NCBI RefSeq assembly: GCF_000473325.1
Contig: NZ_AXBI01000001.1
Span: forward strand, 100,357-164,356
Source: Leisingera caerulea DSM 24564
GTDB lineage: Bacteria > Pseudomonadota > Alphaproteobacteria > Rhodobacterales > Rhodobacteraceae
DNA: 64,000 bases
Direction of reading: 5' to 3'
Shown here: piece by piece, positions 1-64,000 of the stretch
Layout: every line of letters begins with the position of its first letter
Numbering within the stretch: position 1 is the stretch's first letter
The notes under the pieces: generated by a model
Database searches by the model: none
What the model was told of the DNA's origin: nothing
The model's input: the letters and a program-made list of their open reading frames with translations, nothing else
Program-made: the position numbers and the translations under genes

Positions 1-11
1 GTTTCGGGGTA

Positions 12-603
12 TCAGGTCTGAGGTGTTACGTCATCCTTTTCGGCGATGGTTTTCCGCATGGACTGGCCCTCGAGTTTGATGCGGTAAGCGTTGTGGACGA
101 TGCGGTCGAGGATGGCATCGGCGAAGGTGGGTTCTCCGATAAGGTCGTGCCAGGCGGAGACGGGCAGCTGGCTGGTGATCATGGTGGAGCCGCGCTCGTA
201 ACGCTCTTCGATGATCTCCATGAGATCGCGGCGCTGCGGTGCGGTCAGCCGGTCCGGCCCCCAGTCATCGAGGATCAGCAACTGGGTTTTCGTGAGACTG
301 CGGAACAGGCGGGGGAAGCGGCCATCGCCATGGGCCATTTCGAGCTCCTCGAAGAGGCGCGGCATGCGCTTGTAGAGCACGGTGGTGCCATCGCGGCAGT
401 CGGCAAGACTTGGCTGGGCCGGTGATGATCAGGCTGCGCTTGTCGGCGATCCATTTGCCTGTGAGCAGGCTCTGGAACAGCGCTTTGTCGAGGCCGCGGC
501 GGGCGCGGCAATCGACATCTTCCGGGCAGGCGCCCACATGGCGCAACCTGGCCGCGCGCATGCGGGCGTCAAAGCGCTTGGTCTCCCGGCTGTGTAATCG
601 CCG
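12..603 (-). pseudogene. istB: IS21-family helper ATPase IstB, 5'-truncated and lacking Walker A
   Basis: IstB is the AAA+ ATPase that assists the IstA transposase of IS21 elements. The C-terminal part (12-380) is intact, with [11 protein letters not shown], the Walker B-like LLILDDWG and the [19 protein letters not shown] region. The upstream part (about 412-600) is in a different frame, with RAARLRHVGACPEDVDCRAR and GLDKALFQSLLTGKWIADKR. At the join near 400-415 the text runs from IITGPAK straight into [13 protein letters not shown], so the residues that normally form the P-loop are deleted and the frame shifts. The N-terminal quarter is missing at about 600, where the next IS21 piece starts. 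It cannot make a working ATPase. The identification is firm; the exact upstream junction is not. Confidence 0.85.
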
Positions 604-712
604 GACGTAATCTCCCCAAAACCGCCGTTTGAAAAATCCCCAGCCATGAGCGGCAGGGCCAATTCCGAACCTCAAATTTTCGGAATTGGCGCTGCCGCGG
701 GACACAGGCCTG

Positions 713-1978
713 ATGCTCCAAATAGAGAGTGACAGGGGCAGGCAGGTGAAGGGACTGAGGGAGATCGTTTTGATCCATGATCTGAAGAAACAGGGTCTCA
801 GCATTTCCGCGATCGCGCGGAAAGTTGGCTGTGACCGCAAGACGGTGCGCAAGCACCTGGAACGCGGCCTCGAAGCGCCGGTCTACGGCCCGCGGGCACC
901 GCGGGACCGTATCATCGAACCCTTTGAGCGCTACCTCCAGGAGCGCGTTCAGGTCTTCCCCGATCTGAGCGGCGCCCGCCTGCTGCGCGAAATCCGGGAA
1001 CTGGGCTATGAGGGCGGCTACACCATGGTGACCGATTTCCTGCGCGAGGTTCGCCCGGCCAAACAAACCCAATTTGAGCGGCGGTTCGAAACCCCGCCTG
1101 GCAAACAGGCCCAGGTCGATTTTGCCGAGTTCACTGTGGAGTTCACCGATGACCCCGGCGTTGTCCGCAAGGTTTGGCTGTTCTCGATGGTGCTTGGCCA
1201 TAGCCGCTGGCTTTGGGGCCGCTTTGTTGCCAGCCAGAACCTGCAGTCTGTCCTGCGCTGTCACATCGCGGCATTCTCCGCCATGGGCGGTGCCGTTGAA
1301 GAAATCCTCTATGACCGCATGAAAACGGCCGTGATCGGCGAGGATGAAGCCGGGGTTGTCACCTACAACGCGGCTCTGGTGGCACTCCTGAATCATTACG
1401 GCACGGTGCCGCGCGCCTGCCAGCCCTACCGGGCCCGCACCAAAGGCAAGGTTGAGCGGCCATTCCGCTATATCCGCCAGGACTTCTTCCTGGCACGCAC
1501 GTTCCGGAACATGGATGACCTCAATGCCCAGTTCGATGCCTGGCGGACAGGCGTGGCCAATCCCCGGGTTCACGCCACAACGCGGCAGGTGGTCGACGAG
1601 GCTTTTGCCGGAGAGGTTGCGCACTTGAAGCCGCTGCCGGCGGTTCCCTACAGCGCCGTGCTGACGGTGGAGCGCCGGGTGAGCAAGGACGGGATGATCT
1701 CGGTTGGCGGGAATTTCTACTCCGTTCCCGACACCGCCCGCCGCCGGACGCTCGAAGTCCAGCATCATGCCACCGAGCTGCGCATCTTCGAGGAGGGGCA
1801 GCTGATCGCCCGCCATCCGGTTCTGGAAGGCAAGGCCCGGCGGCGCGTCGACCCTGCGCACCGCAAGGCACCGCCGCCAAGGCCGCCCCTGCCGCCGGCG
1901 CCGCAGAGGCTGCGCCGCCCCTTGGACTTCTATGATGCGGTCGGACGCCGGCTTGCGGCCGAGGGGAGCCGGTCATGA
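713..1978 (+). CDS. istA: IS21-family transposase IstA
   Basis: DDE transposase of the IS21 family. From the ATG at 713 it is 421 aa. An N-terminal helix-turn-helix (SISAIARKVGCDRKTVRKHL) is followed by an rve core with QVDFAEF (first Asp near residue 136), LYDRMKTAV (second Asp) and GKVERPFRYIRQDF (Glu). The C-terminal DNA-binding region has the usual SVGGNFYSVPD block, then a Pro/Arg-rich linker. An upstream in-frame ATG at 686 would add nine residues without homology. The istB start codon overlaps its stop (ATGA). It appears intact, but its partner IstB is truncated, so autonomous transposition is unlikely unless IstB is supplied elsewhere. Confidence 0.9.
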   Translation: MLQIESDRGRQVKGLREIVLIHDLKKQGLSISAIARKVGCDRKTVRKHLERGLEAPVYGPRAPRDRIIEPFERYLQERVQVFPDLSGARLLREIRELGYEGGYTMVTDFLREVRPAKQTQFERRFETPPGKQAQVDFAEFTVEFTDDPGVVRKVWLFSMVLGHSRWLWGRFVASQNLQSVLRCHIAAFSAMGGAVEEILYDRMKTAVIGEDEAGVVTYNAALVALLNHYGTVPRACQPYRARTKGKVERPFRYIRQDFFLARTFRNMDDLNAQFDAWRTGVANPRVHATTRQVVDEAFAGEVAHLKPLPAVPYSAVLTVERRVSKDGMISVGGNFYSVPDTARRRTLEVQHHATELRIFEEGQLIARHPVLEGKARRRVDPAHRKAPPPRPPLPPAPQRLRRPLDFYDAVGRRLAAEGSRS

Positions 1979-2310
1979 GCGATATGCTTGATCGTATCCG
2001 CGGCGCCTTGGTCGGCCTCAAGATGCCGCGCGCGCTCGAAGCTCTCGATCACACACTGCAGCAGCTGGAAAAAGGCGAAGTTACCGCCATCGAGGCGATC
2101 AACACGCTGTTGAGCGAGGAATACGCCACGCGGGAGACCCGCCGGATCGACGTGGCGCTGCGCACCGCCAAACTCTTGCCCGCCAAGACGCTCGAGAGCT
2201 TTGACTTCAGTTTCCAGCCGTCGCTCGACCGGGAGCGGATCGCGGCACTGGCCCAGCTCGACTTCATCCGCCGGGCCGAAGTCGTCCACTTTCTTGGCCC
2301 GTGCGATCCT
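1975..2310 (+). pseudogene. istB: IS21-family helper IstB, N-terminal fragment
   Basis: The first 110 or so residues of an IstB protein of a different lineage from the one at 12-603 (MLDRIRGALVGLKMPRALEAL, then LLSEEYATRETRRIDVALRTAKL). Homology ends at FIRRAEVVHFLGP, immediately before the position of the P-loop. The frame then continues for five unrelated residues to a stop at 2319. The break at about 2308-2312 marks the junction with the neighbouring recombinase-carrying DNA. It is non-functional because all ATPase motifs are missing. Confidence 0.85.
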
Positions 2311-2338
2311 GCTTCATAATGCCCATCTCTCTATGCCC

Positions 2339-3332
2339 CTATAAAGCCAGTGTTTTTTGGTGCGGATTTTCAGACGACGGACGACGGGCGCGTCGTGTGT
2401 CCGCAGCTTGAACGACATCTTCCCTACCCAGATCGTCCATTTGAATGATCCAGGGAGCGCCTTTGCAGAATTGTTGCGCCGGAAGATGGCCATCCTGGAT
2501 CAGGCGACGTACGGTCGAGGGGCTGAGTGCCAACGCTTCGGCAGCCTCGTCAAGTGTCAGCTCACCGCGCTCCTGGCGTTCGCCCTCGCGATAAACATCG
2601 ATTTGATGGTGATTGCGCAGACTGCACACGCGTGATTGTGTCCAGCCGTTGCCGCGTCCGGTCACCTTGCCGGCCCGGTTGAGCGTTGCGGCAATCAGCT
2701 TGTCAGGCATGAGCCGGGCCAGCGCCCGGGTGAGATCGACGACATCCTGATCGGTGCTCCAGCGGTGCTGGCCGCAGCGGTTCTTGCGCACGGCCAGCGC
2801 GGAATGTGCGCCGCCCTGCCAGCGGATAACGAGCTCGATGGTCTCTCCGTCAACGCGCGCAATGATCTCCTCGACCAGAGTGCGAATGATCTGTTTCTTG
2901 GTGGCAGGTGCAGCACCTGGGCTTGTCCATGCGCGCTCAAGATCGGCCCCCAAGCTCAGCAGCCTGGCGCGATCGGCGGTGCCCGCTTGTTGCGACAGGG
3001 ACGCCGCATCATGCGCCTTGATCTGATCCTCGAGCGCGGCGACCGCACCAAGCCGCGCATTCCAGCGCGCTTCCAGTTCGCCTGCCACCAGACGATTGTC
3101 GGGATCGACCGCATCGTACTGGCGCCGGGCACGAGAGGCCTCATAGCGCGCCTGCTCCAGGCTGAGTTCAAGCTGATGGCGCTTCTCCTCATGTGCCCGC
3201 CCCTGAGCCACCTCTGCCTCGAGTGCCGCCTCGATGCCGAGTGGTTGCAACCGCGCGATGATCTCGGCGCCGATCGCCTGATCCACCCGCATGCCACCGA
3301 ACGAGATACAGCGCGCGCCACCGTGATTGAAC
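2339..3332 (-). pseudogene. Large serine recombinase, C-terminal fragment
   Basis: The C-terminal half of a large serine recombinase: a coiled-coil-rich stretch (EKRHQLELSLEQARYEASRARRQYD), the block ISFGGMRVDQAIGAEII, a region KKQIIRTLVEEIIARVDGETIELVIRW and a C-terminal HTH-like segment (TLDEAAEALALSPSTVRRLIQDG). The catalytic resolvase domain is absent. The coding frame is cut at 3332/3333 exactly where the IS6-family inverted repeat starts, so an IS6-mediated adjacent deletion probably removed the N-terminal half. Such recombinases usually belong to integrative elements, so this may be the relic of an older island module. Confidence 0.75.
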
Positions 3333-4141
3333 GGCATTGCCAAGTTGATTGGGTTGTCCTTCTCGGATAGCGCGGTACCATGACCATACCGACCTCATTG
3401 CCGCGGCTGAAGGGCTTCCGTTTTCCTCGCGAAATCATCGCCTATGCGGTGTGGGCATATCATCGGTTTGCTCTCAGCACGGCGGATGTCGAGGACCTCC
3501 TGGCGGAGCGTGGCGTCATCGTCAGTCGTGAAGCGGTTCGTCTCTGGGTGAACCGTTTCGGGTCTCAGTTCGCGGCTTGTATCCGACGCGACCGGCCCCG
3601 GCCGCACGACAAATGGCATATGGACGAAGTGGTCGTCCCGATCAACGGCGTGAAACATTGGCTGTGGCGTGCAATCGATGGCAATGGAGATGTACTCGAC
3701 ATTCTGATCCAGCCTCGCCGCAACGCCAAAGCCGCAAAGCGTTTCTTCGGCCGACTGGTTGCAGCCTATGGCGAACCGCGTGTCGTGATCACGGACAAGC
3801 TGCGCAGCTATACCAAGCCGATCAAGGCCATCACGCCGGACGCCGACCATCGGGCGCACAAGGGGCTCAACAACAGGATCGAAGGGTCACACCGGCCGAC
3901 GCGAAAGCGGGAAAAGATGATGGGTCGGTTCAAGTCACCACGCCAGGCGCAACGATTTCTCGTCGCCCACGACCAAATCAGTACGATCTTTCGTCCCCGC
4001 CGCTATCGCCTTTCCACTCTCTCCTACCGCCATGCCAGAGCCGACGGGTTTAAGCTGTGGGAAGGTTATGCTGCCGAACTATCGGCCTGATTACGCGGTC
4101 TCACGCTTTTTCCAATCCACGGCAGATAACTTGGCAATGCC
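3333..4141 (+). mobile_element. Complete IS6-family insertion sequence (copy 1)
   Basis: An 809-bp element bounded by a perfect 14-bp inverted repeat, GGCATTGCCAAGTT at 3333 and its complement at 4128-4141, enclosing one transposase gene. The flanking 8 bp (GATTGAAC and GTGGGAAG) do not match, so there is no target duplication. This fits replicative IS6 behaviour with adjacent deletion or recombination. The left side truncates the recombinase gene. The right end sequence recurs in inverse orientation at 20979. Confidence 0.9.
3380..4090 (+). CDS. IS6-family transposase
   Basis: A 236-aa DDE transposase of the IS6 (IS26-like) family. An N-terminal HTH (STADVEDLLAERGVIVSREAV) is followed by the catalytic core with DKWHMDEVVVPING (first Asp), EPRVVITDKLRSY (second Asp) and NRIEGSHRPTRKRE (Glu), ending in the usual FRPRRYRLSTLSYRHAR tail. 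Length and motifs are normal for the family and no stop or frameshift is seen, so it is probably active. It differs clearly in sequence from the IS6 copies at 21.7 and 32.7 kb. Confidence 0.95.
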   Translation: MTIPTSLPRLKGFRFPREIIAYAVWAYHRFALSTADVEDLLAERGVIVSREAVRLWVNRFGSQFAACIRRDRPRPHDKWHMDEVVVPINGVKHWLWRAIDGNGDVLDILIQPRRNAKAAKRFFGRLVAAYGEPRVVITDKLRSYTKPIKAITPDADHRAHKGLNNRIEGSHRPTRKREKMMGRFKSPRQAQRFLVAHDQISTIFRPRRYRLSTLSYRHARADGFKLWEGYAAELSA

Positions 4142-4319
4142 GTGGGAAGACGTCCTTCGCGGGACGATGGGTGAGGTGAGTTCGCAATGCGTCCAGTTCC
4201 GGCAGCATCATGGCTGCCAGGCCGCGAGTCAGATTGGACCGCTTCACTCTTCTAATCCCATGATGGGAGGGCCAGCGTGCCGATCCCGAAGAGAAGCGAG
4301 GGCCCGCGAAAGACCTGAA

Positions 4320-4892
4320 GACCCGCCGTTGACAACTGCTCGAAGGCGCTTGACCAATGAACGCCGAATAGAGAAGACGCATTTGCAGCGGTTGCTGGCG
4401 GGCTGGCGCAGAGCCGAAAAGCAAGCGAAGTGCCCCGCCGTAGAGCACAAAATCTTGGAGCCGGTTCGAGACCCGGAAACGGGGCACGCGATTTCCCCGG
4501 TCATCGCGGCAGCGCTGTGCATCAAACCCCGCGGAAAGCTCACCCCGGATCAGGCGCGGAAAGTCGACGCGCTCAAGGCCGGCTCTCCCGCCTTCGCAAC
4601 GATGTGCTGTCTCGCCATGCGGTTCAACGGTATCCTGCGCGGCCGCGAAGCAGACCCGCTCCCTGCATGGATCGACGACGCGATCGAAACCGACCTGGCG
4701 CCCATCGTGCGCTTTGCCCGCACATTGAACCGGGACTTCGATGCAGTCAAAAACGCCATCGAGATGCCCTGGAGCAATGGCCAAGCGGAAGGTCAGATCA
4801 ACCGCCTGAAGACCTTCAAACGCGCGATGTACGGTCGGGCCGGTCCAGAATTGTTGCGGGCGAGAATGCTATCGTTCCGCCACACAGATTGA
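4320..4892 (+). pseudogene. ISL3-family transposase, C-terminal remnant
   Basis: An open frame carrying the C-terminal part of an ISL3 transposase: KPRGKLTPDQARKVDALKAG, then PWSNGQAEGQINRLKTFKRA with the conserved Glu-containing block and YGRAGPELLRARML. The N-terminal zinc-ribbon, HTH and first two catalytic Asp residues are missing. It is related to but distinct from the ISL3 copies at 22.3 and 36.0 kb. The stretch 4142-4320 between the IS6 end and this homology contains nothing I recognise. Confidence 0.75.
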
Positions 4893-4965
4893 GGCAGAGC
4901 CCAATTAAGGGCTACGCGACAGGACGCAATGATTGAGGAAGGTTTCGCGCGGGCGGCATCGCAGA

Positions 4966-5958
4966 TCATTTCATTTTTCGTATGCTTTTCAATAACATCG
5001 CGGTCTTTGCAAGCCCGCGCGGTAAGACCACGACGAACAATATCAGTGCGAACCCCAGCACCAAATTGCGTGCGTCCCCAAACTCTTTCGACATCTCCAC
5101 GACAAACATCATAACACCAGTCCCTACAAGCGGACCCCAGGTCGATCCCAGACCGCCGACGATCACCATGGCAAGGATGAACATCAGCGTCGAAAAGTCG
5201 AATAGGCTTGGTCCGGCAAATCGGAAGTGTGCGGCATAAACCCCACCTGTGAGCCCGGTCAGAAACGCAGAGATGCAGAATGCGAGTACCTGATACTTCT
5301 TGCGGTCGATGCCACGGCTGCTGGCATAGCCGACATTGTCCCGAATGGCTCGAAATGCGAGGCCAATGCGACCATGAATGACGACCACCGCAACCAGAAC
5401 CGTGATAGCAAATGCAGCAAGCACCACATAGTAGTTCCCCAGAATCCAGCTTCCTTTCAGCAAAGGCCGAAAGCCAAAATCGTCAAATCGCGAGAACCCG
5501 GTCGAACCGCCAAAGAGCTGCTGGCAGTTGTTTTGCACAAGGGAAAAGCACTCCGTGTCGGTGATGATCAGTACATGTACCATGGAGGCGATTGCATAGG
5601 TAAGCAGCGCGACATAGGCACCGGTCAGACGCAGACAGGCCAGACCAATGACAAACGCCAGGGCAGCGGACGACAGCGCTGCAATCGGGATCGCCGCCCA
5701 GACCGACAGCCCGGCAAATGTCACGCCCATTGCAACACCATAGGCGCCGCAGGCGAACAGTAACATCTGGGCCAGGGAAAACACCCCGGCATGCCCCATC
5801 AGCAGGTTCCAGTTGATCGCGACCATCGCCCAGATGAAAAAGACGACGACCTCACCCAGCAGGTATTTTTGCGTCAGCACCAGGGGTAGGGCGGCAAAAG
5901 CGGCTATGATCACCAGCCCAATCAGCAGATGACGGCTCATATTGTCGATACGGGTCAT
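4966..5958 (-). CDS. livM: Branched-chain-amino-acid-type ABC transporter permease LivM
   Basis: The second permease of a Liv-type (HAAT) ABC importer, 330 aa, in the inner membrane. About nine hydrophobic segments are visible, and the characteristic EAA-like loop region reads LAFRAIRDNVGYASSRGIDRKKYQVLAF, followed by FAGPSLFDFSTLMFILAMVIVGGLGSTWGP. The start ATG overlaps the livH stop by 4 bp, indicating translational coupling. It is the last gene of the minus-strand run, ending about 75 bp before the ISL3 remnant. The actual substrate is unlikely to be a branched-chain amino acid given the HyuAB/deacetylase neighbours; many HAAT systems carry amides or other organic solutes. Confidence 0.9.
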   Translation of the reverse strand: MTRIDNMSRHLLIGLVIIAAFAALPLVLTQKYLLGEVVVFFIWAMVAINWNLLMGHAGVFSLAQMLLFACGAYGVAMGVTFAGLSVWAAIPIAALSSAALAFVIGLACLRLTGAYVALLTYAIASMVHVLIITDTECFSLVQNNCQQLFGGSTGFSRFDDFGFRPLLKGSWILGNYYVVLAAFAITVLVAVVVIHGRIGLAFRAIRDNVGYASSRGIDRKKYQVLAFCISAFLTGLTGGVYAAHFRFAGPSLFDFSTLMFILAMVIVGGLGSTWGPLVGTGVMMFVVEMSKEFGDARNLVLGFALILFVVVLPRGLAKTAMLLKSIRKMK

Positions 5959-6833
5959 AGACGCACCACCTTTTCGCGTCCGAACAGCCCCTGCGGACGC
6001 CAGATCAACACGAGGATCACGATGAAGAGCATGGTTGGAAAACCAAACCGCACGCCGACGTAGTAGCCAATGCTCGCTTCGAACAGCGCCAGCGCAAATG
6101 CGCAGACCCCTGCGCCCCAGACATTGCCCAGCCCGGCCACAACGCAGATCACAAAGGCCTTAAGCAACGGATCCCCGCCCATTTGCGGGCTCAGCGTTGC
6201 CTGAGTCGAAATCATCAGCCCCGCCACGCCAGCCAGCATTCCGGCCAGCGCCATCACCTGGAGGAACACCGTGTCGGCTTTCACACCCATGAGCATCGCC
6301 GCTTCACGGTTCAGCGCAGTGGCTCGGATGGCCCGGCCAAACCGGGTCTTGAGAAGAAGCCACGCGACCGTAAAAATCAGGATAAGCGACACCGTGAAGG
6401 TGATGATCGCCTGATAGGTGACCGTCACGCCACCTATGCGCAAAAACCCATCCACGGTAAGCGGTTGAGGATAGGGGTATCCGCCATAGATCTTCAACAG
6501 AATATCCTGCAAGACTATTCCAAGACCGGCAGTTGCGACCAGAACATTGGTCGCGAAACCGTCGGTGCCCAGCATAAAATGAATGATGAACAAATGCGTC
6601 AGCACTCCGATCAGTGCGCCCGCAAGCATCGCGACAAGGATGCCCAGAAGCATCGGGATATGCACTGAATTGGCAACCGAGAAGGCAACATAGGCACCCA
6701 CGGTCATGAACAAGCCATGTGCCATGTTGAACATGCCAAGTGTGCCATAGATCAACGACAACCCGACGGCTGCAAGCGCGTAGAGCGAACCCAGCGTCAG
6801 CCCTGTGATGAGAATCTGGGTCAGAACGTCCAC
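5955..6833 (-). CDS. livH: Branched-chain-amino-acid-type ABC transporter permease LivH
   Basis: The first permease of the HAAT importer, 292 aa. It begins with the family hallmark LYALAAVGLSLIYGTLGMFNMAHG and contains the EAA loop region RAIRATALNREAAMLMGVKAD, then VVAGLGNVWGAGVCAFALAL. I prefer the GTG at 6831-6833, one nucleotide after the livF stop, because the family usually begins right before VLTQILITGLTLGSLYAL. A longer frame to 6920 would overlap livF and adds no homology. It forms the membrane channel with LivM. Confidence 0.88.
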   Translation of the reverse strand: MDVLTQILITGLTLGSLYALAAVGLSLIYGTLGMFNMAHGLFMTVGAYVAFSVANSVHIPMLLGILVAMLAGALIGVLTHLFIIHFMLGTDGFATNVLVATAGLGIVLQDILLKIYGGYPYPQPLTVDGFLRIGGVTVTYQAIITFTVSLILIFTVAWLLLKTRFGRAIRATALNREAAMLMGVKADTVFLQVMALAGMLAGVAGLMISTQATLSPQMGGDPLLKAFVICVVAGLGNVWGAGVCAFALALFEASIGYYVGVRFGFPTMLFIVILVLIWRPQGLFGREKVVRL

Positions 6834-6834
6834 G

Positions 6835-7551
6835 TCAGTGCCCTCCAAGATAGGTATTAAGAATGTCGCTGCTTTCTCTTGCCTCAGCGGTGCTGCCTTG
6901 CCAGACAACCCGACCTGCATCGAGCAGGCAGAGATTTTCCGCGAAATGCATCAGACGGCTTGGGTTTTCTTCAACGACCAGAAAGGCCATGCCGCGTTTG
7001 CGCAATTCTGCCAATGCGTCATAGATTTGTTCGATTACCAGAGGTGCCAATCCAAGGGATGGTTCATCAAGCATCAAAATGCGGCTTTTGGCCATCATGC
7101 CGCGCCCGATACCCACCATCCGCCGTTCACCGCCAGACAAGCCGCTGGTGACCTGATTGCGGCGTTCTTTCAGCTTTGGGAACAATACGAAAACCTCGGC
7201 CAATCGCTGTTCCGTCTCTTGTGAATCGGTTGACAGATACGCCCCCATAAACAGATTTTCTTCGACCGTCATTTCGGTGAAGAGCTGATCACCCTGCGGT
7301 ACATGCACGATGCCTGCGGCCACCCGCTGGTCCACCGATTTTGCGGCAACATCTTCGCCGTCGAGGGTGATCTGCCCGTCTCGCAACGGAAGAAACCCGG
7401 ATATGGTGCGCAAGAGGGTTGTCTTGCCGTGACCATTGGGGCCAATCACCGCGAACACATTGCCTTTGGCAACTTCGATCGAGACGCCGTGCAGAACCGG
7501 GCGATTGAGATAGCCAGAGACGATATTGGTGCAGGACAGAACCGGTTTCAT
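6835..7551 (-). CDS. livF: ABC transporter ATP-binding protein LivF
   Basis: A 238-aa ATPase of the HAAT importer. Walker A is GPNGHGKTT, the ABC signature is LSGGERRM and Walker B is ILMLDEPSLGL, all canonical. An H-loop-like region follows. The start codon overlaps the livG stop by 4 bp. It probably pairs with LivG to energise uptake. Length and motif order are standard for LivF. Confidence 0.93.
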   Translation of the reverse strand: MKPVLSCTNIVSGYLNRPVLHGVSIEVAKGNVFAVIGPNGHGKTTLLRTISGFLPLRDGQITLDGEDVAAKSVDQRVAAGIVHVPQGDQLFTEMTVEENLFMGAYLSTDSQETEQRLAEVFVLFPKLKERRNQVTSGLSGGERRMVGIGRGMMAKSRILMLDEPSLGLAPLVIEQIYDALAELRKRGMAFLVVEENPSRLMHFAENLCLLDAGRVVWQGSTAEARESSDILNTYLGGH

Positions 7552-8339
7552 GCGCTTTGCTCCAATCCAGCTGATCCCAGATAGACTTCGGCCACGGTTC
7601 TGTCCGAGGCCAGGCCGGTCGGTGCTCCGTCATAGATGGTCTGCCCCTGATGCATGATCATCGCGCGGTCCGCCACAGACGTTAGAAAGTGCATGACATG
7701 TTCGATAAAGACGATGGTCATACCCTGCGCCTTGAGTTTCAGCATTAGGGCAATGAAGTCCTCAATTTCGGGCGGGGTCAGACCGCCGACAGGCTCGTCC
7801 AGCAGCAGAATATCCGGCTCATTGACAAGCGCGGTGGCAATCATGAGCCTTTTGCGTGCTAGAATGGGGATTTCCGCGGCCTGCATCGAAGCGAATTCTT
7901 CAAGGTCAAGCTCCGCGAGCATGTCGCGTGCCGCTTGCTTGTCACTACCAGCTACTAGAGCGCTGCCACCGCCACTGCGACGTCCAAAGGAACGGGCCAC
8001 CAGAATGTTCTCGTAGACGCTCATCCCGTCGAATGCGGAATTGAGCTGAAACGTACGGGCCAATCCCAGATGGATTAGCCGATGAGGTGCCAACCCAACG
8101 ATATTCTTGCCCATCAGTCTGATATCGCCTTCCGTTGTCGGAGTCAGCCCACTGATGAGATCAAAAAAAGTGGTCTTGCCCGCACCATTCGGGCCACCGA
8201 TGCCAACGACTTCGCCGCGCGCTACGGTAAAGTCGATGCCATCGACGGCGGCCAGAGCGCCGAAGCGTTTACAAACGCCCCGGCACTCCAACATGATATC
8301 GCTTGAAGAAGTCACGGGCCCCGTCAGCCTTGCATCCAC
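7548..8339 (-). CDS. livG: ABC transporter ATP-binding protein LivG, atypical signature motif
   Basis: The second ATPase of the importer, 263 aa from a GTG at 8339 that overlaps the livK stop region by 16 bp. An internal ATG at 8294 (MLECRGVCKRFGALAAVDGI) is an alternative start. Walker A (GPNGAGKTTFFDLISG) and Walker B (ILLLDEPVGGLTPPE) are normal. The stretch that should hold the LSGGQ/LPYGxQ signature reads AAEIPILARKRLMIATAL, so the conserved Ser/Gly pair is missing. LivF retains a full signature, so one ATP site of the heterodimer may be degenerate. Family membership is clear. Confidence 0.9.
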   Translation of the reverse strand: MDARLTGPVTSSSDIMLECRGVCKRFGALAAVDGIDFTVARGEVVGIGGPNGAGKTTFFDLISGLTPTTEGDIRLMGKNIVGLAPHRLIHLGLARTFQLNSAFDGMSVYENILVARSFGRRSGGGSALVAGSDKQAARDMLAELDLEEFASMQAAEIPILARKRLMIATALVNEPDILLLDEPVGGLTPPEIEDFIALMLKLKAQGMTIVFIEHVMHFLTSVADRAMIMHQGQTIYDGAPTGLASDRTVAEVYLGSAGLEQSA

Positions 8340-9637
8340 GGCGGCATCTTGAATTCTGCCACACCATAAGGATGTGGAGCAATCAACGCGCCGTCCTGCG
8401 CCTTGTCGTGAATCTGGCTGAAGATGTGCGGCATGCCAAGCGAGGGATCGTTGACCTCTGTCGGATAGCTGAAGGCTGACTGCGTGTCAGGCCGTATGCG
8501 TAGGGTGCCAATAGGCCCGCGATAGATCAGGTTGCGAAGCCGATCCGCCACAGCACGGTTCTGATCCTCTTCATAGGCCGCACCGGGGCCTCCCGCCAAA
8601 GCTGCAGCAAGCGCATAAGTGTGAAGCGCCTGATAGGTTTGCGCCCCAGCGTTGGGCGATGCGTTTTCGCCGAACTTGGCCTTGTAGGCTTCGGTGAAAG
8701 AGTTGCCAATCTCATCCTGCAAAGCACCAATAACGGTCGCATAGATCGAGCCCACCGAATTGTCGCCGGCAATGTCGCGGAACGCAGCAAGCGAAGCGCC
8801 ATATTGCAGATAGACAAGGCTATTGGTCGGATCGGTCATGAACTGGTTCATGAATTGCGCCTGATCCTGTGTGTAGAAATGCGTGATCGCGATCACTGCA
8901 GGCGGGTCCTGCCGCAGCTTGGCCAACGTTGGCCCCCAATCGGTGACTGGCACGTTCACAGTTTCGTACAGAGATACTTCGTAGCCGTATTCGGCAGCAC
9001 CATCCCGAAGCGCGTTGGCGATATTCACCGAGTAGGTGCCGGGCCCAGTCACGATTGCAATTTTGTTGTTGGGACGTGTGAACTGATCGTTCGTTTCCAG
9101 ATCGGCCAGGAACTTCAGGAATCCTGTGCCGTACATGGTTTCGGGCGGGTCATACTGGAACACGCCCCAATAGCGGTCAGGGTCCGATTTCACCAACTCA
9201 TCGTGGACAGCCACAGTGTTGGTGTGCATCGCCAGTACGCTAGCATCGGCGGCCACATCGTGCATCGCGGTGCCGGTTTCAAGATTGTATCCGGTGATCA
9301 GAGCGCTTGCATTGTCACGGTCGATCAGGCGTTGACAGGCCTGAATGACAACGTCATCACCCTTGCTTTCGGTATCTACGAAGACGGTTTCGATTTTACG
9401 GCCAAGGATGCCGCCCATCTCGTTGATCTCATCGCGAGCCATCTCAAGGCCGCGCTGATATTCAATGCCATCGGCAGCAACGATGCCGGTCAGCGGGGCG
9501 GGGCAGCCGATCACGATCGGATCGGAGGATTGCGCCTGCGCCTGGCTGTTCAATCCGGCAAGCATCGCGGCTGACCCTGCCGTCATGCCGGCCCCTTTCA
9601 GGAACCCGCGCCGGGTGGATGTTGTTTTGTTGGTCAT
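8324..9637 (-). CDS. livK: Tat-exported substrate-binding protein of the Liv-type ABC transporter
   Basis: A periplasmic binding protein of the HAAT family (Peripla_BP_6), 437 aa. The N-terminus STRRGFLKGAGMTAGSAAML followed by an Ala-rich stretch and AQA is a twin-arginine signal, so export is probably in the folded state through Tat. The mature part has DPIVIGCPAPLTGIVAADG, EMARDEINEMGGILGRKIE and QRLIDRDNASALITGY, typical of amide or urea-type HAAT binding proteins. It lies 24 bp after the hyuB stop and starts the transporter section, so uptake is probably co-expressed with the hydrolase. Confidence 0.9.
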   Translation of the reverse strand: MTNKTTSTRRGFLKGAGMTAGSAAMLAGLNSQAQAQSSDPIVIGCPAPLTGIVAADGIEYQRGLEMARDEINEMGGILGRKIETVFVDTESKGDDVVIQACQRLIDRDNASALITGYNLETGTAMHDVAADASVLAMHTNTVAVHDELVKSDPDRYWGVFQYDPPETMYGTGFLKFLADLETNDQFTRPNNKIAIVTGPGTYSVNIANALRDGAAEYGYEVSLYETVNVPVTDWGPTLAKLRQDPPAVIAITHFYTQDQAQFMNQFMTDPTNSLVYLQYGASLAAFRDIAGDNSVGSIYATVIGALQDEIGNSFTEAYKAKFGENASPNAGAQTYQALHTYALAAALAGGPGAAYEEDQNRAVADRLRNLIYRGPIGTLRIRPDTQSAFSYPTEVNDPSLGMPHIFSQIHDKAQDGALIAPHPYGVAEFKMPPWMQG

Positions 9638-9661
9638 TTCAGTCTCGCTTTGATTTGAATG

Positions 9662-11332
9662 TCAGTCGATGAAACCTGCCGCACGGTCTGCGGCGACACG
9701 TTCCGGTTGACGCTGGGCCGGATCCCCCCAGCCTCCGCCGCCGCATCCGGTCAGGCGAATCACGTCGCCCTTGGCCATCTTGAGGCCGACAAACTTGGAT
9801 TTGAGCTTTTGCGGCTCGGAGTCCTTAGGAAAGAGCTCAGCAGAGGCCGGTTTGCCATTTGAGCCGCCGGAGAAACCCCAGGCTGCTGTCTCTTCACCGG
9901 CTTGCTGCAAATACCCCGAGAGCGTCAGTGCCGAGGACAGCACTTCATAATCACGGGTAATCGCTAGTCCGCCACGATACTGGCCCTCGCCACCCGAGTT
10001 GGGCACCAGCTTAGTGGAGAGCACGCGGAATGGGCTCATGGACTCCATGACTTCCGCCGAGAGGATCGCGCAGTGGCCACCATGTGTATCGATGGCGCTC
10101 AGCCCGTCGCCACCGCGATGCCCGCCCATGCCGCCGCTGATGATGTCACAGATGACAAAGTATGGATGCTGGCCTGCGTAGTTCAGCGCTTGCGCCCGGT
10201 CGTCTACACCACCGGCAGTGAAAGTCGGGAAGGACACGTGGCATCCAGCCGAGGCATTCTTGGTCTGCAATGGAGTAAGCGCCTTCAGCACCGCATCCGC
10301 CGTGGCCTGCTGGCTCAGGTGTCGCACCGATACAGCGGCAGGAGAGATCGGGTTCAGAAAACATCCTTCGGGGATGATAATGTTCAAAGGACGGTTGCAG
10401 CCCTCGTTCTGGTTCACGTCTGGCGAGAAAATTACCTTTGCCGCATAGTAGGTCATCCCGATGGCCGAGGCGACGGGACAATTGATCCCATGCTGACGTT
10501 GTGCACTGGTACCGGTGAAATCGACGGTCAGCGAGTTGTCGTCTTCTATCCTGGCGTGGACCACGATTTTCATCGGCTCATCGCTGGAAGCATCATCTTC
10601 GATCAAGATCGAGGTCCTGTGTTCGCGTTGTTCGGCATTCGCGAGCGCGGCCCGCACATAGGCTTCACCATAGTCCTGGCTGGCTTCGATCAATGCCTGA
10701 AGCCGGTCCGCGCCATAGCGTTCGGCCAGCGCCTTCATTCGCCGCTCGCCCATCCGGCAGCCAGCGATCTGCGCGCGCAGATCACCTGCACAGGCTTCAG
10801 GATCGCGGACGTTGCGCTCGATCATGGCAAAGATGATGTCGTTGGGAGTCCCGCGATCCATCACCTTCATCGGCGGGAACCGCAGACCTTCTTCGAAGAT
10901 TTCGACAGCGTCCGCAGCCTCGGTTCCCGGCACCTTGCCACCAAGGTCGATGTGGTGTGCAACGGTCGAGGCGATGGCGATGATCTTGCCTTCGAAATAG
11001 ACCGGGCTGAACAGAACGATATCCAGCGTGTGCGTGCAGCCGAAATAGGGATCATTGCAGATGATCACATCGCCTTCGTTCCAGTCCGACAGCGGAATGA
11101 CATCAAATATCCGTTTGACCGCAGTTGGCATGATCCCAAGTTGGGCCGGGATCGTTTCAGCCTGCGCAATCGTGTTACCATTCACATCCAGAATACCGCA
11201 GGCATAGTCCAGCATATCCCAGATGATCGACGAGAACGCCGATCCCTTGAGCGCCATGGACATCTCTTCGGCAACGCTGACGGCTTCATACTGAAAGACG
11301 TCACGGCTGATAGGGTCGATATTTGCTGTCAT
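9662..11332 (-). CDS. hyuB: HyuB-type subunit of an ATP-dependent hydantoinase/oxoprolinase/lactamase
   Basis: A 556-aa protein of the hydantoinase B/oxoprolinase family, the partner of HyuA in ATP-dependent opening of cyclic amides such as 5-oxoproline, N-methylhydantoin or lactams. It begins MTANIDPISRDVFQYEAVSVAEEM, with DVIICNDPYFGCTHTLDIVLF, STVAHHIDLGGKVPG and the C-terminal GGGGWGDP block. Its ATG shares a base with the hyuA stop (TAATG). Full length. The substrate cannot be read from the sequence. Confidence 0.88.
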   Translation of the reverse strand: MTANIDPISRDVFQYEAVSVAEEMSMALKGSAFSSIIWDMLDYACGILDVNGNTIAQAETIPAQLGIMPTAVKRIFDVIPLSDWNEGDVIICNDPYFGCTHTLDIVLFSPVYFEGKIIAIASTVAHHIDLGGKVPGTEAADAVEIFEEGLRFPPMKVMDRGTPNDIIFAMIERNVRDPEACAGDLRAQIAGCRMGERRMKALAERYGADRLQALIEASQDYGEAYVRAALANAEQREHRTSILIEDDASSDEPMKIVVHARIEDDNSLTVDFTGTSAQRQHGINCPVASAIGMTYYAAKVIFSPDVNQNEGCNRPLNIIIPEGCFLNPISPAAVSVRHLSQQATADAVLKALTPLQTKNASAGCHVSFPTFTAGGVDDRAQALNYAGQHPYFVICDIISGGMGGHRGGDGLSAIDTHGGHCAILSAEVMESMSPFRVLSTKLVPNSGGEGQYRGGLAITRDYEVLSSALTLSGYLQQAGEETAAWGFSGGSNGKPASAELFPKDSEPQKLKSKFVGLKMAKGDVIRLTGCGGGGWGDPAQRQPERVAADRAAGFID

Positions 11333-13392
11333 TATGAGGCCTCCCGGGTGATCTTGAGGCTGCCTTCCGCTTCGACGCTTACCGTCTCGTTCGGGGCAAC
11401 CACGATCGTGGAATCAAGCTGGTTGATGATGGTGGGGCCATGAATGATGGCACCCGTGGGCAGTGCCGCCCGATCATGAATGACGGCAGTGACAAAGCCT
11501 TCATCCGCGTCGAACATGACCTGACGTGATCCGCTTGGCTCTGGCGCGGTGCCTTCGTCCGTGGCTGCGGTCGCAAGGCTTGAGGGGCGATCTATTTCGC
11601 CTAGGGCCTCGACATGCAGAGAGACAATCTCCACCGGTGTTTCCGGCGCGGAATGGCCGTAGATGGCCAGATGGTTTGCGTGGAAACGTGCCTTGGCTGC
11701 TGCTGTATCCCAGTCTGTCAGCCAGGCGTCATCAAGTGGCACCGACAATTTGTGGAACTGCCCCACATAGCGCATGCCTGCAAGGAACCGGAACTTCCGC
11801 TTCTCTTGTGGAATGCCGTCCCCGTCCAAAAGCGCGTCTGTGGTTTCGCGAAGGGTCTCGGCCTCACCGGCAAAGGGTGCAGCACCGCCTTGCCCGGCCG
11901 CCAGCATGCGGATCGGCGCCTGAGTTGCATGGCGGATGTCGCTCATCAGCAGGCCTTCGGCAGCAAATACGCCGGGATGAGACGGGGCAATGGTGCCCTG
12001 CATCTCCAGATCGCGCGCCAGAAAGCCGGAAAACAGAGGGCCAGCGCCGCCAAAGGCGATCAGCCAGAACCGGCGCGGATCGACGCCGCGTTCCACACAA
12101 AGGGCGCGAATGGCCTGCGCCATGCTGGCCGTTGCGATTCGGACGATGCCCAAAGCCGCCTCTTCCACGGAAATCCCCATCGTCTTGGCGATTTTGTCGT
12201 TGATGGCTTTTCGCGCGGCTTCCATGCTCAGCTTGATGCGCCCGCCGAGATAGGTGTCGGGGTCAAGCATTCCAAGCACCACGGCGGCGTCCGTCACGGT
12301 AGGCTCATCGCCCCCATCAGGGTAACACGCCGGTCCGGGAACAGAGCCGGCACTGTCGGGACCAACGCGCAATGCGCCGCCCATGTCGATCCAGCCGATT
12401 GATCCGCCACCGGCCGAGATTGTCTCGACATCCAGAGCAGGCAGACGCAGTGGGTGCCCGCTGACCGAACGCTCGTCGATCACACGCGCCTCGCCATCAA
12501 CAATGGCCGAGAAATCCGCCGAGGTGCCGCCCATGTCGAAAGTGATGGCATTCTTGATGTCAAGTGCGCCGATCAGTTGCGCCGCTGCCACAACACCGCC
12601 CGCTGGGCCGGACAGCAAAGTATGCGCGGGGTTTTCGCGGCTGGCGTGAGGGGTGCCTACGCCGCCGTCGCTGCGCATGATCTGCAGTGGCGCGGTCAGG
12701 CCGACATCTGCCAGCGTGTCTTCAAGCTGGGTGATGTAGCCGTCCACAATGGGCCCGACATAGGCCGCGATAGAGGTAGTATTGGCGCGGGGCCATTCCT
12801 CAATCTGCGGGTTGACGACGTGGGATACGTAGACCGGTGTGTCCGGCATTTCCTGCCGCAGGCGCTCCGCGATTCGCTTCTCGTGATCATTGTTAAGATG
12901 AGCAAAGGTGAGGCTGATCGCGATGGCGGCGGGCTTCGCCCTTTTCAAGTCCTCGACCAGCTGGTCAATATCGGCATCCTTAAGCGCAGTCAGCACGTTG
13001 CCGAAACTGTCCACGCGTTCGTCCAGTTCAAACACCCGGCTCCGAGGGATTACCGGATCACGCCGGTTGGTTGTGACGGAATAAAGCTTTGGCCGCAGCT
13101 GGTTCCGCACTTCCAGCACATCTCGGAAACCCTTTGTCGTGACCAGCGCCGCCTTGGCACCAGTCCCCATCAGCAGGGCATTGGTCGAAACGGTAAAACC
13201 ATGCACGAACAAATCAACATCGCTGGTTTCCAAACCAGCCTGCGCCACGATCTGTTTGATGCCATTTGCAATCGGTTCCGCCGCACCACGGCGGCCAGAC
13301 GGCACCTTGTCCACGTATTGCCGCCCTGTGTCTCCGTCATAGAGCACGAGGTCGGTAAACGTGCCTCCCACATCCGCCGCAAGATAGTTCAT
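11332..13392 (-). CDS. hyuA: HyuA-type subunit of an ATP-dependent hydantoinase/oxoprolinase/lactamase
   Basis: A 686-aa hydantoinase A/oxoprolinase family subunit with an actin-like ATP-binding fold. The start MNYLAADVGGTFTDLVLYD carries the phosphate-1 loop, and further motifs are LLSGPAGGVVAAAQL, ITFDMGGTSADFS and AFGGAGPLFSGFLARDL. I chose the ATG at 13392 because the family starts just before the DVGGTFTD motif; a longer frame to 13461 has no homology. It forms a complex with HyuB and uses ATP to activate and hydrolyse a cyclic amide or imide. It is separated from the deacetylase-like gene by 40 bp. Confidence 0.9.
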   Translation of the reverse strand: MNYLAADVGGTFTDLVLYDGDTGRQYVDKVPSGRRGAAEPIANGIKQIVAQAGLETSDVDLFVHGFTVSTNALLMGTGAKAALVTTKGFRDVLEVRNQLRPKLYSVTTNRRDPVIPRSRVFELDERVDSFGNVLTALKDADIDQLVEDLKRAKPAAIAISLTFAHLNNDHEKRIAERLRQEMPDTPVYVSHVVNPQIEEWPRANTTSIAAYVGPIVDGYITQLEDTLADVGLTAPLQIMRSDGGVGTPHASRENPAHTLLSGPAGGVVAAAQLIGALDIKNAITFDMGGTSADFSAIVDGEARVIDERSVSGHPLRLPALDVETISAGGGSIGWIDMGGALRVGPDSAGSVPGPACYPDGGDEPTVTDAAVVLGMLDPDTYLGGRIKLSMEAARKAINDKIAKTMGISVEEAALGIVRIATASMAQAIRALCVERGVDPRRFWLIAFGGAGPLFSGFLARDLEMQGTIAPSHPGVFAAEGLLMSDIRHATQAPIRMLAAGQGGAAPFAGEAETLRETTDALLDGDGIPQEKRKFRFLAGMRYVGQFHKLSVPLDDAWLTDWDTAAAKARFHANHLAIYGHSAPETPVEIVSLHVEALGEIDRPSSLATAATDEGTAPEPSGSRQVMFDADEGFVTAVIHDRAALPTGAIIHGPTIINQLDSTIVVAPNETVSVEAEGSLKITREAS

Positions 13393-13432
13393 CGCTTGTC
13401 CTTCATTTCTTCCAATCCGGAGTGATCCGGTG

Positions 13433-14542
13433 TCATTTGATCCCATCAAGCCGTTTGGCATAGTCGCCCAGCAGGACCTGGTGTTCGGGTTTCATCTTTT
13501 GATCGGGGTAGCCGGGGCCGAACATTAGGAACGGGTCCTCGCACTCAGTCCGAGAGCCACTGAGTTGTTCCAGTACGGCAAGACCGCAAAATGGCACGTA
13601 GCCAGCAGAATATCCGCCTTCATGGGTCAGGATGAGCTTACCCTCACAGTGCTTTTCAGCAGCTTGCATGATTTTGGCTGTCATTTCGCGAAAGGTATCG
13701 CTGTGACACAGCATCCGCCCGAGAGGATCGGTAAACGACGCATCGTATCCGCAGGCGACCATGATAAGGTCGGGATGAAACCTGTCCAGCGCAGGCAGGA
13801 CCAGATCGTTGATCGCCGCCAGATAGGTTTCGTGGCCGCATCCCGCTGGCAGTGGGATGTTGAAATTGTAACCTGTGCCCCCGCCGGTCCCGCGCTCTTC
13901 TGCCTGTCCCAAGTCGGTTGGGAACAGGAGATTCTGGTGAATGGACATCGTAAGCACATCGTCACGGTCATAAAATCCAACCTGCTGGCCGTTGCCGTGA
14001 TGCACATCCCAGTCAACGACGGCCACACGCTTGGCACCGTGAACGGCAATGGCATGTTCGACGGCGATAGGAATGTTGCCAAACACGCAGAACCCGCGGG
14101 AGAGGTCGGGTTCTGCGTGATGGCCCGGAGGTCGCGTCATGGCATACGCGTTTTGGGCGGCACCTGTCATCACCACGTCCACTGCTGCGATCGCAGCCCC
14201 GGCTGATAGAGCCGCAATTTCAAATCCGCCGGGGCCGATTGGTGCAAACTCACCTGTATCACCACCGGTCTCGCTTACCGACTTTACCCGGTCCAGATGT
14301 TCGGTTGAGTGAAACCGAAGAATTTGTTCGTCTGTCGCCGCCTTGAACGGCGGTGTCAGAAGGCTGTCAAGCATCCCTGTCCGCTCTACCAGATTCCGCA
14401 GTCTCCGCTTGGACTGAGACGATTCGACATGCTCACCTGGCTCTACAAAACCACCCGCCGGAAAATAGACTGCCGCCGGCCCGGTATCATGCCAGAAAAA
14501 CGCTTCATCGCAGAAAAAGGCTGTTGATGAAGTGCTCATCAA
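13433..14542 (-). CDS. Histone-deacetylase-fold amidohydrolase (acetylpolyamine amidohydrolase-like)
   Basis: A 369-aa Zn-dependent amidohydrolase of the class II HDAC/AphA superfamily. Key motifs are TRPPGHHAEPDLSRGFCVFG (the tandem catalytic His), VVDWDVHHGNGQQ (Asp and His zinc ligands) and VACGYDAS (second zinc Asp), with LILTHEGGYS near the C-terminus. In bacteria this fold removes acyl groups from acetylpolyamines or similar amides. Next to HyuAB, an aldehyde dehydrogenase and a flavin oxidase it probably releases a free amine during catabolism. It is the first enzyme gene after the regulator in the minus-strand run. Confidence 0.85.
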   Translation of the reverse strand: MMSTSSTAFFCDEAFFWHDTGPAAVYFPAGGFVEPGEHVESSQSKRRLRNLVERTGMLDSLLTPPFKAATDEQILRFHSTEHLDRVKSVSETGGDTGEFAPIGPGGFEIAALSAGAAIAAVDVVMTGAAQNAYAMTRPPGHHAEPDLSRGFCVFGNIPIAVEHAIAVHGAKRVAVVDWDVHHGNGQQVGFYDRDDVLTMSIHQNLLFPTDLGQAEERGTGGGTGYNFNIPLPAGCGHETYLAAINDLVLPALDRFHPDLIMVACGYDASFTDPLGRMLCHSDTFREMTAKIMQAAEKHCEGKLILTHEGGYSAGYVPFCGLAVLEQLSGSRTECEDPFLMFGPGYPDQKMKPEHQVLLGDYAKRLDGIK

Positions 14543-14638
14543 TATTGTCCTCCCATGATCTGGCTAAGACCTTAAGAAGGATTCGCACCACCCGCCCCAC
14601 CCCTTAGGGTAGGGCAACAGGCACCACCCGTTATTGGG

Positions 14639-17512
14639 TCAAAATTCGTCCTCGATAAAGGAGCGCTGTCCCGTCAGGGCAATGACCGCTTGAGTGCGAT
14701 TGCTGACCCCCAGTTTCTGGAAGATGTTCTTGAGATGCCACTTCACTGTATCAACCGACAAGGAGAGTTCTTTTGAGATTTGAGGATTGGTTTTGCCGTC
14801 CGCAAGCAACTGCGCCACCTGTTCTTCCCGTTCGGTTAACGGCTCAAGCAACTCCGGCTCCGCTGGCATCAATACTGTGCTGGTGCCATTTCCACCTGAA
14901 TTGTCGTGCATCAGCCCAGCTTTAATAGTTCGGATGATGCTCGAACAATATGCCAATAGGTCGGTGCGCCTGTCTGTCAGACGAAATTTGTCTCTGGCAT
15001 CCTCCAACGGAGCGATGATATCCGCTCCCAAGTCAATGAGTGGTCTGGTTACGGCCTCTGAGGCAACGGTCCTCATAGTCTCCATCAGGATATCTGCGGT
15101 CTTGAGGCGTGCGCCACTTTTGTACAGTGCGATTGCAATCAACCCATCGACAGTGATCAGCGTCATCCGACGCTCTCTTGATATGGCGTCATCACGCAAG
15201 GGTTCGAGTGTGGAAACAGCCGCGTCAAACCGGCCTTCGGCGATCAATAGACGCGACTTGGCCAGCAGTGCTGATGTTGCGCCAATTGTCAGGTTTTCCA
15301 CTGCATCGTGATGTGGCTTGTCCGGATCGATACCGGCGGATTTCAGAGCAATGCGCGCGGAAACCAGATCGCCTTGTGCCAGCAATATCCGGACACGTTC
15401 GTCAGCTATGCAATGGCGCATCGACAGCGGGAACGAGGGTACGTCTTCTAGCTCGAGTTCCTCAAGCACCCGCAGCGCCAATCTGGGGTTCTGAGACGCC
15501 GCATGTAGTTTTGCCTGAAGCAATACCGCCCGCAACAAAAACAGCAGCGACCCACTTTCCCGAACGATAGACATCACGGGCGCAAGCGACTTTTCCGCTT
15601 CTTCAAGTTGGTTCCAGCCATACTTCGTTTCTGCGACCGCAATAGACAACAACCCTTCTGCATAGGAACCCGGACCAATTTCCCGAACAACATGGTCTTT
15701 GCTACGCCGGAGAGAATTGGCAGCCTTGTATGGTTGGCACATTTCAATCTCGGCAATGCCGGTCAAGAGTTCCGAATAGGCAATGCCAAAAACTGAGGCA
15801 CCTCTGTTGTGACTCTCAAACCCAAGTCGGCTGGCCTCCCGTGCGGCAGTGACGTCACCAAGAATCAATTCGCTGTAAGCGAGAATGTTGCAAAGGGTTC
15901 CTTTGTTAAACCCCCTACGGTGGCTTAACGCGCGCATTGAAGATAAGACCGACTGCCGCGCCAAAGTGGACTTGCCATTGGCACTCAACACGCCCGCGCT
16001 AAGGACTCTGAGTTCGGTGTCCAGATCATCCGCACTGAGACCAAGTTGTTTTGCCGTCAGTGCGCCGCTTCTCACTTTGCGCATGAAGGCAACCAGCCTG
16101 CGCAATGCGACTCTAGTATGTGGAAGGTGAAACAATATCCATATCCAGAACATTTCAAGCCGGGGGCTTACATCCAGAACTTCTTTCGGGACTTTCTCCA
16201 GCCAGGCTTTCAGCTCCTGAATACGGCTTGCCCGAATAAGGCTCATGCCTTCGGTTTCCAGAATTTTCGCTGCCTCGCCAAAGTTCTGAGCCTTGATGAG
16301 CTGGTCCATGGCGTTTTCATAATCTTCCACGCTCATGTAGTACGCTGAGGCGCGGTGGCGCAGTTTCTGCCGCTCCTTCGTTTCTACCGCGCCCAGTTCG
16401 TTCTCAAGGAAGTCGTGGAAAAGGGGGTGAAAGAAGCGGTACTCAAAGGGGTTCTCAACCTCCAGAAAGCCTTGATCCGCCAGCTTTGCAAGCATTGCGT
16501 CCGCGTCCGCGGTTTCAAAAAGTGAGGCAACCGCGTTTTGTGTAATCTTCGGCAGGCAAGCGATGCGCACAAGAAAGTCCGCATTTTCCTGTGACATTTT
16601 TTCAAGCACATCTTCCTTCAGGAAGGAAAATAATCCGCTTGGTGTGTTTTTGGTCAGCTTGTGAAGGTCAAGTTTGTACGATTGCCGATAGGAAAGAACA
16701 ATGAACTGCAGCGCAACCGGCCATCCGTTTGTCAGCTTCGTTATCTGTTCGACCTGATCCTCACTCAAATCTGTTTCGTTGAGTTGATGCTCAAGGAACA
16801 TCTTGATCTCCGCAGTATTGAAACGAAGCGCCCCCCGCGCAAATTCAAAGACTTGATCGAGTGCGCGAAAGCGGGAAATCTTGAGTGGTATTTTCTCCCG
16901 GGTGGCAAACACGAATTGCACCGACATCGGTGCGTTCTCGACAAGCCACTCCAGCGCAGAAATTACCTGCGTGTTTCTGATGAGATGCAAATCATCCAAC
17001 ACCAAAATGACACGCTGCTGGGCACCTGCAATGGCTTCAAAGAGCTTTCCAATCACCGTTCTGAACGGAGAAATCGGTGCGGACTTCAGCAAGTTGCGGA
17101 TGTCATCGGGAACCGAGACATCAAATCGGTCAAAGACCTCGCACAGATGTTGCAGAAAACTGTTCAGGTCATTGTCTCTGGCGCTCAGGCCCAGCCACGC
17201 GACATGATCACCACGAGCCACGCGGGTCTTTGCCCATTCGAGCACGGCAGTGGTCTTGCCCGAGCCCGCGATATCACACAGGGTAATCAGACGATGCTCT
17301 GAAGCTCTTTCAAATTGCTCTATCAGATCCGGGCGCAAAATCGCCTTTCTGGTTCGCGGGAGCGGTGGCGCTTCGGAAATACCCTGCGAACGGTCCGGCA
17401 TGCTTTGCGCTGGTTTCAGGTTTCGCGGCATCGGGCCAATTCCGTTGTGCAACATTCTGGTACTGGTCAGGGCGCTTAGCACATTAGGCCACATGAAAAA
17501 CAGCTGCACCAC
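14639..17512 (-). CDS. MalT-family LuxR-type transcriptional regulator
   Basis: A 957-aa ATP-dependent activator of the MalT/AlkS/AcoK type. The N-terminal STAND-like NTPase has Walker A CDIAGSGKTTAVLEWAK and Walker B VILVLDDLHLIRN. A long helical TPR-like middle section should bind the inducer. The C-terminal LuxR HTH reads LTEREEQVAQLLADGKTNPQ, followed by SKELSLSVDTVKWHLKNIFQ. It lies 96 bp upstream of the deacetylase-like gene and is divergent from the aldehyde dehydrogenase gene across only 75 bp, so it is the obvious candidate to control both arms. Several in-frame ATGs exist in the first 30 codons, so the exact start is uncertain. Confidence 0.85.
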   Translation of the reverse strand: MVQLFFMWPNVLSALTSTRMLHNGIGPMPRNLKPAQSMPDRSQGISEAPPLPRTRKAILRPDLIEQFERASEHRLITLCDIAGSGKTTAVLEWAKTRVARGDHVAWLGLSARDNDLNSFLQHLCEVFDRFDVSVPDDIRNLLKSAPISPFRTVIGKLFEAIAGAQQRVILVLDDLHLIRNTQVISALEWLVENAPMSVQFVFATREKIPLKISRFRALDQVFEFARGALRFNTAEIKMFLEHQLNETDLSEDQVEQITKLTNGWPVALQFIVLSYRQSYKLDLHKLTKNTPSGLFSFLKEDVLEKMSQENADFLVRIACLPKITQNAVASLFETADADAMLAKLADQGFLEVENPFEYRFFHPLFHDFLENELGAVETKERQKLRHRASAYYMSVEDYENAMDQLIKAQNFGEAAKILETEGMSLIRASRIQELKAWLEKVPKEVLDVSPRLEMFWIWILFHLPHTRVALRRLVAFMRKVRSGALTAKQLGLSADDLDTELRVLSAGVLSANGKSTLARQSVLSSMRALSHRRGFNKGTLCNILAYSELILGDVTAAREASRLGFESHNRGASVFGIAYSELLTGIAEIEMCQPYKAANSLRRSKDHVVREIGPGSYAEGLLSIAVAETKYGWNQLEEAEKSLAPVMSIVRESGSLLFLLRAVLLQAKLHAASQNPRLALRVLEELELEDVPSFPLSMRHCIADERVRILLAQGDLVSARIALKSAGIDPDKPHHDAVENLTIGATSALLAKSRLLIAEGRFDAAVSTLEPLRDDAISRERRMTLITVDGLIAIALYKSGARLKTADILMETMRTVASEAVTRPLIDLGADIIAPLEDARDKFRLTDRRTDLLAYCSSIIRTIKAGLMHDNSGGNGTSTVLMPAEPELLEPLTEREEQVAQLLADGKTNPQISKELSLSVDTVKWHLKNIFQKLGVSNRTQAVIALTGQRSFIEDEF

Positions 17513-17587
17513 ACGAAAGGGTGGCTGTTTCAGGAACCCTTCAGACTACCTTCGCAAGAATGCACCAGACGCGATGGATACCGCTAC

Positions 17588-19078
17588 ATGAGAACACAGC
17601 TTTACATAGACGGCTCTTTTGGCCCTGCAGACAATGGCGCCACATTCGAAACGATCGATCCGGCCACAGAGAACGTGTTTTCCGAAGTCGCTTCGGGCGG
17701 GGCATCGGATGTTGACCGCGCCGTCCTGGCCGCTCGGCGCGCCTTTGACAGCGGTATCTGGTCCAACCTGCCCGCCCTGGAGCGGGCGTCCATTCTACGC
17801 CGGATTGCAAAAGGGATCACTGACAATCTTGAATTACTTTCGCGGCTGGAAACCCGTGACAACGGCAAACCCTTGCCGGAAGCGCAGTGGGACATTGAGG
17901 ATGCCGCTTACTGTTTCGAATTTTATGCCAAGATGATCGAGGGGGACGCCAAGGCAGACAGTCAGGCTATTGATGTTGGCGACATACGCTTTGATAGCAG
18001 AATTTGGCAAGAGCCAGTCGGCGTTGTTGCAGCGATCACACCCTGGAACTTCCCGATGCTGATGGCTGTCTGGAAACTAGCCCCGGCACTAGCTGCCGGA
18101 TGCACAATTGTACTGAAACCGTCGGAACTGTGTTCGATGACATGCTATGAACTGGCCAGGATCGTCGACACTGCCGGTCTCCCCAAAGGGGTGTTCAATC
18201 TGGTCACAGGTCTAGGCCCCACCGCGGGGGCGGCACTGACTGCCCACAGGCTTGTCGACAAGATCGCCTTCACCGGTTCAGTGGCAACCGGGGGCAAGGT
18301 CATGCAGGCGGCCTCTGCGGGGATACGCACAGTCTCGCTCGAACTTGGGGGGAAATCACCCTTTATCGTCTTCGACGACTGCCAGATCGACAAGGCTGTC
18401 GAATGGATCATGTTCGGTATTTTTTGGAACAAGGGTGAGGTATGCTCAGCCACCTCAAGAGTGTTGGTGCATCACAGAATCTACCAGAAACTGATTGCCC
18501 GTCTGAAAAAAGAAACCGAACGGATCAGCATCGGTGTCGGCGATCAGGAAGGTGTCAAGCTCGGCCCTATCGTCGCAAAGGTTCAATACGACAAGATCAT
18601 GGGCATCCTGGAACGCGCAAAAAATTCCGGTGCAAGCCTTGTGACCGGTGGCGGTCGACCAACGGGGTTCGACAGCGGGTTTTTCATTGCGCCAAGCATC
18701 TTTTCTGACGTGCCGCGCGATGCCGAAATCTGGACAGAAGAAATTTTCGGGCCAGTGGTCTGTCTTAACTCCTTTGAGACCGAAGCCGAAGCAATCGAAA
18801 TGGCCAACGACAGTCCCTTTGGGCTGGCCGCTGCAGTGATGTCGGATGACCTCGACAGGTGTGACCGTGTTGCCGCAAAGCTGCGCGCGGGGGTCGTATG
18901 GATCAATTGCTCTCAGCCAACGTTCACCCAGGCACCGTGGGGCGGGTACAAATCCTCCGGTATTGGTCGGGAACTTGGCCGCGCAGGGTATGAGGCCTAC
19001 CTCGAAACCAAGCAGGTTACCCGCTTTGATCACACGGAAGACTGGGGATGGTATCAAGCGCCCGGGCCATCGAAATGA
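17588..19078 (+). CDS. Aldehyde dehydrogenase (betaine/aminoaldehyde type)
   Basis: A 496-aa NAD(P)-dependent aldehyde dehydrogenase. The conserved motifs are ITPWNFPMLMAVWKLAPALA, FTGSVATGGKVM, the general-base LELGGKSP, the nucleophile in NKGEVCSATSR and EEIFGPVVCLNSF. Overall it resembles aminoaldehyde and betaine-aldehyde dehydrogenases, fitting oxidation of an omega-amino-aldehyde produced by the neighbouring oxidase. Its stop overlaps the next start by 4 bp (ATGA at 19075). Confidence 0.92.
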   Translation: MRTQLYIDGSFGPADNGATFETIDPATENVFSEVASGGASDVDRAVLAARRAFDSGIWSNLPALERASILRRIAKGITDNLELLSRLETRDNGKPLPEAQWDIEDAAYCFEFYAKMIEGDAKADSQAIDVGDIRFDSRIWQEPVGVVAAITPWNFPMLMAVWKLAPALAAGCTIVLKPSELCSMTCYELARIVDTAGLPKGVFNLVTGLGPTAGAALTAHRLVDKIAFTGSVATGGKVMQAASAGIRTVSLELGGKSPFIVFDDCQIDKAVEWIMFGIFWNKGEVCSATSRVLVHHRIYQKLIARLKKETERISIGVGDQEGVKLGPIVAKVQYDKIMGILERAKNSGASLVTGGGRPTGFDSGFFIAPSIFSDVPRDAEIWTEEIFGPVVCLNSFETEAEAIEMANDSPFGLAAAVMSDDLDRCDRVAAKLRAGVVWINCSQPTFTQAPWGGYKSSGIGRELGRAGYEAYLETKQVTRFDHTEDWGWYQAPGPSK

Positions 19079-20466
19079 CGGAACTTTCAGCCCGGTTTGA
19101 TCAAACAACCTTTGCACCCTACTGGCTGGGTACCATCGCCGCGCCAAACACAAACACGCCGCAGAATGGCGAATTGCATTGTGATATCGGGATTGTCGGC
19201 GCGGGTTTCACAGGCCTCTGGGCCGCCCTCAAGGCAAGGGAGCGGCATCCTGACGCCCGCATCGTCGTGCTTGAAGCACGCAAGCTGGCACAGGCCGCGA
19301 GCGGGCGTACCGGCGGCTTCGCTGCCCCGTCAATTTCGCACGGTGTCATGAATGCTGCCATGCGCTGGCCGCGCGAAGCGGACAAGTTGATCCGACTTGG
19401 CCAGGAGAACCTCGACCAGATGGAGGAAGATATCGCCGCCTACCGGATCGACGCCGAATTCGAGCGTACTGGTAAACTCAACATCGCCCGCACGCCGTGG
19501 GAGGTCGAGGGCCTCTCTGGCATGGCTGATGGGTACAAAAAGTACGGCATTGAATGCACCTTACTTGGCAACACCGAATTGGGTGAATGGCTTGGAACCT
19601 CCCGTTATTCCGCCGGTCTGTTCGAGCCGAACTATGCCTACGTAAACCCGGCCAAACTTATCTCGGGACTGGCAAAGTGTTGCCTTGAGCGGAACATTCA
19701 GATTTTTGAAGACTCCCGGGTAGGTCAGGTCAGGCGATCCGCTGACCTTGTCCGGCTCTCGACAGAACATGGCCATGTTCTTGCACACAAGGTGATATTG
19801 GCAACCAATGCCGATCTGCCTTTGTTGCGTCGGCTGCGCTACAGGATCGTTCCCATTTTTGATTACACCATCATGACGGAACCTCTGTCAGATGAACAGC
19901 TTGCCGCCATCGGTTGGCAAGAACGCTATGGCGTTGCCGACAGTGGCAACCAGTTCCACTACTCCCGCAAAACCGCAGACAACCGGCTTCTCTGGGGCGG
20001 CTATGATGCGGTCTATTATTCCGGCAGCAACCGGGATGACAGGTTGCTAAACCGGAACGAAACCTATGCGCGCTTGGAACAAAACCTACTCTTAACATTC
20101 CCGCAGCTTGCCGATGTAAAGTTCAGCCATGCCTGGGGCGGGATTATCGACACCTCTGCACGCCTAACACATTTTGTGGGCACCGCGATGGGGGGACGTG
20201 TGGCCTATGCGGCGGGCTTTACAGGTCAGGGCGTGACCGCCACTCGATTTGCCGCGCTTTCGATGCTTGACCTGCTGTACGGCGTGCGAACCGAACGCAC
20301 TACCCTGCGCATGACGCGCAGTCGGCCCGTGCCGTTTCCGCCGGAACCCTTTCGGAAATTGGCAATCCGCTGGGCGCAGGCAGATCTCGCGAAAGAGGAC
20401 CGGATCGGCAAGCGCTCCCTCCTGCTCAGAGCAATGGACCGGATTGGAATCGGATTTGGATCCTGA
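19075..20466 (+). CDS. DAO-family FAD-dependent oxidoreductase (gamma-glutamylputrescine-oxidase-like)
   Basis: A 463-aa flavoprotein. The N-terminal Rossmann motif is DIGIVGAGFTGLWAALKARE, then VVLEARKLAQAASGRTGGF, and the C-terminal FAD contact block is AYAAGFTGQGVTATRFAAL. It belongs to the DAO/PuuB group that oxidises amine C-N bonds. The start ATG at 19075 overlaps the dehydrogenase stop; an in-frame ATG at 19048 would overlap further and is less likely. With the upstream dehydrogenase it would convert an amine to aldehyde and then acid. Confidence 0.88.
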   Translation: MTELSARFDQTTFAPYWLGTIAAPNTNTPQNGELHCDIGIVGAGFTGLWAALKARERHPDARIVVLEARKLAQAASGRTGGFAAPSISHGVMNAAMRWPREADKLIRLGQENLDQMEEDIAAYRIDAEFERTGKLNIARTPWEVEGLSGMADGYKKYGIECTLLGNTELGEWLGTSRYSAGLFEPNYAYVNPAKLISGLAKCCLERNIQIFEDSRVGQVRRSADLVRLSTEHGHVLAHKVILATNADLPLLRRLRYRIVPIFDYTIMTEPLSDEQLAAIGWQERYGVADSGNQFHYSRKTADNRLLWGGYDAVYYSGSNRDDRLLNRNETYARLEQNLLLTFPQLADVKFSHAWGGIIDTSARLTHFVGTAMGGRVAYAAGFTGQGVTATRFAALSMLDLLYGVRTERTTLRMTRSRPVPFPPEPFRKLAIRWAQADLAKEDRIGKRSLLLRAMDRIGIGFGS

Positions 20467-20501
20467 GCACTCAAATATTACTTTTGAATGGACACTCTGT
20501 C

Positions 20502-20861
20502 ATGCACACAAGCCCTCAGAAAATCATAGCCTTCCGGGATACGCTGACCGATGCAACCGATGCGGTCATTGACGATCTTGCACTCGTAGACACCCCATAT
20601 TCCTTTCGCAGTTGGCGTCACTTTACCAATGAAGCGAAAGGCGCGGTATCGGGCATCTGGGAAGCCGGGCCTCATCTGGAACGCTGCAATTACGACTTCG
20701 ATGAGCTTTGCCACATTCTTGAAGGCACAGTGCGGCTGACAGATGCCGATGGCGTCTCTGAGATGTTTTCAGTAGGTGACAGCTTTGTTGTTGCCGCAGG
20801 ATTTCGTGGGACGTGGGAAAACCTGACCCAAGTCCGCAAAGTGTTCTTCATATTGACTTAG
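20502..20861 (+). CDS. Cupin-domain protein (DUF861/Cupin_3-like)
   Basis: A small protein of about 119 aa with a single cupin barrel: GIWEAGPHLERCNYDFDELCHILEGTVRL followed by FSVGDSFVVAAGFRGTWEN, matching the EutQ/Cupin_3 pattern. It is often found next to DAO-family oxidases and aldehyde dehydrogenases in amine catabolism, possibly binding the substrate or acting as a regulator or isomerase. The ATG at 20502 was chosen; a TTG at 20484 is possible. It is the last gene of the plus-strand arm. Confidence 0.75.
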   Translation: MHTSPQKIIAFRDTLTDATDAVIDDLALVDTPYSFRSWRHFTNEAKGAVSGIWEAGPHLERCNYDFDELCHILEGTVRLTDADGVSEMFSVGDSFVVAAGFRGTWENLTQVRKVFFILT

Positions 20862-20978
20862 AAAGACAGTGGCATGCATGTACTCACCAGAATGCAGGGT
20901 GCGGGCCCAATCCGGCTTACTCTCTTGGAGCCCGGAGGAGAGCTCCCAGAATGAGGGCTTGGCGTCAGCTGTCTGAAA

Positions 20979-21005
20979 GGCATTGCCAAGTTATCTGCCG
21001 TGGAT
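20979..21005 (-). repeat. Isolated IS6-family right-end remnant
   Basis: 27 bp identical to the reverse complement of the right end of the IS6 element at 3333-4141, including its inverted repeat GGCATTGCCAAGTT and 13 inner bases. The rest of that IS6 copy is missing; an IS5-type end follows directly. The stretch 20862-20978 after the cupin gene shows nothing recognisable. Confidence 0.8.
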
Positions 21006-21602
21006 GGCCCTGTTGCGCAAATCCCGTGTGGGATTCATCTCATGAATCCAGCGTGGTAGCTGAGATGTATGAGCAGACCTACACCCCCGTCCTACAAGAC
21101 CAGGAACTGGCCAACCTACAATGAAGCGCTCAAGCGCCGGGGCTCGCTGACGATCTGGTTCGACCCCGATATGAGCTGGGAGGCCGCACCGACTGGCAGA
21201 CGTGGCCGGCAGCAGACCTACAGCGATGCCGCCATCCAGACCTGCCTTTCCATGAGGTATTGTTCGGCATGGCGCTCCGGCAGACGACCGGGTTCGTCGA
21301 GAGCCTGCTGCGGCTAGTTGGCCTCGACTGGACGGTGCCCGACTTCAGCACCCTGTCCCGGCGCCAGAAGACCCTGGCCGTGCACATTCCGTATCGCGGC
21401 TCCAAGGGGCCGCTGCACCTGCTGATCCCCTCTCGTGACATCACTGCGTGATGCACTGCCGGGCAGCGGACAGCACGGGTATCAAGGTCGAGGGCGAAGG
21501 CGAGTGGCACGCCCGCAAGCATGGTGGACCCAAACGGCGCGTCTGGCGCAAGATCCATCTTGGGATCGACGAGGAAACACTGGAGGTTCGCGCAGTCGAG
21601 TG
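21006..21602 (+). pseudogene. IS5-family (IS903-like group) element remnant with frameshifted transposase
   Basis: The left end GGCCCTGTTGCGCAAATCC at about 21006 resembles IS903/IS5 termini. The transposase is read in three successive frames: RRGSLTIWFDPDMSWEAAP (21.1 kb), then LFGMALRQTTGFVESLLRL with WTVPDFSTLSRRQKTL, then DSTGIKVEGEGEWHARKHGG with KIHLGIDEETLEVRAVE. So there are at least two frameshifts, and homology stops at about 21602. The 115 bp to the next IS6 end at 21718 are unrecognised. Confidence 0.8.
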
Positions 21603-21717
21603 TCAATGGCATCTCAAATTTCCCCAAAACGTGGAGTGCGCCCCTAGGTCCGGCCGCCCGGATCATAACACTTCACCAGATGCAGACCGATGAAGCCGGA
21701 GACGAAGCCCTCGGCAT

Positions 21718-22150
21718 GGGATTGCCAAGTTGTTTGGTGGTGATTGAGAAGGTCAATACCTCGGCCTGTCAGGCGCTCATTTCGGTAGTATAGCCTTTCC
21801 AGAGGTCGAAAGCATCGGCCCTGGCATAGCGGTACGAGACGACGGAAAGTTGATAGCGAAGGGGACGAAAGACGGTGTTGATCTGGTCGTGGGCAGCCAG
21901 AAACCTCTGAGCTTGCCTGGGCGATTTGAACCGCCCCACCAGTTTCTCGCGTTTTCGGGCTGGCCTGTGGGATCCTTCAATCCGGTCATTCAAGCCCTTG
22001 CACGCGCGATGATCCGCTCCCGGTGCAAGATCGTAGACCCGACTGAAATAGCTGCGCAATTTACCCGTGATCACGACGCGGGGCTCGCCAAACCGGCCGA
22101 TCAATCTTATTAAAAAACTGCCGTCCCACCTTGGCGTTCTGTCCAGCCCC
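21718..22150 (-). mobile_element. IS6-family element remnant (copy 2), C-terminal half
   Basis: Starts with an IS6-type end GGGATTGCCAAGTTGTTTGG. The minus-strand frame down to 21769 encodes the C-terminal half of a transposase close to the copy at 32.7 kb: EPRVVITGKLRSYF (second Asp), NDRIEGSHRPARKRE (Glu) and FRPLRYQLSVVSYRYARADAF. A one-base indel near 22110 separates the QNAKVGRQF segment from the rest. The 5' half is missing. Confidence 0.8.
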
Positions 22151-22227
22151 ATTTTTGATGAGGCAGATTTAGCGAGTTTCACCGCGGCTCCTGAATTCTT
22201 AGACAGATCCAGCAGGAATTTTTTCAT
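22146..22227 (-). other. Short basic/hydrophobic peptide start fused to IS6 debris
   Basis: An ATG at 22227 opens MKKFLLDLSKNSGAAVKLAK, which continues for about eight residues before running into the frameshifted IS6 transposase remnant. It could be the 5' end of a small gene cut by the IS6 event or a chance frame. No family was recognised. Confidence 0.25.
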
Positions 22228-22269
22228 ACAGCATTCTTCGAGATTGATCTCTTCATGACACAAAAGGCT

Positions 22270-23980
22270 GTGAATCGGCGTGCAAAATTGGCTCTGACTC
22301 AGTTTTGGTGCAACTTCGGCCTCCCTCAGATCAGAGCGCTTGAACGAGCCGCGCTTTGAGCAGGTCGATGTTCGCCCTTCCATACATCTGGCGTTTGAGC
22401 GTTTTGAGGCGGTTAATCTGCCCTTCAGTCTGCCCGTTCGACCATGGTTCCCGAAGCGCCGCGGCGACCGCTGCCTGATCTCGCCGCAGCCCGCGGGCAA
22501 AGGCACCGAGCAGCCCGTCTTCCGCTTCATTCAGCCATCCTTCCAGCGCGCCTTCGCGAGCATTGCGTACCATGTCCGTAAACCGGTCGGTCAGCCTTCG
22601 GGCTGTGGCGAGAGCAGGCAGCGAAGCTTCGATCCTTGCGACCTGGATGGCATCCGCCTTGCACAGATGATCCCGGCCCAGGGTCAGGAGGCGGGCAATC
22701 TTGCGCGCGGGCGGCGATTTTTCTGCTCCCGATGGCGCGGCCCGCCCGGCACGGCGCTGGCGCGTGGCCCATTCCCCGACGACGCGGAGGCTGCCCTGGA
22801 AACCATCGGCCCGCAGCCGGCGCCAGATTTCGGCGCCGTTCCGGCAGCCGCCCGCCCATTCCCGCTCCAGCCGCGGCAGCCAAGGAGTCAGACTGCTCTC
22901 ACGGATGCGGAAAACATCCTCGCGTTCCCCGCGCAAAATCTGGCGGACGAGCTGGCGGCTGAGCCCTGTCTGGCGAACGATCCGCCGGATCGGTACGCCA
23001 TCATCAGCCATCTGGCGAACCATCCGGTTGGTTTGCTGGCGGCGCAGATAGCCTTCGTATTGCAGCTTTTCAGCGGCTGTCAGCAGCTTTGGGTCCAGTG
23101 TCTTTGCTCCGATCGCTTTGCGGATGGCAGGCATGTTACGCTGCACAGCGGCCAGGAAAGCTGTGCTCACGTTTTCTAACAGGTGCCAGCGGTCGGCAAC
23201 CTGAACCGCTTTTGGCAAGGCCCGAGAGACGGCACCTCCATAGCCTCCGTTGCGGTCGCGGGCGACGACCTCAATCCCTGGACGGGCCCGCAGCCAGGCC
23301 TCGACCGTGGCCGGTTCCCGGTCCGGAAGGAGATCAATGACCCGGCGCCGCTCCAGATCGCAGATCAAAGTGCCGTATCGCTGCCCCTTTCGCCAAGCCC
23401 AATCGTCGATACCTATAACGCGGAGATCACTGTTTGAGGCCTCAGCCGTGTCCCGGATGCTGCGGAGGAAAGTATCCTTGCTGACCGGCAGCAGGAGCCG
23501 TGCGGCGAGCGCCTGTGCCGGACGCCCGCCGAGTGCCAGGCCGAGGTGCCGGACCAGTCCTTGCAGACGGGAGGTGCGCCGCGCATGTGGCCGGGTCACG
23601 TCCGCCGGAAACCGCTCGGCAAATATCTTGGCTGGGCAATGCAGAGCACGGCAGCGAAAGCGGCGAACCAGCAGGACCAGTTCCACCTTCCGGCCATGCG
23701 CAGGAAGATCGGCAGGCCGTCGGCGGTACCTGCTGTGAACATGGCGTGAAGCCGTGCCGCAGCGCGGGCACGCCGCCGTGGCTTTGGCGGAACGCGAGTG
23801 GATCCGGACCGTGTTCCCAACAAGCTCAACCTGGTCGGCCTTGAGACCTGCTGGCAGGAAATCCCGCCGTGAAAACTGTGACGCCATCGGCAACCTCCTC
23901 CAAAACCTGCCAATATATAGCGCTTAGCAGGTTGGGCTGCACCAAATCTGCTTCAGAGCCAATTTTGCACGCCGATTCAC
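22270..23980 (-). mobile_element. ISL3-family insertion sequence, copy 1
   Basis: About 1.71 kb enclosing one transposase. The ends form a perfect 28-bp inverted repeat (22270-22297 and 23953-23980) containing GGCTCTGA. From the inner GGCTCTGA to the right tip, the sequence is identical to the copy at 35995-37685 (constant offset 13705 bp). No 8-bp target duplication is visible (AAAAGGCT against ATATATCA). The right tip cuts an IS6-type transposase remnant. Confidence 0.9.
22331..23893 (-). CDS. ISL3-family transposase (copy 1)
   Basis: A 520-aa DDE transposase. It has an N-terminal zinc-ribbon (ACPRCGTASRHVHSRYRR), an HTH and an ISL3 core with VIGIDDWAWRKGQRYGTLIC (first Asp), DRNGGYGGAVSRALP and VADRWHLLENV. 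The C-terminal block is PWSNGQTEGQINRLKTLKRQ, then YGRANIDLLKARL. It is full length and open, so probably active, and is identical to the protein at 36036-37598. Confidence 0.95.
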   Translation of the reverse strand: MPMASQFSRRDFLPAGLKADQVELVGNTVRIHSRSAKATAACPRCGTASRHVHSRYRRRPADLPAHGRKVELVLLVRRFRCRALHCPAKIFAERFPADVTRPHARRTSRLQGLVRHLGLALGGRPAQALAARLLLPVSKDTFLRSIRDTAEASNSDLRVIGIDDWAWRKGQRYGTLICDLERRRVIDLLPDREPATVEAWLRARPGIEVVARDRNGGYGGAVSRALPKAVQVADRWHLLENVSTAFLAAVQRNMPAIRKAIGAKTLDPKLLTAAEKLQYEGYLRRQQTNRMVRQMADDGVPIRRIVRQTGLSRQLVRQILRGEREDVFRIRESSLTPWLPRLEREWAGGCRNGAEIWRRLRADGFQGSLRVVGEWATRQRRAGRAAPSGAEKSPPARKIARLLTLGRDHLCKADAIQVARIEASLPALATARRLTDRFTDMVRNAREGALEGWLNEAEDGLLGAFARGLRRDQAAVAAALREPWSNGQTEGQINRLKTLKRQMYGRANIDLLKARLVQAL

Positions 23981-23982
23981 AT

Positions 23983-24335
23983 ATATCAGCCAGGCTTGGA
24001 CCAGAGCATTCAGCACCTACCCCTCCTGATCGACGACCCGCCAAAGCCAATGCTCGCCCCCCCCGATTGACATGACAACATCGTCCAGATGCCAATTTCT
24101 GCCGAGCTGCCAGCTGACCGGCCGCAATTGTTGTTGCGCGTTTTCTTCCTAACTTTTCAGCCTGGGCCCACATTTTCTGATGCGATACGATGATACCCAG
24201 CTTAGCAAGAAGATCCTCTACCATCCGAAGGCTGCGCAGAAACCGGAAGTACAGCCAGACAGCGCAAGCAATCACTTCGGGCGGGCAACGGTTGCCGCGA
24301 CAGAGGCAGGCGTCGGTCATGCCGCCACTTCGCAC
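23983..24335 (-). pseudogene. Degenerate IS6-family transposase, N-terminal remnant
   Basis: The minus-strand frame gives PPEVIACAVWLYFRFLRSLR followed by MVEDLLAKLGIIVSHQKMWA, recognisable as the N-terminal HTH part of an IS6 transposase of another lineage. The reading then degenerates where the DxWHxDE motif should appear. It is cut by the ISL3 right end at 23980. The 45 bp from 24336 to the SDR gene stop show nothing. Confidence 0.65.
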
Positions 24336-24380
24336 TTTTTTGCGGGCAGCCGCATTAACTTTATAGCCCCTCCCGCGACG

Positions 24381-25133
24381 CTACTTCCTCAATGCAGGCA
24401 GCCCCACGCCAGTGGACTGGAAACCGCCGTCCGAAGCGATCGTCTGCCCGGTCACGTAGCTGGCCTTGTCCGAACACAGGAAGACGATCACCGATGCGAT
24501 TTCATCCTCCGACCCGTAGCGGTTCAGGGGGATAGCGTCGTGATAGGCATCGATGATTTCTTGGCTGTGCACGGCCATTGCGAGCTTGGTCCGCACCGGT
24601 CCGGGCGCCACGCAGTTTGCGCGTACACCGTGTTCCCCCAGCTCTGCCGCCTGCTGCTGCGTCAGGTGGATCACCGCTGCCTTCGAGGTGCCATAGGCCA
24701 CCCGCAGGGTTGAGGCTCGCAGCCCCGAGATCGAGGCGATATTGACGATCGCCCCCGCGGTTTCCTTGAGATGCGGGATCGCCGCCTGGCTGCACAGGAA
24801 CACGCCGTCAAGGTTGGTCTCCATCACCCGTCGCCATCGGTCGAAGCCGGTCTCCTCGATAGGTCCGAAATCGGCCACGCCCGCATTGTTCACCAGCGCG
24901 TCGATGCGGCCAAAGTGATCCGCGCATTCCGCCATCATCGCCGTCACCTGATCCGGCTGCGACACATCGCAGACAACCGGCAGCACATTGTCCAGCTGCG
25001 CCGCTTCCGCCATCAGCGCCTCGCCGTCGCGGTCGATCATCGCGACCTGCCGCCCCTCGGCAAGAAACTGTTTGGTGGCGGCCAGCCCGATACCGCGGGC
25101 GGCACCGGTGACAATCACGGTTTTTCTGGTCAT
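24381..25133 (-). CDS. Short-chain dehydrogenase/reductase
   Basis: A 250-aa classical SDR. The NAD(P)-binding motif is VTGAARGIG, followed by NNAGVADFGPIEE, the catalytic Ser in IVNIASISGLRAS and the YGTSK tetrad (Tyr, Lys), ending in CSDKASYVTGQTIASDGGFQ. Asp at the end of beta-2 (AMIDRDGEAL) suggests NAD preference. It is 10 bp downstream of the TRAP permease gene in the same minus-strand operon, so it probably oxidises a hydroxyl of the imported compound or of a CoA intermediate. Confidence 0.92.
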   Translation of the reverse strand: MTRKTVIVTGAARGIGLAATKQFLAEGRQVAMIDRDGEALMAEAAQLDNVLPVVCDVSQPDQVTAMMAECADHFGRIDALVNNAGVADFGPIEETGFDRWRRVMETNLDGVFLCSQAAIPHLKETAGAIVNIASISGLRASTLRVAYGTSKAAVIHLTQQQAAELGEHGVRANCVAPGPVRTKLAMAVHSQEIIDAYHDAIPLNRYGSEDEIASVIVFLCSDKASYVTGQTIASDGGFQSTGVGLPALRK

Positions 25134-25143
25134 GGCAAATTCC

Positions 25144-26481
25144 TCAGTTGGCAGGGCCGGACAGGCCGATGGACAGTTGCGGGAACAGCCCGATCACCGC
25201 CAGCCCCAAGAGGCAGGCCAGCAGGAAGGGCATCGCCCCCCGCGCGACCCGTTCAATGGGCAGCCGGGTGACATTGGCAGCGACATACAGGTTGATGCCG
25301 ACCGGCGGGGTGATCAGCCCGATGGCCAGATTGACCATCACCAGCACCCCGAACCAGACCGGATCCCAGCCCAGTTCGCGGGCCACCGGCATCAGGATCG
25401 GCAGGCAGATGAACATTACCGTGACCGCATCCATGAACATGCCCGCAACCAGCAGGATCAGCATGATCACCAGCAGGATCACCCATTCATTACCGCTCAG
25501 CCCCAAGAGCACCCCGGAATAACTGCCAACCAGATCCTCCACCGTGACCACCCAGCCAAAGAGGCTGGCATAGGCCACTACCAGCATCACCGTGGCAGAG
25601 GATGCGGCAGCATCGCACAGCGAATTGTAGAGCCCGGCAATGGTCAGCGTCCGGTAGACCAGCCCGCCGACCAGCAGCGCATAGACCGTGGCTACCAGCG
25701 CCGCTTCGGTCGGGGTGAAGACACCGGAGTAGATGCCGCCCAGGATCACCACAGGGGTCATCAGCCCCCAGAAACTATCCTTGAACGATAGCCACAGCCG
25801 CAGCGCATAGGGCCGGTCCTCATGCGGCGCCGGGCTAAGCGCCTGCAGCGAGGGCGCATCGCCGCCCGCGCCGCCGCGACGCTTGGCCAGCGGCAGCGTC
25901 AGCAGCATCATTAGTCCCATGAAAAGCCCGGGCAGGATCGCCGCCAGGAACAGGTGCGAGATCGAGGTCTCGGCAATCACCCCGTAGATCACCAGCCCGA
26001 TCGACGGCGGGATGACGATCGACAGCGCGGCGCCGGTGCAAACCAGCCCGGCGGCATAGGCGCGGGGATAGCCGTCTTCCTCCATGCCCTTGATGATCAT
26101 CGGCCCGATCGCTGCGACCGAAGCCGGGCCGGATCCGCTCACCGCGCCCCAGAATAGGCAGACGGCAGTGCCGACGATGCCCATGCCGCCCGGCATCGAG
26201 CCGATCAGCACCCGGAAGAAGCGGATCATCCGCTCGGCAATGCCCAGCGAGCCCATCAGCGTACCCGCCAAGATGAAGAAGGGGATCGCCAGCAGCGAGA
26301 ACTTGGTGATACCGGTGGCGATCAAATCGCCTGCCAGTTCCAGCCCGAAACCGATCTGCCACATGGCGTAAAGCGCTGACAGCCCCAGCGACATCGCCAC
26401 CGGCACCCGCAGCGCCAGCAGCAGGAAGAACAGGATCACCATTTCGGTGCCGGCCGGCAGGCCGGGGATCAGGTCAGACAT
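25144..26481 (-). CDS. dctM: TRAP transporter large permease (DctM type)
   Basis: A 445-aa inner-membrane protein with about 12 hydrophobic segments, the large subunit of a TRAP importer driven by an ion gradient. Family landmarks are IPFFILAGTLMGSLGIAERMIRF, GAVSGSGPASVAAIGPMII and GLITPPVGINLYVAANV. It overlaps the dctQ stop by 8 bp. The complete length and the standard dctP-dctQ-dctM order support a functional three-part transporter. Confidence 0.93.
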   Translation of the reverse strand: MSDLIPGLPAGTEMVILFFLLLALRVPVAMSLGLSALYAMWQIGFGLELAGDLIATGITKFSLLAIPFFILAGTLMGSLGIAERMIRFFRVLIGSMPGGMGIVGTAVCLFWGAVSGSGPASVAAIGPMIIKGMEEDGYPRAYAAGLVCTGAALSIVIPPSIGLVIYGVIAETSISHLFLAAILPGLFMGLMMLLTLPLAKRRGGAGGDAPSLQALSPAPHEDRPYALRLWLSFKDSFWGLMTPVVILGGIYSGVFTPTEAALVATVYALLVGGLVYRTLTIAGLYNSLCDAAASSATVMLVVAYASLFGWVVTVEDLVGSYSGVLLGLSGNEWVILLVIMLILLVAGMFMDAVTVMFICLPILMPVARELGWDPVWFGVLVMVNLAIGLITPPVGINLYVAANVTRLPIERVARGAMPFLLACLLGLAVIGLFPQLSIGLSGPAN

Positions 26482-26989
26482 CGGGGATCACCTCACGCTC
26501 ATCGCCCGTCACCCAGACCTCCCAGGCATGCTGCAGGTAGCGCACCAGCACCAGCGCAAAGCCAATGGGCACCGCGGCCTGGTAGTACCAGGCTGGAACG
26601 CCGAGACCGTAGGAGCGCAGCCCGTTGCTGATCAGGTTCGCCACCGCCTGCCACGAAAACCACGCCGACAGCGCCAGCAGCAGCGCCGCGGCCAGCACCG
26701 ACAGCACGAACACCGCGCGGCGCAGCACCGTCGGCAGCAGGTCGTAAACCAGCCCGACCGCCAGATGCTCGCCGCGCCGTGCCGCAATGGCGGCACCGAA
26801 CACGGTCAGCAGCAGAAAGCCGCTGGTCAGCAGTTCCTCGGTTGCGGCAAGCGAATAGCTGGTGCCGTAGCGCACCACCACATTAGCAAAGCCGAGCAGG
26901 GTCATGGCAAGAAAGATCACCGCGCAGATGATCTTCTCGGCCTCGCGCAGGATGAAGGACATCCCCTCCTCCTTTGGTTTGAAGATCAC
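26474..26989 (-). CDS. dctQ: TRAP transporter small permease (DctQ type)
   Basis: A 171-aa protein with four hydrophobic segments, the small membrane subunit of TRAP systems. Landmarks are VVVRYGTSYSLAATEELLT, GAAIAARRGEHLAVGLVYDLL and the C-terminal GFALVLVRYLQHAWEV. It lies between the binding protein gene (42 bp away) and dctM (8-bp overlap). The N-terminal MSFILREAEKIICAVI may be the true start, eight residues after the longest ATG. Confidence 0.9.
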   Translation of the reverse strand: MIFKPKEEGMSFILREAEKIICAVIFLAMTLLGFANVVVRYGTSYSLAATEELLTSGFLLLTVFGAAIAARRGEHLAVGLVYDLLPTVLRRAVFVLSVLAAALLLALSAWFSWQAVANLISNGLRSYGLGVPAWYYQAAVPIGFALVLVRYLQHAWEVWVTGDEREVIPDV

Positions 26990-27031
26990 TGCGGGCCGTC
27001 CGTATGGGACGCCCCGCAGCCTTGGGCTGAA

Positions 27032-28036
27032 TTATTCGGCGCCGCTGATGGCGTCTTCAAAGGCCTGGACCAGCTCCGGACCGACTTTCGCCGCCCATTC
27101 GTCATAGGCGGGCTGGGTTGCAGCCTTGAAGGCGGCCAGTTCCTCGGCCGTGGGCTCATAGACCTCCATGCCCTTTTCGCGGAGGAAATCGATGCCCGAA
27201 GCCGTCGCATCGCGCGAGATCTGGCGCTGGTAGGCCATTGCCTCATCCGCCGCCGCCTTCAGCTTGGCCTGCATCTCCGCATCATAGCTGTCCCATTTCT
27301 TCTGGCTGATGCCGATGAAGATTGGGTCGTATGAATAGTGCCAGGTTGTCAGGTATTTCTGCACCTCGTAGACCTGCTGCGGGATGATCACCGCGCCGAT
27401 CGGGTTTTCCTGGCCGTCCACCACACCCTGCTGCAGCGCGGTCAGGGTTTCGCTCCACTGCATCTGCTGCGGGTTGGCGCCCAGTGCGTTCATCACGTCG
27501 ATATACATCGGCCCCGCGACCCGCATGTTCAGGCCCTTCATGTCCTCGGGGGTCTTTACCGGGCGGCTGTTGTTGGTCACCTCGCGGAAACCATTCTCGC
27601 CCCAGGCCAGCACGATGATGCCCTTTTCCTTGAGGATGGCTGCCAGCTTTTCCCCCGGTGCACCCTGGGTGGTGGCATCCACCTGGTCATAGTCCGAATA
27701 AAGATAGGGCAGCGAGAATACCGCCATCTCCGGCACGAGCGGGGTGACGTTGATCGCCGAGGTCACCACCAGATCCAGCGCCCCTCGGCCGGTCATCTCG
27801 GCCTGTCGCATCTGGTCGCCGCCTGCCAGCTGGGCATTGGGGAAGATCCGCACGCTGATATCACCGCCGGTCGCATCTGCGATCAGATCGGCGAATTTCT
27901 CCGCTCCCTTGTGCCAGGTGGTGGTGTCGCCGGTGTTGTGCGACAGGCGCAGGGTTTCGGCCGAGGCTGCCGCCGCCATCACCGCCCCCGCCAGGGCGGT
28001 TGCCAGCACAGTTTTGCCCAGTTTCGAAATTGTCAT
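27032..28036 (-). CDS. dctP: TRAP transporter periplasmic substrate-binding protein (DctP type)
   Basis: A 334-aa extracytoplasmic receptor. The ATG at 28036 gives a Sec signal peptide (MTISKLGKTVLATALAGAVM, Ala-rich, cleaved after ASA) and is preceded by a GGGAG-type ribosome site; a longer frame to 28132 lacks this logic. The mature part has ETLRLSHNTGD, MKGLNMRVAGPMYIDVMNAL with the carboxylate-binding Arg and QQGVVDGQENP. DctP receptors mostly bind organic acids, consistent with the acyl-CoA ligases nearby. Confidence 0.92.
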   Translation of the reverse strand: MTISKLGKTVLATALAGAVMAAAASAETLRLSHNTGDTTTWHKGAEKFADLIADATGGDISVRIFPNAQLAGGDQMRQAEMTGRGALDLVVTSAINVTPLVPEMAVFSLPYLYSDYDQVDATTQGAPGEKLAAILKEKGIIVLAWGENGFREVTNNSRPVKTPEDMKGLNMRVAGPMYIDVMNALGANPQQMQWSETLTALQQGVVDGQENPIGAVIIPQQVYEVQKYLTTWHYSYDPIFIGISQKKWDSYDAEMQAKLKAAADEAMAYQRQISRDATASGIDFLREKGMEVYEPTAEELAAFKAATQPAYDEWAAKVGPELVQAFEDAISGAE

Positions 28037-28125
28037 CTTGCTCTCCCAGATTTCGGACCGGTCCAACCCAGCCGCACTGGGCTCCTCTGTCCGGTCATAG
28101 ATCCATATACTGTATCGACTGAAGA

Positions 28126-28140
28126 TCCACATTATGGAAC
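28126..28140. promoter_or_regulatory. Candidate IclR-type operator, site 1
   Basis: TCCACATTATGGAAC, followed by AC, is an imperfect palindrome (TCCAnAT..ATnTGGA-like) in the 226-bp divergent region between dctP and the iclR-type gene. A copy with one mismatch lies at 28255-28269. The repeated motif in a divergent promoter next to an IclR-family gene suggests a regulator-binding site. No footprint data; inferred only. Confidence 0.45.
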
Positions 28141-28254
28141 ACGTTCACTGTCACGATTTTATTGCCACGATCAAGAAGAACTTGCAATATTCCTAAATAC
28201 CCAAATGATGGGCGGCAACTTACGAACCCGGGGACAAGGAGAGGGCCGATCGGG

Positions 28255-28269
28255 TCCACATAATGGAAC
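28255..28269. promoter_or_regulatory. Candidate IclR-type operator, site 2, overlapping the iclR start codon
   Basis: TCCACATAATGGAAC matches the site at 28126 except for one base, and the match extends through the next two bases. It covers the ATG of the IclR-family gene at 28263, a position suited to autorepression. Part of the similarity could be coincidental because the start codon lies inside it. Confidence 0.4.
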
Positions 28270-29081
28270 ACTCTAAGGGCGATAGCAGCGCAGCCGCACT
28301 GGCCGGCAGCCAGACCGTGGACCGGGCACTGGCCTTGCTCGGCATGGTCGGGCGGCGGCCCTCCGAGGGCGCAAGCCTCAGCGAACTGGTCGCCGAAAGC
28401 GGCCTCAACAAGCCCACCGTGCGGCGGCTGCTGCTGGCGCTCATCCGCAACGGGATGGTCGAGCAGAACGAGCAGACGCGGCGCTACTTCCTTGGCGAAG
28501 AAGCTTATATTCTCGGGACTTTTGCCGCCCACCGGCACGGGCTGCTGGAACTCTCCTACGAGCCCCTGGCGCGGCTCGCGGCGGAGACAGGCGATGCGGC
28601 CTTCCTGTCAGTCAGGCGCGGCTTCTCCGCTCTCTGCCTGCACCGCGAGGAGGGCACCTACCCGATCCGCACCTTTGCGCTGATGACCGGGCGGCTGCAC
28701 CCGCTAGGCGTCGGCGCAGGCTCGCTGGCCATGCTCTCCGCCCTGCCTGCTGCAGAGGCGGAGACCGCGCTTGAAGCCAATGCCGCGCTGCTGGCCTCGG
28801 AGTACCCGCAGCTGCCGCCCGGCCGAATCCGAAGCTGCATCGCGGAGACGCGCAGCACCGGCTATGCGCTCAATCCTGGGCTGGTCTTTCCCGATTCGTG
28901 GGGAATCGGCGTGGCACTGCACCGCCCCGACGGCAGCCTGGCCGGCGCCCTGTCGCTGGCCGCCATCGAAAGCCGGATGCAGCCGCCGCGGCGGGCCGAG
29001 CTGGCGGCGCGGCTGCAGGAGGCGGCCCAAAGCATCGAAACGAAACTCGCGCAGCTCTATGCCGCGCGCACCCCCACCTGA
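28263..29081 (+). CDS. IclR-family transcriptional regulator
   Basis: A 272-aa regulator. The N-terminal winged HTH reads VDRALALLGMVGRRPSEGAS, then LSELVAESGLNKPTVRRLLL. The C-terminal effector domain contains RLHPLGVGAGSLAML, the usual IclR ligand-domain block. It is divergent from the TRAP/SDR operon and followed at once by the thiolase gene with a clear AGGAGG site, so it is the likely local regulator responding to the imported acid or its CoA ester. Confidence 0.9.
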   Translation: MEHSKGDSSAAALAGSQTVDRALALLGMVGRRPSEGASLSELVAESGLNKPTVRRLLLALIRNGMVEQNEQTRRYFLGEEAYILGTFAAHRHGLLELSYEPLARLAAETGDAAFLSVRRGFSALCLHREEGTYPIRTFALMTGRLHPLGVGAGSLAMLSALPAAEAETALEANAALLASEYPQLPPGRIRSCIAETRSTGYALNPGLVFPDSWGIGVALHRPDGSLAGALSLAAIESRMQPPRRAELAARLQEAAQSIETKLAQLYAARTPT

Positions 29082-29091
29082 GGAGGACACT

Positions 29092-30261
29092 ATGAGCGAA
29101 GCACAGATCATCGGATGGGGGCATACGCCGTTCGGCAAATCTACGCTACCCGGCACGGAAGAGCTGATGGCCGCTGCTGTCACCGAGGCGCTGGAGCACG
29201 CAGGCATCGCGCCGCAGGACGTCGACGGCATCTTTGCCGGCGTGTTCAACAATGGCTTCTCGCAGCAGGATTTCCAGGCCGCGCTGGTGGCAATGGGCGA
29301 CGAGCGTTTTGCCCACACCCCCGCCACCCGTTTTGAAAACGCCTGCGCCACCGGTTCGGCGGCGCTGCACGGGGCGCTGGATTTCATCGCCGCGGGCCGG
29401 GGCCGGATCGCGCTGGTGGTGGGTGCGGAAAAGATGACCGCCACCCCCACGCCCAAGGTCGGCGACATCCTTCTGGGCGCTTGCTACCGAAATGAAGAGG
29501 CGGAAACAGACGGTGGCTTTGCCGGGCTGTTCGGCCAGATCGCGGCCGGCTATTTCCAGCGCTATGGCGACAAGAGCGAAGAACTTGCGATGATCGCCGC
29601 CAAGAACCACGCCAATGGCATGGCCAACCCACTGGCTCATATGCGCAAGGATTTCGGCACCGCCTTCTGCAACACTGTATCCGACAAGAATCCGCTGGTC
29701 GCAGGCCCGCTGCGGCGCACCGACTGCTCGCTGGTCTCCGACGGAGCGGCGGTACTGGTGCTGGCAGACCCGGAAACCGCGGCCGCCATGCAGCGCGCCA
29801 TCGCCTTCCGCGCCCGCACCCACGCCAATGAGATCATGGCGCTGTCGCGCCGCGACGTGCTGGAATTCGCTGGCGCCCGCCGCGCCTGGGCTGCCGCCTT
29901 TGACCACTCCGGACTGACCCTTGATGACCTGTCGCTGGTGGAGACCCACGACTGCTTCACCATCGCCGAGATGCTCGAATACGAGGCAATGGGCCTGGCC
30001 GAACGCGGCCAGGGCGGCCGGGTGATCCGCGACGGCATCACCGCCAAGGACGGCAAGCTGCCGGTTAATGCTTCCGGCGGGCTTAAATCCAAGGGCCACC
30101 CGATCGGCGCCACTGGCGTGTCGATGCATGTGATGGCAGCAATGCAGCTGATGGAGGAGGCCGAAGACATGCAGATCCCCGGCGCCGAAATCGCCGGCGT
30201 GTTCAACATGGGCGGCGCCGCGGTCGCCAATTATGTATCGATCCTGGAGCGGGTAAAATGA
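29092..30261 (+). CDS. Thiolase (acetyl-CoA acetyltransferase/SCP2-like)
   Basis: A 389-aa thiolase-superfamily enzyme. The nucleophilic Cys lies in RFENACATGSAALHGAL, a second motif is VETHDCFTIAEMLEYEAMG and the C-terminal block is NASGGLKSKGHPIGATG with the catalytic His. The HDCF motif and spacing resemble SCP2-type thiolases acting on bulky beta-ketoacyl-CoAs. The ATG at 29092 follows AGGAGG. Its stop overlaps the acyl-CoA ligase start by 4 bp. It probably cleaves the terminal beta-keto intermediate. Confidence 0.9.
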   Translation: MSEAQIIGWGHTPFGKSTLPGTEELMAAAVTEALEHAGIAPQDVDGIFAGVFNNGFSQQDFQAALVAMGDERFAHTPATRFENACATGSAALHGALDFIAAGRGRIALVVGAEKMTATPTPKVGDILLGACYRNEEAETDGGFAGLFGQIAAGYFQRYGDKSEELAMIAAKNHANGMANPLAHMRKDFGTAFCNTVSDKNPLVAGPLRRTDCSLVSDGAAVLVLADPETAAAMQRAIAFRARTHANEIMALSRRDVLEFAGARRAWAAAFDHSGLTLDDLSLVETHDCFTIAEMLEYEAMGLAERGQGGRVIRDGITAKDGKLPVNASGGLKSKGHPIGATGVSMHVMAAMQLMEEAEDMQIPGAEIAGVFNMGGAAVANYVSILERVK

Positions 30262-31862
30262 GCACCAGCCTGCCCCAAGCCATCACCCCGGTTTCCTCCC
30301 GGGTGATGAACCTGTCCCATCTGCTGACCGAAAGCGCCCGCCGCCACTCCGATGAAACCGGCTTTGTCTGGGGCGACCGGACCTGGAGCTGGGCCGAAAT
30401 GGAGGCTCGCTCCGCTGCCTTTGCCGCCGCCCTGTCGGACCGCTTCGAGCTCGGCAAGGGCGACCGCCTGCTGGTGCAGTCGGCCAACAACAACCAAATG
30501 TTCGAGGCGATGTTCGCCTGCTGGCGTATCGGCGCGATCTGGGTGCCAGCCAACTTCCGCCAATCGCCGGATGAACTAGCCTATCTGGCCGAAAGTTCCG
30601 GTGCCAAGGGCATGCTGTGCGGTGCCGAGTTCCCCGGTCATGCAGCGGCCTGCAAACGGCTGCGCTTTACCATCGGCATCGGTGAAGGTCTTGGAGACAG
30701 CTACGAGACGTTGGTGGCGGAATACCGCGGCCAGGCGCAGACCGCGGTGGCGGTGGACCGGGACGATCCCTGCTGGTTCTTTTTCACCTCCGGCACCACC
30801 GGGCGGCCCAAGGCAGCGGTGCTGACGCATGGCCAGCTCGCCTTTGTCGTGACCAACCACCTCTGCGACCTGATGCCAGGTACGGGCCCCGAAGACGCCT
30901 CAATCGTGGTGGCGCCGCTCAGCCACGGCGCCGGCATCCACCAGCTGGCGCAGGTCGCTCATGGCGCCAAAACGGTCCTGCCCGCCGGGGCGAAGTTCGA
31001 CCCGGACGAGATCTGGGGACTGGTGGCAAAATGGAACGTCAGCAACCTGTTCACCGTGCCGACCATCGTCAAGCTGCTGGTGGAACACCCGTCGGTGCAT
31101 CAGCACGACCATTCCAGCCTGCGCTACATGATCTATGCCGGCGCCCCAATGTACCGCGCCGACCAGGTCCGGGCGCTGCAGGTGCTGGGCCCCAAGCTGG
31201 TGCAGTATTTCGGCCTGGGCGAAGTGACCGGCAACATCACAGTGTTGCCCCCGGGCCATCATTCGGCCGATGATGCGGCCATGCGGATCGGCAGCTGCGG
31301 CTTTGCCCGCACCGGCATGCAGGTACAGATCCAGGACAGCGAGGGACGCGAGGTGGCGCCCGGCGAAACCGGCGAGATCGCGGTGATCGGCCCCGCCGTC
31401 TTTGCCGGCTATTTCAACAACCCCGAAGCCAACGCCAAAAGCTTCCGCAACGGTTGGTTCCTGACCGGCGACCTCGGCCATATGGACGCCCGGGGCTTCG
31501 TCTACCTGACCGGCCGAGCCTCCGACATGTATATCTCCGGCGGCTCCAACATCTACCCGCGCGAGATCGAGGAAAAGATCCTGCAGCACCCGGCAGTGTC
31601 CGAAGCAGCGGTTCTGGGAATCCCGGATCCGGTCTGGGGCGAAATCGGTGTCGCAGTTTGCGTCGCCCGCACGGACGCAAGCATCACCGGCGAGGGGCTG
31701 CTGGAATGGCTTGACGGCAGGCTCGCCCGCTACAAGATGCCCCGCCATGCGGTGTTCTGGGAGGAAATGCCCAAAAGCGCCTACGGCAAGATCACAAAGA
31801 AGATGATCCGCGAACAGCTGATTGCCCGCGGCAGCCTGCCCGAACCGGCGCCGGCACAATGA
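30258..31862 (+). CDS. AMP-forming acyl-CoA synthetase
   Basis: A 534-aa member of the ANL superfamily. The P-loop is FFFTSGTTGRPKAAVLTHG. The hinge region TGDLGHMDARGFVYLTGR is followed by SDMYISGGSNIYPREIEEKI, and the C-terminal catalytic Lys lies in KSAYGKITKKMI. It activates a carboxylic acid to its CoA thioester using ATP. It is coupled by 4-bp overlaps to the thiolase upstream and the PPC-domain gene downstream. The acid is unknown. Confidence 0.9.
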   Translation: MSTSLPQAITPVSSRVMNLSHLLTESARRHSDETGFVWGDRTWSWAEMEARSAAFAAALSDRFELGKGDRLLVQSANNNQMFEAMFACWRIGAIWVPANFRQSPDELAYLAESSGAKGMLCGAEFPGHAAACKRLRFTIGIGEGLGDSYETLVAEYRGQAQTAVAVDRDDPCWFFFTSGTTGRPKAAVLTHGQLAFVVTNHLCDLMPGTGPEDASIVVAPLSHGAGIHQLAQVAHGAKTVLPAGAKFDPDEIWGLVAKWNVSNLFTVPTIVKLLVEHPSVHQHDHSSLRYMIYAGAPMYRADQVRALQVLGPKLVQYFGLGEVTGNITVLPPGHHSADDAAMRIGSCGFARTGMQVQIQDSEGREVAPGETGEIAVIGPAVFAGYFNNPEANAKSFRNGWFLTGDLGHMDARGFVYLTGRASDMYISGGSNIYPREIEEKILQHPAVSEAAVLGIPDPVWGEIGVAVCVARTDASITGEGLLEWLDGRLARYKMPRHAVFWEEMPKSAYGKITKKMIREQLIARGSLPEPAPAQ

Positions 31863-32704
31863 ACACGCTGCAAGAGCTGGCACACCCAGGCCCCCGTGCG
31901 GCAGACCGCTATGCCGCCCTGCCCTGCCGGGCGCAGCCGGTCACACTGCGGCTGGCGGCCGGGCTGCCTTTCGACCAGGCGGTGGTACAGGGATTTGCAG
32001 CGGCCGGGTTTACCGCGGGCTATCTTAGGCTGCCACCTGCGCGGTTTGCCCGGCTTACCTATGTCATCCCAGCGCCTGCCCCCGGCGACGGCCGTGCCGC
32101 TTGGTATAGCAAACCCCATGTGTTGATGGATGCCGCCGCCTCGGAGGCCGGACTGCATCTTGGCAGCAAGGCAGGCGCCCCCTTTCTGCATTGCCACGGG
32201 CTGTGGTGCACGCCGGGCGGGGATCTGCGCATGGGGCATCTCCTGGCGCCGGAATCGGTGCTTCGCGAGGATGTGACCGCAACCGGCTGGGGCCTGTCGG
32301 GTGCCGCGCTGGATGTGGCGCCGGATCCGGAAACCGGCTTTGACCTCTTTGCGCCTGTAGCCGCAGAAGCAGCCGACGAGATCGGCGCAGGCGCCCCTGC
32401 CCTGCTCTGCACCCTGCGGCCAAACGAGGATCCGCATAGCCTGCTGCCGCAGATCGCACGGGGCTTGGCGCCGTTAAGGATCGAAGGGATTGGCAGTCTA
32501 GTCCACACGCGTTTCACCAGCGGCACACTCGACAGCTACGCAACCGAAGTACTGCTGCGTACCAGTTGTGTCGCTGGCGACAGCACCACCCTGAATGCCG
32601 CTTCGGTCGGGTTCGACGGAACTCCCATGACTGGCGTTCTGCGCCCTCATGCAAACCGCATCTGCATCACCGCCGAGTTGCTGCTGATTGAGGCGGAAGC
32701 CTGA
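31859..32704 (+). CDS. PPC/DUF296-like domain protein
   Basis: A 281-aa protein. The central part APFLHCHGLWCTPGGDLRMG followed by HLLAPESVL fits the PPC (plants and prokaryotes conserved, DUF296) pattern of a His-x-His pair and a later Gly-His. The C-terminal half may hold a second, weaker domain (GIGSLVHTRFTSGTLDSYAT). No signal peptide or membrane segment. It is the third gene of the overlapping thiolase-ligase set, so it has a catabolic or accessory role. The assignment rests on a short motif, hence moderate confidence. Confidence 0.6.
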   Translation: MNTLQELAHPGPRAADRYAALPCRAQPVTLRLAAGLPFDQAVVQGFAAAGFTAGYLRLPPARFARLTYVIPAPAPGDGRAAWYSKPHVLMDAAASEAGLHLGSKAGAPFLHCHGLWCTPGGDLRMGHLLAPESVLREDVTATGWGLSGAALDVAPDPETGFDLFAPVAAEAADEIGAGAPALLCTLRPNEDPHSLLPQIARGLAPLRIEGIGSLVHTRFTSGTLDSYATEVLLRTSCVAGDSTTLNAASVGFDGTPMTGVLRPHANRICITAELLLIEAEA

Positions 32705-32708
32705 AAGG

Positions 32709-33517
32709 GGGATTGCCAAGTCGTTTGGGCGTTCTGATCGGGTTAAGCGACCGGCATGAAAAAACCATCCTCACTGCCGCGCCTGAAGGGGTTCCGTTTT
32801 CCTCGCGAGATCGTCGCATATGCGGTCTAGGTCTATCATCGATTTGCCCTCAGCGCGGCGGATGTCGAGGATCTTCTGGCCGAACGCGGTGTAGTCGTCA
32901 GCCGCGAAACCATTCGCCAATGGGTCAACCGCTTTGGCCGCTTCTTCGCCGATTGCATTCGGCGCGACCGGCCCGGCACGGCCGACAAATGGCATCTGGA
33001 CGAAGTGGTCATCCCGATCAACGGCCGGAAATTCTGGCTCTGGCGGGCGGTGGATGCGAAGGGGGATGTCCTCGACATTCTCGTCCAGCCACAGCGGAAT
33101 GCCAAGGCGGCAAGGCGGTTTTTGACAAGGTTGATCGCTCGGTATGGCGAACCCCGCGTCGTGATCACAGATAAATTGCGCAGCTATTTCAGACCGGTCT
33201 GCGATCTTGCGCCGGGCTCGGATCATCGCGCGCACAAAGGCTTGAATAACCGGATTGAAGGATCCCACAGGCCAACCCGAAAACGCGAGAAACTGATGGG
33301 GCGGTTCAAATCGCCCAAGCAGGCTCAAAGGTTTCTAGCAGCCCACGACCAGATCAACACCGTCTTTTGTCCCCGCCGCTATCAACTTTCCGCCGTCTCG
33401 TACCGCCACGCCAGGGCCGATGCTTTCGACCTCTGGAACAGCTATGCTGCCGAAATAAGCGCCTGACGGGCCGAGGTCTCGCCTTTCTCAATCACACCCA
33501 AACAACTTGGCAATCCC
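32709..33517 (+). mobile_element. IS6-family insertion sequence (copy 3)
   Basis: 809 bp bounded by inverted repeats GGGATTGCCAAG at 32709 and CTTGGCAATCCC ending at 33517, the same length as the copy at 3333. It sits 4 bp after the PPC-domain gene and directly before the stump of a flavoprotein gene. The flanks (CTGAAAGG and GGTTGGCG) do not form a target duplication, pointing to an adjacent deletion. Confidence 0.92.
32756..33466 (+). pseudogene. IS6-family transposase interrupted by an amber codon
   Basis: The frame from the ATG at 32756 has the full 236-codon IS6 length. Codon 25 (32828-32830) is TAG where the related copy at 3380 has TGG (CAVWAY against CAV-stop-VY). The remainder is open and keeps the catalytic motifs DKWHLDEVVIPING, EPRVVITDKLRSYF and NRIEGSHRPTRKRE. 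A restart at 33005 (MVIPING) would lack the HTH and first Asp. It is a recent single-base inactivation, or suppressible at low level. Confidence 0.88.
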
Positions 33518-33518
33518 G

Positions 33519-33617
33519 GTTGGCGGCATCTTCTATTTCAACTATCCCGGCGGAACCGGCCTGATCAGCGGATCGGTCTTCGGCCGGCTCGCCGGGGAGC
33601 ATGTCTTGGGCGGGTAG
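33519..33617 (+). pseudogene. FAD-binding dehydrogenase (fumarate reductase/KstD-like), C-terminal stump
   Basis: The last 32 codons in frame read VGGIFYFNYPGGTGLISGSV, then FGRLAGEHVLGG and a TAG at 33615. This is the conserved C-terminus of flavin dehydrogenases of the 3-ketosteroid-dehydrogenase/fumarate-reductase group. All upstream sequence was lost at the IS6 right end. It probably belonged to the thiolase-ligase-PPC operon. The 108 bp up to the MaoC stop hold no gene. Confidence 0.75.
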
Positions 33618-33725
33618 AGACAGATTTTTCCGCTTAGCAATTTCGATCGGCACAGACTGCCCGACCGGTGGGCAGCTTCCGCCGAAACGATGTGAATCGC
33701 GCAAGCCGGAAACCTTCCGGGCAGG

Positions 33726-34094
33726 TCAGCTGTGAAAGGCACCTGCGACGTCCTTGGCTTTGACCAGGCTGCGCCCTTCGCAAATTACCGTGCCATCCGG
33801 CGCTGTGCAGCTGGCCCACAGATCCACGAGGTGTTTCTCCGGCCGCAGCCGGGTGATTTCAACCTTGGCTTCCAGCTCGGTGTCCAGCGGAGCGGGCGCC
33901 TTGAAGGCGAGATCCTGTTTGAGATAGTTGGTGTCCGATCCCGGCAGTTCCACCCCAAGAAGATATGAGAACAGCGCCGCGATCAGCGGCTCCGGCACAG
34001 TGCCGACACTGGCACCGCTCAACGCCGCATAAGCCTCAAGGTCTTTCCGGCTGTAGCTGCGTGTGATCCGCGCCGATTGGCCTATCGTCAGCAT
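33726..34094 (-). CDS. MaoC-like hot-dog protein lacking the hydratase Asp/His
   Basis: A 122-aa single hot-dog-fold protein. It starts at MLTIGQSARITRSYSRKDLE, with AYAALSGASVGTVPEPLIAA where catalytic MaoC proteins have SGDxNPIHxD, so the Asp and His of the hydratase motif are absent. The stop/start overlap with the upstream MaoC gene is 7 bp. This pairing of a non-catalytic and a catalytic MaoC subunit resembles the heteromeric ChsH1/ChsH2 hydratase of steroid side-chain degradation. The role is inferred. Confidence 0.75.
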   Translation of the reverse strand: MLTIGQSARITRSYSRKDLEAYAALSGASVGTVPEPLIAALFSYLLGVELPGSDTNYLKQDLAFKAPAPLDTELEAKVEITRLRPEKHLVDLWASCTAPDGTVICEGRSLVKAKDVAGAFHS

Positions 34095-34444
34095 GTGATC
34101 TCTGCCTCTCCAACCAAACACTCCGCGCCATCCGCCACCCGCGTGACCCGCATCATCACGCGGCCCGGCGACTTTTGCGCGATCCGCAAGCTGAGTTCCT
34201 CGCCTTCAAAAGCCGGGTTCGGAAACATCAGGCTTTGGCTGACCTGAGTGATTTCAGCGTCATGCCGCTTGAGCATCCCCCAAAGCTTGGAATAGATCAG
34301 CATCCCGTGGCTCACCGTGCGTCCAAAACCTGTTCCGGCGCAGAACGCGGGATCCACATGGATCGCATTGTCATCGCCCGACACTTTTGCGAAGGTATCA
34401 AACTCCGCTTGCGCTGGGGTCCAGTGTTCCTGAAGCTCAATCAT
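34088..34444 (-). CDS. MaoC-like enoyl-CoA hydratase subunit
   Basis: A 118-aa hot-dog protein with the complete (R)-hydratase motif KVSGDDNAIHVDPAFCAGTG, followed by TVSHGMLIYSKLW. The start at 34444 (MIELQEHWTPAQ) was preferred over 34510 because homology begins there, and it overlaps the acyl-CoA ligase stop by 8 bp. It likely hydrates an enoyl-CoA, possibly as a heteromer with the next gene product. Confidence 0.85.
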   Translation of the reverse strand: MIELQEHWTPAQAEFDTFAKVSGDDNAIHVDPAFCAGTGFGRTVSHGMLIYSKLWGMLKRHDAEITQVSQSLMFPNPAFEGEELSLRIAQKSPGRVMMRVTRVADGAECLVGEAEITC

Positions 34445-35927
34445 CGCTGAATTCCTCCCGCAGCTTGGGTTTGCAGACTTTGCCTGCAGCCGTGCGCGGG
34501 AAATCTTCAACGATCCTCACATGTGCAGGGACCTTGTACCCGGCAATCCGTTCCCGGCACCACGGGCGCAGGGTTTCAGGCTCAACGGTCTGGCCCGGGC
34601 GCAGCATCACGAAAGCCGCGCCTGCTTCCCCCCACATCTCATCCGGCACGCCGACAACCGCGGATTCAAGAATGGCAGGGTGGGCATTCAGCACCCGCTC
34701 GACTTCGGCGGGATGAACGTTTTCGCCGCCCGAGATGAACATGTCCTTGATGCGGTCGACGATGTAATAATAACCATCCGCGTCGCGCCGCGCGACATCG
34801 CCGGTGGCCAGCCAGCCATCCCCGGTAAGAGCCTTCTCCGTCGCTTCCGGGTTGCCGAAATATCCAGGCGTGACCCCTGGTCCGCGAACCTGCAGTTCGC
34901 CCGCCCCTTCGGTCCCATCCGCCACCCCGGCCAGACGAACGTCCACAAGGCTCTGTGATCTTCCGACGGATCCGATTTTCTCTGCCGCATTGGCCGGATC
35001 CATCAGGAAAACGGTCGGACCGGTTTCGGTCATCCCCATGCCGTTCAGCACATTAGCCCCCATTGAGCCGAAGAAGCGGATCAGCGGTTCCGGCAGCGGC
35101 GCCCCGCCGCAGCCGCAGCGGATCGAAGACCAATCCAGGTCTTCGATGCCCGGCATCAGCGACAGGGCCTGGTACACCGCCGGCACCGCGAAGAACTGGT
35201 TGATCCGCCCGGATGCCAGCAGGCCCTGGACCGCTTCGGCCTCGAATTTCGGCAGGATGGCTGAGCTGCCGCCGGTCAGGAAAACCGGCAAGGTGTACAG
35301 GTTGATACCTGCGGTGTGAAACAACGGCAGAAAGCACACCGCCCGGTCCGTTAATGCAATATCGATGGCCTGCCCGATGTTCACGGTATTGGCCCAGGCC
35401 ATGCGGGCCGTTTGGATGACCGCCTTGGGCAAGCCGGTGGTGCCGGAGGTGAACAGCAGGTACCACGGCCGGTCAGACGGCACGGGCGCCTGCAATGCCG
35501 GGCCGCCTTCCCTGATCCAGCCGCCAAGATCGTCCTCGATTGTCAGGACCGGCGCGCCAGCGCCCGCCGCGGCCTCGCGGGCAGTGTCCTGAAACTCCGC
35601 GTCCGTCAGCAGCAGTGAGATACCGGCCTGATCCAGGGTTTCCACCAATTCCGCTGCCGGCTGCCGCCAGTTCAGCGGGCACAAGATGACCCCGGTCTTC
35701 TGGCAGGCAAACAGCGCAATGAAGAACTCGACCCGGTTCTGGCAAATAATGGCAACGCGGTCGCCTTCGGCCAAGTTCCGCGCCCGGAAACCCGCCGCGA
35801 CGGCATTCGCCGCATCATTGATCTGGGCAAAGCTCCAGCCGCTGCCGGTCGCTGTATCGTGAAAGGCCAAGGCGCCGGGCGACATTTCCGCCCGTTTTGC
35901 CGCCATATCCGGGATCAAATCAAACAT
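34437..35927 (-). CDS. AMP-forming acyl-CoA synthetase (second)
   Basis: A 496-aa ANL-superfamily ligase. The P-loop is YLLFTSGTTGLPKAVIQTAR. TGDVARRDADGYYYIVDR is followed by IKDMFISGGENVHPAEVERV, and the C-terminal Lys lies in PRTAAGKVCKPKLREEF. It is first in a minus-strand operon with the two MaoC genes. Its presence beside another ligase at 30.3 kb suggests that two different acids, for example the parent compound and a ring or side-chain fragment, are activated. It begins 47 bp from the ISL3 copy 2 end. Confidence 0.9.
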   Translation of the reverse strand: MFDLIPDMAAKRAEMSPGALAFHDTATGSGWSFAQINDAANAVAAGFRARNLAEGDRVAIICQNRVEFFIALFACQKTGVILCPLNWRQPAAELVETLDQAGISLLLTDAEFQDTAREAAAGAGAPVLTIEDDLGGWIREGGPALQAPVPSDRPWYLLFTSGTTGLPKAVIQTARMAWANTVNIGQAIDIALTDRAVCFLPLFHTAGINLYTLPVFLTGGSSAILPKFEAEAVQGLLASGRINQFFAVPAVYQALSLMPGIEDLDWSSIRCGCGGAPLPEPLIRFFGSMGANVLNGMGMTETGPTVFLMDPANAAEKIGSVGRSQSLVDVRLAGVADGTEGAGELQVRGPGVTPGYFGNPEATEKALTGDGWLATGDVARRDADGYYYIVDRIKDMFISGGENVHPAEVERVLNAHPAILESAVVGVPDEMWGEAGAAFVMLRPGQTVEPETLRPWCRERIAGYKVPAHVRIVEDFPRTAAGKVCKPKLREEFSDD

Positions 35928-35974
35928 CGCACTTATCCGGTTGAATGAAGAAATTCTGCCATGCGCGACAGGGT

Positions 35975-37685
35975 GTCAATGAGCGTTCAAAACTGGCTCT
36001 GACTCAGTTTTGGTGCAACTTCGGCCTCCCTCAGATCAGAGCGCTTGAACGAGCCGCGCTTTGAGCAGGTCGATGTTCGCCCTTCCATACATCTGGCGTT
36101 TGAGCGTTTTGAGGCGGTTAATCTGCCCTTCAGTCTGCCCGTTCGACCATGGTTCCCGAAGCGCCGCGGCGACCGCTGCCTGATCTCGCCGCAGCCCGCG
36201 GGCAAAGGCACCGAGCAGCCCGTCTTCCGCTTCATTCAGCCATCCTTCCAGCGCGCCTTCGCGAGCATTGCGTACCATGTCCGTAAACCGGTCGGTCAGC
36301 CTTCGGGCTGTGGCGAGAGCAGGCAGCGAAGCTTCGATCCTTGCGACCTGGATGGCATCCGCCTTGCACAGATGATCCCGGCCCAGGGTCAGGAGGCGGG
36401 CAATCTTGCGCGCGGGCGGCGATTTTTCTGCTCCCGATGGCGCGGCCCGCCCGGCACGGCGCTGGCGCGTGGCCCATTCCCCGACGACGCGGAGGCTGCC
36501 CTGGAAACCATCGGCCCGCAGCCGGCGCCAGATTTCGGCGCCGTTCCGGCAGCCGCCCGCCCATTCCCGCTCCAGCCGCGGCAGCCAAGGAGTCAGACTG
36601 CTCTCACGGATGCGGAAAACATCCTCGCGTTCCCCGCGCAAAATCTGGCGGACGAGCTGGCGGCTGAGCCCTGTCTGGCGAACGATCCGCCGGATCGGTA
36701 CGCCATCATCAGCCATCTGGCGAACCATCCGGTTGGTTTGCTGGCGGCGCAGATAGCCTTCGTATTGCAGCTTTTCAGCGGCTGTCAGCAGCTTTGGGTC
36801 CAGTGTCTTTGCTCCGATCGCTTTGCGGATGGCAGGCATGTTACGCTGCACAGCGGCCAGGAAAGCTGTGCTCACGTTTTCTAACAGGTGCCAGCGGTCG
36901 GCAACCTGAACCGCTTTTGGCAAGGCCCGAGAGACGGCACCTCCATAGCCTCCGTTGCGGTCGCGGGCGACGACCTCAATCCCTGGACGGGCCCGCAGCC
37001 AGGCCTCGACCGTGGCCGGTTCCCGGTCCGGAAGGAGATCAATGACCCGGCGCCGCTCCAGATCGCAGATCAAAGTGCCGTATCGCTGCCCCTTTCGCCA
37101 AGCCCAATCGTCGATACCTATAACGCGGAGATCACTGTTTGAGGCCTCAGCCGTGTCCCGGATGCTGCGGAGGAAAGTATCCTTGCTGACCGGCAGCAGG
37201 AGCCGTGCGGCGAGCGCCTGTGCCGGACGCCCGCCGAGTGCCAGGCCGAGGTGCCGGACCAGTCCTTGCAGACGGGAGGTGCGCCGCGCATGTGGCCGGG
37301 TCACGTCCGCCGGAAACCGCTCGGCAAATATCTTGGCTGGGCAATGCAGAGCACGGCAGCGAAAGCGGCGAACCAGCAGGACCAGTTCCACCTTCCGGCC
37401 ATGCGCAGGAAGATCGGCAGGCCGTCGGCGGTACCTGCTGTGAACATGGCGTGAAGCCGTGCCGCAGCGCGGGCACGCCGCCGTGGCTTTGGCGGAACGC
37501 GAGTGGATCCGGACCGTGTTCCCAACAAGCTCAACCTGGTCGGCCTTGAGACCTGCTGGCAGGAAATCCCGCCGTGAAAACTGTGACGCCATCGGCAACC
37601 TCCTCCAAAACCTGCCAATATATAGCGCTTAGCAGGTTGGGCTGCACCAAATCTGCTTCAGAGCCAATTTTGCACGCCGATTCAC
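35975..37685 (-). mobile_element. ISL3-family insertion sequence, copy 2
   Basis: Identical to copy 1 from the inner GGCTCTGA (35995) to the right tip (37685). The left 28-bp terminus matches the right terminus at only 23 of 28 positions, unlike copy 1 where both are identical. It lies in the same orientation as copy 1, so the two form direct repeats. No 8-bp target duplication (GACAGGGT against ACTGATGC). The right tip abuts an IS110 tail. Confidence 0.9.
36036..37598 (-). CDS. ISL3-family transposase (copy 2)
   Basis: 520 aa, identical in protein sequence to the copy at 22331-23893, with the same zinc-ribbon, catalytic core and C-terminal WSNGQTEGQINRLKTLKRQ block. Identity extends through the non-coding flanks, indicating recent duplication or conversion. 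Confidence 0.95.
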   Translation of the reverse strand: MPMASQFSRRDFLPAGLKADQVELVGNTVRIHSRSAKATAACPRCGTASRHVHSRYRRRPADLPAHGRKVELVLLVRRFRCRALHCPAKIFAERFPADVTRPHARRTSRLQGLVRHLGLALGGRPAQALAARLLLPVSKDTFLRSIRDTAEASNSDLRVIGIDDWAWRKGQRYGTLICDLERRRVIDLLPDREPATVEAWLRARPGIEVVARDRNGGYGGAVSRALPKAVQVADRWHLLENVSTAFLAAVQRNMPAIRKAIGAKTLDPKLLTAAEKLQYEGYLRRQQTNRMVRQMADDGVPIRRIVRQTGLSRQLVRQILRGEREDVFRIRESSLTPWLPRLEREWAGGCRNGAEIWRRLRADGFQGSLRVVGEWATRQRRAGRAAPSGAEKSPPARKIARLLTLGRDHLCKADAIQVARIEASLPALATARRLTDRFTDMVRNAREGALEGWLNEAEDGLLGAFARGLRRDQAAVAAALREPWSNGQTEGQINRLKTLKRQMYGRANIDLLKARLVQAL

Positions 37686-37688
37686 ACT

Positions 37689-38003
37689 GATGCTTCGCAA
37701 TTCCGGTCTTCCCGCCATTTCGCGGTCTGGCTCGGGCTGGTCCCAAGACAGAACTCCTCAGGCGGCAGAGACCGGCTAGGTCGGATCACGAAGATGGGCG
37801 ATGGATATCTGCGTAAACTGCTTGTCGTGGGTGCTACCGCGGTTCTCAGACGTGTTGCCCATACGCAAACACAAATCGCTGAGTGGGTCCGGCGCTTGCT
37901 GGAGAAAAAGCCCGCCCGGTTGGTCAGCGTGGCGCTGGCGAATAAGACCGCCCGGATTGTCTGGGCCGTCATGTCGAAGAAGGAGGTTTACAAGCCGGCC
38001 TAA
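37689..38003 (+). pseudogene. IS110-family transposase, C-terminal fragment
   Basis: About 104 codons starting at the ISL3 border: RHFAVWLGLVPRQNSSGGRD, then KMGDGYLRKLLVVGATAVLR and ALANKTARIVWAVMSKKEVY, the conserved C-terminal (Tnp_IS116/IS110) region. The N-terminal RuvC-like domain is missing. A possible right-end stretch of that IS110 (38004-38157) follows before the IS3 insertion. It is of the same type as the N-terminal fragment at 41253. Confidence 0.85.
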
Positions 38004-38228
38004 GATTTCGGGGCGCTTGAGAAACGCTCCATACGAGTTGCAAGGGCAATTGCTGTGATGATGACATTTGGTGCCGCAGCCGGAACACCCCGCGGCTTTG
38101 TCAGGGCGTCATAGCCCGGCAACTTGATAGGGACCCAGCTTGCGGACTTCATCAGGGCCAGTGACCTGCCCCCCGCAAAATCCCTCACCATGAAGTAGAG
38201 TCTGCCCAACCTATGTAGGAGCAGACGA

Positions 38229-38492
38229 ATGCGGAAGAGCCGTTTCACCGAGGCGCAAATCATCGGGATGATCAAAGAGCAGGAAGCCGGGATGCCGACA
38301 GCGGAGGTGTGCCGCCGGCACGGCCTGAGCCCGGCGACTTTTTACAAGCTGAAGTCCAAGTATGGCGGCATGGAGGTATCGGAGGCCGCGCGGCTGAAGG
38401 CGCTGGAAGATGAGAATGCCAAGCTGAAGCGGCTGCTGGCAGACACGATGCTCGACAACGTGGTTTTGAAAGACCTGCTGGGAAAAAGCTGA
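38229..38492 (+). CDS. IS3-family transposase OrfA
   Basis: An 87-aa HTH protein, RKSRFTEAQIIGMIKEQEAG followed by PTAEVCRRHGLSPATFYKLK, then a leucine-zipper-like region (ALEDENAKLKRLLADTMLDN). It is the DNA-binding half of the OrfAB transposase. It ends at the slippery sequence near 38480. Confidence 0.93.
   Translation: MRKSRFTEAQIIGMIKEQEAGMPTAEVCRRHGLSPATFYKLKSKYGGMEVSEAARLKALEDENAKLKRLLADTMLDNVVLKDLLGKS
38480..38486 (+). promoter_or_regulatory. Programmed -1 frameshift heptamer of the IS3 element
   Basis: G GGA AAA in the orfA frame is a canonical X XXY YYZ slippery heptamer located four codons before the orfA stop. Slipping by -1 joins the frame to LTTPKERREAALNAMRDHDL and on into orfB, giving the OrfAB fusion. 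Confidence 0.75.
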
Positions 38493-38530
38493 CGACACCG
38501 AAAGAGCGGCGAGAGGCAGCGCTCAATGCA

Positions 38531-39388
38531 ATGCGGGATCATGACCTCTCGCAGCGCAGGGCCTGCCGGCTTGTCGGTGTCGACCCCAAGACGGTCCGGC
38601 GCGAACGCCCGCCCGACCATCCCGAGATCCGCCAGGAGATGAAAGAGATCGCTGGCAAACGCCGCCGGTTCGGCTACCGGAGGATCGGCGTGCTGCTTGA
38701 GCGCAAAGGCATGATCATGAACCACAAAAAACTGTACCGCCTCTACCGCGAAGAAGGCCTCGCGGTGAAGCGGCGGCGGGGCCGCAAACGCGCCCGGGGC
38801 TCGCGAACGCCGATGCCCGAAACCACGCAGCCCAACCAGCGCTGGTCCCTGGACTTCCTGGCGGATAGCTTCGGCGCGTCGCGGAAATTCCGCATTCTGG
38901 CCGTGAACGATGACTGCTGCCGGGAAAACCTGTGCCTGGCCGCGGACACCAGCATTTCAGGTGAGCGCGTTGCCCGGGAGCTGGACGCGCTCGTCCGGAT
39001 CTACGGAAAGCCTGCTTGCATTGTCAGCGACAACGGCACGGAATTCACCAGCCGGGCAATCCTGAAATGGGCCTACAGGAACGGCGTGGATTGGCATTAC
39101 ATCGACCCCGGAAAACCGCAGCAGAATGCATTCATCGAGTCATTCAACGGCAGCCTGCGGGACGAGCTTCTCAATGAAGAACTGTTCGATACCCTGGACG
39201 ATGCCCGCCGCAAGCTGGCGCTGTGGCGCTACGATTACAACAACGTCAGGCCGCACTCTTCGCTGGGGAACAGAACACCAAAGCAAGCGCGGCAGGCGCT
39301 TGAGCTATTTGAGGGCTCCGCGCCTGCCGCGCTTGCCAAGCCCGAGACCGACGATTACCAAAACCAAACCCGCAGACTCTCCTCATGA
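38531..39388 (+). CDS. IS3-family transposase OrfB (integrase core)
   Basis: 285 aa from the internal ATG; the natural product is probably the OrfAB frameshift fusion. The rve core shows WSLDFLADSFGASRKFRILA (first Asp), CIVSDNGTEFTSRAI (second Asp) and PQQNAFIESFNGSLRDE (Glu), followed by YNNVRPHSSLGNRTPKQ. All catalytic residues are present. Confidence 0.93.
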   Translation: MRDHDLSQRRACRLVGVDPKTVRRERPPDHPEIRQEMKEIAGKRRRFGYRRIGVLLERKGMIMNHKKLYRLYREEGLAVKRRRGRKRARGSRTPMPETTQPNQRWSLDFLADSFGASRKFRILAVNDDCCRENLCLAADTSISGERVARELDALVRIYGKPACIVSDNGTEFTSRAILKWAYRNGVDWHYIDPGKPQQNAFIESFNGSLRDELLNEELFDTLDDARRKLALWRYDYNNVRPHSSLGNRTPKQARQALELFEGSAPAALAKPETDDYQNQTRRLSS

Positions 39389-39526
39389 GCGAGGGACCAA
39401 CGGGGGGCAGGTCACCAGCGGTCGAACGTGCCGCGCAAATAGGCCGGACAAATGACCGCTACGCATAAAGATCAAAATCACAAAGAAAACCCTTGCAAAA
39501 CAGGAGCTGTCCACAAATGACAAAGC

Positions 39527-39640
39527 CCGCCCTCCTCTTCATAGCCGGATATGCCGCAGGCATCTGCGCGGCAGGCGAGATCTTCCAGAGCTTGCTTGTA
39601 CCGCTCAATGGGCACGTGCAGTCTGGAAGAGAATGCTTGT
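39527..39640 (-). pseudogene. 5' fragment of the 121-aa hypothetical gene (left arm)
   Basis: From the ATG at 39640 the minus strand encodes FSSRLHVPIERYKQALEDLA and RADACGISGYEEEGG, matching the first 44 or so residues of the gene at 44620, then diverges at about 39527. The rest is missing. The stretch 39419-39526 next to the IS3 element holds nothing recognised. Confidence 0.65.
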
Positions 39641-39691
39641 GAACCGGGCATCATCTATCCCGCAGATTTCACCGATAATGACGCCGCCTGC

Positions 39692-40315
39692 TCAGTGTTT
39701 CGCCAATAGGTTTTCAACGCTTCCAATCAGTTCGTCGTTATACGCGCTGTAGCGGAATTCATCATAGAGAGCTTGCGCAACGTCCCGGTCATATTCTGCA
39801 TTCACACCGAGAAGAATATGCTCGGCGAGGAACAAGGCCGCATTCCCCCAACCGGACAATGCGGCATTCAATAGGTAAACGGTGCCAACATAAGGATTTT
39901 TTGCGGTTCCTTCGCCTCGAAGCAACTTGATCCCATAATTGGTCATCGCGATGGGGTACCCCTGTTCTGCACCGCGCTTGTACAGGCTCGTGACCAGTTC
40001 AGGGTTGTTCTGATAGTAGTGGCAGTGCCGTTTTCCGTACAGCCATCCGAGAGCGGTATTCGCCGTTGCATTTCCCAGAGCCGCAGCCGCCTCAAGTTTG
40101 CCATGCGCAACTTCATTGCCCTCGCAAGCACTGTTCGCGAGTTCATTGGAAAACTGCCGCTGCTCTTGGAACTCAAAGATCTCAATCCCGGAATGTACCA
40201 GGTTAGCGCTGTCAGATCTGACGACGGCCCAATAGATATCGCTCTTAGTCGGATCAGCGCAGGCGGCAAATGGCGCGCTGAGAAATGTCAGAAACAAAAT
40301 CAAATTTTTTAACAT
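39692..40315 (-). CDS. Secreted Sel1-like repeat protein (left-arm copy)
   Basis: A 207-aa protein with an N-terminal Sec signal (LKNLILFLTFLSAPFAACA). The mature part has Sel1/TPR-like repeats: AAAALGNATANTALGWLYGK and GAEQGYPIAMTNYGIKLLRG, then LNAALSGWGNAALFLAEHIL. Sel1 repeats mediate protein contacts, so a periplasmic or exported adaptor role is possible. It is 197 of 207 identical to the copy at 43959. An ATG two codons upstream (40321) is also possible. Function unknown. Confidence 0.75.
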   Translation of the reverse strand: MLKNLILFLTFLSAPFAACADPTKSDIYWAVVRSDSANLVHSGIEIFEFQEQRQFSNELANSACEGNEVAHGKLEAAAALGNATANTALGWLYGKRHCHYYQNNPELVTSLYKRGAEQGYPIAMTNYGIKLLRGEGTAKNPYVGTVYLLNAALSGWGNAALFLAEHILLGVNAEYDRDVAQALYDEFRYSAYNDELIGSVENLLAKH

Positions 40316-40452
40316 TTTCAAGTTCCTATCTGATGTTTGCGTTGTCCAAGCTGTACCTGCTGGTATGCTGCAAGAATAGCGTGCTGCAAAATTAGCGGGT
40401 CACTTAGGAGTTTGGAAATTCACTGCTGTGGCGCCTTCCAGAGTGCCCCGAC

Positions 40453-40932
40453 CTATTCCGCGGCCTCCAAACATTTTGACAACCTTCGAACTCCGTCCCG
40501 ATCCTCCAGTATGTAAAACCCTTGATGGTCTCCATTCACCGAAAAGGTTTTCTCCTCGCCGGTCTGAGGATCCGTGTATGCAATCGCCAGAATGAAGTTC
40601 AAAGGGCCGCTCGAGGGACCAAAAAAGGCTTTAGGGTGGAAGATGCCGGTTGCCTCATGCTGATCCACAAGCACCCGTGTTTCGTTCTCGGCGGACGCGC
40701 CGGAGAGCTCGATGCCTTCCATCGTCGCGCAAGCCAATGCATAGCGTCCATCAAGCCTGGATAGATCGAAGTCATCGGCGAATTGAGGGAGCAAATGTGT
40801 CAGCCCCTCGCAAAAATCATCAGCGTCTTGAGAAAAAGACAATCCGCAGCGGTTCTCCTCCTCCGCGTGCGCGGTTTTCAAAAAGCCAAGAACTGCAAGG
40901 CAAGTCAGTAGAGTGGTCTTCAATTTTAGCAT
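40453..40932 (-). CDS. Secreted hypothetical protein, 159 aa (left-arm copy)
   Basis: It begins MLKLKTTLLTCLAVLGFLKT followed by AHA, a Sec signal peptide. The mature part is acidic with four Cys and the conserved stretch GASAENETRVLVDQHEATGI; no known domain was recognised. It is 143 of 159 identical to the copy at 43333. A longer open frame to 41142 has no signal peptide logic and reads through the conserved upstream region. It lies about 140 bp upstream of the Sel1-repeat gene on the same strand in both arms. Confidence 0.7.
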   Translation of the reverse strand: MLKLKTTLLTCLAVLGFLKTAHAEEENRCGLSFSQDADDFCEGLTHLLPQFADDFDLSRLDGRYALACATMEGIELSGASAENETRVLVDQHEATGIFHPKAFFGPSSGPLNFILAIAYTDPQTGEEKTFSVNGDHQGFYILEDRDGVRRLSKCLEAAE

Positions 40933-41252
40933 CCTTGAGAAACATGACGGGTAGGGTAAATGCTGGGGACGACGCCCGCTTAATATGTACTTTGGGATAC
41001 TAACCTTACATAGTTGCGTCCGGCAACGCTCGCCACACGGCGAGATGGTGGTACTCTGTTTTGGCGATCTTATCCGGTCTTGACCTGTCTGGGTAGCCGG
41101 GTCCGGAGAGTTTACTGTTCCTAAACGGGTGATCAGCCCCACTTGAGTGATCCAAATTGAAAGTTAGTGATGGCGTGGATGCCCCCGCCTAACGGCATCG
41201 CAGTGTGCCAAGGTGATGTTCTGCAGAATGTCACTTCGTAGGAGGAGCATCC

Positions 41253-41510
41253 ATGACTGAAGTTAGCACTATAGGCGTCGATCTGGCAAAGAACGTGTTC
41301 CAGCTCCACGGCGCTCGCGCAGATGGCTCAGTTGCTTTTCGCAAGAAATTGAACCGGGCGCAGTTCCTCAATTTTCTCGCCCAACATCCTCGATGTGTTG
41401 TTGCCATGGAGGCTTGTGCTACGGCGCACAATTGGGGGCGTCAAATTACAGAACTGGGCCATGAAGTTAAGCTCATCGCGCCCATATACGTAAAACCCTT
41501 TGTCAAATAA
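41253..41510 (+). pseudogene. IS110-family transposase, N-terminal fragment
   Basis: The first 85 codons of an IS110 transposase: STIGVDLAKNVFQLHGARAD (first catalytic Asp), VVAMEACATAHNWGRQI (Glu) and LGHEVKLIAPIYVKPFVK, ending in a stop exactly where the DEDD domain should continue. It is preceded by the usual GGAGGAGCATCC leader. It fits the same IS110 type as the C-terminal piece at 37689, but the two lie in permuted order. Confidence 0.85.
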
Positions 41511-41543
41511 TGGAGAGGTGATCATTACTTGACTAGGACTAAC

Positions 41544-41565
41544 CCGCTCCGCCATGGCGGAGCGG
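41544..41565. repeat. 22-bp perfect palindrome
   Basis: CCGCTCCGCCA followed immediately by its exact complement TGGCGGAGCGG. It lies 90 bp upstream of the integrase gene and just after the IS110 fragment. It may be a terminal structure of the IS91-like element or a dimeric operator. Confidence 0.6.
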
Positions 41566-41654
41566 CAGAGATGTCATGTATTCAGTGGGAGCCACATCTG
41601 CGAGAAAATGGAACGGCTTTTGCAAGCCCATTCCTTCGGACAGAGGAGCTCATC

Positions 41655-42536
41655 ATGACCCAACTTCGCCAGCGCATGCGCGCGGACATGCAGGTGCGCA
41701 ATCTTGCTCTTAACACCCAGCTCTCGTATTTGCAGCAGGTATCGTTGTTTGCACGTCACTTTGGCAAGCCACCAGACTTGCTCGGCCGTGAGGACGTCAG
41801 AACCTATCAGATTTATCTGACCAACGAGAAGAAGCTGACACCAGGCTCGATCCACATCGCCATTGCGGCGCTGCGCTTCCTCTACAAGGTGACGCTCAAG
41901 AGGGACTGGGTGCCAGAAGAGGCCCTTCCGCTTCCCAAAAAGCCGCAGAAGCTGCCGATCATCCTCAGCCCCGGCGAAGTGCAGCATTTCCTCAACTGCG
42001 TTTTCAACGTTAAACATCACGCCATCCTGACCACCTGCTATGCCGCCGGCTTGCGCATCTCGGAAGCCGTGCACCTGAAGGCGGCTGACATTGACAGCCA
42101 GAGAATGGTCGTCCGTGTCGAGCAGGGCAAAGGCCGGAAGGACCGCTATGTGATGCTGTCGCCCAAGCTTTTGGAGATCCTTCGCAATTACTGGAAGATG
42201 CGGAAGCCGAAGGAATGGCTTTTCCCCGGCGATCGCGCCGGCCGACCGATCACCAGGGACGCGGTGGGACAGGCCTGTACAAAAGCGCACGAGCGCTCGC
42301 GTTTGTCCAAACCCGTGACGCCGCACAGCTTGCGGCACGCCTTCGCTGTCCATCTCCTGGAGGCCGGAGCCGACGTGCGCACCATCCAGCTGTTGCTTGG
42401 TCACCGCAGCCTTGCGACCACCGCTCATTACCTGCGCATCGCCACCAACAAGGTCTGTGCCACCTCGAGTCCGTTCGAGCTTTTGCCGCGTCCGGCGCCC
42501 TCCCCGCTGCCGCCCGCCAAGCCTGAATACTTCTGA
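41655..42536 (+). CDS. Tyrosine recombinase/integrase of an IS91-type element
   Basis: A 293-aa phage-integrase-family protein. It has an N-terminal SAM-like core-binding domain (RNLALNTQLSYLQQVSLFAR) and a catalytic domain with CYAAGLRISEAVHLKAADID (Arg), KGRKDRYVMLSPKL (Lys), PHSLRHAFAVHLLEAG (His-x-x-Arg) and LLGHRSLATTAHYLRI (His and Tyr). It is followed 10 bp later by an IS91-type transposase start, the common arrangement of integrase plus TnpA. The start ATG at 41655 matches the family. It appears intact. Confidence 0.9.
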   Translation: MTQLRQRMRADMQVRNLALNTQLSYLQQVSLFARHFGKPPDLLGREDVRTYQIYLTNEKKLTPGSIHIAIAALRFLYKVTLKRDWVPEEALPLPKKPQKLPIILSPGEVQHFLNCVFNVKHHAILTTCYAAGLRISEAVHLKAADIDSQRMVVRVEQGKGRKDRYVMLSPKLLEILRNYWKMRKPKEWLFPGDRAGRPITRDAVGQACTKAHERSRLSKPVTPHSLRHAFAVHLLEAGADVRTIQLLLGHRSLATTAHYLRIATNKVCATSSPFELLPRPAPSPLPPAKPEYF

Positions 42537-42546
42537 GGTCCCGGCG

Positions 42547-42735
42547 ATGCCCCGTTCGGGGCCGGAAGTGGCGGACATTTTCCGTCGCTACGGCGAAGCC
42601 TACCGTGCCCGGCACTCATCTCTGTCGACCGCCCAGCAGCGCGTCATGACGGCAATCGAACTGTGCCGGACCGCCGCGCTCGGCGGCCATGTCGAGCAAT
42701 GCGATCACTGCGGACATAGCCGTATCGCTTTCAAC
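42547..42735 (+). pseudogene. IS91-family transposase, N-terminal fragment
   Basis: The first 63 codons of an IS91/IS801-type Y2 transposase: EVADIFRRYGEAYRARHSSL and VMTAIELCRTAALGGHVEQC, then DHCGHSRIAFN, the beginning of its zinc-binding domain. Homology stops at 42735, where an IS6-end-like sequence begins. The HUH and Tyr motifs are lost. Confidence 0.85.
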
Positions 42736-42755
42736 GGCATTGCCAACTTATTTGC
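42736..42755 (-). repeat. IS6-end-like 20-bp remnant
   Basis: GGCATTGCCAACTTATTTGC matches 18 of 20 bases of the IS6 right-end sequence found at 20979. It lies exactly at the point where the IS91 transposase is truncated. Confidence 0.5.
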
Positions 42756-42776
42756 ACCCGGCTGAATGCGAAAGGC

Positions 42777-43127
42777 TCAGTCGATTTCCCCAGAAGCAGC
42801 GCTCAGGCGACGCAGTTCTGAACAGGCTTCATGCAGCGCTGAAAAGGCATTGCCGACACCTTGCCTGATATCACCGGCTTCTGCCGCATTCCGCACGGCA
42901 GTGATCACTTGCTTCGCAATCTCGGACGCATACCCGGTTGCCGTGGATTGGACGGCAGCTTCGATCTCACCGATATATAGCGGTATGTTGTCTTGAATAT
43001 CGCTTTCAGACAAACGTGCAATGAAGGACTTCGAGGGCAATTCTTCCGCTAGCCTGGCGAGCAGCCGGATGTCACTTTCCAATTCCTCTTTTGTCACTGG
43101 CCCATCGATCGGGATTCTACAAGCCAC
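42777..43127 (-). CDS. Hypothetical protein, 116 aa
   Basis: Starts at a GTG (MACRIPIDGPVTKEELESD) with AGGGAG about eight bases upstream. It is predicted soluble and helical, rich in Glu and Ala, with no signal peptide, membrane segment or recognised family. It lies between the IS91 remnant and the right arm of the inverted duplication, transcribed away from that arm. Plausible because of the ribosome site and amino-acid composition. Confidence 0.5.
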   Translation of the reverse strand: MACRIPIDGPVTKEELESDIRLLARLAEELPSKSFIARLSESDIQDNIPLYIGEIEAAVQSTATGYASEIAKQVITAVRNAAEAGDIRQGVGNAFSALHEACSELRRLSAASGEID

Positions 43128-43332
43128 GCAAATCTCCCTGTTTAGGAACAGTAAACTCTCTGGGCCCGGCTACCCAGACAGGTCAAGACCGGATAAGATC
43201 GCCAAAACAGAGTACCAGCATCTCGCCGTGTGGCGATCATTGCCGGACGCATCTATGTAAGGTTAGTATCCCTAAGTACATATTAAGGGGCAACGGCCCC
43301 AGCATTTACCCCACCCGTCACATTTCTCAAGG

Positions 43333-43812
43333 ATGCTAAAATTGAAGACCACTTTAGTGACCTGCCTTGTTGTTCTGGGCTTTTTGCAAACCGCGCAGGC
43401 GGAGGAGGAGAACCGCTGCGGATTGCCGTCTTCTCAGGACGCTGATGATCTTTGCGAGAGGCTGACACATTTGCTCCCTCATTTCGCCGATGACTTCGAT
43501 CAATCCCGGCTTGATGGCCGCTATGCATTGGCTTGCGCGATGATGGAAGGCATCGAGCTCTCCGGCGCGTCCGCCGAGAACGAAACACGGGTGCTTGTGG
43601 ATCAGCATGAGGCAACCGGCGTCTTCCACCCTAAAGCCTTTTTTGGCCCCTCGAGCGGCCCTTTGAGCTTCATTCTGGCGATTGCCTACACGGATCCTCA
43701 GACCGGAGAGGAGAAAACCTTTTCGGTGAATGGAGACCATCAAGGGTTTTACATTCTGGAGGATGGGGACGGAGTTCGAAGGTTGTCAAAATGTTCGGAG
43801 GCCGCGGATTAG
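43333..43812 (+). CDS. Secreted hypothetical protein, 159 aa (right-arm copy)
   Basis: The signal peptide is MLKLKTTLVTCLVVLGFLQT followed by AQA. The mature sequence is NRCGLPSSQDADDLCERLTH, then the invariant GASAENETRVLVDQHEA and FFGPSSGPLSFILAIAYTDP. The four Cys are conserved between the copies. Differences from the left copy (16 of 159) concentrate in the first half. No domain recognised. It is followed by the Sel1-repeat gene. Confidence 0.7.
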   Translation: MLKLKTTLVTCLVVLGFLQTAQAEEENRCGLPSSQDADDLCERLTHLLPHFADDFDQSRLDGRYALACAMMEGIELSGASAENETRVLVDQHEATGVFHPKAFFGPSSGPLSFILAIAYTDPQTGEEKTFSVNGDHQGFYILEDGDGVRRLSKCSEAAD

Positions 43813-43958
43813 GCCGGGGCACTCTGGAAGGCGCCACAGCAGTGAATTTCCAAGTTCCCAAGTGAAACCGCTAGTTTTGAAGCATGCTATGCGTGCAACA
43901 CACCAGCAGGTCAGCTTGAACGGCGTGGACAACGCACACATCAGATAGGAATTCGAAA

Positions 43959-44582
43959 ATGTTCAAGAATTTGATTTTGCTTCTGACATTTCTCAGCGCG
44001 CCTTTTGCCGCCTGGGCTGATCCGACCAAAAGCGATATCTATTGGGCCGTTGTCAGATCTGACAGCGCTAACCTGGTACATTCTGGGATTGAGATATTCA
44101 GGTTCCAAGAGCAACGACAGTTTTCCAATGAACTCGCGAACAGTGCTTGCGAGGGCAATGAAGTTGCGCATGGCAAACTTGAAGCGGCTGCGGCTCTGGG
44201 AAATGCAACGGCGAATACCGCTCTGGGATGGCTTTACGGAAAACGGCACTGCCACTACTTTCAGAACAACCCTGAACTGGTCACGAGCCTGTACAAACGC
44301 GCTGCAGAAGAGGGGTACCCCATCGCGATGACCAATTATGGGATCAAGTTGCTTCGAGGCGAAGGAACCGCAAAAAATCATTATGTTGGAACCGTTTACC
44401 TGTTGAATGCCGCCTTATCCGGTTGGGGTAATGCGGGCTTGTTCCTCGCCGAGCATATTCTTCTCGGTGTGAATGCAGAATATGACCGGGACGTTGCGCA
44501 AGCTCTCTATGATGAATTCCGCTACAGCGCGTATAACGACGAATTGATTGGAAGCGTTGAAAACCTATTGGCGCAACACTGA
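43959..44582 (+). CDS. Secreted Sel1-like repeat protein (right-arm copy)
   Basis: 207 aa, with a Sec signal FKNLILLLTFLSAPFAAWA and the same Sel1-like repeats as the left copy. Ten residues differ. It lies 146 bp after the 159-aa gene and 37 bp before the 121-aa gene, so the three may form one transcription unit. Possibly an envelope protein-protein interaction module; function unknown. Confidence 0.75.
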   Translation: MFKNLILLLTFLSAPFAAWADPTKSDIYWAVVRSDSANLVHSGIEIFRFQEQRQFSNELANSACEGNEVAHGKLEAAAALGNATANTALGWLYGKRHCHYFQNNPELVTSLYKRAAEEGYPIAMTNYGIKLLRGEGTAKNHYVGTVYLLNAALSGWGNAGLFLAEHILLGVNAEYDRDVAQALYDEFRYSAYNDELIGSVENLLAQH

Positions 44583-44619
44583 GCAGGCGGCGTCAATATA
44601 GGTGAAATCTGCGGGGTAG

Positions 44620-44985
44620 ATGATGCCCGATACACATGCATTCTCCTCCAGACTGCACGTGCCCATTGAGCGGTACAAGCAAGCTCTGGAAGATCTCGCC
44701 TGCCGCGCAGATGCCTGCGGCATATCAGGCTATGAAGAGGAGGGCGATATCGTCCTTCCTCCGCTCTATGACAGCGAAGCGCATGTTGAATTTTTTGACA
44801 GTATCACCCGGCAACCGGAGCAGTATCACGCGTTCCTGTTGCTGCAAAAGGTGAACCTGCTGGAGGACACCCTAGGATATCTGCAGCGGTTTGGTGAGCC
44901 ATATGCCGATACGACCATTCAGAGGTTGATCCGCGTTTTGCGAGATCCGGCGGAGGGTATTGCCCCCATAGATCCTGAAGCCTAA
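44620..44985 (+). CDS. Hypothetical protein, 121 aa
   Basis: A predicted cytoplasmic acidic protein: FSSRLHVPIERYKQALEDLA, GYEEEGDIVLPPLYDSEAHV and FLLLQKVNLLEDTLGYLQRF. No family recognised. It is complete here, but only its first third survives in the left arm. It begins 37 bp after the Sel1-repeat gene. Confidence 0.6.
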   Translation: MMPDTHAFSSRLHVPIERYKQALEDLACRADACGISGYEEEGDIVLPPLYDSEAHVEFFDSITRQPEQYHAFLLLQKVNLLEDTLGYLQRFGEPYADTTIQRLIRVLRDPAEGIAPIDPEA

Positions 44986-45059
44986 GGTGTCTGACGTCAG
45001 CGCCAATGGGCCAGTTGGCAGCCTGAGCGAAGAGAGGGTCTGGCATCTGGTTGGTTTGA

Positions 45060-45200
45060 TTATGCGGCGGATCTCCGGTGAAGCAAGCGCCGGGTTTCGA
45101 TAGTCTTTCGTTTGATCCTTTCTCGTCGTTTCAGGATGGTCTGGCCGCGCCCGAAGTAGACATCGGCCGGGGTGTGCCAGAGCACCTTCGCCGAACAGCA
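45060..45200 (-). pseudogene. IS3/IS481-type integrase, C-terminal remnant
   Basis: The minus-strand frame reads WHTPADVYFGRGQTILKRRE followed by KRKTIETRRLLHRRSAA and a stop at 45060, the typical C-terminal end of an IS3/IS481 integrase. Only about 45 codons remain. The rest of 44986-45376 holds nothing else recognisable. Confidence 0.6.
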
Positions 45201-45382
45201 ACGATCAATGCCCAAAACCTCGATGTCCATCAGACGCTCTTCTCCCCATCTATGCCCGCAACAATAGCGGCGGTTTGGTGGGAAGGCAGTTCAACCCATT
45301 AGCTCAACCAAGCACACGACCCAATTCTCATGGGCGGATTGTCGGGGTGGGCATATTTGGCTAAAGTTGGTAGTCAATAAAA

Positions 45383-45400
45383 CGGCACCCGAAGGTGCCG
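45383..45400. terminator. Hairpin CGGCACC-CGAA-GGTGCCG
   Basis: A perfect 7-bp stem with a 4-base loop flanked by A-rich sequence on both sides (AAAA before, CAAACTTAAAA after). It may act as a bidirectional terminator or RNA stabiliser. It lies in the 380-bp gene-free stretch between the integrase remnant and the small regulator gene. Confidence 0.45.
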
Positions 45401-45576
45401 CAAACTTAAAACTATGAACTTTCGGTAGCCACCACTCACACAACATCGCTACCGGACTGCAGCAGAGATTAAGGAACTCCCCTCAAGTGTCAACATGAGA
45501 CTTCCTTGATTTCTGTTGCAAGCTTTCAAAAACGAAGCAAGAATTCCAAGCAGTTGAACTTTAACCGGTGCCAAAC

Positions 45577-45876
45577 ATGAGTGAAATTTCCAAACTCGCA
45601 GAGCTGCGAAAAATGCTGTTGGGGATGGAGCGAGCTCTGGGATTGGAGGATCTGTCAGCCGTGGAGCGGGATATTTATTATGCCGCCAGCGATATATCAG
45701 ACAGCCAGGATGGTTTTCGCACAATCGGATTACAGAAACATTCGCTAGTCGCCGGGATCTCGCGGCCGACCTTCTTCCGTGCGCTGAAGTCTCTGGTGCA
45801 AAAAGGCTACCTTTCGCCAAGCGACACCTCCGACCGGGGCAAGTATGTCGTGAAACATCCTTCTGCTAAGAACTGA
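45577..45876 (+). CDS. Small winged-helix DNA-binding protein
   Basis: A 99-aa protein with a MarR/DtxR-like winged HTH: LSAVERDIYYAASDISDSQD, then KHSLVAGISRPTFFRALKSL and VQKGYLSPSDTSDRGKYVV as recognition helix and wing. No ligand domain. A GTG at 45568 is an alternative start. It ends 8 bp before a membrane protein gene, probably co-transcribed, so it may regulate that gene or mobile neighbours. Confidence 0.65.
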   Translation: MSEISKLAELRKMLLGMERALGLEDLSAVERDIYYAASDISDSQDGFRTIGLQKHSLVAGISRPTFFRALKSLVQKGYLSPSDTSDRGKYVVKHPSAKN

Positions 45877-45884
45877 CTTTTCAC

Positions 45885-46442
45885 ATGAGTGCCCGGTGGC
45901 TGATATGGGTCCGAGAGACCCTCACGGTATCTGGGCTATACATAGCGGCGTTCTGGTTGACCTCTTTGGTTTGGATGCCGATTCAAAATCTGTTCTTTGC
46001 AGAGTTCGATCATTTTGCCAGCCTCTTGTATCTGCCGTTCGGTGTCTATGTTCTGACGGCCTGGTTGTTGGGCTGGCGTTCGGCGCTGGCGATACTGCCG
46101 GGTGTAATTTATGTCTTCTGGGTTTTGGGCGGGACGAACATCGTTCTTCCAAGCCGGATTATTTCTATCGTCATTGTTATTTGTGTTGCTCCGGCCGTTT
46201 TCCACCTGCTGGCACTGATCGGTTTGGACATTCGCCCGAAGGCGGGCAAACAATCCTGCTGGATCTGTTTGATGACCGCAGGCATTTTGATCTCTGTCAT
46301 TAAGTCCGTCCTGGTCAACAACGTATTGGGCAGCACTCCATCGGAGTATGTTGCCTACATGATTGGCGATGTGTCGGGGCTGTTCTTCTTGATGTTGGCC
46401 CTGATGCTGTTCTTCCGCAGCATGCGCTCCGTCGGCCATTGA
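45885..46442 (+). CDS. Hypothetical integral membrane protein, 185 aa
   Basis: Five or six hydrophobic segments: LTVSGLYIAAFWLTSLVWMP, FASLLYLPFGVYVLTAWLLG, ALAILPGVIYVFWVLGGTNI, IISIVIVICVAPAVFHLLAL and GDVSGLFFLMLALMLFF. The layout resembles MASE1-like sensory membrane domains but no output domain follows. It pairs with the small winged-helix gene. Function unknown. Confidence 0.65.
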   Translation: MSARWLIWVRETLTVSGLYIAAFWLTSLVWMPIQNLFFAEFDHFASLLYLPFGVYVLTAWLLGWRSALAILPGVIYVFWVLGGTNIVLPSRIISIVIVICVAPAVFHLLALIGLDIRPKAGKQSCWICLMTAGILISVIKSVLVNNVLGSTPSEYVAYMIGDVSGLFFLMLALMLFFRSMRSVGH

Positions 46443-46629
46443 GGTGGGCGCACCGGCACTCGTTGAGCGCTTCGTAAGGGTCATCCCTTGTTTTGGAAGT
46501 GAGCGAACATGCTTTGAGACCTCCTGAGCGTTCCACCGGAACATAAACCTTTCACCAACGAACTTCCTGCATAAAGTAAATGAGCGTCCTGCTGGCAGGC
46601 TCTGTGGCGCTCTGTTTCCTTCAGTGTCA

Positions 46630-46660
46630 GCGGGTGCCTTCGGGCGCCCGCTTTCCTTTT
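46630..46660. terminator. Rho-independent terminator with UUCG loop
   Basis: GCGGGTGCC-TTCG-GGCGCCCGC is a 9-bp stem with a stable tetraloop, followed by TTTCCTTTT. It is oriented to stop plus-strand transcription from the membrane protein gene. The remainder of 46443-46806 shows no other feature. Confidence 0.75.
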
Positions 46661-46806
46661 CGCCCCCAAGTCGCGTAATATCCAGTTGACTTCGACATAA
46701 TACTCGAAGCCGCAGCCCATACTACCGAATGCTGCGTTTGGTCCGAACGGCAGCGGTGTTCGTCAGACCTACAGCATGTCCAGCCTGATCAATCGGCTGG
46801 TTGCGT

Positions 46807-48300
46807 TCACTTTTGCCGTGCAGCATCGTTTCTATCGCAGTTCGTCAAAATGGAACCGATCCGTGATACTTCCTCAATAAGCAGGTCGAGGTCCTCGCGC
46901 CTTGTGCGATGGTTGCAAATTGCCGCACGAAGACAGTGATGTCCGGCAACATAGGTGTCGGAAACCGCGGCGATGCCGGTTTCCTGCATCCGCAGCATGA
47001 TCTCCGTGTTCAATTCACGCAGCTCGGCCTCTTGCATTCTTCCGGGAGAGTACCGGAAACAGACGATGTTGATTTCCGTTGGCGCCATCAGTTGCAGATC
47101 TGGCGCGCGCTCGATCAAGCCACTGAGATAGCGGGCCTGCGCAATGTTTTGATCTATTAGCCGGCCAAACTTCTCTACGCCATGCTCCTTAAGCGTCAGC
47201 CATATTTTCAACGCCCGAAACGCACGGGAGGTTTGGAGATTGTAATCATGCAGATACTCGGTCGCCGCGATACCGCGCGGTTTTTCCTCAAGATACTCTG
47301 GATGCACGGCAAACGTATTCCGATGCGTGGTTGCGTCCCGGACCAGCGCACAACCGGCTTCAAAGGGCACGTGCAGCCATTTGTGCGGATCGAGAGCCAT
47401 TGAATCGGCCACTTCCAGCCCTTTGACCAATTGCCGGTTCTCCGGCGCGATTGCGGCCAGCGCGCCGATACAGCCGTCCACGTGGAACCAAAGTTCCTCA
47501 GCTTTGCAAAGGGCGCTGATCGCCGACAGGTCATCAATGGCACCGGTATTCACCGTGCCAGCGGTCGCAATAACGCAGGCAGGACGGTGGCCCGCCTCCC
47601 GGTCCTCGGCGATCATCTGCTTCAGAACACTTACATCCATCCGGTAATCCGACCCTGTGGGCACCCGCCGTAAGGCCTTGTTGCCCAGTCCCAAGAGCTC
47701 AACCGCCTTTTGATGGCAGCTGTGTACTTGATCGGAGCCATAAAAACGCAGCTGTTGCGGGATAGCAGCCACCCCTTCGGCCCGAACGTCGACGCTCGCC
47801 AATGCGTTGCGCGCGGCAGTCAGCCCGATGATATTGGCCATGGAGCCACCGCTGACCAAAGTCCCCCCTGCGTTTTGAGGAAAGCCCATCATCTGTTTCA
47901 GCCAGTCCACGACCTGGCGGTCCATCAAGGCTGCGGCGTTGTTACCGCCGCCAAGATTGGAACCATCAATGGCCGCAATGAACTCAGCCAACGCGCCGCT
48001 GAAACTGCCCGCCCCCATGTACCACATCCAAAACCGCGGATGAATGTTGCCCATCGGATAGGGCATCAGCAACTCCTGAAGGTCCCGATAAACTTCGGAA
48101 ATCGGGTGCGGTTGGTTTGGCAGCGGTGCCGCAAACGCTTCCCTTACGTGAGTGGGCATATCTTTCCAGACCGGACGGTCCCGCACCTCCCGAATATGCG
48201 CAATAGCATCGTCAATGACCTGATGTGCTAGCCCTTGCAGCTCCTCCCAGTCGCGCGGGTCCAGTGTTTCTTCGGTCGAATCCTGACGTTGAATATCCAT
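46807..48300 (-). CDS. PLP-dependent aromatic-L-amino-acid-decarboxylase-like enzyme
   Basis: A 497-aa group II PLP decarboxylase. The core shows GNIHPRFWMWYMGAGSFSGA, VSGGSMANIIGLTAARNAL, VIATAGTVNTGAIDDLSAIS, the Asp contact in WFHVDGCIGALAAIAPE and the PLP Lys in SMALDPHKWLHVPFEAGCAL. The ATG at 48300 was chosen because GGAGG lies eight bases upstream; an in-frame ATG at 48339 also exists. The substrate is probably an aromatic or related L-amino acid, possibly bifunctional. It stands alone, followed by no co-oriented gene. Confidence 0.88.
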   Translation of the reverse strand: MDIQRQDSTEETLDPRDWEELQGLAHQVIDDAIAHIREVRDRPVWKDMPTHVREAFAAPLPNQPHPISEVYRDLQELLMPYPMGNIHPRFWMWYMGAGSFSGALAEFIAAIDGSNLGGGNNAAALMDRQVVDWLKQMMGFPQNAGGTLVSGGSMANIIGLTAARNALASVDVRAEGVAAIPQQLRFYGSDQVHSCHQKAVELLGLGNKALRRVPTGSDYRMDVSVLKQMIAEDREAGHRPACVIATAGTVNTGAIDDLSAISALCKAEELWFHVDGCIGALAAIAPENRQLVKGLEVADSMALDPHKWLHVPFEAGCALVRDATTHRNTFAVHPEYLEEKPRGIAATEYLHDYNLQTSRAFRALKIWLTLKEHGVEKFGRLIDQNIAQARYLSGLIERAPDLQLMAPTEINIVCFRYSPGRMQEAELRELNTEIMLRMQETGIAAVSDTYVAGHHCLRAAICNHRTRREDLDLLIEEVSRIGSILTNCDRNDAARQK

Positions 48301-48671
48301 CGCTGCCCCTCCACAGTCGCTAACCAATTTTTTTGTCATCAGTCACAAATCCTTGGAGCCAGGATAGCACAATTGCGCGTTATGAGTGCTAGCGGCCAAA
48401 ATGGCAGTTCAGAAACATTGCAGTCGTTCAGCCCATAGGAGTGAGTGGCGGTTTTGTCCCGCTCGTTTCCAGTTCGCCGAGGGTAATGCGAATGGCCGCG
48501 ATCTCCGGCAACGGGCGTTCGTGTTTCGAGCGGCGAAAGTTCCAGGAGAGCCCAAGGCGGTCATCGTGATTTCGTGCTGCGCGCGCATGCAGTGTGAAAA
48601 TTGCCGCAACAGCATAAATCTCTACGCTGCCGCGCGGCGGGAATAGCAGTCATTGGAGTTCGTCCCGATTT
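48301..48671. other. Gene-free stretch
   Basis: It contains the upstream region of the decarboxylase gene and about 300 bp leading to the IS3 end. No convincing coding frame, hairpin or known repeat was seen. Confidence 0.5.
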
Positions 48672-48693
48672 CCGGACAGTTTAATTATTGACC

Positions 48694-49593
48694 CTATGCC
48701 GCGCTTTTCCAAGTCATGGTTTCGTATGCTTGCGCGGGGGTTTGGTAGCCGATGGCGGAATGACGTCGCTGGCGATTGTAGAAGACCTCAATGTATTCGA
48801 AGATCGCCGCCTTTGCCTGGGCGCGCGTTTTGAAGCGCTCCCGATGAACCAGTTCCTTTTTCAGTGATGCGAAGAAACTTTCCATTGGAGCGTTGTCCAG
48901 GCATTCGCCGGTTCGGCTCATGGATTGCTTGATGCCTGCCGCCCCGAGCGATTTGCGGTATTCTCCGCCTGCGTATTGCACGCCGCGGTCCGAATGATGA
49001 ATGAGCCCTGGAACCGGTCCACGGCGCCCCAGGGCCATGTTCAGGGCATCACAGCACAGTTCGGATCGCAGATGATCGTCCATTGCCCAACCGACAATCT
49101 CGCGCGTGGCCATGTCCTTGAGGGCGGCAACGTAGAGCCATCCTTCGTCCGTATCGACGTAAGTAATGTCAGCGAGCCAAACTCGGTTTGGAACGGTACA
49201 ACCGAACTTTTGCTCCAACAAATTTGGCGACGATTTCAAAGAGTGATTGCTGTCAGTCGTGCGCGGCTTCCGGCGCTTGTGCAGGCACGGTGAGACATTG
49301 TTTTCCCGCATTATTCTGGCCACGCGCCGCTCCGAGACTTCCTCGCCATCGGCTTTCAGATCCTGGTGGACCCGCTTTGACCCATACCGTTTTTTGCTTT
49401 GAGAAAACGCCACTTTGATCTTTGGCAGCAACTCGGCGTCCCGGTCGGCACGCCGCTTTTGCCGCTGATCTCGGGCCGGTTGCGACTGAACAAAGCTGTA
49501 AAGCCAGCTGCGCGCAATGCCAACAAGGCGACAGAGCTGAGCGATCGGGTAAACAGTCTTGTGGGCAGCGACGAAAGCACGTTTCGCGTTCAT
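48694..49593 (-). CDS. IS3-family transposase OrfB
   Basis: A 299-aa rve integrase. HTH_21 region KKRYGSKRVHQDLKADGEEV, then the catalytic core RVWLADITYVDTDEGWLYVA (Asp), LIHHSDRGVQYAGGEYR (Asp) and DNAPMESFFASLKKELVHRE (Glu), ending YNRQRRHSAIGYQTPAQAYE. All catalytic residues are present. The start overlaps the orfA stop by 4 bp (ATGA), and a T7 run shortly upstream could allow frameshifting instead. Confidence 0.93.
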   Translation of the reverse strand: MNAKRAFVAAHKTVYPIAQLCRLVGIARSWLYSFVQSQPARDQRQKRRADRDAELLPKIKVAFSQSKKRYGSKRVHQDLKADGEEVSERRVARIMRENNVSPCLHKRRKPRTTDSNHSLKSSPNLLEQKFGCTVPNRVWLADITYVDTDEGWLYVAALKDMATREIVGWAMDDHLRSELCCDALNMALGRRGPVPGLIHHSDRGVQYAGGEYRKSLGAAGIKQSMSRTGECLDNAPMESFFASLKKELVHRERFKTRAQAKAAIFEYIEVFYNRQRRHSAIGYQTPAQAYETMTWKSAA

Positions 49594-49886
49594 GTCTTCG
49601 CTGCCCTTGAGGCAAAAAAAGCGGAAGCTTTCTCGAGGATCTCATTTTCCAGCTTCAAGCGTTTGTTTTCCTTCCGCAGACGATCCAGTTCCGCCGCATC
49701 TGCCTGTTGCCTGCGCAGTGCCGCCATCGATCCTGCCGCTTCGATCTCCAAGCGCCAGGTCTTCAACTGGGAACTCGTCACACCCAACTCCCTGGCCACG
49801 CCGGTTTGTGTGGCACCAGGCTTATAAAGCCGACCAACAGCTGCGGCTTTGAATTCATCTGTGAACGTTCGTCTCGATTGTCCCAT
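49590..49886 (-). CDS. IS3-family transposase OrfA
   Basis: A 98-aa HTH_Tnp_1 protein: RTFTDEFKAAAVGRLYKPGA, GVARELGVTSSQLKTWRLEI and a C-terminal coiled coil DRLRKENKRLKLENEILEKA. It is the DNA-binding partner of OrfB. Confidence 0.93.
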   Translation of the reverse strand: MGQSRRTFTDEFKAAAVGRLYKPGATQTGVARELGVTSSQLKTWRLEIEAAGSMAALRRQQADAAELDRLRKENKRLKLENEILEKASAFFASRAAKT

Positions 49887-50066
49887 TCCATGCTCCTCTC
49901 CTGGACAGGGGTACTTTACCCCGGTGTCCGGGAACCGGAACGAAGTTCACATTCATGCCACCCGCAGCGGAAACGGTAGGCCAACGATCAAGTCGCGGAC
50001 GAAGCCGACTTTCACGGTGGACAACTCAATGTCCGCTCTGAGAGGTTTCGATACCTTGGATCTTGA

Positions 50067-50567
50067 CTAACTGATGAAAACCACCACCAAGCTAATCAGA
50101 AACAGGATTCCCCAAAGCGTAATGTCTCCTACAGTGGTAAAAAACGGAATTCGCGGGTTTTGAAGAATAGACCTGAACACCTTGAGGGCTTTTACTTTTT
50201 TCACTTCTTCAATGCGCCTAGTATCGCCAAATCTCTCCAATCCAAGCGCCTGGATTGCTTCTCCGTTTTCACCCGAGTAAATCTCGGCTTCTATCACTTT
50301 TAAATAACCCCTGCAGCGACGTAGCCACATTAAGCTCCGGCTCTGTTGATAGAAAATAGCCAATATTATCAGAGGCACTACGGACAAGCCCATGGTTGAC
50401 GGACTCTCGATCTCAGCTCTGAAGAACACCCAAACATACAGCGCTGACAACGCAGCAATCGCAAACTGTTGCGTCTTGGTCCTATCGCTTTCAATCCGAT
50501 TAATACGTGCATGACACGCGCGATATTCTTCCACTAAGAAGCTGAATTTTTGCTCAGATAAAGACAC
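50067..50567 (-). CDS. Hypothetical membrane protein, about 166 aa
   Basis: The frame begins with a soluble helix (SLSEQKFSFLVEEYRACHAR), then two hydrophobic segments (FAIAALSALYVWVFF and MGLSVVPLIILAIFYQQS), a soluble charged middle and a C-terminal segment ITLWGILFLISLVVVFIS. A GTG at 50567 has AGGAGG at ideal spacing; the ATG one codon earlier (50570) is only two bases from it, and an upstream frame to 50651 is unlikely. The topology resembles small two-plus-one TM effector-like proteins, but no family was recognised. The 220 bp upstream to 50871 hold nothing. Confidence 0.6.
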   Translation of the reverse strand: MSLSEQKFSFLVEEYRACHARINRIESDRTKTQQFAIAALSALYVWVFFRAEIESPSTMGLSVVPLIILAIFYQQSRSLMWLRRCRGYLKVIEAEIYSGENGEAIQALGLERFGDTRRIEEVKKVKALKVFRSILQNPRIPFFTTVGDITLWGILFLISLVVVFIS

Positions 50568-50871
50568 CATAACCTCCTGCCAATAATGAACTAGAGTTAC
50601 ACAATTCAATTGAAGGTCAAGCGCGTAGATAGACATACGAATGCCAGTCATTTGGCGCTACCGAGACCTTGGAACTCTTGTCAAAGAAGCTGGAAGTGGC
50701 CATTTGCCCGACCTGCAGCATCCGTCAGAGTGGGCTCAGACCAGCCCAATGCATCCGCAGCGTGTCCCAAAGAACAGGCGACCTGACAACGGCCATTCAA
50801 TCTGCCTGTAAAATCCAGGTGTCAGCGCGGTGCTGATTTCTGGGCTTGGCGGGAGGATTGGAGGGAGCACT

Positions 50872-51504
50872 ATGCAAAGAGTCCAACTTCCCGCTGTCAC
50901 CCCGAAACGAAGAGCCTGGAACAAGGGCCGGATCATCGGTCAGAAACGACCACTGTTGCCGAAACAGGTCTGGGCGATCCGAGCGCGGCTCGAACTGGCG
51001 GGCAACCTGCGCGATCTTGCGCTGTTCAACGTGTCAATTAATAGCAAGCTTCGCGGATGCGATCTGGTGAAACTGGCTGTAACCGACCTGGTGAGGGATG
51101 ATCGCGTTCGCGAAAAAGTGTCCGTGATCCAGAGCAAAACCAAGCGGCCCGTTCAGTTCGAACTCTCTGAAAACACGCGGGGTACCATTGCCGCATGGAT
51201 CAAGTCGCCGGAATTGATCGGCTGCCGCTTCATGTTTCCCAGCCGGTTTCACGACCGCCCGCATATCTCAACGCGCCAATATGGCCGGCTTGTGCGGGAT
51301 TGGGTGGCGGCGATCGGGCTGGAGCCCAATGGATACGGCACCCATTCGCTGCGCCGGACCAAAGCAGCGGAGATATATCGCAAAACCGGAAATCTCAGAG
51401 CGGTTCAGCTTCTGCTCGGACATACCAAGGTTGACAGCACAGTCAGATATCTTGGCGTCGAACTTGAAGATGCGCTGAGCATCGCCGAGCAGATCGACAT
51501 TTGA
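50872..51504 (+). CDS. Tyrosine recombinase/integrase
   Basis: A 210-aa protein of the phage-integrase family in the short form lacking a separate core-binding domain. It contains LALFNVSINSKLRGCDLVKL (first Arg), KVSVIQSKTKRPVQFEL (Lys), GTHSLRRTKAAEIYRKTGNL (His-x-x-Arg), LLLGHTKVDSTVRYLGV (His and Tyr). Similar small integrases occur widely in Rhodobacteraceae and Rhizobiales plasmids. It is next to the IS110 left end. Confidence 0.85.
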   Translation: MQRVQLPAVTPKRRAWNKGRIIGQKRPLLPKQVWAIRARLELAGNLRDLALFNVSINSKLRGCDLVKLAVTDLVRDDRVREKVSVIQSKTKRPVQFELSENTRGTIAAWIKSPELIGCRFMFPSRFHDRPHISTRQYGRLVRDWVAAIGLEPNGYGTHSLRRTKAAEIYRKTGNLRAVQLLLGHTKVDSTVRYLGVELEDALSIAEQIDI

Positions 51505-51711
51505 ACCACCTTGGCGGGCGGCTCTTGCCGTTCGCCAATCCTGAGCGGACCTGCGTTCGCGACGCAGCGGCGGGGCGGATCGAGCCCACAGTGGGCAATG
51601 ACAGCTAGGCCAAGAGAACGACATGGTGTGTTTGCGGCGGCCGCTCTCCCAGGGCGAACGAGGTCCGATAAGATCGGCCTCAGCAAAAACCAGCCGTGAA
51701 GGAGAACGACC
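51505..51711 (+). ncRNA. IS110 left non-coding end, candidate bridge RNA region
   Basis: 207 gene-free bases directly upstream of an intact IS110-family transposase. IS110-group elements are known to transcribe a structured bridge RNA from this position. GC-rich local complementarity is present (for example GGCGGGCGGC and GCGGCGGGGC against downstream GCGGCGGCCGC) but I could not fold it reliably. Confidence 0.35.
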
Positions 51712-52752
51712 ATGTTGCATTATGTTGGTCTGGACGTGTCCGTCAAATCCGTGTCGATCTGTGTTGTCGATGAAGATGGCGAGGTGCTGGCGCGCGGCGA
51801 AACCAGTTCGGATCCGGACGAGATTGCATCGTTTATTTTCGAACATTCCGCCAAGCCCGAGCGGGTGGTGCATGAGAGTGGCATCCTGGCCATCTGGCTC
51901 ACCCGCGAGCTGGAGAAACGCGGCCTTCCGATCATCTGCATTGATGCCCGCCTGGCGCACAAGGCGCTGTCTGGGCGGATCAACAAGTCCGATACCGGTG
52001 ATGCCGAAGGGCTGGCGCATCTGGCCCGCACCGGCTGGTTCAGCCGGGTTCACATCAGAAGCGAGGCGTCGGAGCGGGTTCGCGTGCTCATTGGCGCACG
52101 GGAGCGCCTGATCAGGATGCGCAAGGACCTTGAAGCGCATGTTCGAGGCGTGCTGAAGGTTTTCGGGGTCTGCATGGGTTCAGTAGGCCGTGCAAACCTG
52201 CGGCAGGGCTTCCGCGACCAACTCGCCGGGGCAGGCCAGACCGACCCGGCGCTCGGCGTGATGGCTGACATGTTCATTCCGATCCACAGAACCCTGTGCG
52301 CGGCCGCGGAAGCGATGGATGAAGATCTCAGGCTCATCGCACGCGAAAGCGGCCTTGCCCGCCGCCTCATGACCGTCCCGGGGGTTGGGCCTGTCGTCGC
52401 GCTGTCCTTTATCGCTACCCTCGACAATGCGGAGCGTTTCCGGAGATCGAGGGACGTCGGCGCCTTTCTCGGCCTCACGCCGCGGCGGCACCAATCCGGA
52501 GACATGGACTGGTCCGGCCGGATATCAAAATGCGGAGATCGTGATCTGCGAAGACTGCTCTACTCCGCGGCCACCACCTTAATCACCCAGGTCAGAAAGC
52601 CATCACAGCTGCGCGCTTGGGCCAAGAGGCTGCAAGATCGGAAGGGCTTCAAGAAAGCCGCAGTGGCGGCATCCCGAAAGCTCGCTGTCGTCATGATGTG
52701 CATCTGGCGCGACCAGACAGTCTTTGAACCGGGAAAGGAACTTATCACCTGA
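51712..52752 (+). CDS. IS110-family transposase
   Basis: A 346-aa DEDD transposase/recombinase. The N-terminal RuvC-like domain has YVGLDVSVKSVSICVVDEDG (Asp), VVHESGILAIWLTREL (Glu) and NKSDTGDAEGLAHLARTGWF (Asp pair). The C-terminal domain has LMTVPGVGPVVALSFIATLD, GAFLGLTPRRHQSGDMDWSG and the Ser-containing ISKCGDRDLRRLLYSAAT. It appears intact and is of a different subgroup from the two IS110 fragments near 37.7 and 41.3 kb. Confidence 0.93.
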   Translation: MLHYVGLDVSVKSVSICVVDEDGEVLARGETSSDPDEIASFIFEHSAKPERVVHESGILAIWLTRELEKRGLPIICIDARLAHKALSGRINKSDTGDAEGLAHLARTGWFSRVHIRSEASERVRVLIGARERLIRMRKDLEAHVRGVLKVFGVCMGSVGRANLRQGFRDQLAGAGQTDPALGVMADMFIPIHRTLCAAAEAMDEDLRLIARESGLARRLMTVPGVGPVVALSFIATLDNAERFRRSRDVGAFLGLTPRRHQSGDMDWSGRISKCGDRDLRRLLYSAATTLITQVRKPSQLRAWAKRLQDRKGFKKAAVAASRKLAVVMMCIWRDQTVFEPGKELIT

Positions 52753-53273
52753 CAACCAACTGAGATCCCGCCCACAAGAGACAGGGCGGGTTCAGCGTCC
52801 TTCGGGACGGCGGCGGATCAAGCCAGTCAAAAGCGGCTGAAGGAGCGTGACGCTCACTTCGCGAATGACATTCTGGCTGGTCAGCTCCCGGACGCCATCA
52901 GGAAGCGGAAACACCGACTTCGTAGAGAACCAGGACCCCGAACGGCAATAGAACCCGCACTTGACGATCCCGCAAACAGAGAGCAGCTTTGGGTCGGTTG
53001 GGCGCTTCTGGCATGGCCGGTTGCGCCGACTTTGCAAATGGAGCTATCTGCGCTTCGCTTACCTTGAAGCGGGGCGCAGCATAGTCCTGGTCGGCCGAGC
53101 GGATCTGAAGGTCCGCCCTCGGGAAGGTTGACCAGATATTTCGCGCACGCAGCAGCGCCTTCGCTGCGCTCTGCATGAATGTCGTGATTGGGCTGGGCTT
53201 GAGCCGATCACGGTTGGCCTAGGACAAGCTGGCGCCGGTCTCTCGTCGCTGCACCACCGCAAGGCGGCAGTGA
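52753..53273. other. Gene-free stretch after IS110
   Basis: 520 bp with only weak, non-homologous frames on both strands. It presumably contains the IS110 right end and unknown debris, and its far edge truncates the proC gene. No terminator or repeat of note was recognised. Confidence 0.5.
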
Positions 53274-53351
53274 GCCCATGCCTTGGGCGATCAGCCCGCC
53301 GAGGATGGCGGAGGCCATGTTGCCGCCGCCGATGAATGCGATGGTCTCCAT
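53274..53351 (-). pseudogene. proC: Pyrroline-5-carboxylate reductase, N-terminal stump
   Basis: The ATG at 53351 opens METIAFIGGGNMASAILGGL followed by IAQGMG, the diagnostic Rossmann start of ProC, then homology ends at about 53274. It lies 3 bp after the alcohol dehydrogenase stop on the same strand, so it was the second gene of an operon cut by the rearrangement next to IS110. Confidence 0.7.
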
Positions 53352-53354
53352 GGC

Positions 53355-54392
53355 TCAGAACCGGGTGATGACGGTGGCGCCGACCGACTGGAACCTGTCC
53401 ATCTCCATCAGGGCCTGCGGGGCCTCCGCAAGGCTGATCTGCTGCCCCACCAGCCGCGCCGGATCGAGCCGCCCGCTCGCCACCATGTCCAGCATCGCGC
53501 CGTAGCGATGCGCCTGCATCCCGTGCGAACCGAGAAGTTCGATTTCCTGCCCCACGATCTTCGGCATCGGGACCGCGGGGGCTGCGTGCTCACCCAGCAT
53601 CAGCCCCACCTGCACGTGCTTGCCGCGCGGCCGCAGGCACATGATCGAGTTCGTCATGGTCACGGGGTGCCCCAGCGCGTCGAGCGAGACATGCGCGCCG
53701 CCCTTTGTGGTCTCCCGGATGGCGGCGGACACGTCGGCGTCCTTGCCGTCGATGACCGCCACGGCGCCAAGCTCCTTTGCCATTGTCAGCTTGGCCGGGT
53801 CGAGGTCCACGCCGATCACGTTTGCCCCCGCTGCTGCCGCGATCATCACCGCCGAAAGGCCCACGCCACCGCAGCCATGCACCGCGACCCACTGGCCTGC
53901 GCTGACCTTGCCCTGGTCGATGACCGCCCGGAACGAGGTGGCAAAGCGGCAGCCAAGGCTGGCGGCGGTCGCGAAGTCCATCGTCTCAGGCAGCGCGACG
54001 AGGTTCAGGTCCGCCTGGTGGATCGGCACGTATTCCGCAAAGGAGCCCCAGTGGGTAAAGCCCGGCTGTTCCTGGTCCAGACAGACCTGCTGGTTACCAG
54101 AGTGACATTCCGAACAGCTGCCACAGCCGCAGATGAAGGGCACGGTGACCTTGTCGCCGACCTTCCAGTTCTTGACTTCCTTGCCGACGGCCTCGACCAC
54201 TCCGGCCAGCTCGTGCCCTGGCACATGCGGCAGGTCGATGTTGCTGTCATGCCCCATCCAGCCGTGCCAGTCGCTGCGGCAGACTCCGGTCGCGGCCACC
54301 TTGAGCACCACGCCATGCGGCTCTGGCGTTGGATCGTCTACGGTCGTGAGCTTGGGGGGTTCCTGGAAGTTTTCGAAAAGGACGGCTTTCAT
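53355..54392 (-). CDS. Zinc-dependent alcohol dehydrogenase
   Basis: A 345-aa MDR-superfamily enzyme. Catalytic-zinc ligands lie in [16 protein letters not shown] and [14 protein letters not shown], structural-zinc Cys residues in [17 protein letters not shown], and the cofactor motif [20 protein letters not shown] ends with VDLD, indicating NAD. It is divergent from an Lrp-family gene. It may oxidise or reduce alcohols or aldehydes; a link with furfuryl alcohol or furfural is possible only by proximity to the hmf-like operon. Confidence 0.9.
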
Positions 54393-54533
54393 GGCAGGGA
54401 CTTTCAGATTGGGGTGATTTAGAGGACAGATTACCGCCCGGCACGTGAAATACCTTTGCCATTCTCCTTCACTGGGGCGATATTTGGGGTAGTATCCCCT
54501 ATGCGTGACCGGGAACGAGGAAGAATCCGCCCC

Positions 54534-55013
54534 ATGCCCGAGATTGACGGCGTCAACGCCGAGCTTCTGACACTGCTGCAAGACGACGGCCGAATGACCA
54601 ATGCCAAGCTCGCCGAACGCATTGGGATGAGCGAAACCCCCTGCTGGCGGAGGCTGAAACGTCTCGAGGAAAGCGGCATCATCGAAGGCTACCAAGCCAA
54701 TCTGAATCGCCGGAAGCTGGGCCTCGGCGTCATGGCCTTCGTCCAGCTGCGCTGCTCCGAGCACGACCAAGTGGCCACCGCCGAGTTTCAGCGTATCGTG
54801 CAAACGACGCCGAACATCCTTGCCTGCCACAACACCACTGGAGCGGACGATTTCCTGCTGATCGTGGTGGCGAAGGATCTCGACGACTACAGCGCCTTCG
54901 TCGACAGCACGCTACGACGGCTGCCCGGGGTGACCAGCATCCGCTCCAACCTGTCGCTGAAGGAGATGAAGGCGTCGAGCAAGTTGCCGGTAACGTCAGT
55001 TGCCGGCAATTGA
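54534..55013 (+). CDS. Lrp/AsnC-family transcriptional regulator
   Basis: A 159-aa protein. The N-terminal HTH is [20 protein letters not shown], then [20 protein letters not shown], and the C-terminal RAM domain follows ([40 protein letters not shown]). The ATG at 54534 fits the family; 54501 is also in frame. It is divergent from the alcohol dehydrogenase across about 140 bp and so is its likely regulator. Confidence 0.9.
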
Positions 55014-55464
55014 GCAGCCTGCTGGTCAGTCGGAACCAGAGAGCCTGTTTGGCGAACTTGGCGCTTTCGGCCCAAAGCTGCCATCCAAACACCTCCACCG
55101 ATGCTTCCGCGCTGTCCGTCAGACCGGACTTTCGCTGCGATCGCGAAAACGGGTGAGAAGCGAAGGCGCAAGTTGCGGACCAAGTCACCATTACACTTCC
55201 CTGCTCATTTGGCAGCTCGTGGGCCGAATGGGCTTTCGTAGCATTTTGCAGCACATCCACGTTAATGAAAATGGGTTCTTGGTCTTTCCCGTCAACAAGG
55301 CCATCAATCCTAAATTGGACCAAGAGTGGGCCTGCTGGATACAAGCCGCCGGTTTCACCTTGCATCCGCTCTCTTGGTCCAATTTAGGCTTTCTGGCGCA
55401 TTCAAGAAAAACTCTGGCCGAACAGTTCCGGCAAAACTCTTCATCGACGCAGTATCATCGGGTC
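55014..55464. other. Gene-free stretch with an 80-bp hairpin-forming inverted repeat
   Basis: No supported gene. It contains the 18-bp inverted repeat described separately and otherwise unrecognised sequence between the lrp gene and the IS66 remnant. Confidence 0.5.
55309..55388. repeat. 18-bp perfect inverted repeat spanning 80 bp
   Basis: CCTAAATTGGACCAAGAG at 55309-55326 and its exact complement CTCTTGGTCCAATTTAGG at 55371-55388, separated by 44 bp. This could be the two ends of a tiny element (MITE-like), a strong hairpin or paired operator arms. No coding relation is seen. Confidence 0.7.
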
Positions 55465-56033
55465 ATGTCGAGCGCTCCGTCCATCGAACTGTCCGCGATC
55501 CGTACGAGCCAGCCCGCCGCCGTTCTGGCGCTGCTGCAGGCGAACAGCGCGCTGAAGGACGCCAACCGGCGCCTGGAGCACCTCGTGTCCGAGTTGATCC
55601 GAGGCATGGACTCCGGCCAGCGCCTTTCCACCTGCCAGACCCGCACCCCTCGTAGCCGAGTTCGGTGACTGGCTACAGGCACAGCGACTGCGGGTCTCTG
55701 CAAAATCGCACCTGGGTGAGAAGCTGACCTATATCCACCGCCAGTGGGCCGGCTTGCAGACTTTCCTCACCGACGGCCGCGTCGAGATCGCCTCCAACGC
55801 CGTGGAAAACCTCATCCGCCCGATCGAGCTCACCCGAAAGAACGCTTCGTTTGCGGGGCACGACGATGGGGGGCGAATCTGGGCCCGCATCGCCTCGCGG
55901 ATCGCGACCGCAAAGATCAACGGCGTCGAGCCCTCCGCCTACCTGACGGGGACGTTGGAGGCCATCGCGGCCGACCATCCTGCCGGGCAAGATCGGCGAT
56001 CTCCTGCCTTGGAACTTCAACCCGTCAAGCTGA
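55465..56033 (+). pseudogene. IS66-family transposase TnpC, internally deleted and frameshifted
   Basis: The N-terminal piece (SQPAAVLALLQANSALKDAN followed by RRLEHLVSEL) joins at about 55630 to the C-terminal part LVAEFGDWLQAQRLRVSAKS, YIHRQWAGLQTFLTDGRVEI and SNAVENLIRPIELTRKNASF in another frame. A further frameshift near 55985 precedes the normal ending IGDLLPWNFNPSS (stop 56031). The zinc finger and two catalytic Asp residues are lost. The 310 bp to the AraC gene contain no supported gene. Confidence 0.85.
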
Positions 56034-56343
56034 TACCCGGTGGGGCGGAGACACCGCATACCGTGTGATTGAACGGAAATAGCTTCTTTGTTGCCGAAGG
56101 GGCTTCAGCATGGCGAAGCACATCTGCGCTTATACGGAGCGTTTCCCACACCAACGAAACATTTGTTTCGGGCCGATCGGAGAGCGGTTCGCGATGATCA
56201 AGCTCGGTATTCGGCATCCGCGGGAAACGCTTGACGTCACAGACTTATCAAGTGCCGCCGACGATGTCCTGAAACGCGGATCCGTCACGATGCCTGCAGC
56301 CGAGTGAGATTGACCCGATTATGAAAAGTGGTAAGGATTCCGG

Positions 56344-57198
56344 ATGTCGTCTGCGCTGAGGATTGCTATCGGGACGTTCGGGAGGGTCGCTCTGCTTGAT
56401 ATGGACCGGCCTCTGGTTAAGCACGCCCATGCGCAATGCCACGTCCTTCTGAAGGTCGAAGGCGCCGATACCGAGTTCGACGTGGGCGGGCGCCGCGTGG
56501 CGTTGACCGATGAAAACGCGGTTCTAATCAATGCCTGGGAGCACCACAGCTACGTGCACCGCGCGGATCAACCGCCAACCATCATTCTCGCAATGTACAT
56601 AGAACCAACTTGGCTTGGCGCGTTTCGCGGCAATTGGGAAGCGAGCGCCGGGCCGGACTTTTTCCCGCATCCTGGCGGTGCCATCACGCCGCAGATCCGG
56701 AGACAGGTCGGTGAGACGGCAGAGGCGATGGTGCGGGCACCCGGCGACGCCGCGACGCATGAGCGGCTGATCGGGAGGCTGATGGTCTCCATTATCGAGC
56801 GGCTGGCACCCTGGCGCGATGTACAGCCCTCCCTCCGGGTAAGGGCCAAAGCGACCCGCGCGCCCGACCGGCGGATCGCACGGGCCTTGGCCCTGCTGCG
56901 CGAGGATCCCGCAGGCATCGCCTCGATGGATTGGCTCGCCCGCGAATGCGGCCTGTCGCGTGCGCATTTCTTCCGGCTCTTCGAGGCCGATACCGGGATC
57001 TCGCCCCGGGTCTACCTGAACACCCAGCGGGTGGAGCGTGCGGTGCAGGCCGTGGCCAATGAATCGCGTAGTTTCTCGGCCATCTCCGACGACCTGGGTT
57101 TCTCTGTCCCCGCGCATTTTTCGCGGTTCTTCCACGACCATGCCGGCTCCTCGCCCAGCGTATTCCGCGATGTCTCGGCCCTGCGCGATACCGCCTGA
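56344..57198 (+). CDS. AraC-family transcriptional regulator
   Basis: 284 aa with an N-terminal cupin-like sensing domain (LVKHAHAQCHVLLKVEGADT, INAWEHHSYVHRADQPPTII) and a C-terminal double HTH (MDWLARECGLSRAHFFRLFE, then AISDDLGFSVPAHFSRFFHD). It lies 115 bp upstream of the hmf-like operon on the same strand and is probably its activator. Confidence 0.88.
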   Translation: MSSALRIAIGTFGRVALLDMDRPLVKHAHAQCHVLLKVEGADTEFDVGGRRVALTDENAVLINAWEHHSYVHRADQPPTIILAMYIEPTWLGAFRGNWEASAGPDFFPHPGGAITPQIRRQVGETAEAMVRAPGDAATHERLIGRLMVSIIERLAPWRDVQPSLRVRAKATRAPDRRIARALALLREDPAGIASMDWLARECGLSRAHFFRLFEADTGISPRVYLNTQRVERAVQAVANESRSFSAISDDLGFSVPAHFSRFFHDHAGSSPSVFRDVSALRDTA

Positions 57199-57313
57199 CC
57201 CCGCTTTTTGAGACTCCTCGGTAAGGTCCGAGACCTGGCGGGATCGCGAGGCCGGCAGACCCGCGCCTAACGTCCTCTCCTAAGGGCTTGCCCATGCCAA
57301 GCCGGGAGGAGAC

Positions 57314-60298
57314 ATGAAAGATACCGTTACAGAGAAGCTGCTGGGCCAGTCCGCCCTGCGGGTCGAGGACCCGGCGCTGCTGTCGGGGCGCGGGCGCTAT
57401 ATCGACGACTTGCCGGTTGCCGCAGGCACCCTGGCGCTGGCCTTTGTCCGCTCGCCCCACGGCCATGCGGCGATCCGGTCTGTCGATACTGCCGAGGCCG
57501 CGCGGGCGACGGGCGTAGTTGCGGTGATCACCGGAGAAGATGTCGCGGCGCGTACCCGGTCCATGACCGTCGGCGTAAAGGCTGATGTCGAATGCTGGCC
57601 CATGGCAGTGGACCGCGTCCGTTATGTGGGCGAGCCGGTGGCCATGATCGTCGCGACCGACCGCTACCTGGCCGAGGATGCCGCCGATCTCGTTGTGGTC
57701 GACTACGCTCTGCTTGAAGCCGTCGTGGAGCCCGTGGCGGCGCTGGCTGCGGACGCGCCAGTGCTGCATCCCAGCCTCGGCAGCAACCTCATCAACGAAC
57801 GCAGCTTCCGCTACGGCGAGCCCGAGGCGGCGTTCGACGCGGCCCCGCACCGGATCGGCATCGACGTCACCTATCCGCGCAGCGCCTGCACGCCCATCGA
57901 GACCTATGGCGTCATCGCCAGCTACGAGCCCGGCGAGGATGCCTATGACGTTACCGCGAATTTCCAAGGCCCCTTTTCGATCCACGCGGTAGTGGCCCGG
58001 TCGCTGAACGTGCCGGGCAACCGGCTGCGGCTGCGCACGCCGCCTGAGTCAGGCGGCTCCTTCGGGATCAAGCAGGGCGTCTTTCCCTACATGATCCTCG
58101 CGGGCATCGCCGCGCGCATCGCCGGCGCGCCGGTCAAGTGGATCGAGGACCGCCTGGAGCATCTGTCGGCCAGCGTCTCGGCCACCAATCGTCAGACGCG
58201 GATCGAGGCGGCGGTGACGGCGGACGGACGGATCACCGCGCTCGAATGGGACCAGATCGAGGATTGCGGCGCTCATCTGCGCGCGCCGGAGCCTGCCACG
58301 CTCTACCGGATGCACGGCAACATGACCGGTGCCTACGACATCCCGAACATGGCGATCCGCAACCGCGTTGTGCTGACCAATAAAACCCCGACGGGCCTCA
58401 ATCGCGGCTTCGGCGGCCCGCAGATCTATTTCGCGCTGGAGCGTTTGATGGATACCATCGCCCGGCATCTCGGACTGGACCGGCTCGAGGTCATTCGCCG
58501 CAATCTCATCCCCGCCAAGGCCTTTCCCTACCGTACCGCCAGCGGCGCACTTTATGACTCGGGCGACTACGCCACGGCGCTGGACCGCGCGGTCGCGGAA
58601 GGCGGCCTCGCCGAGCTTTACGCCCGCCGCGACAAGGCCCGCGCCGAGGGCCGCCGCTACGGCATCGGCTTTGCCTGCGTGGTGGAACCTTCCGTGTCCA
58701 ACATGGGCTACATTACCACCGTTCTGACGCCCGAAGAGCGCGCTAAGGCTGGGCCGAAAAACGGCGCGCAGGCCACGGCAACCATCTCAATCGACCCTCT
58801 GGGCTCGGTCACGGTTAAGGTCGCCTCGGTTCCGCAGGGTCAGGGCCACAGGACAGTGCTGGCGCAGGTCGTGGCCGACAAGTTCGGCCTGCCGCTGGAA
58901 GCGGTGCGCGTTCTGGCCGATGTGGACACGATGCGCGATGCCTGGTCCATCGCCTCGGGCAATTACGCCTCGCGCTTTGCCCCCGCCGTCGCCGGTGCGA
59001 CCGAAATCGCGGCGGCGCGTTTGCGCGACAAGCTGGCAAAGGTCGCGGCCACGCAGCTGAACATATCCGCAAGCGATGTGCTCTTCGAGGCGGGCCGTAT
59101 CCGTTCTGCAGGCAATTCCGACAACAGCCTGTCCTTCGCACGGGTGGCCGCCACAGCGCATTGGTCGCCGGGCACGCTGCCCGATGACGTGGACCAGACC
59201 ATGCGCGAGACCGTCTACTGGACCCCGCCCGAGCTGGAGGCGCCGACGGCGGAGGACGGGGTGAATTCCTCCCTCTGTCACGGATTCATCTTCGATTTCT
59301 GCGGGATCGAGATCGACCCCGAGACCGCTGAGCCGCGGATCGACCGCTACGTGACCATGCATGATTGCGGGCGAATCCTGCATCCCGCCATGGTCGACGG
59401 CCAGGTGCGGGGAGGCTTTGCCCAGGCGGTCGGCGCGGCGATCCTCGAGGAATATTCCTACGGTGCGGACGGCTCATTCCAATCAGGCACGCTGGCCGAT
59501 TACCTCTTGCCCACAGTGATGGAGGTCCCCGAACCGGTGATCCTGCATCACGAGACCCCGTCGCCCTTCACACCGCTCGGGGCCAAGGGCGTGGGAGAAG
59601 GCAATTGCATGTCCACGCCCGTGTGCATCGTCAACGCCGTGGCCGATGCGCTCGCACCCGAGGGCGATGCACCCGAGATCGTACTGCCGGTGACTGCGGC
59701 CAAGCTCGCCCCCCTGATTTTCGGCGACGAGCCCGCACCGAAAGAGCCCGTGTCCGAGACGAAAACCGAGGACACGGCAGGTGGGCGCAAGCTTACCGGC
59801 GAAGGCCGCGCCGTGGTGCAGGCCAGCCGCGAGGATGTCTGGCGGATGCTGCTCGACCCCGCGACGCTCGACGCGATCATCCCCGGCTCGCACGGCGTAC
59901 AGAAGGTTGGCGAGACACGCTTCAAGGCGGATGTGACGCTGGGCGTCGGACCAGTCCGGGGCCGCTACAAGGCCGATATCGAATTGTCGGACCTCAATCC
60001 GCCCAACGCTGTGACCCTGTCAGGCCAGGCCGTCGGCGCGCTTGGTACCGGTGGCGGACATGGCCGCATCACCCTGACCGACACCGACGACGGCACCGAG
60101 ATTGCCTACCGCTACGAGGCCCAGATCGGCGGCAAGGTCGCCTCGGTCGGCGGGCGGCTTCTGGACGGCGCGGCTAAGGTCGTGATCGGCGAGTTCTTCC
60201 GCGCCCTGGCCCGCCATTGCGGCGGCGGCTCGTCGAGCGGCCCCATAGTCCGCCTGAGAGGTCTTCTCAATCGCATCATAAAGGGAGGCCGGTCATGA
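57314..60298 (+). CDS. hmfA: Molybdenum hydroxylase large subunit with C-terminal CoxG/SRPBCC domain (2-furoyl-CoA dehydrogenase HmfA-like)
   Basis: A 994-aa xanthine-oxidase-family catalytic subunit. The order is an a/b hammerhead domain (ALRVEDPALLSGRGRYIDDL, then VRSPHGHAAI), Mo-pterin binding domains (PPESGGSFGIKQGVFPYMIL, LNRGFGGPQIYFALERLMD, VASVPQGQGHRTVLAQVVAD) and the active-site Glu motif GAKGVGEGNCM near residue 760. From about residue 825 a CoxG-like SRPBCC domain follows (ASREDVWRMLLDPATLDAII, IPGSHGVQKVG). It should hydroxylate an aromatic or heteroaromatic CoA thioester; the gene order points to 2-furoyl-CoA. The start follows GGGAGGAG. Confidence 0.75.
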   Translation: MKDTVTEKLLGQSALRVEDPALLSGRGRYIDDLPVAAGTLALAFVRSPHGHAAIRSVDTAEAARATGVVAVITGEDVAARTRSMTVGVKADVECWPMAVDRVRYVGEPVAMIVATDRYLAEDAADLVVVDYALLEAVVEPVAALAADAPVLHPSLGSNLINERSFRYGEPEAAFDAAPHRIGIDVTYPRSACTPIETYGVIASYEPGEDAYDVTANFQGPFSIHAVVARSLNVPGNRLRLRTPPESGGSFGIKQGVFPYMILAGIAARIAGAPVKWIEDRLEHLSASVSATNRQTRIEAAVTADGRITALEWDQIEDCGAHLRAPEPATLYRMHGNMTGAYDIPNMAIRNRVVLTNKTPTGLNRGFGGPQIYFALERLMDTIARHLGLDRLEVIRRNLIPAKAFPYRTASGALYDSGDYATALDRAVAEGGLAELYARRDKARAEGRRYGIGFACVVEPSVSNMGYITTVLTPEERAKAGPKNGAQATATISIDPLGSVTVKVASVPQGQGHRTVLAQVVADKFGLPLEAVRVLADVDTMRDAWSIASGNYASRFAPAVAGATEIAAARLRDKLAKVAATQLNISASDVLFEAGRIRSAGNSDNSLSFARVAATAHWSPGTLPDDVDQTMRETVYWTPPELEAPTAEDGVNSSLCHGFIFDFCGIEIDPETAEPRIDRYVTMHDCGRILHPAMVDGQVRGGFAQAVGAAILEEYSYGADGSFQSGTLADYLLPTVMEVPEPVILHHETPSPFTPLGAKGVGEGNCMSTPVCIVNAVADALAPEGDAPEIVLPVTAAKLAPLIFGDEPAPKEPVSETKTEDTAGGRKLTGEGRAVVQASREDVWRMLLDPATLDAIIPGSHGVQKVGETRFKADVTLGVGPVRGRYKADIELSDLNPPNAVTLSGQAVGALGTGGGHGRITLTDTDDGTEIAYRYEAQIGGKVASVGGRLLDGAAKVVIGEFFRALARHCGGGSSSGPIVRLRGLLNRIIKGGRS

Positions 60299-61122
60299 AG
60301 CCCGCCACGTTCGATTTTGTCGCTGCCACCGAGTTGGGTGAGGCGCTGGAGGCGCTGCACCAGGGCGGCACCGAGGCCCGCGTCATAGCCGGCGGCCAGT
60401 CCCTGGTCCCCATGCTGAACATGCGCCTCGCGCGGCCCGCAACGCTTGTCGACATCACCCGCATCCCGGAGCTGTCGCGGATCGAGGCTAAGGGCGACCG
60501 GGTCATCATCGGGGCCGCCGTGCGCCAAACCGCGTTGGAGCGTTGGCCGGATCTGGCGGATCGCCTGCCCCTGCTGCACGCGGCACTGCCCTGGGTTGCG
60601 CATACGCAGCTGCGCAATCGCGGCACGGTCTGCGGCTCCATCGCCCATGCCGATCCCAGCGCGGAACTGCCGCTGTGCCTGATCGCGCTCGGCGGCACCG
60701 TGACCCTGCGCCGCCGCCGCAAGACGCGGGAGGTCGCGGCGTGTGATTTCTTCAAGGGCATGATGTCCACCGACCTCGCCCCTGGCGAGATGATCGCCTC
60801 GGTGGCTTTCCCGGTCCGCAAGGCGGGCACCGGATATGCCTTTCGCGAGGTGGCGCGCCGACATGGCGATTTCGCCATCGTCGCCTGTGCCGCGATCGCC
60901 CGGCCGGATGGCTCCGCCACGCTTGCTGTGGGCGGCGTCGCCGACACGCCGCGCACGCTCGATCTGCCGGCAGATGCGAAGGGGTTCGACGATCAGCTGA
61001 ACGAATTCGCCTGGCATCTGCAGGCCCGCAGCGACCTGCACGCCACCGCCCGCTACCGCCGCGACCTGGTGCGCCAGCTCGGGCGCGCAACGCTGAAGGA
61101 GGCCCTGTCATGCCGCGACTGA
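60295..61122 (+). CDS. hmfB: Molybdenum hydroxylase FAD-binding subunit (HmfB-like)
   Basis: A 275-aa medium subunit. FAD-binding motifs are VIAGGQSLVPMLNMRLARPA and LRNRGTVCGSIAHADPSAEL, followed by the CO-dehydrogenase flavoprotein C-terminal region. The ATG overlaps the large-subunit stop by 4 bp (ATGA). It passes electrons from the 2Fe-2S subunit to the acceptor. Confidence 0.82.
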   Translation: MKPATFDFVAATELGEALEALHQGGTEARVIAGGQSLVPMLNMRLARPATLVDITRIPELSRIEAKGDRVIIGAAVRQTALERWPDLADRLPLLHAALPWVAHTQLRNRGTVCGSIAHADPSAELPLCLIALGGTVTLRRRRKTREVAACDFFKGMMSTDLAPGEMIASVAFPVRKAGTGYAFREVARRHGDFAIVACAAIARPDGSATLAVGGVADTPRTLDLPADAKGFDDQLNEFAWHLQARSDLHATARYRRDLVRQLGRATLKEALSCRD

Positions 61123-61616
61123 CCAAAGACGACACGCACCCGGTGCGCTTCACCCTGAACGGCCGGCCCGTATCTGTCCGGGTGTCCCCGCGTACGCTTC
61201 TGACGGATGCCCTGCGCCACGAGATCGGCGCGACGGGCACCCATGTGGGATGCGAGCACGGTGTCTGCGGGGCCTGCACGGTGCAGGTGGACGGCGAGCC
61301 CGCCCGCGCGTGCCTGATGCTGGCCCAGCAGGCCGAGGGCTGCGCGATCCGTACGGTCGAGGGGCTGGGGAAGAGCGATGCGCTGACTCCGCTGCAAGAG
61401 GCCTTCCGCGAACATTTCGCGCTGCAATGCGGCTTCTGCACGGCGGGCATCCTGATGACGCTCGACGCGCTGTTTTCGCGCCAACCGGACGCGGAGGAAG
61501 ACACGATCCGCGAAGCGCTCTCGGGCCACCTGTGCCGCTGCACCGGCTATGCGCCCATCGTGCAGGCGGCGTTGGCCGCCCGTAACCGCATCAAGGGAGG
61601 ACCAATCGATGCTTGA
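61110..61616 (+). CDS. hmfC: Molybdenum hydroxylase 2Fe-2S subunit (HmfC-like)
   Basis: A 168-aa small subunit with eight cluster Cys. The plant-ferredoxin-type site is GCEHGVCGACTVQVDGEPAR with a following Cys, and the second cluster is LQCGFCTAGILMTLDALF plus GHLCRCTGYAPIVQAAL. It overlaps the FAD-subunit gene by 13 bp. The three subunits form the complete hydroxylase. Confidence 0.85.
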   Translation: MPRLTKDDTHPVRFTLNGRPVSVRVSPRTLLTDALRHEIGATGTHVGCEHGVCGACTVQVDGEPARACLMLAQQAEGCAIRTVEGLGKSDALTPLQEAFREHFALQCGFCTAGILMTLDALFSRQPDAEEDTIREALSGHLCRCTGYAPIVQAALAARNRIKGGPIDA

Positions 61617-63138
61617 CCTCGGAACCAGCTTTATCGCGTCCGTGGAACGCGACCCCGGCGCGATGGCAATCGCCGAAGGAGACCGGACGATCACCTATGC
61701 CGACTGGTACGGCCGAATCAGCGCGCTTGTCGATGCACTCGGCCAGATCGGGCTTGGCAAGGGCGACACGCTGGTCACGGCGATGCAGAACCGGTGGGAA
61801 AATGCCTCGCTGCATTGGGCGTGCCAGATCGCCGGGATCGTCATCACGCCCGTGAACTGGCGCGTCACCGCCGACGAGCTGGACTATGCGCTGCGCGACA
61901 GTGCGGCCCGCGTTCTGGTGCATGACGATGCCGCGTCCGAGGCGGTGGCCGGATCGGCACTTGCGCCGGGCCTCAACGTGCTGCCGCTCGGCGGCGATCA
62001 GGGCCTTGCCGCGATGCTGGCAGGCCGTGCCGCCGATGCGGTGCCGCAGGCCGGCGCCGACGATCTGTCGGTCATGCTTTACACATCCGGCACGACCTCG
62101 AAGCCCAAGGGCGTGCCGCGCCGCCACCGGGCAGAACGGGCCGCGGCCATCGCCCATGTGGCGCAGAACATGTACGGCCATGGCGAACGCACGCTGGGCG
62201 TCATGCCGCTCTATCACACCATGGGGATCCGGTCGCTCCTGTCGGCCAGCGTGATCGGCGGTGCCTTCGTCTGCCTGCCGCGGTTCGACGTGCCCGGCGC
62301 GCTTGCCGCGATCGAGCAGCATGCCGTAAGCAACCTCTATCTCGTGCCGACGCTCTATCACGACATCGTCCACCACACAGGATTCACGCCGGACCGGGTC
62401 GCCAGCGTGCGAAAGCTGGGCTTTGCCGGGGCGTCCATGACCGACGGTCTGTTGCAGAAACTGGCGGAGGCCTTCCAGCCCGAGCATTTCGTGAACCATT
62501 ACGGCTCTTCCGAGATCTACACGTTCTCCATCTGCCAGGACGCGGCGGCCAAACCCGGATCGGCGGGCCGCGCCGCGATCAACCAGCGCCTGCGAGTGGT
62601 GCCGCTGGGCAGCAGGGATGTCAGCCAGACCTGCGCACCCGGCGAAGAAGGCGAAATCGTCGCCTCCATGCAGGGTGATGAAGCCTTCGAGGGCTACTGG
62701 AACCGCCCTGAAGCGGACAGAAAGGCCATTCACGACGGCTGGTACTTCACCGGCGATTGCGGGCACTTCGACGAAGACGGCGATCTGTTCGTCACCGGCC
62801 GGGCCGATGACATGATCATCACCGGCGGCGAGAACGTCTCGCCTGTCGAGGTCGAAAGCTGCCTGTCGCTGCATCCCGCCGTGGCCGAGGTCGCCGTGGT
62901 CGGCCTGCCCGACGCTCGCTGGGGCAAGGTCGTGACCGCCTTCGTCAAGCGCGGCGGCGATGTCACCGAGGCCGACCTCGACGCCCATTGCCGCGGCTCG
63001 GAGCTGTCCAATTTCCGCCGCCCGCGCCGCTACGTCTTCGTGCGCGAAATCCCGAAATCCCCGGTCGGAAAACTCCTCCGACGCCTGCTTGTCGCGGGCG
63101 AATACGAGGTCGAACCGGCCGAGACCACCACTGCGTAA
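61609..63138 (+). CDS. hmfD: AMP-forming acyl-CoA synthetase (2-furoyl-CoA synthetase HmfD-like)
   Basis: A 509-aa ANL-superfamily ligase. The P-loop is MLYTSGTTSKPKGVPRRHRA. The hinge region TGDCGHFDEDGDLFVTGR is followed by DDMIITGGENVSPVEVESCL, and the catalytic Lys lies in KSPVGKLLRRLL. The ATG at 61609 overlaps the 2Fe-2S gene by 8 bp; an upstream frame start at 61549 lies inside it. It should form the CoA thioester that the hydroxylase attacks. Confidence 0.78.
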   Translation: MLDLGTSFIASVERDPGAMAIAEGDRTITYADWYGRISALVDALGQIGLGKGDTLVTAMQNRWENASLHWACQIAGIVITPVNWRVTADELDYALRDSAARVLVHDDAASEAVAGSALAPGLNVLPLGGDQGLAAMLAGRAADAVPQAGADDLSVMLYTSGTTSKPKGVPRRHRAERAAAIAHVAQNMYGHGERTLGVMPLYHTMGIRSLLSASVIGGAFVCLPRFDVPGALAAIEQHAVSNLYLVPTLYHDIVHHTGFTPDRVASVRKLGFAGASMTDGLLQKLAEAFQPEHFVNHYGSSEIYTFSICQDAAAKPGSAGRAAINQRLRVVPLGSRDVSQTCAPGEEGEIVASMQGDEAFEGYWNRPEADRKAIHDGWYFTGDCGHFDEDGDLFVTGRADDMIITGGENVSPVEVESCLSLHPAVAEVAVVGLPDARWGKVVTAFVKRGGDVTEADLDAHCRGSELSNFRRPRRYVFVREIPKSPVGKLLRRLLVAGEYEVEPAETTTA

Positions 63139-63158
63139 GTCCAGAGAAAGAAACCCAG

Positions 63159-63980
63159 ATGAAAGATACTCCGATGACCGAAACCATGACCTTCACCGAT
63201 CCGCGCCTCTCCGAACTCGACGGCTTCCACGTTCGGCTCGATGCCGAGAACGAGCGCGCCGACATCATCCTCGCGCGGCCGCCCTACAACGTGATCTCGA
63301 TGGGTGCCCGCGATCAGCTCCGCCTCGTCTTCGAGGCACTTGATGAAGATGACCGCGTGCGCATCATCGTCGTATGCGCCGAGGGCGAGCATTTCTCCTC
63401 GGGCGGCAATATCAAGGGCTTCCTCGAGGCCAGCCCCGAGCATGTCTCGCACCTCGCCTGGAACGTGGCGGCACCCGCGCGCTGCTCCAAGCCGGTGATC
63501 GCCGCAAATCGCGGCTACACCTTCGGGGTCGGCTTCGAGCTGTCGCTGGCCTGCGATTTCCGCATCGTGTCCGAGACCTGCCTCTATGCGCTGCCCGAAC
63601 AGAAGCTGGGACAGATACCCGGATCGGGTGGCTCCGCACGGTTGCAGAAAATCGTCGGCGTGACGCGCACGAAAGACATCGTCATGCGCTCAAAGCGAAT
63701 CAAGGGCCAGCAGGCGCTGGACTGGGGCATCGCCACCGAATGCGTGCCCGATGGTGATCTCGAACAGGCGGTGTCCGAACTTGTGAACGAACTCCGTGAA
63801 TTTTCACCCATGGCGCAACGCACCGCGAAGAAGCTGTTGAATGACACCGATGACGCTCTTCTCAGCACCGCGATCGAGATGGAAGGGCTGAACTACAGCC
63901 GCCTGCGTCAATCGGAGGATTTCCGCGAGGGCGTCGAGGCCTTTCACGCAAAGCGCAAGCCAGCGTTCACCGGCCGCTGA
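63159..63980 (+). CDS. hmfE: Enoyl-CoA hydratase/isomerase-family protein (2-oxoglutaroyl-CoA hydrolase HmfE-like)
   Basis: A 273-aa crotonase-fold protein. The oxyanion region is EGEHFSSGGNIKGFLEA, then NRGYTFGVGFELSLACDFRI and LGQIPGSGGSARLQKIVG. In furoate pathways a crotonase-family member acts after ring hydroxylation and opening. It follows the ligase by 20 bp with AGAGAAAG as a weak ribosome site. It is complete just before the window end, so further operon genes may follow. Confidence 0.72.
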   Translation: MKDTPMTETMTFTDPRLSELDGFHVRLDAENERADIILARPPYNVISMGARDQLRLVFEALDEDDRVRIIVVCAEGEHFSSGGNIKGFLEASPEHVSHLAWNVAAPARCSKPVIAANRGYTFGVGFELSLACDFRIVSETCLYALPEQKLGQIPGSGGSARLQKIVGVTRTKDIVMRSKRIKGQQALDWGIATECVPDGDLEQAVSELVNELREFSPMAQRTAKKLLNDTDDALLSTAIEMEGLNYSRLRQSEDFREGVEAFHAKRKPAFTGR

Positions 63981-64000
63981 GACGGCCACGCAACCAACAT

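Follow-up and report, generated by a model that had tools for sequence, protein, structure and literature searches.

ISL3-family insertion sequences encode a transposase with a zinc ribbon and an ISL3 DDE domain, have inverted ends resembling GGCTCT and generally enter AT-rich sites; a target duplication of 8 bp is typical of the family but does not define it. IS4321 and IS5075, of the IS1111 group, reportedly target the terminal inverted repeats of Tn21-family transposons, and IS30 is attracted to its own ends. The former are reported to have a DEDD transposase and, as IS1111/IS110 types, an RNA guide, and IS30 is reported to form intermediates in which the inverted repeats of one or two copies are joined. 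In IS21 elements, which encode IstA and IstB, a tandem HTH domain in IstA reads the terminal repeats. According to a study of IS5376, HTH-2 of IstA contacts the conserved block CS1, HTH-1 contacts CS2, and IstA requires two complete repeats per end (PMC10122671).

The window, the stretch of 64,000 nucleotides of Leisingera caerulea DNA that was analysed, contains two ISL3 elements with the zinc ribbon, DDE domain and inverted ends of the canonical family. They differ from it in having about 110 extra IstA-type residues in the catalytic region, and their clade differs in its 7-bp, instead of 8-bp, duplications and in its location at IS21 end repeats instead of AT-rich sites. The tandem HTH domain of the transposase is shared with IS21 and the repeats around the copies are IS21 ends, but IS21 is here the target and not the element, and the core is without istA and istB. 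As is reported for IS4321/IS5075, an insertion sequence enters the ends of another transposon family; in contrast to them, the window element has a DDE transposase with a protein domain akin to one in the transposase of its target. IS30 involves its own repeats, whereas the ends in the present case belong to an unrelated family. Judged from sequence comparisons, these ISL3 elements very probably represent an IS21-targeting and IS21-hollowing transposon guided by a captured IstA-type domain. No report of ISL3 targeting of IS21 ends was found in the titles and abstract openings searched, with ISfinder and most subscription journals lying outside the search.

The ISL3 pair and its IS21-type borders

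The two copies comprise the following features.

22269 to 22289, plus strand: IS21-end repeat at the left of copy 1; TGTGAATCGGCGTGCAAAATT; matches exactly R1, the right-end repeat of the contig C5 IS21
22290 to 23960, minus strand: ISL3-family core, copy 1; 1671 bp, GGCTCTGAC...TCAGAGCC; identical to four other copies in the genome
22331 to 23887, minus strand: transposase of copy 1; 518 aa, carrying an inserted IstA-type domain besides the ISL3 zinc ribbon and an ISL3 DDE domain that matches in two stretches
22739 to 23023, minus strand: IstA-like tandem HTH domain of copy 1; residues about 289-383, coordinates computed from protein numbering
23961 to 23981, minus strand: IS21-end repeat at the right of copy 1; R1 type, facing inward
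35974 to 35994, plus strand: IS21-end repeat at the left of copy 2; TGTCAATGAGCGTTCAAAACT; matches exactly L1, the left-end repeat of the C5 IS21
35995 to 37665, minus strand: ISL3-family core, copy 2; identical to copy 1
36036 to 37592, minus strand: transposase of copy 2; identical to that of copy 1 (same core letters)
36444 to 36728, minus strand: IstA-like tandem HTH domain of copy 2; same domain, same core letters
37666 to 37686, minus strand: IS21-end repeat at the right of copy 2; R1 type, facing inward

An earlier note on this DNA had described the ISL3 pair as identical and direct, and this is confirmed: identity is unbroken between 22289-23981 and 35994-37686, at an offset of 13,705 bp, and the 1671-bp cores agree in every letter and in orientation. 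Coincidence is no concern for an identical repeat of this length. The terminal inverted repeats, starting with GGCTCT or similar, are present (GGCTCTGACTCAG... and GGCTCTGAAGCAG...). The outermost left 20 bp (22269-22288 and 35974-35993) differ between the copies at 5 positions, which, together with the flanks on all sides, speaks against a simple assembly duplication error. The absence of target duplications at the outer ends, also claimed before, holds as well: the outer sequences CACAAAAGGC and CTGATGCTTC differ, and with the inner sequences TATATCAGCC and CGCGACAGGG there is no direct repeat around copy 1, copy 2 or the pair. Next to copy 1 are two IS6-like pieces, the counterparts of which are collinear and about 430 bp apart in a relative (G019); therefore, copy 1 may sit inside one such element. 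Excision or duplication of the 13,705 bp through homologous recombination between the direct copies is possible.

A family search of the same genome, in which all 8 candidates were scored, gave five copies with identical cores, two of them being the window pair, and one relic. No two of the five cores have the same pair of IS21-type end repeats at their borders; they therefore look like separate targeted insertions, and the two independent insertions that the earlier note had offered as its alternative are supported, each window copy having its own, different shell pair. The end repeats at copies 1-3 are identical to those of an IS21 on another contig (C5) that appears intact; it has open frames for istA and istB as well as the duplication CTCTGAG. 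The left shell of copy 3 corresponds to L1+L2 of this IS21 (45/45 bp) and that of copy 2 to L1 alone, while the right shells of all three are R1. The shell of copy 4 matches an IS21 of a relative (G002), in which istA is in broken frames, at 50/54 bp on the left and 21/21 on the right.

No target duplication is readable at the five copies. The bases outside the three type-A shells, compared by eye within the genome, show no mutual match, so the original IS21 duplications are not re-paired. Both flanks of copy 5 lie close together in two relatives (G014 and G010) that have about 80 bp extra on the left, and the candidate duplication judged against these is 5/7 at best; three other relatives (L157-L159) have the left flank in common, but not the right flank near the junction. 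The left and right flanks of copy 4 match different places in relatives. IS21-end targeting, if right, accounts for both the different outer ends and the lack of a normal duplication of the identical ISL3 copies.

The enclosed catabolic block

Between and beside the two copies lie the following.

24381 to 32704, strand not assigned: first catabolic module; SDR, TRAP permeases and DctP, IclR, thiolase, AMP-binding ligase, hypothetical
32708 to 33516, plus strand: relic between the modules, which we take to be IS6-like; 399 nt at 89% to the relic left of copy 1
33726 to 35927, minus strand: second module; 131-aa ORF, MaoC, AMP-binding ligase
37687 to 38003, plus strand: relic, presumably IS110-like; abuts the right shell of copy 2

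All the genes listed earlier are present (SDR, TRAP DctM and DctP, IclR, thiolase, two AMP-binding ligases and one MaoC); the 131-aa ORF beside MaoC and a 281-aa ORF have no Pfam match at E 1e-5. The gene order of the first module is shared with a plasmid of Alloyangia pacifica, of which the 23.4 kb examined have no annotated transposase. The second module matches a chromosomal locus of the same genome (C7:2038884-2041131) at 88%, the homology stopping at the left shell of copy 2. On its left side copy 2 adjoins the ligase promoter region and on its right side the IS110-like relic, and its right flank is unrelated to the chromosomal continuation of its left flank; by this comparison, the copy-2 junction is rearranged. 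The block itself is a mosaic, its two component clusters each being annotated elsewhere with no adjoining ISL3. A match covering the whole block was absent from those listed for 60 relatives (up to four candidate stretches scored per genome) and from the 39 plasmid records with a match, in which the best coverage was 61%.

The earlier note had read the locus as a composite transposon, in which the two direct ISL3 copies would have moved the 12-kb block as a unit. Identical direct copies flanking a cargo block are indeed what such a transposon would show, but the reading is very improbable, considering that the outer ends are without target duplication, that the outer left ends of the copies differ, that copies 1 and 2 each lie in their own IS21-type shell with five copies in five shell pairs overall, that three more single ISL3 copies occur in the genome, that the mosaic has an IS6-like relic inside, and that the first module is found in Alloyangia, with no annotated transposase over the 23.4 kb examined. 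It was rejected on the shell pairs, the Alloyangia module and the missing outer duplication. Most likely, the pair does not form the ends of one big transposon, each copy being a member of an ISL3 group usually located inside IS21 ends, often with nothing else of the IS21 remaining. If this is right, a warning follows: pairs of such ISL3 copies will mimic composite transposons.

Related loci and IS21-type shells

Among 79 related loci, an IS21-type repeat is found at a core edge in 73 by a loose criterion; five (L089, L100, L112, L128 and L130) have neither repeat type on either side, and one (L131) has no usable flank. At L112, istAB adjoins the element even so. At -14, 97 of the 144 flanks have CGGC (mean for other offsets, 1.45), and at -21, 69 of the 144 have TGT (mean for other offsets, 1.6). 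The ISL3 elements lie at the inner edge of the IS21-type terminal repeats, between a seven-base spacer (e.g. CAAAATT) and GACCC, and simple insertions duplicate this spacer. An exact 7-bp duplication at the core edge is present at 11 of 69 loci, compared with 0.8% for mismatched flank pairs; the other ten of the 79 loci, which do not have both core ends and 60 bp of flank, are left out of this count. At five further loci, 6-bp matches at the core edge look like palindromic coincidence.

Five of the 16 one-sided insertions (L078, L098, L110, L112 and L140) have istA or istB on the interior side, and for the remaining 11 neither was found at E 1e-8 in the available flanking DNA. IS21 genes are nearby at three of the 53 two-sided public loci (L076, L102 and L139). 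Many copies have the arrangement IS21 repeat, ISL3, inverted IS21 repeat, with istAB missing between. Of 58 two-sided rows considered, 47 have TGT on both sides, including four copies of this genome (1, 2, 3 and 5; copy 4 is unscorable) and one relative (G015). Exact 7-9-bp duplications lie outside seven of these 47 shells (control 0.0009). The other 40, copies 1, 2, 3 and 5 among them, are without an IS21-type duplication; therefore, most shells are not simple in-place replacements.

In the proposed mechanism, the captured IstA-type domain would bind the IS21 repeats and bring the catalytic core of the ISL3 transposase to the spacer, which lies between the two HTH contacts. The interior of the IS21 could then be lost by adjacent deletion, the inner ISL3 end attacking the other IS21 end, or by recombination of two direct ISL3 copies in both IS21 ends. 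Copies 1 and 2 would be two such events on a replicon that has been rearranged, both having shells of a single IS21 type.

It might instead be supposed that the outer 21 bp are the true ends, and that a unit of IS21 end and ISL3 transposes by its own transposase or by IstAB in trans. Copy 1 does have a 44-bp inverted repeat (93%) taking in the outer 21 bp, Mesorhizobium has a 42-bp end at 97.6%, and the duplications outside seven of the 47 shells would also fit. Such a unit is nonetheless improbable, since identical cores have differing outer ends, copy 2 entered the left end of one IS21 at L1 and copy 3 entered it at L2, the duplication lies right at the core edge in 11 one-sided insertions, and copies 1 and 2 have one repeat per side, compared with the two needed by IS5376 IstA.

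It is equally unlikely that most of the shells arose when ISL3 and IS21 copies underwent gene conversion or homologous recombination, with targeting in a minor role. This would leave unexplained a junction that is fixed beside GACCC in many variants of the IS21 repeat, and also the 11 insertions with 7-bp duplications, although the 40 shells without IS21-type duplication, the unrelated right flank of copy 2 and the single IS21 type common to three copies on contig C1 agree with it. Conversion or recombination probably acts in addition to targeting.

The IstA-like domain and the repeat type

The transposase scores 357.3 bits against the curated ISL3 model NF033550 over residues 29-515 (cut-off 180 bits), and PF01610 (DDE_Tnp_ISL3) and PF14690 are above their cut-offs; istB is absent from the 1671-bp core, which is filled by the ISL3 transposase only. 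The inserted domain matches the IS21 transposase model NF033546 at residues 291-383 (E 5.9e-8), covering only model positions 2-104 of 294 with 32.6 bits (cut-off 160). Pairwise, it matches the IstA of this genome at E 2e-5, and residues 9-99 of the IstA chains 8b4h/8q4d match profile positions 289-375 at E 8e-4 to 9e-4. The AlphaFold model of the transposase is weak overall (pLDDT 63.6, pTM 0.38), so no claim is made on the whole-protein fold; VIA scores for the structural match to the IstA tandem HTH were middling, and Foldseek gave no match as good as E 0.001. The protein belongs to an ISL3 clade whose inserted domain resembles the tandem HTH of IstA, and the window elements are filed, by their transposase, as a divergent clade of ISL3.

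A tree was built from 63 of the 79 loci, less L122, which was dropped by a stop/length filter, together with the window's own copy and 25 loci chosen from family searches; other family-search loci with stops, fragments and duplicates were left out. The IstA-type domain is carried by 69 of the 88 transposases, which group together with L171 inside the group; 62 of these 69 were fetched by similarity to the window transposase, so the sample is not independent. L171 is without the domain, yet lies between IS21-type repeats; being nested among domain carriers, it may reflect secondary loss and movement in trans. Two deep-branching carriers are exceptions of another kind: L204 is without a clear IS21 repeat, and of the identical copies L169 and L191, the former is IS21-like in one flank and the latter in neither.

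The control examination covered 31 loci, comprising 23 domain-less ISL3 elements (for L202, L205 and L220, match length was the sole basis for scoring the domain as absent), seven domain carriers and L171. Duplications of exactly 8 bp, at AT-rich sites, were found in five of the 23 (L203, L205, L207, L212 and L216), and no IS21 repeat was seen by eye where ends were found. Other duplications were of 9 bp (L200), 6 bp (L199) and 5 bp (L202), the rest having 0-1 bp or no usable end pair.

Repeats of a second, TTTCCA type are confined, among the proteins in the tree, to one subclade, in which the target type changed once. In a comparison of 59 proteins (6 in the subclade and 53 others), the HTH-2 helix has G in 6/6 in place of R368 (53/53 in others), and Q or H in place of E372 (53/53 in others). 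IstA proteins adjoin TTTCCA-type repeats at two loci (L239 and L242), which identifies these repeats as IS21 ends; the residue switch of the ISL3 proteins is not reflected in the IstA proteins of the two IS21 types. It is likely that the clade captured the DNA-reading domain of another transposon and preys on IS21, entering its repeats, deleting its genes, keeping its shells and having followed a repeat change via the second HTH. If so, nature has retargeted a DDE transposase by a foreign tandem HTH slotted into its catalytic region, the target being the same family that the inserted domain resembles, and the clade offers a definite and testable example of a transposon that preys on the widespread IS21 family. 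The natural change of repeat type and HTH-2 residues suggests a route to study protein-guided choice of insertion sites. A class-wide pattern search found TTTCCA repeats in one of 337 genomes, with no IstA match beside them; six viral-contig loci have the TTTCCA repeat, two of them with an IstA match.

Borders of the five ISL3 cores

The two ISL3 copies that the earlier note described on either side of a catabolic block are present as claimed, with identical 1671-bp cores (22290-23960 and 35995-37665 of the window) in equal orientation at an offset of 13,705. Identical cores occur five times in this genome (G000; 5.34 Mb in 9 contigs). Contig C1 (270,810 bp), of which the window is positions 100357-164356, carries three of them, and the 3.5-Mb contig C7 the other two. 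Copies 1 and 2 are those in the window, and copy 3 also lies on C1:

G000:C1:27638-29308, core of copy 3

Sequence identity among the copies ends at the core edge, except for the right ends common to copies 1-3. Immediately outside each core is a repeat of approximately 21 bp, single or as a tandem pair, which differs by copy. These border repeats follow one pattern, roughly TGTSAATCGGCGTSCAAAANT, and are oriented toward the core from both sides. They match the ends of an IS21 on contig C5 that is apparently intact (2471 bp, with istA of 528 aa and istB of 243 aa both open, and a 7-bp duplication, CTCTGAG). The left side of copy 3 corresponds to the two left-end repeats of this IS21, L1 and L2 (45/45 bp), that of copy 2 to L1, and that of copy 1 to the right-end repeat R1, which also forms the right side of copies 1-3. 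Copy 4 matches an IS21 of a relative, G002 (left 50/54 bp, right 21/21), in which istA and istB matches are present, with istA in broken frames. Therefore, the ISL3 core occupies the place expected for the IS21 genes, and a single kind of IS21 end has been invaded at two separate repeats, L1 in copy 2 and L2 in copy 3. For these two reasons the core borders look like independent insertions, not like one duplicated composite unit.

The composite transposon proposed in the earlier note is unsupported. The copies are members of an ISL3 clade with a captured IstA-type domain (a tandem HTH, HTH-1 and HTH-2, inserted in the transposase), and this clade sits in IS21 ends, its function being read from anatomy. 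No published report of such elements was found among titles and the opening parts of abstracts.

The site of copy 5 is near-contiguous in genomes G014 and G010, and not close to contiguous in loci L157-L159. Beside its left shell (G000:C7 near 2359100) is a short, perhaps REP-like sequence with many occurrences in genomes of the genus. By eye, CCTTCAG near one outer edge of the copy 3 shell is matched by its inverted copy, CTGAAGG, near the other.

Related loci and loss of the IS21 interior

The survey used one genome per species, and the best 79 distinct loci listed are mostly Alphaproteobacterial. In these, CGGC is found at -14 from the core edge in 97/144 flanks (mean 1.45 at other offsets), and TGT at -21 in 69/144 (mean 1.6 elsewhere). 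At least one CGGC-type side, scored with one mismatch permitted at the fixed position (chance level about 5% of flanks), is present in 66 of the 79 loci; seven have TTTCCA-type repeats, five neither, and one is without a usable flank.

Inward repeats border both sides in 58 of 74 loci (the five copies of this genome counted), one side in 16 and neither side in none; since a flank without a GGGGTC-like interior was scored as a repeat side, unusual flanks, such as that of L128, fall in the two-sided group. Five of the 16 one-sided insertions (L078, L098, L110, L112 and L140) have istA or istB on the interior side, and the other eleven have neither at E 1e-8 in the flanking DNA examined. IS21 genes are nearby in three two-sided loci (L076, L102 and L139). 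An exact 7-bp direct repeat adjoins the core in 11 of the 69 loci with both core ends (0.8% in mismatched flank pairs), and by eye these seven bases precede GACCC in nine and GCCCC or GGCCC in two.

The interior may have been lost by adjacent deletion, with the inner end of ISL3 attacking the IS21 end on the far side; this is given, as a rough weight, an even chance. Recombination between two direct ISL3 copies, one in each IS21 end, is by the same rough weighting a doubtful alternative. Both routes would yield repeat-ISL3-repeat with the IS21 duplication retained, and both would leave no core with the IS21 interior in place on both sides, in agreement with the observation. Replacement of the interior by ISL3 in one step is weighted, again roughly, as unlikely. 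Where TGT is present on both sides of the shell, an exact 7-9-bp duplication lies outside in 7 of 47 (control 0.0009) and is missing in 40. The shells without it would require ends from two different IS21 insertions, brought together by deletion between IS21 copies or by later recombination.

L094 and L095 lie about 25 kb apart in opposite orientation on one contig of Bradyrhizobium japonicum SZCCT0153; their downstream flanks are equal in the 46 bp shown and their upstream flanks differ, possibly a trace of inversion or duplication. L012, on a plasmid of Mesorhizobium NZP2077, has a tandem pair of ISL3 genes amid a row of tyrosine recombinase genes, and a 42-bp end with 97.6% identity to the copy 1 end.

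Domain-less elements and the change of target repeat

Of 31 loci examined from the family searches, 23 serve as controls, being ISL3 elements that lack the domain; where their ends could be located, no IS21 repeat was seen by eye. Their duplications lie at AT-rich sites and are exactly 8 bp in L203, L205, L207, L212 and L216, 9 bp in L200, 6 bp in L199 and 5 bp in L202; in the remainder the duplication is 0-1 bp, or a usable pair of ends is lacking. With the domain columns excluded, a tree of 88 transposases, given without branch supports, separates 69 domain carriers (62 of them collected through their similarity to the present transposase, six through the family searches) and L171 from 18 other domain-less proteins. 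L171 (G155:C21) is a 397-aa ISL3 transposase that lacks the domain, yet lies between IS21-type repeats; a full-length relative, L194, is found in the same genome, so that L171 may move in trans. Two deep-branching carriers are a poor match to the pattern. At L204 a clear IS21 repeat is missing, and the identical pair L169/L191 (G111) has core ends different from the rest (GGTCCATCC...), with one L169 flank resembling an IS21 end (TGTCAGTGCCGATTGGATACT) and none at L191.

The TTTCCA-type repeats of the seven loci read TGTTGATTTCCACTGAGAATT followed by GACCC, with variants. Six of these loci cluster together in the tree (L114, L115, L118, L120, L135 and L138), and repeats of this type also adjoin istA in L239 and L242. 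When the six TTTCCA-type proteins are compared with 53 CGGC-type proteins, R368 of the HTH-2 helix (53/53) is replaced by G (6/6), and E372 (53/53) by Q or H. Positions 366, 367, 375 and 379 of this helix also differ, as do 348, 352, 357 and 358 ahead of it. In the HTH-1 recognition helix (311-318) 316 alone passes the same threshold, with 301 and 323 differing nearby; GACCC is unchanged between repeat types. In IstA, HTH-2 contacts block CS1 (PMC10122671), and the direction of the residue change, which represents a single evolutionary event, fits HTH-2 reading CS1. The IstA residues in L239 and L242 do not mirror the switched ISL3 residues.

The catabolic block and its junctions

The block between copies 1 and 2 consists of two modules, with an IS6-like relic between them:

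window 24381-32704, module 1, genes ordered as on a plasmid of Alloyangia pacifica
window 33726-35927, module 2 (MaoC/ligase), with a second copy at G000:C7:2038884-2041131

Module 1 matches the Alloyangia pacifica plasmid at 82.9% over 61% of the block, and no transposase is annotated across the 23.4 kb read at that locus. Between the two copies of module 2 the identity is 88%, and a related species may therefore be the source of the one on C1; loci in G016, G010 and G014 match module 2 at 83-84%. A similar Nitratireductor cluster, with no transposase annotated across the 12 kb read, runs on into genes for an enoyl-CoA hydratase and a TetR protein.

At the left edge of copy 2 the homologous chromosomal sequence continues (..GCAACAGGG, then TTTCC..), while the plasmid switches to the IS21 shell at that base; past copy 2 an IS110-like relic takes the place of continued chromosomal homology. 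Copy 2 therefore sits at a rearranged junction. On each side of copy 1 is an IS6-like piece; compared with the relic between the modules, one shows 88% over 422 bp and the other 84% over 37 bp. Because related pieces in G019 are collinear, approximately 430 bp apart, copy 1 may have inserted in one IS6-like element.

Fragments of istB (IS21 ATPase) lie near the window start (48-597 and 2017-2304), adding to the IS21 remains on C1, and window 4332-4871 holds what is left of the C-terminal part of a different ISL3 transposase (model positions 219-368).
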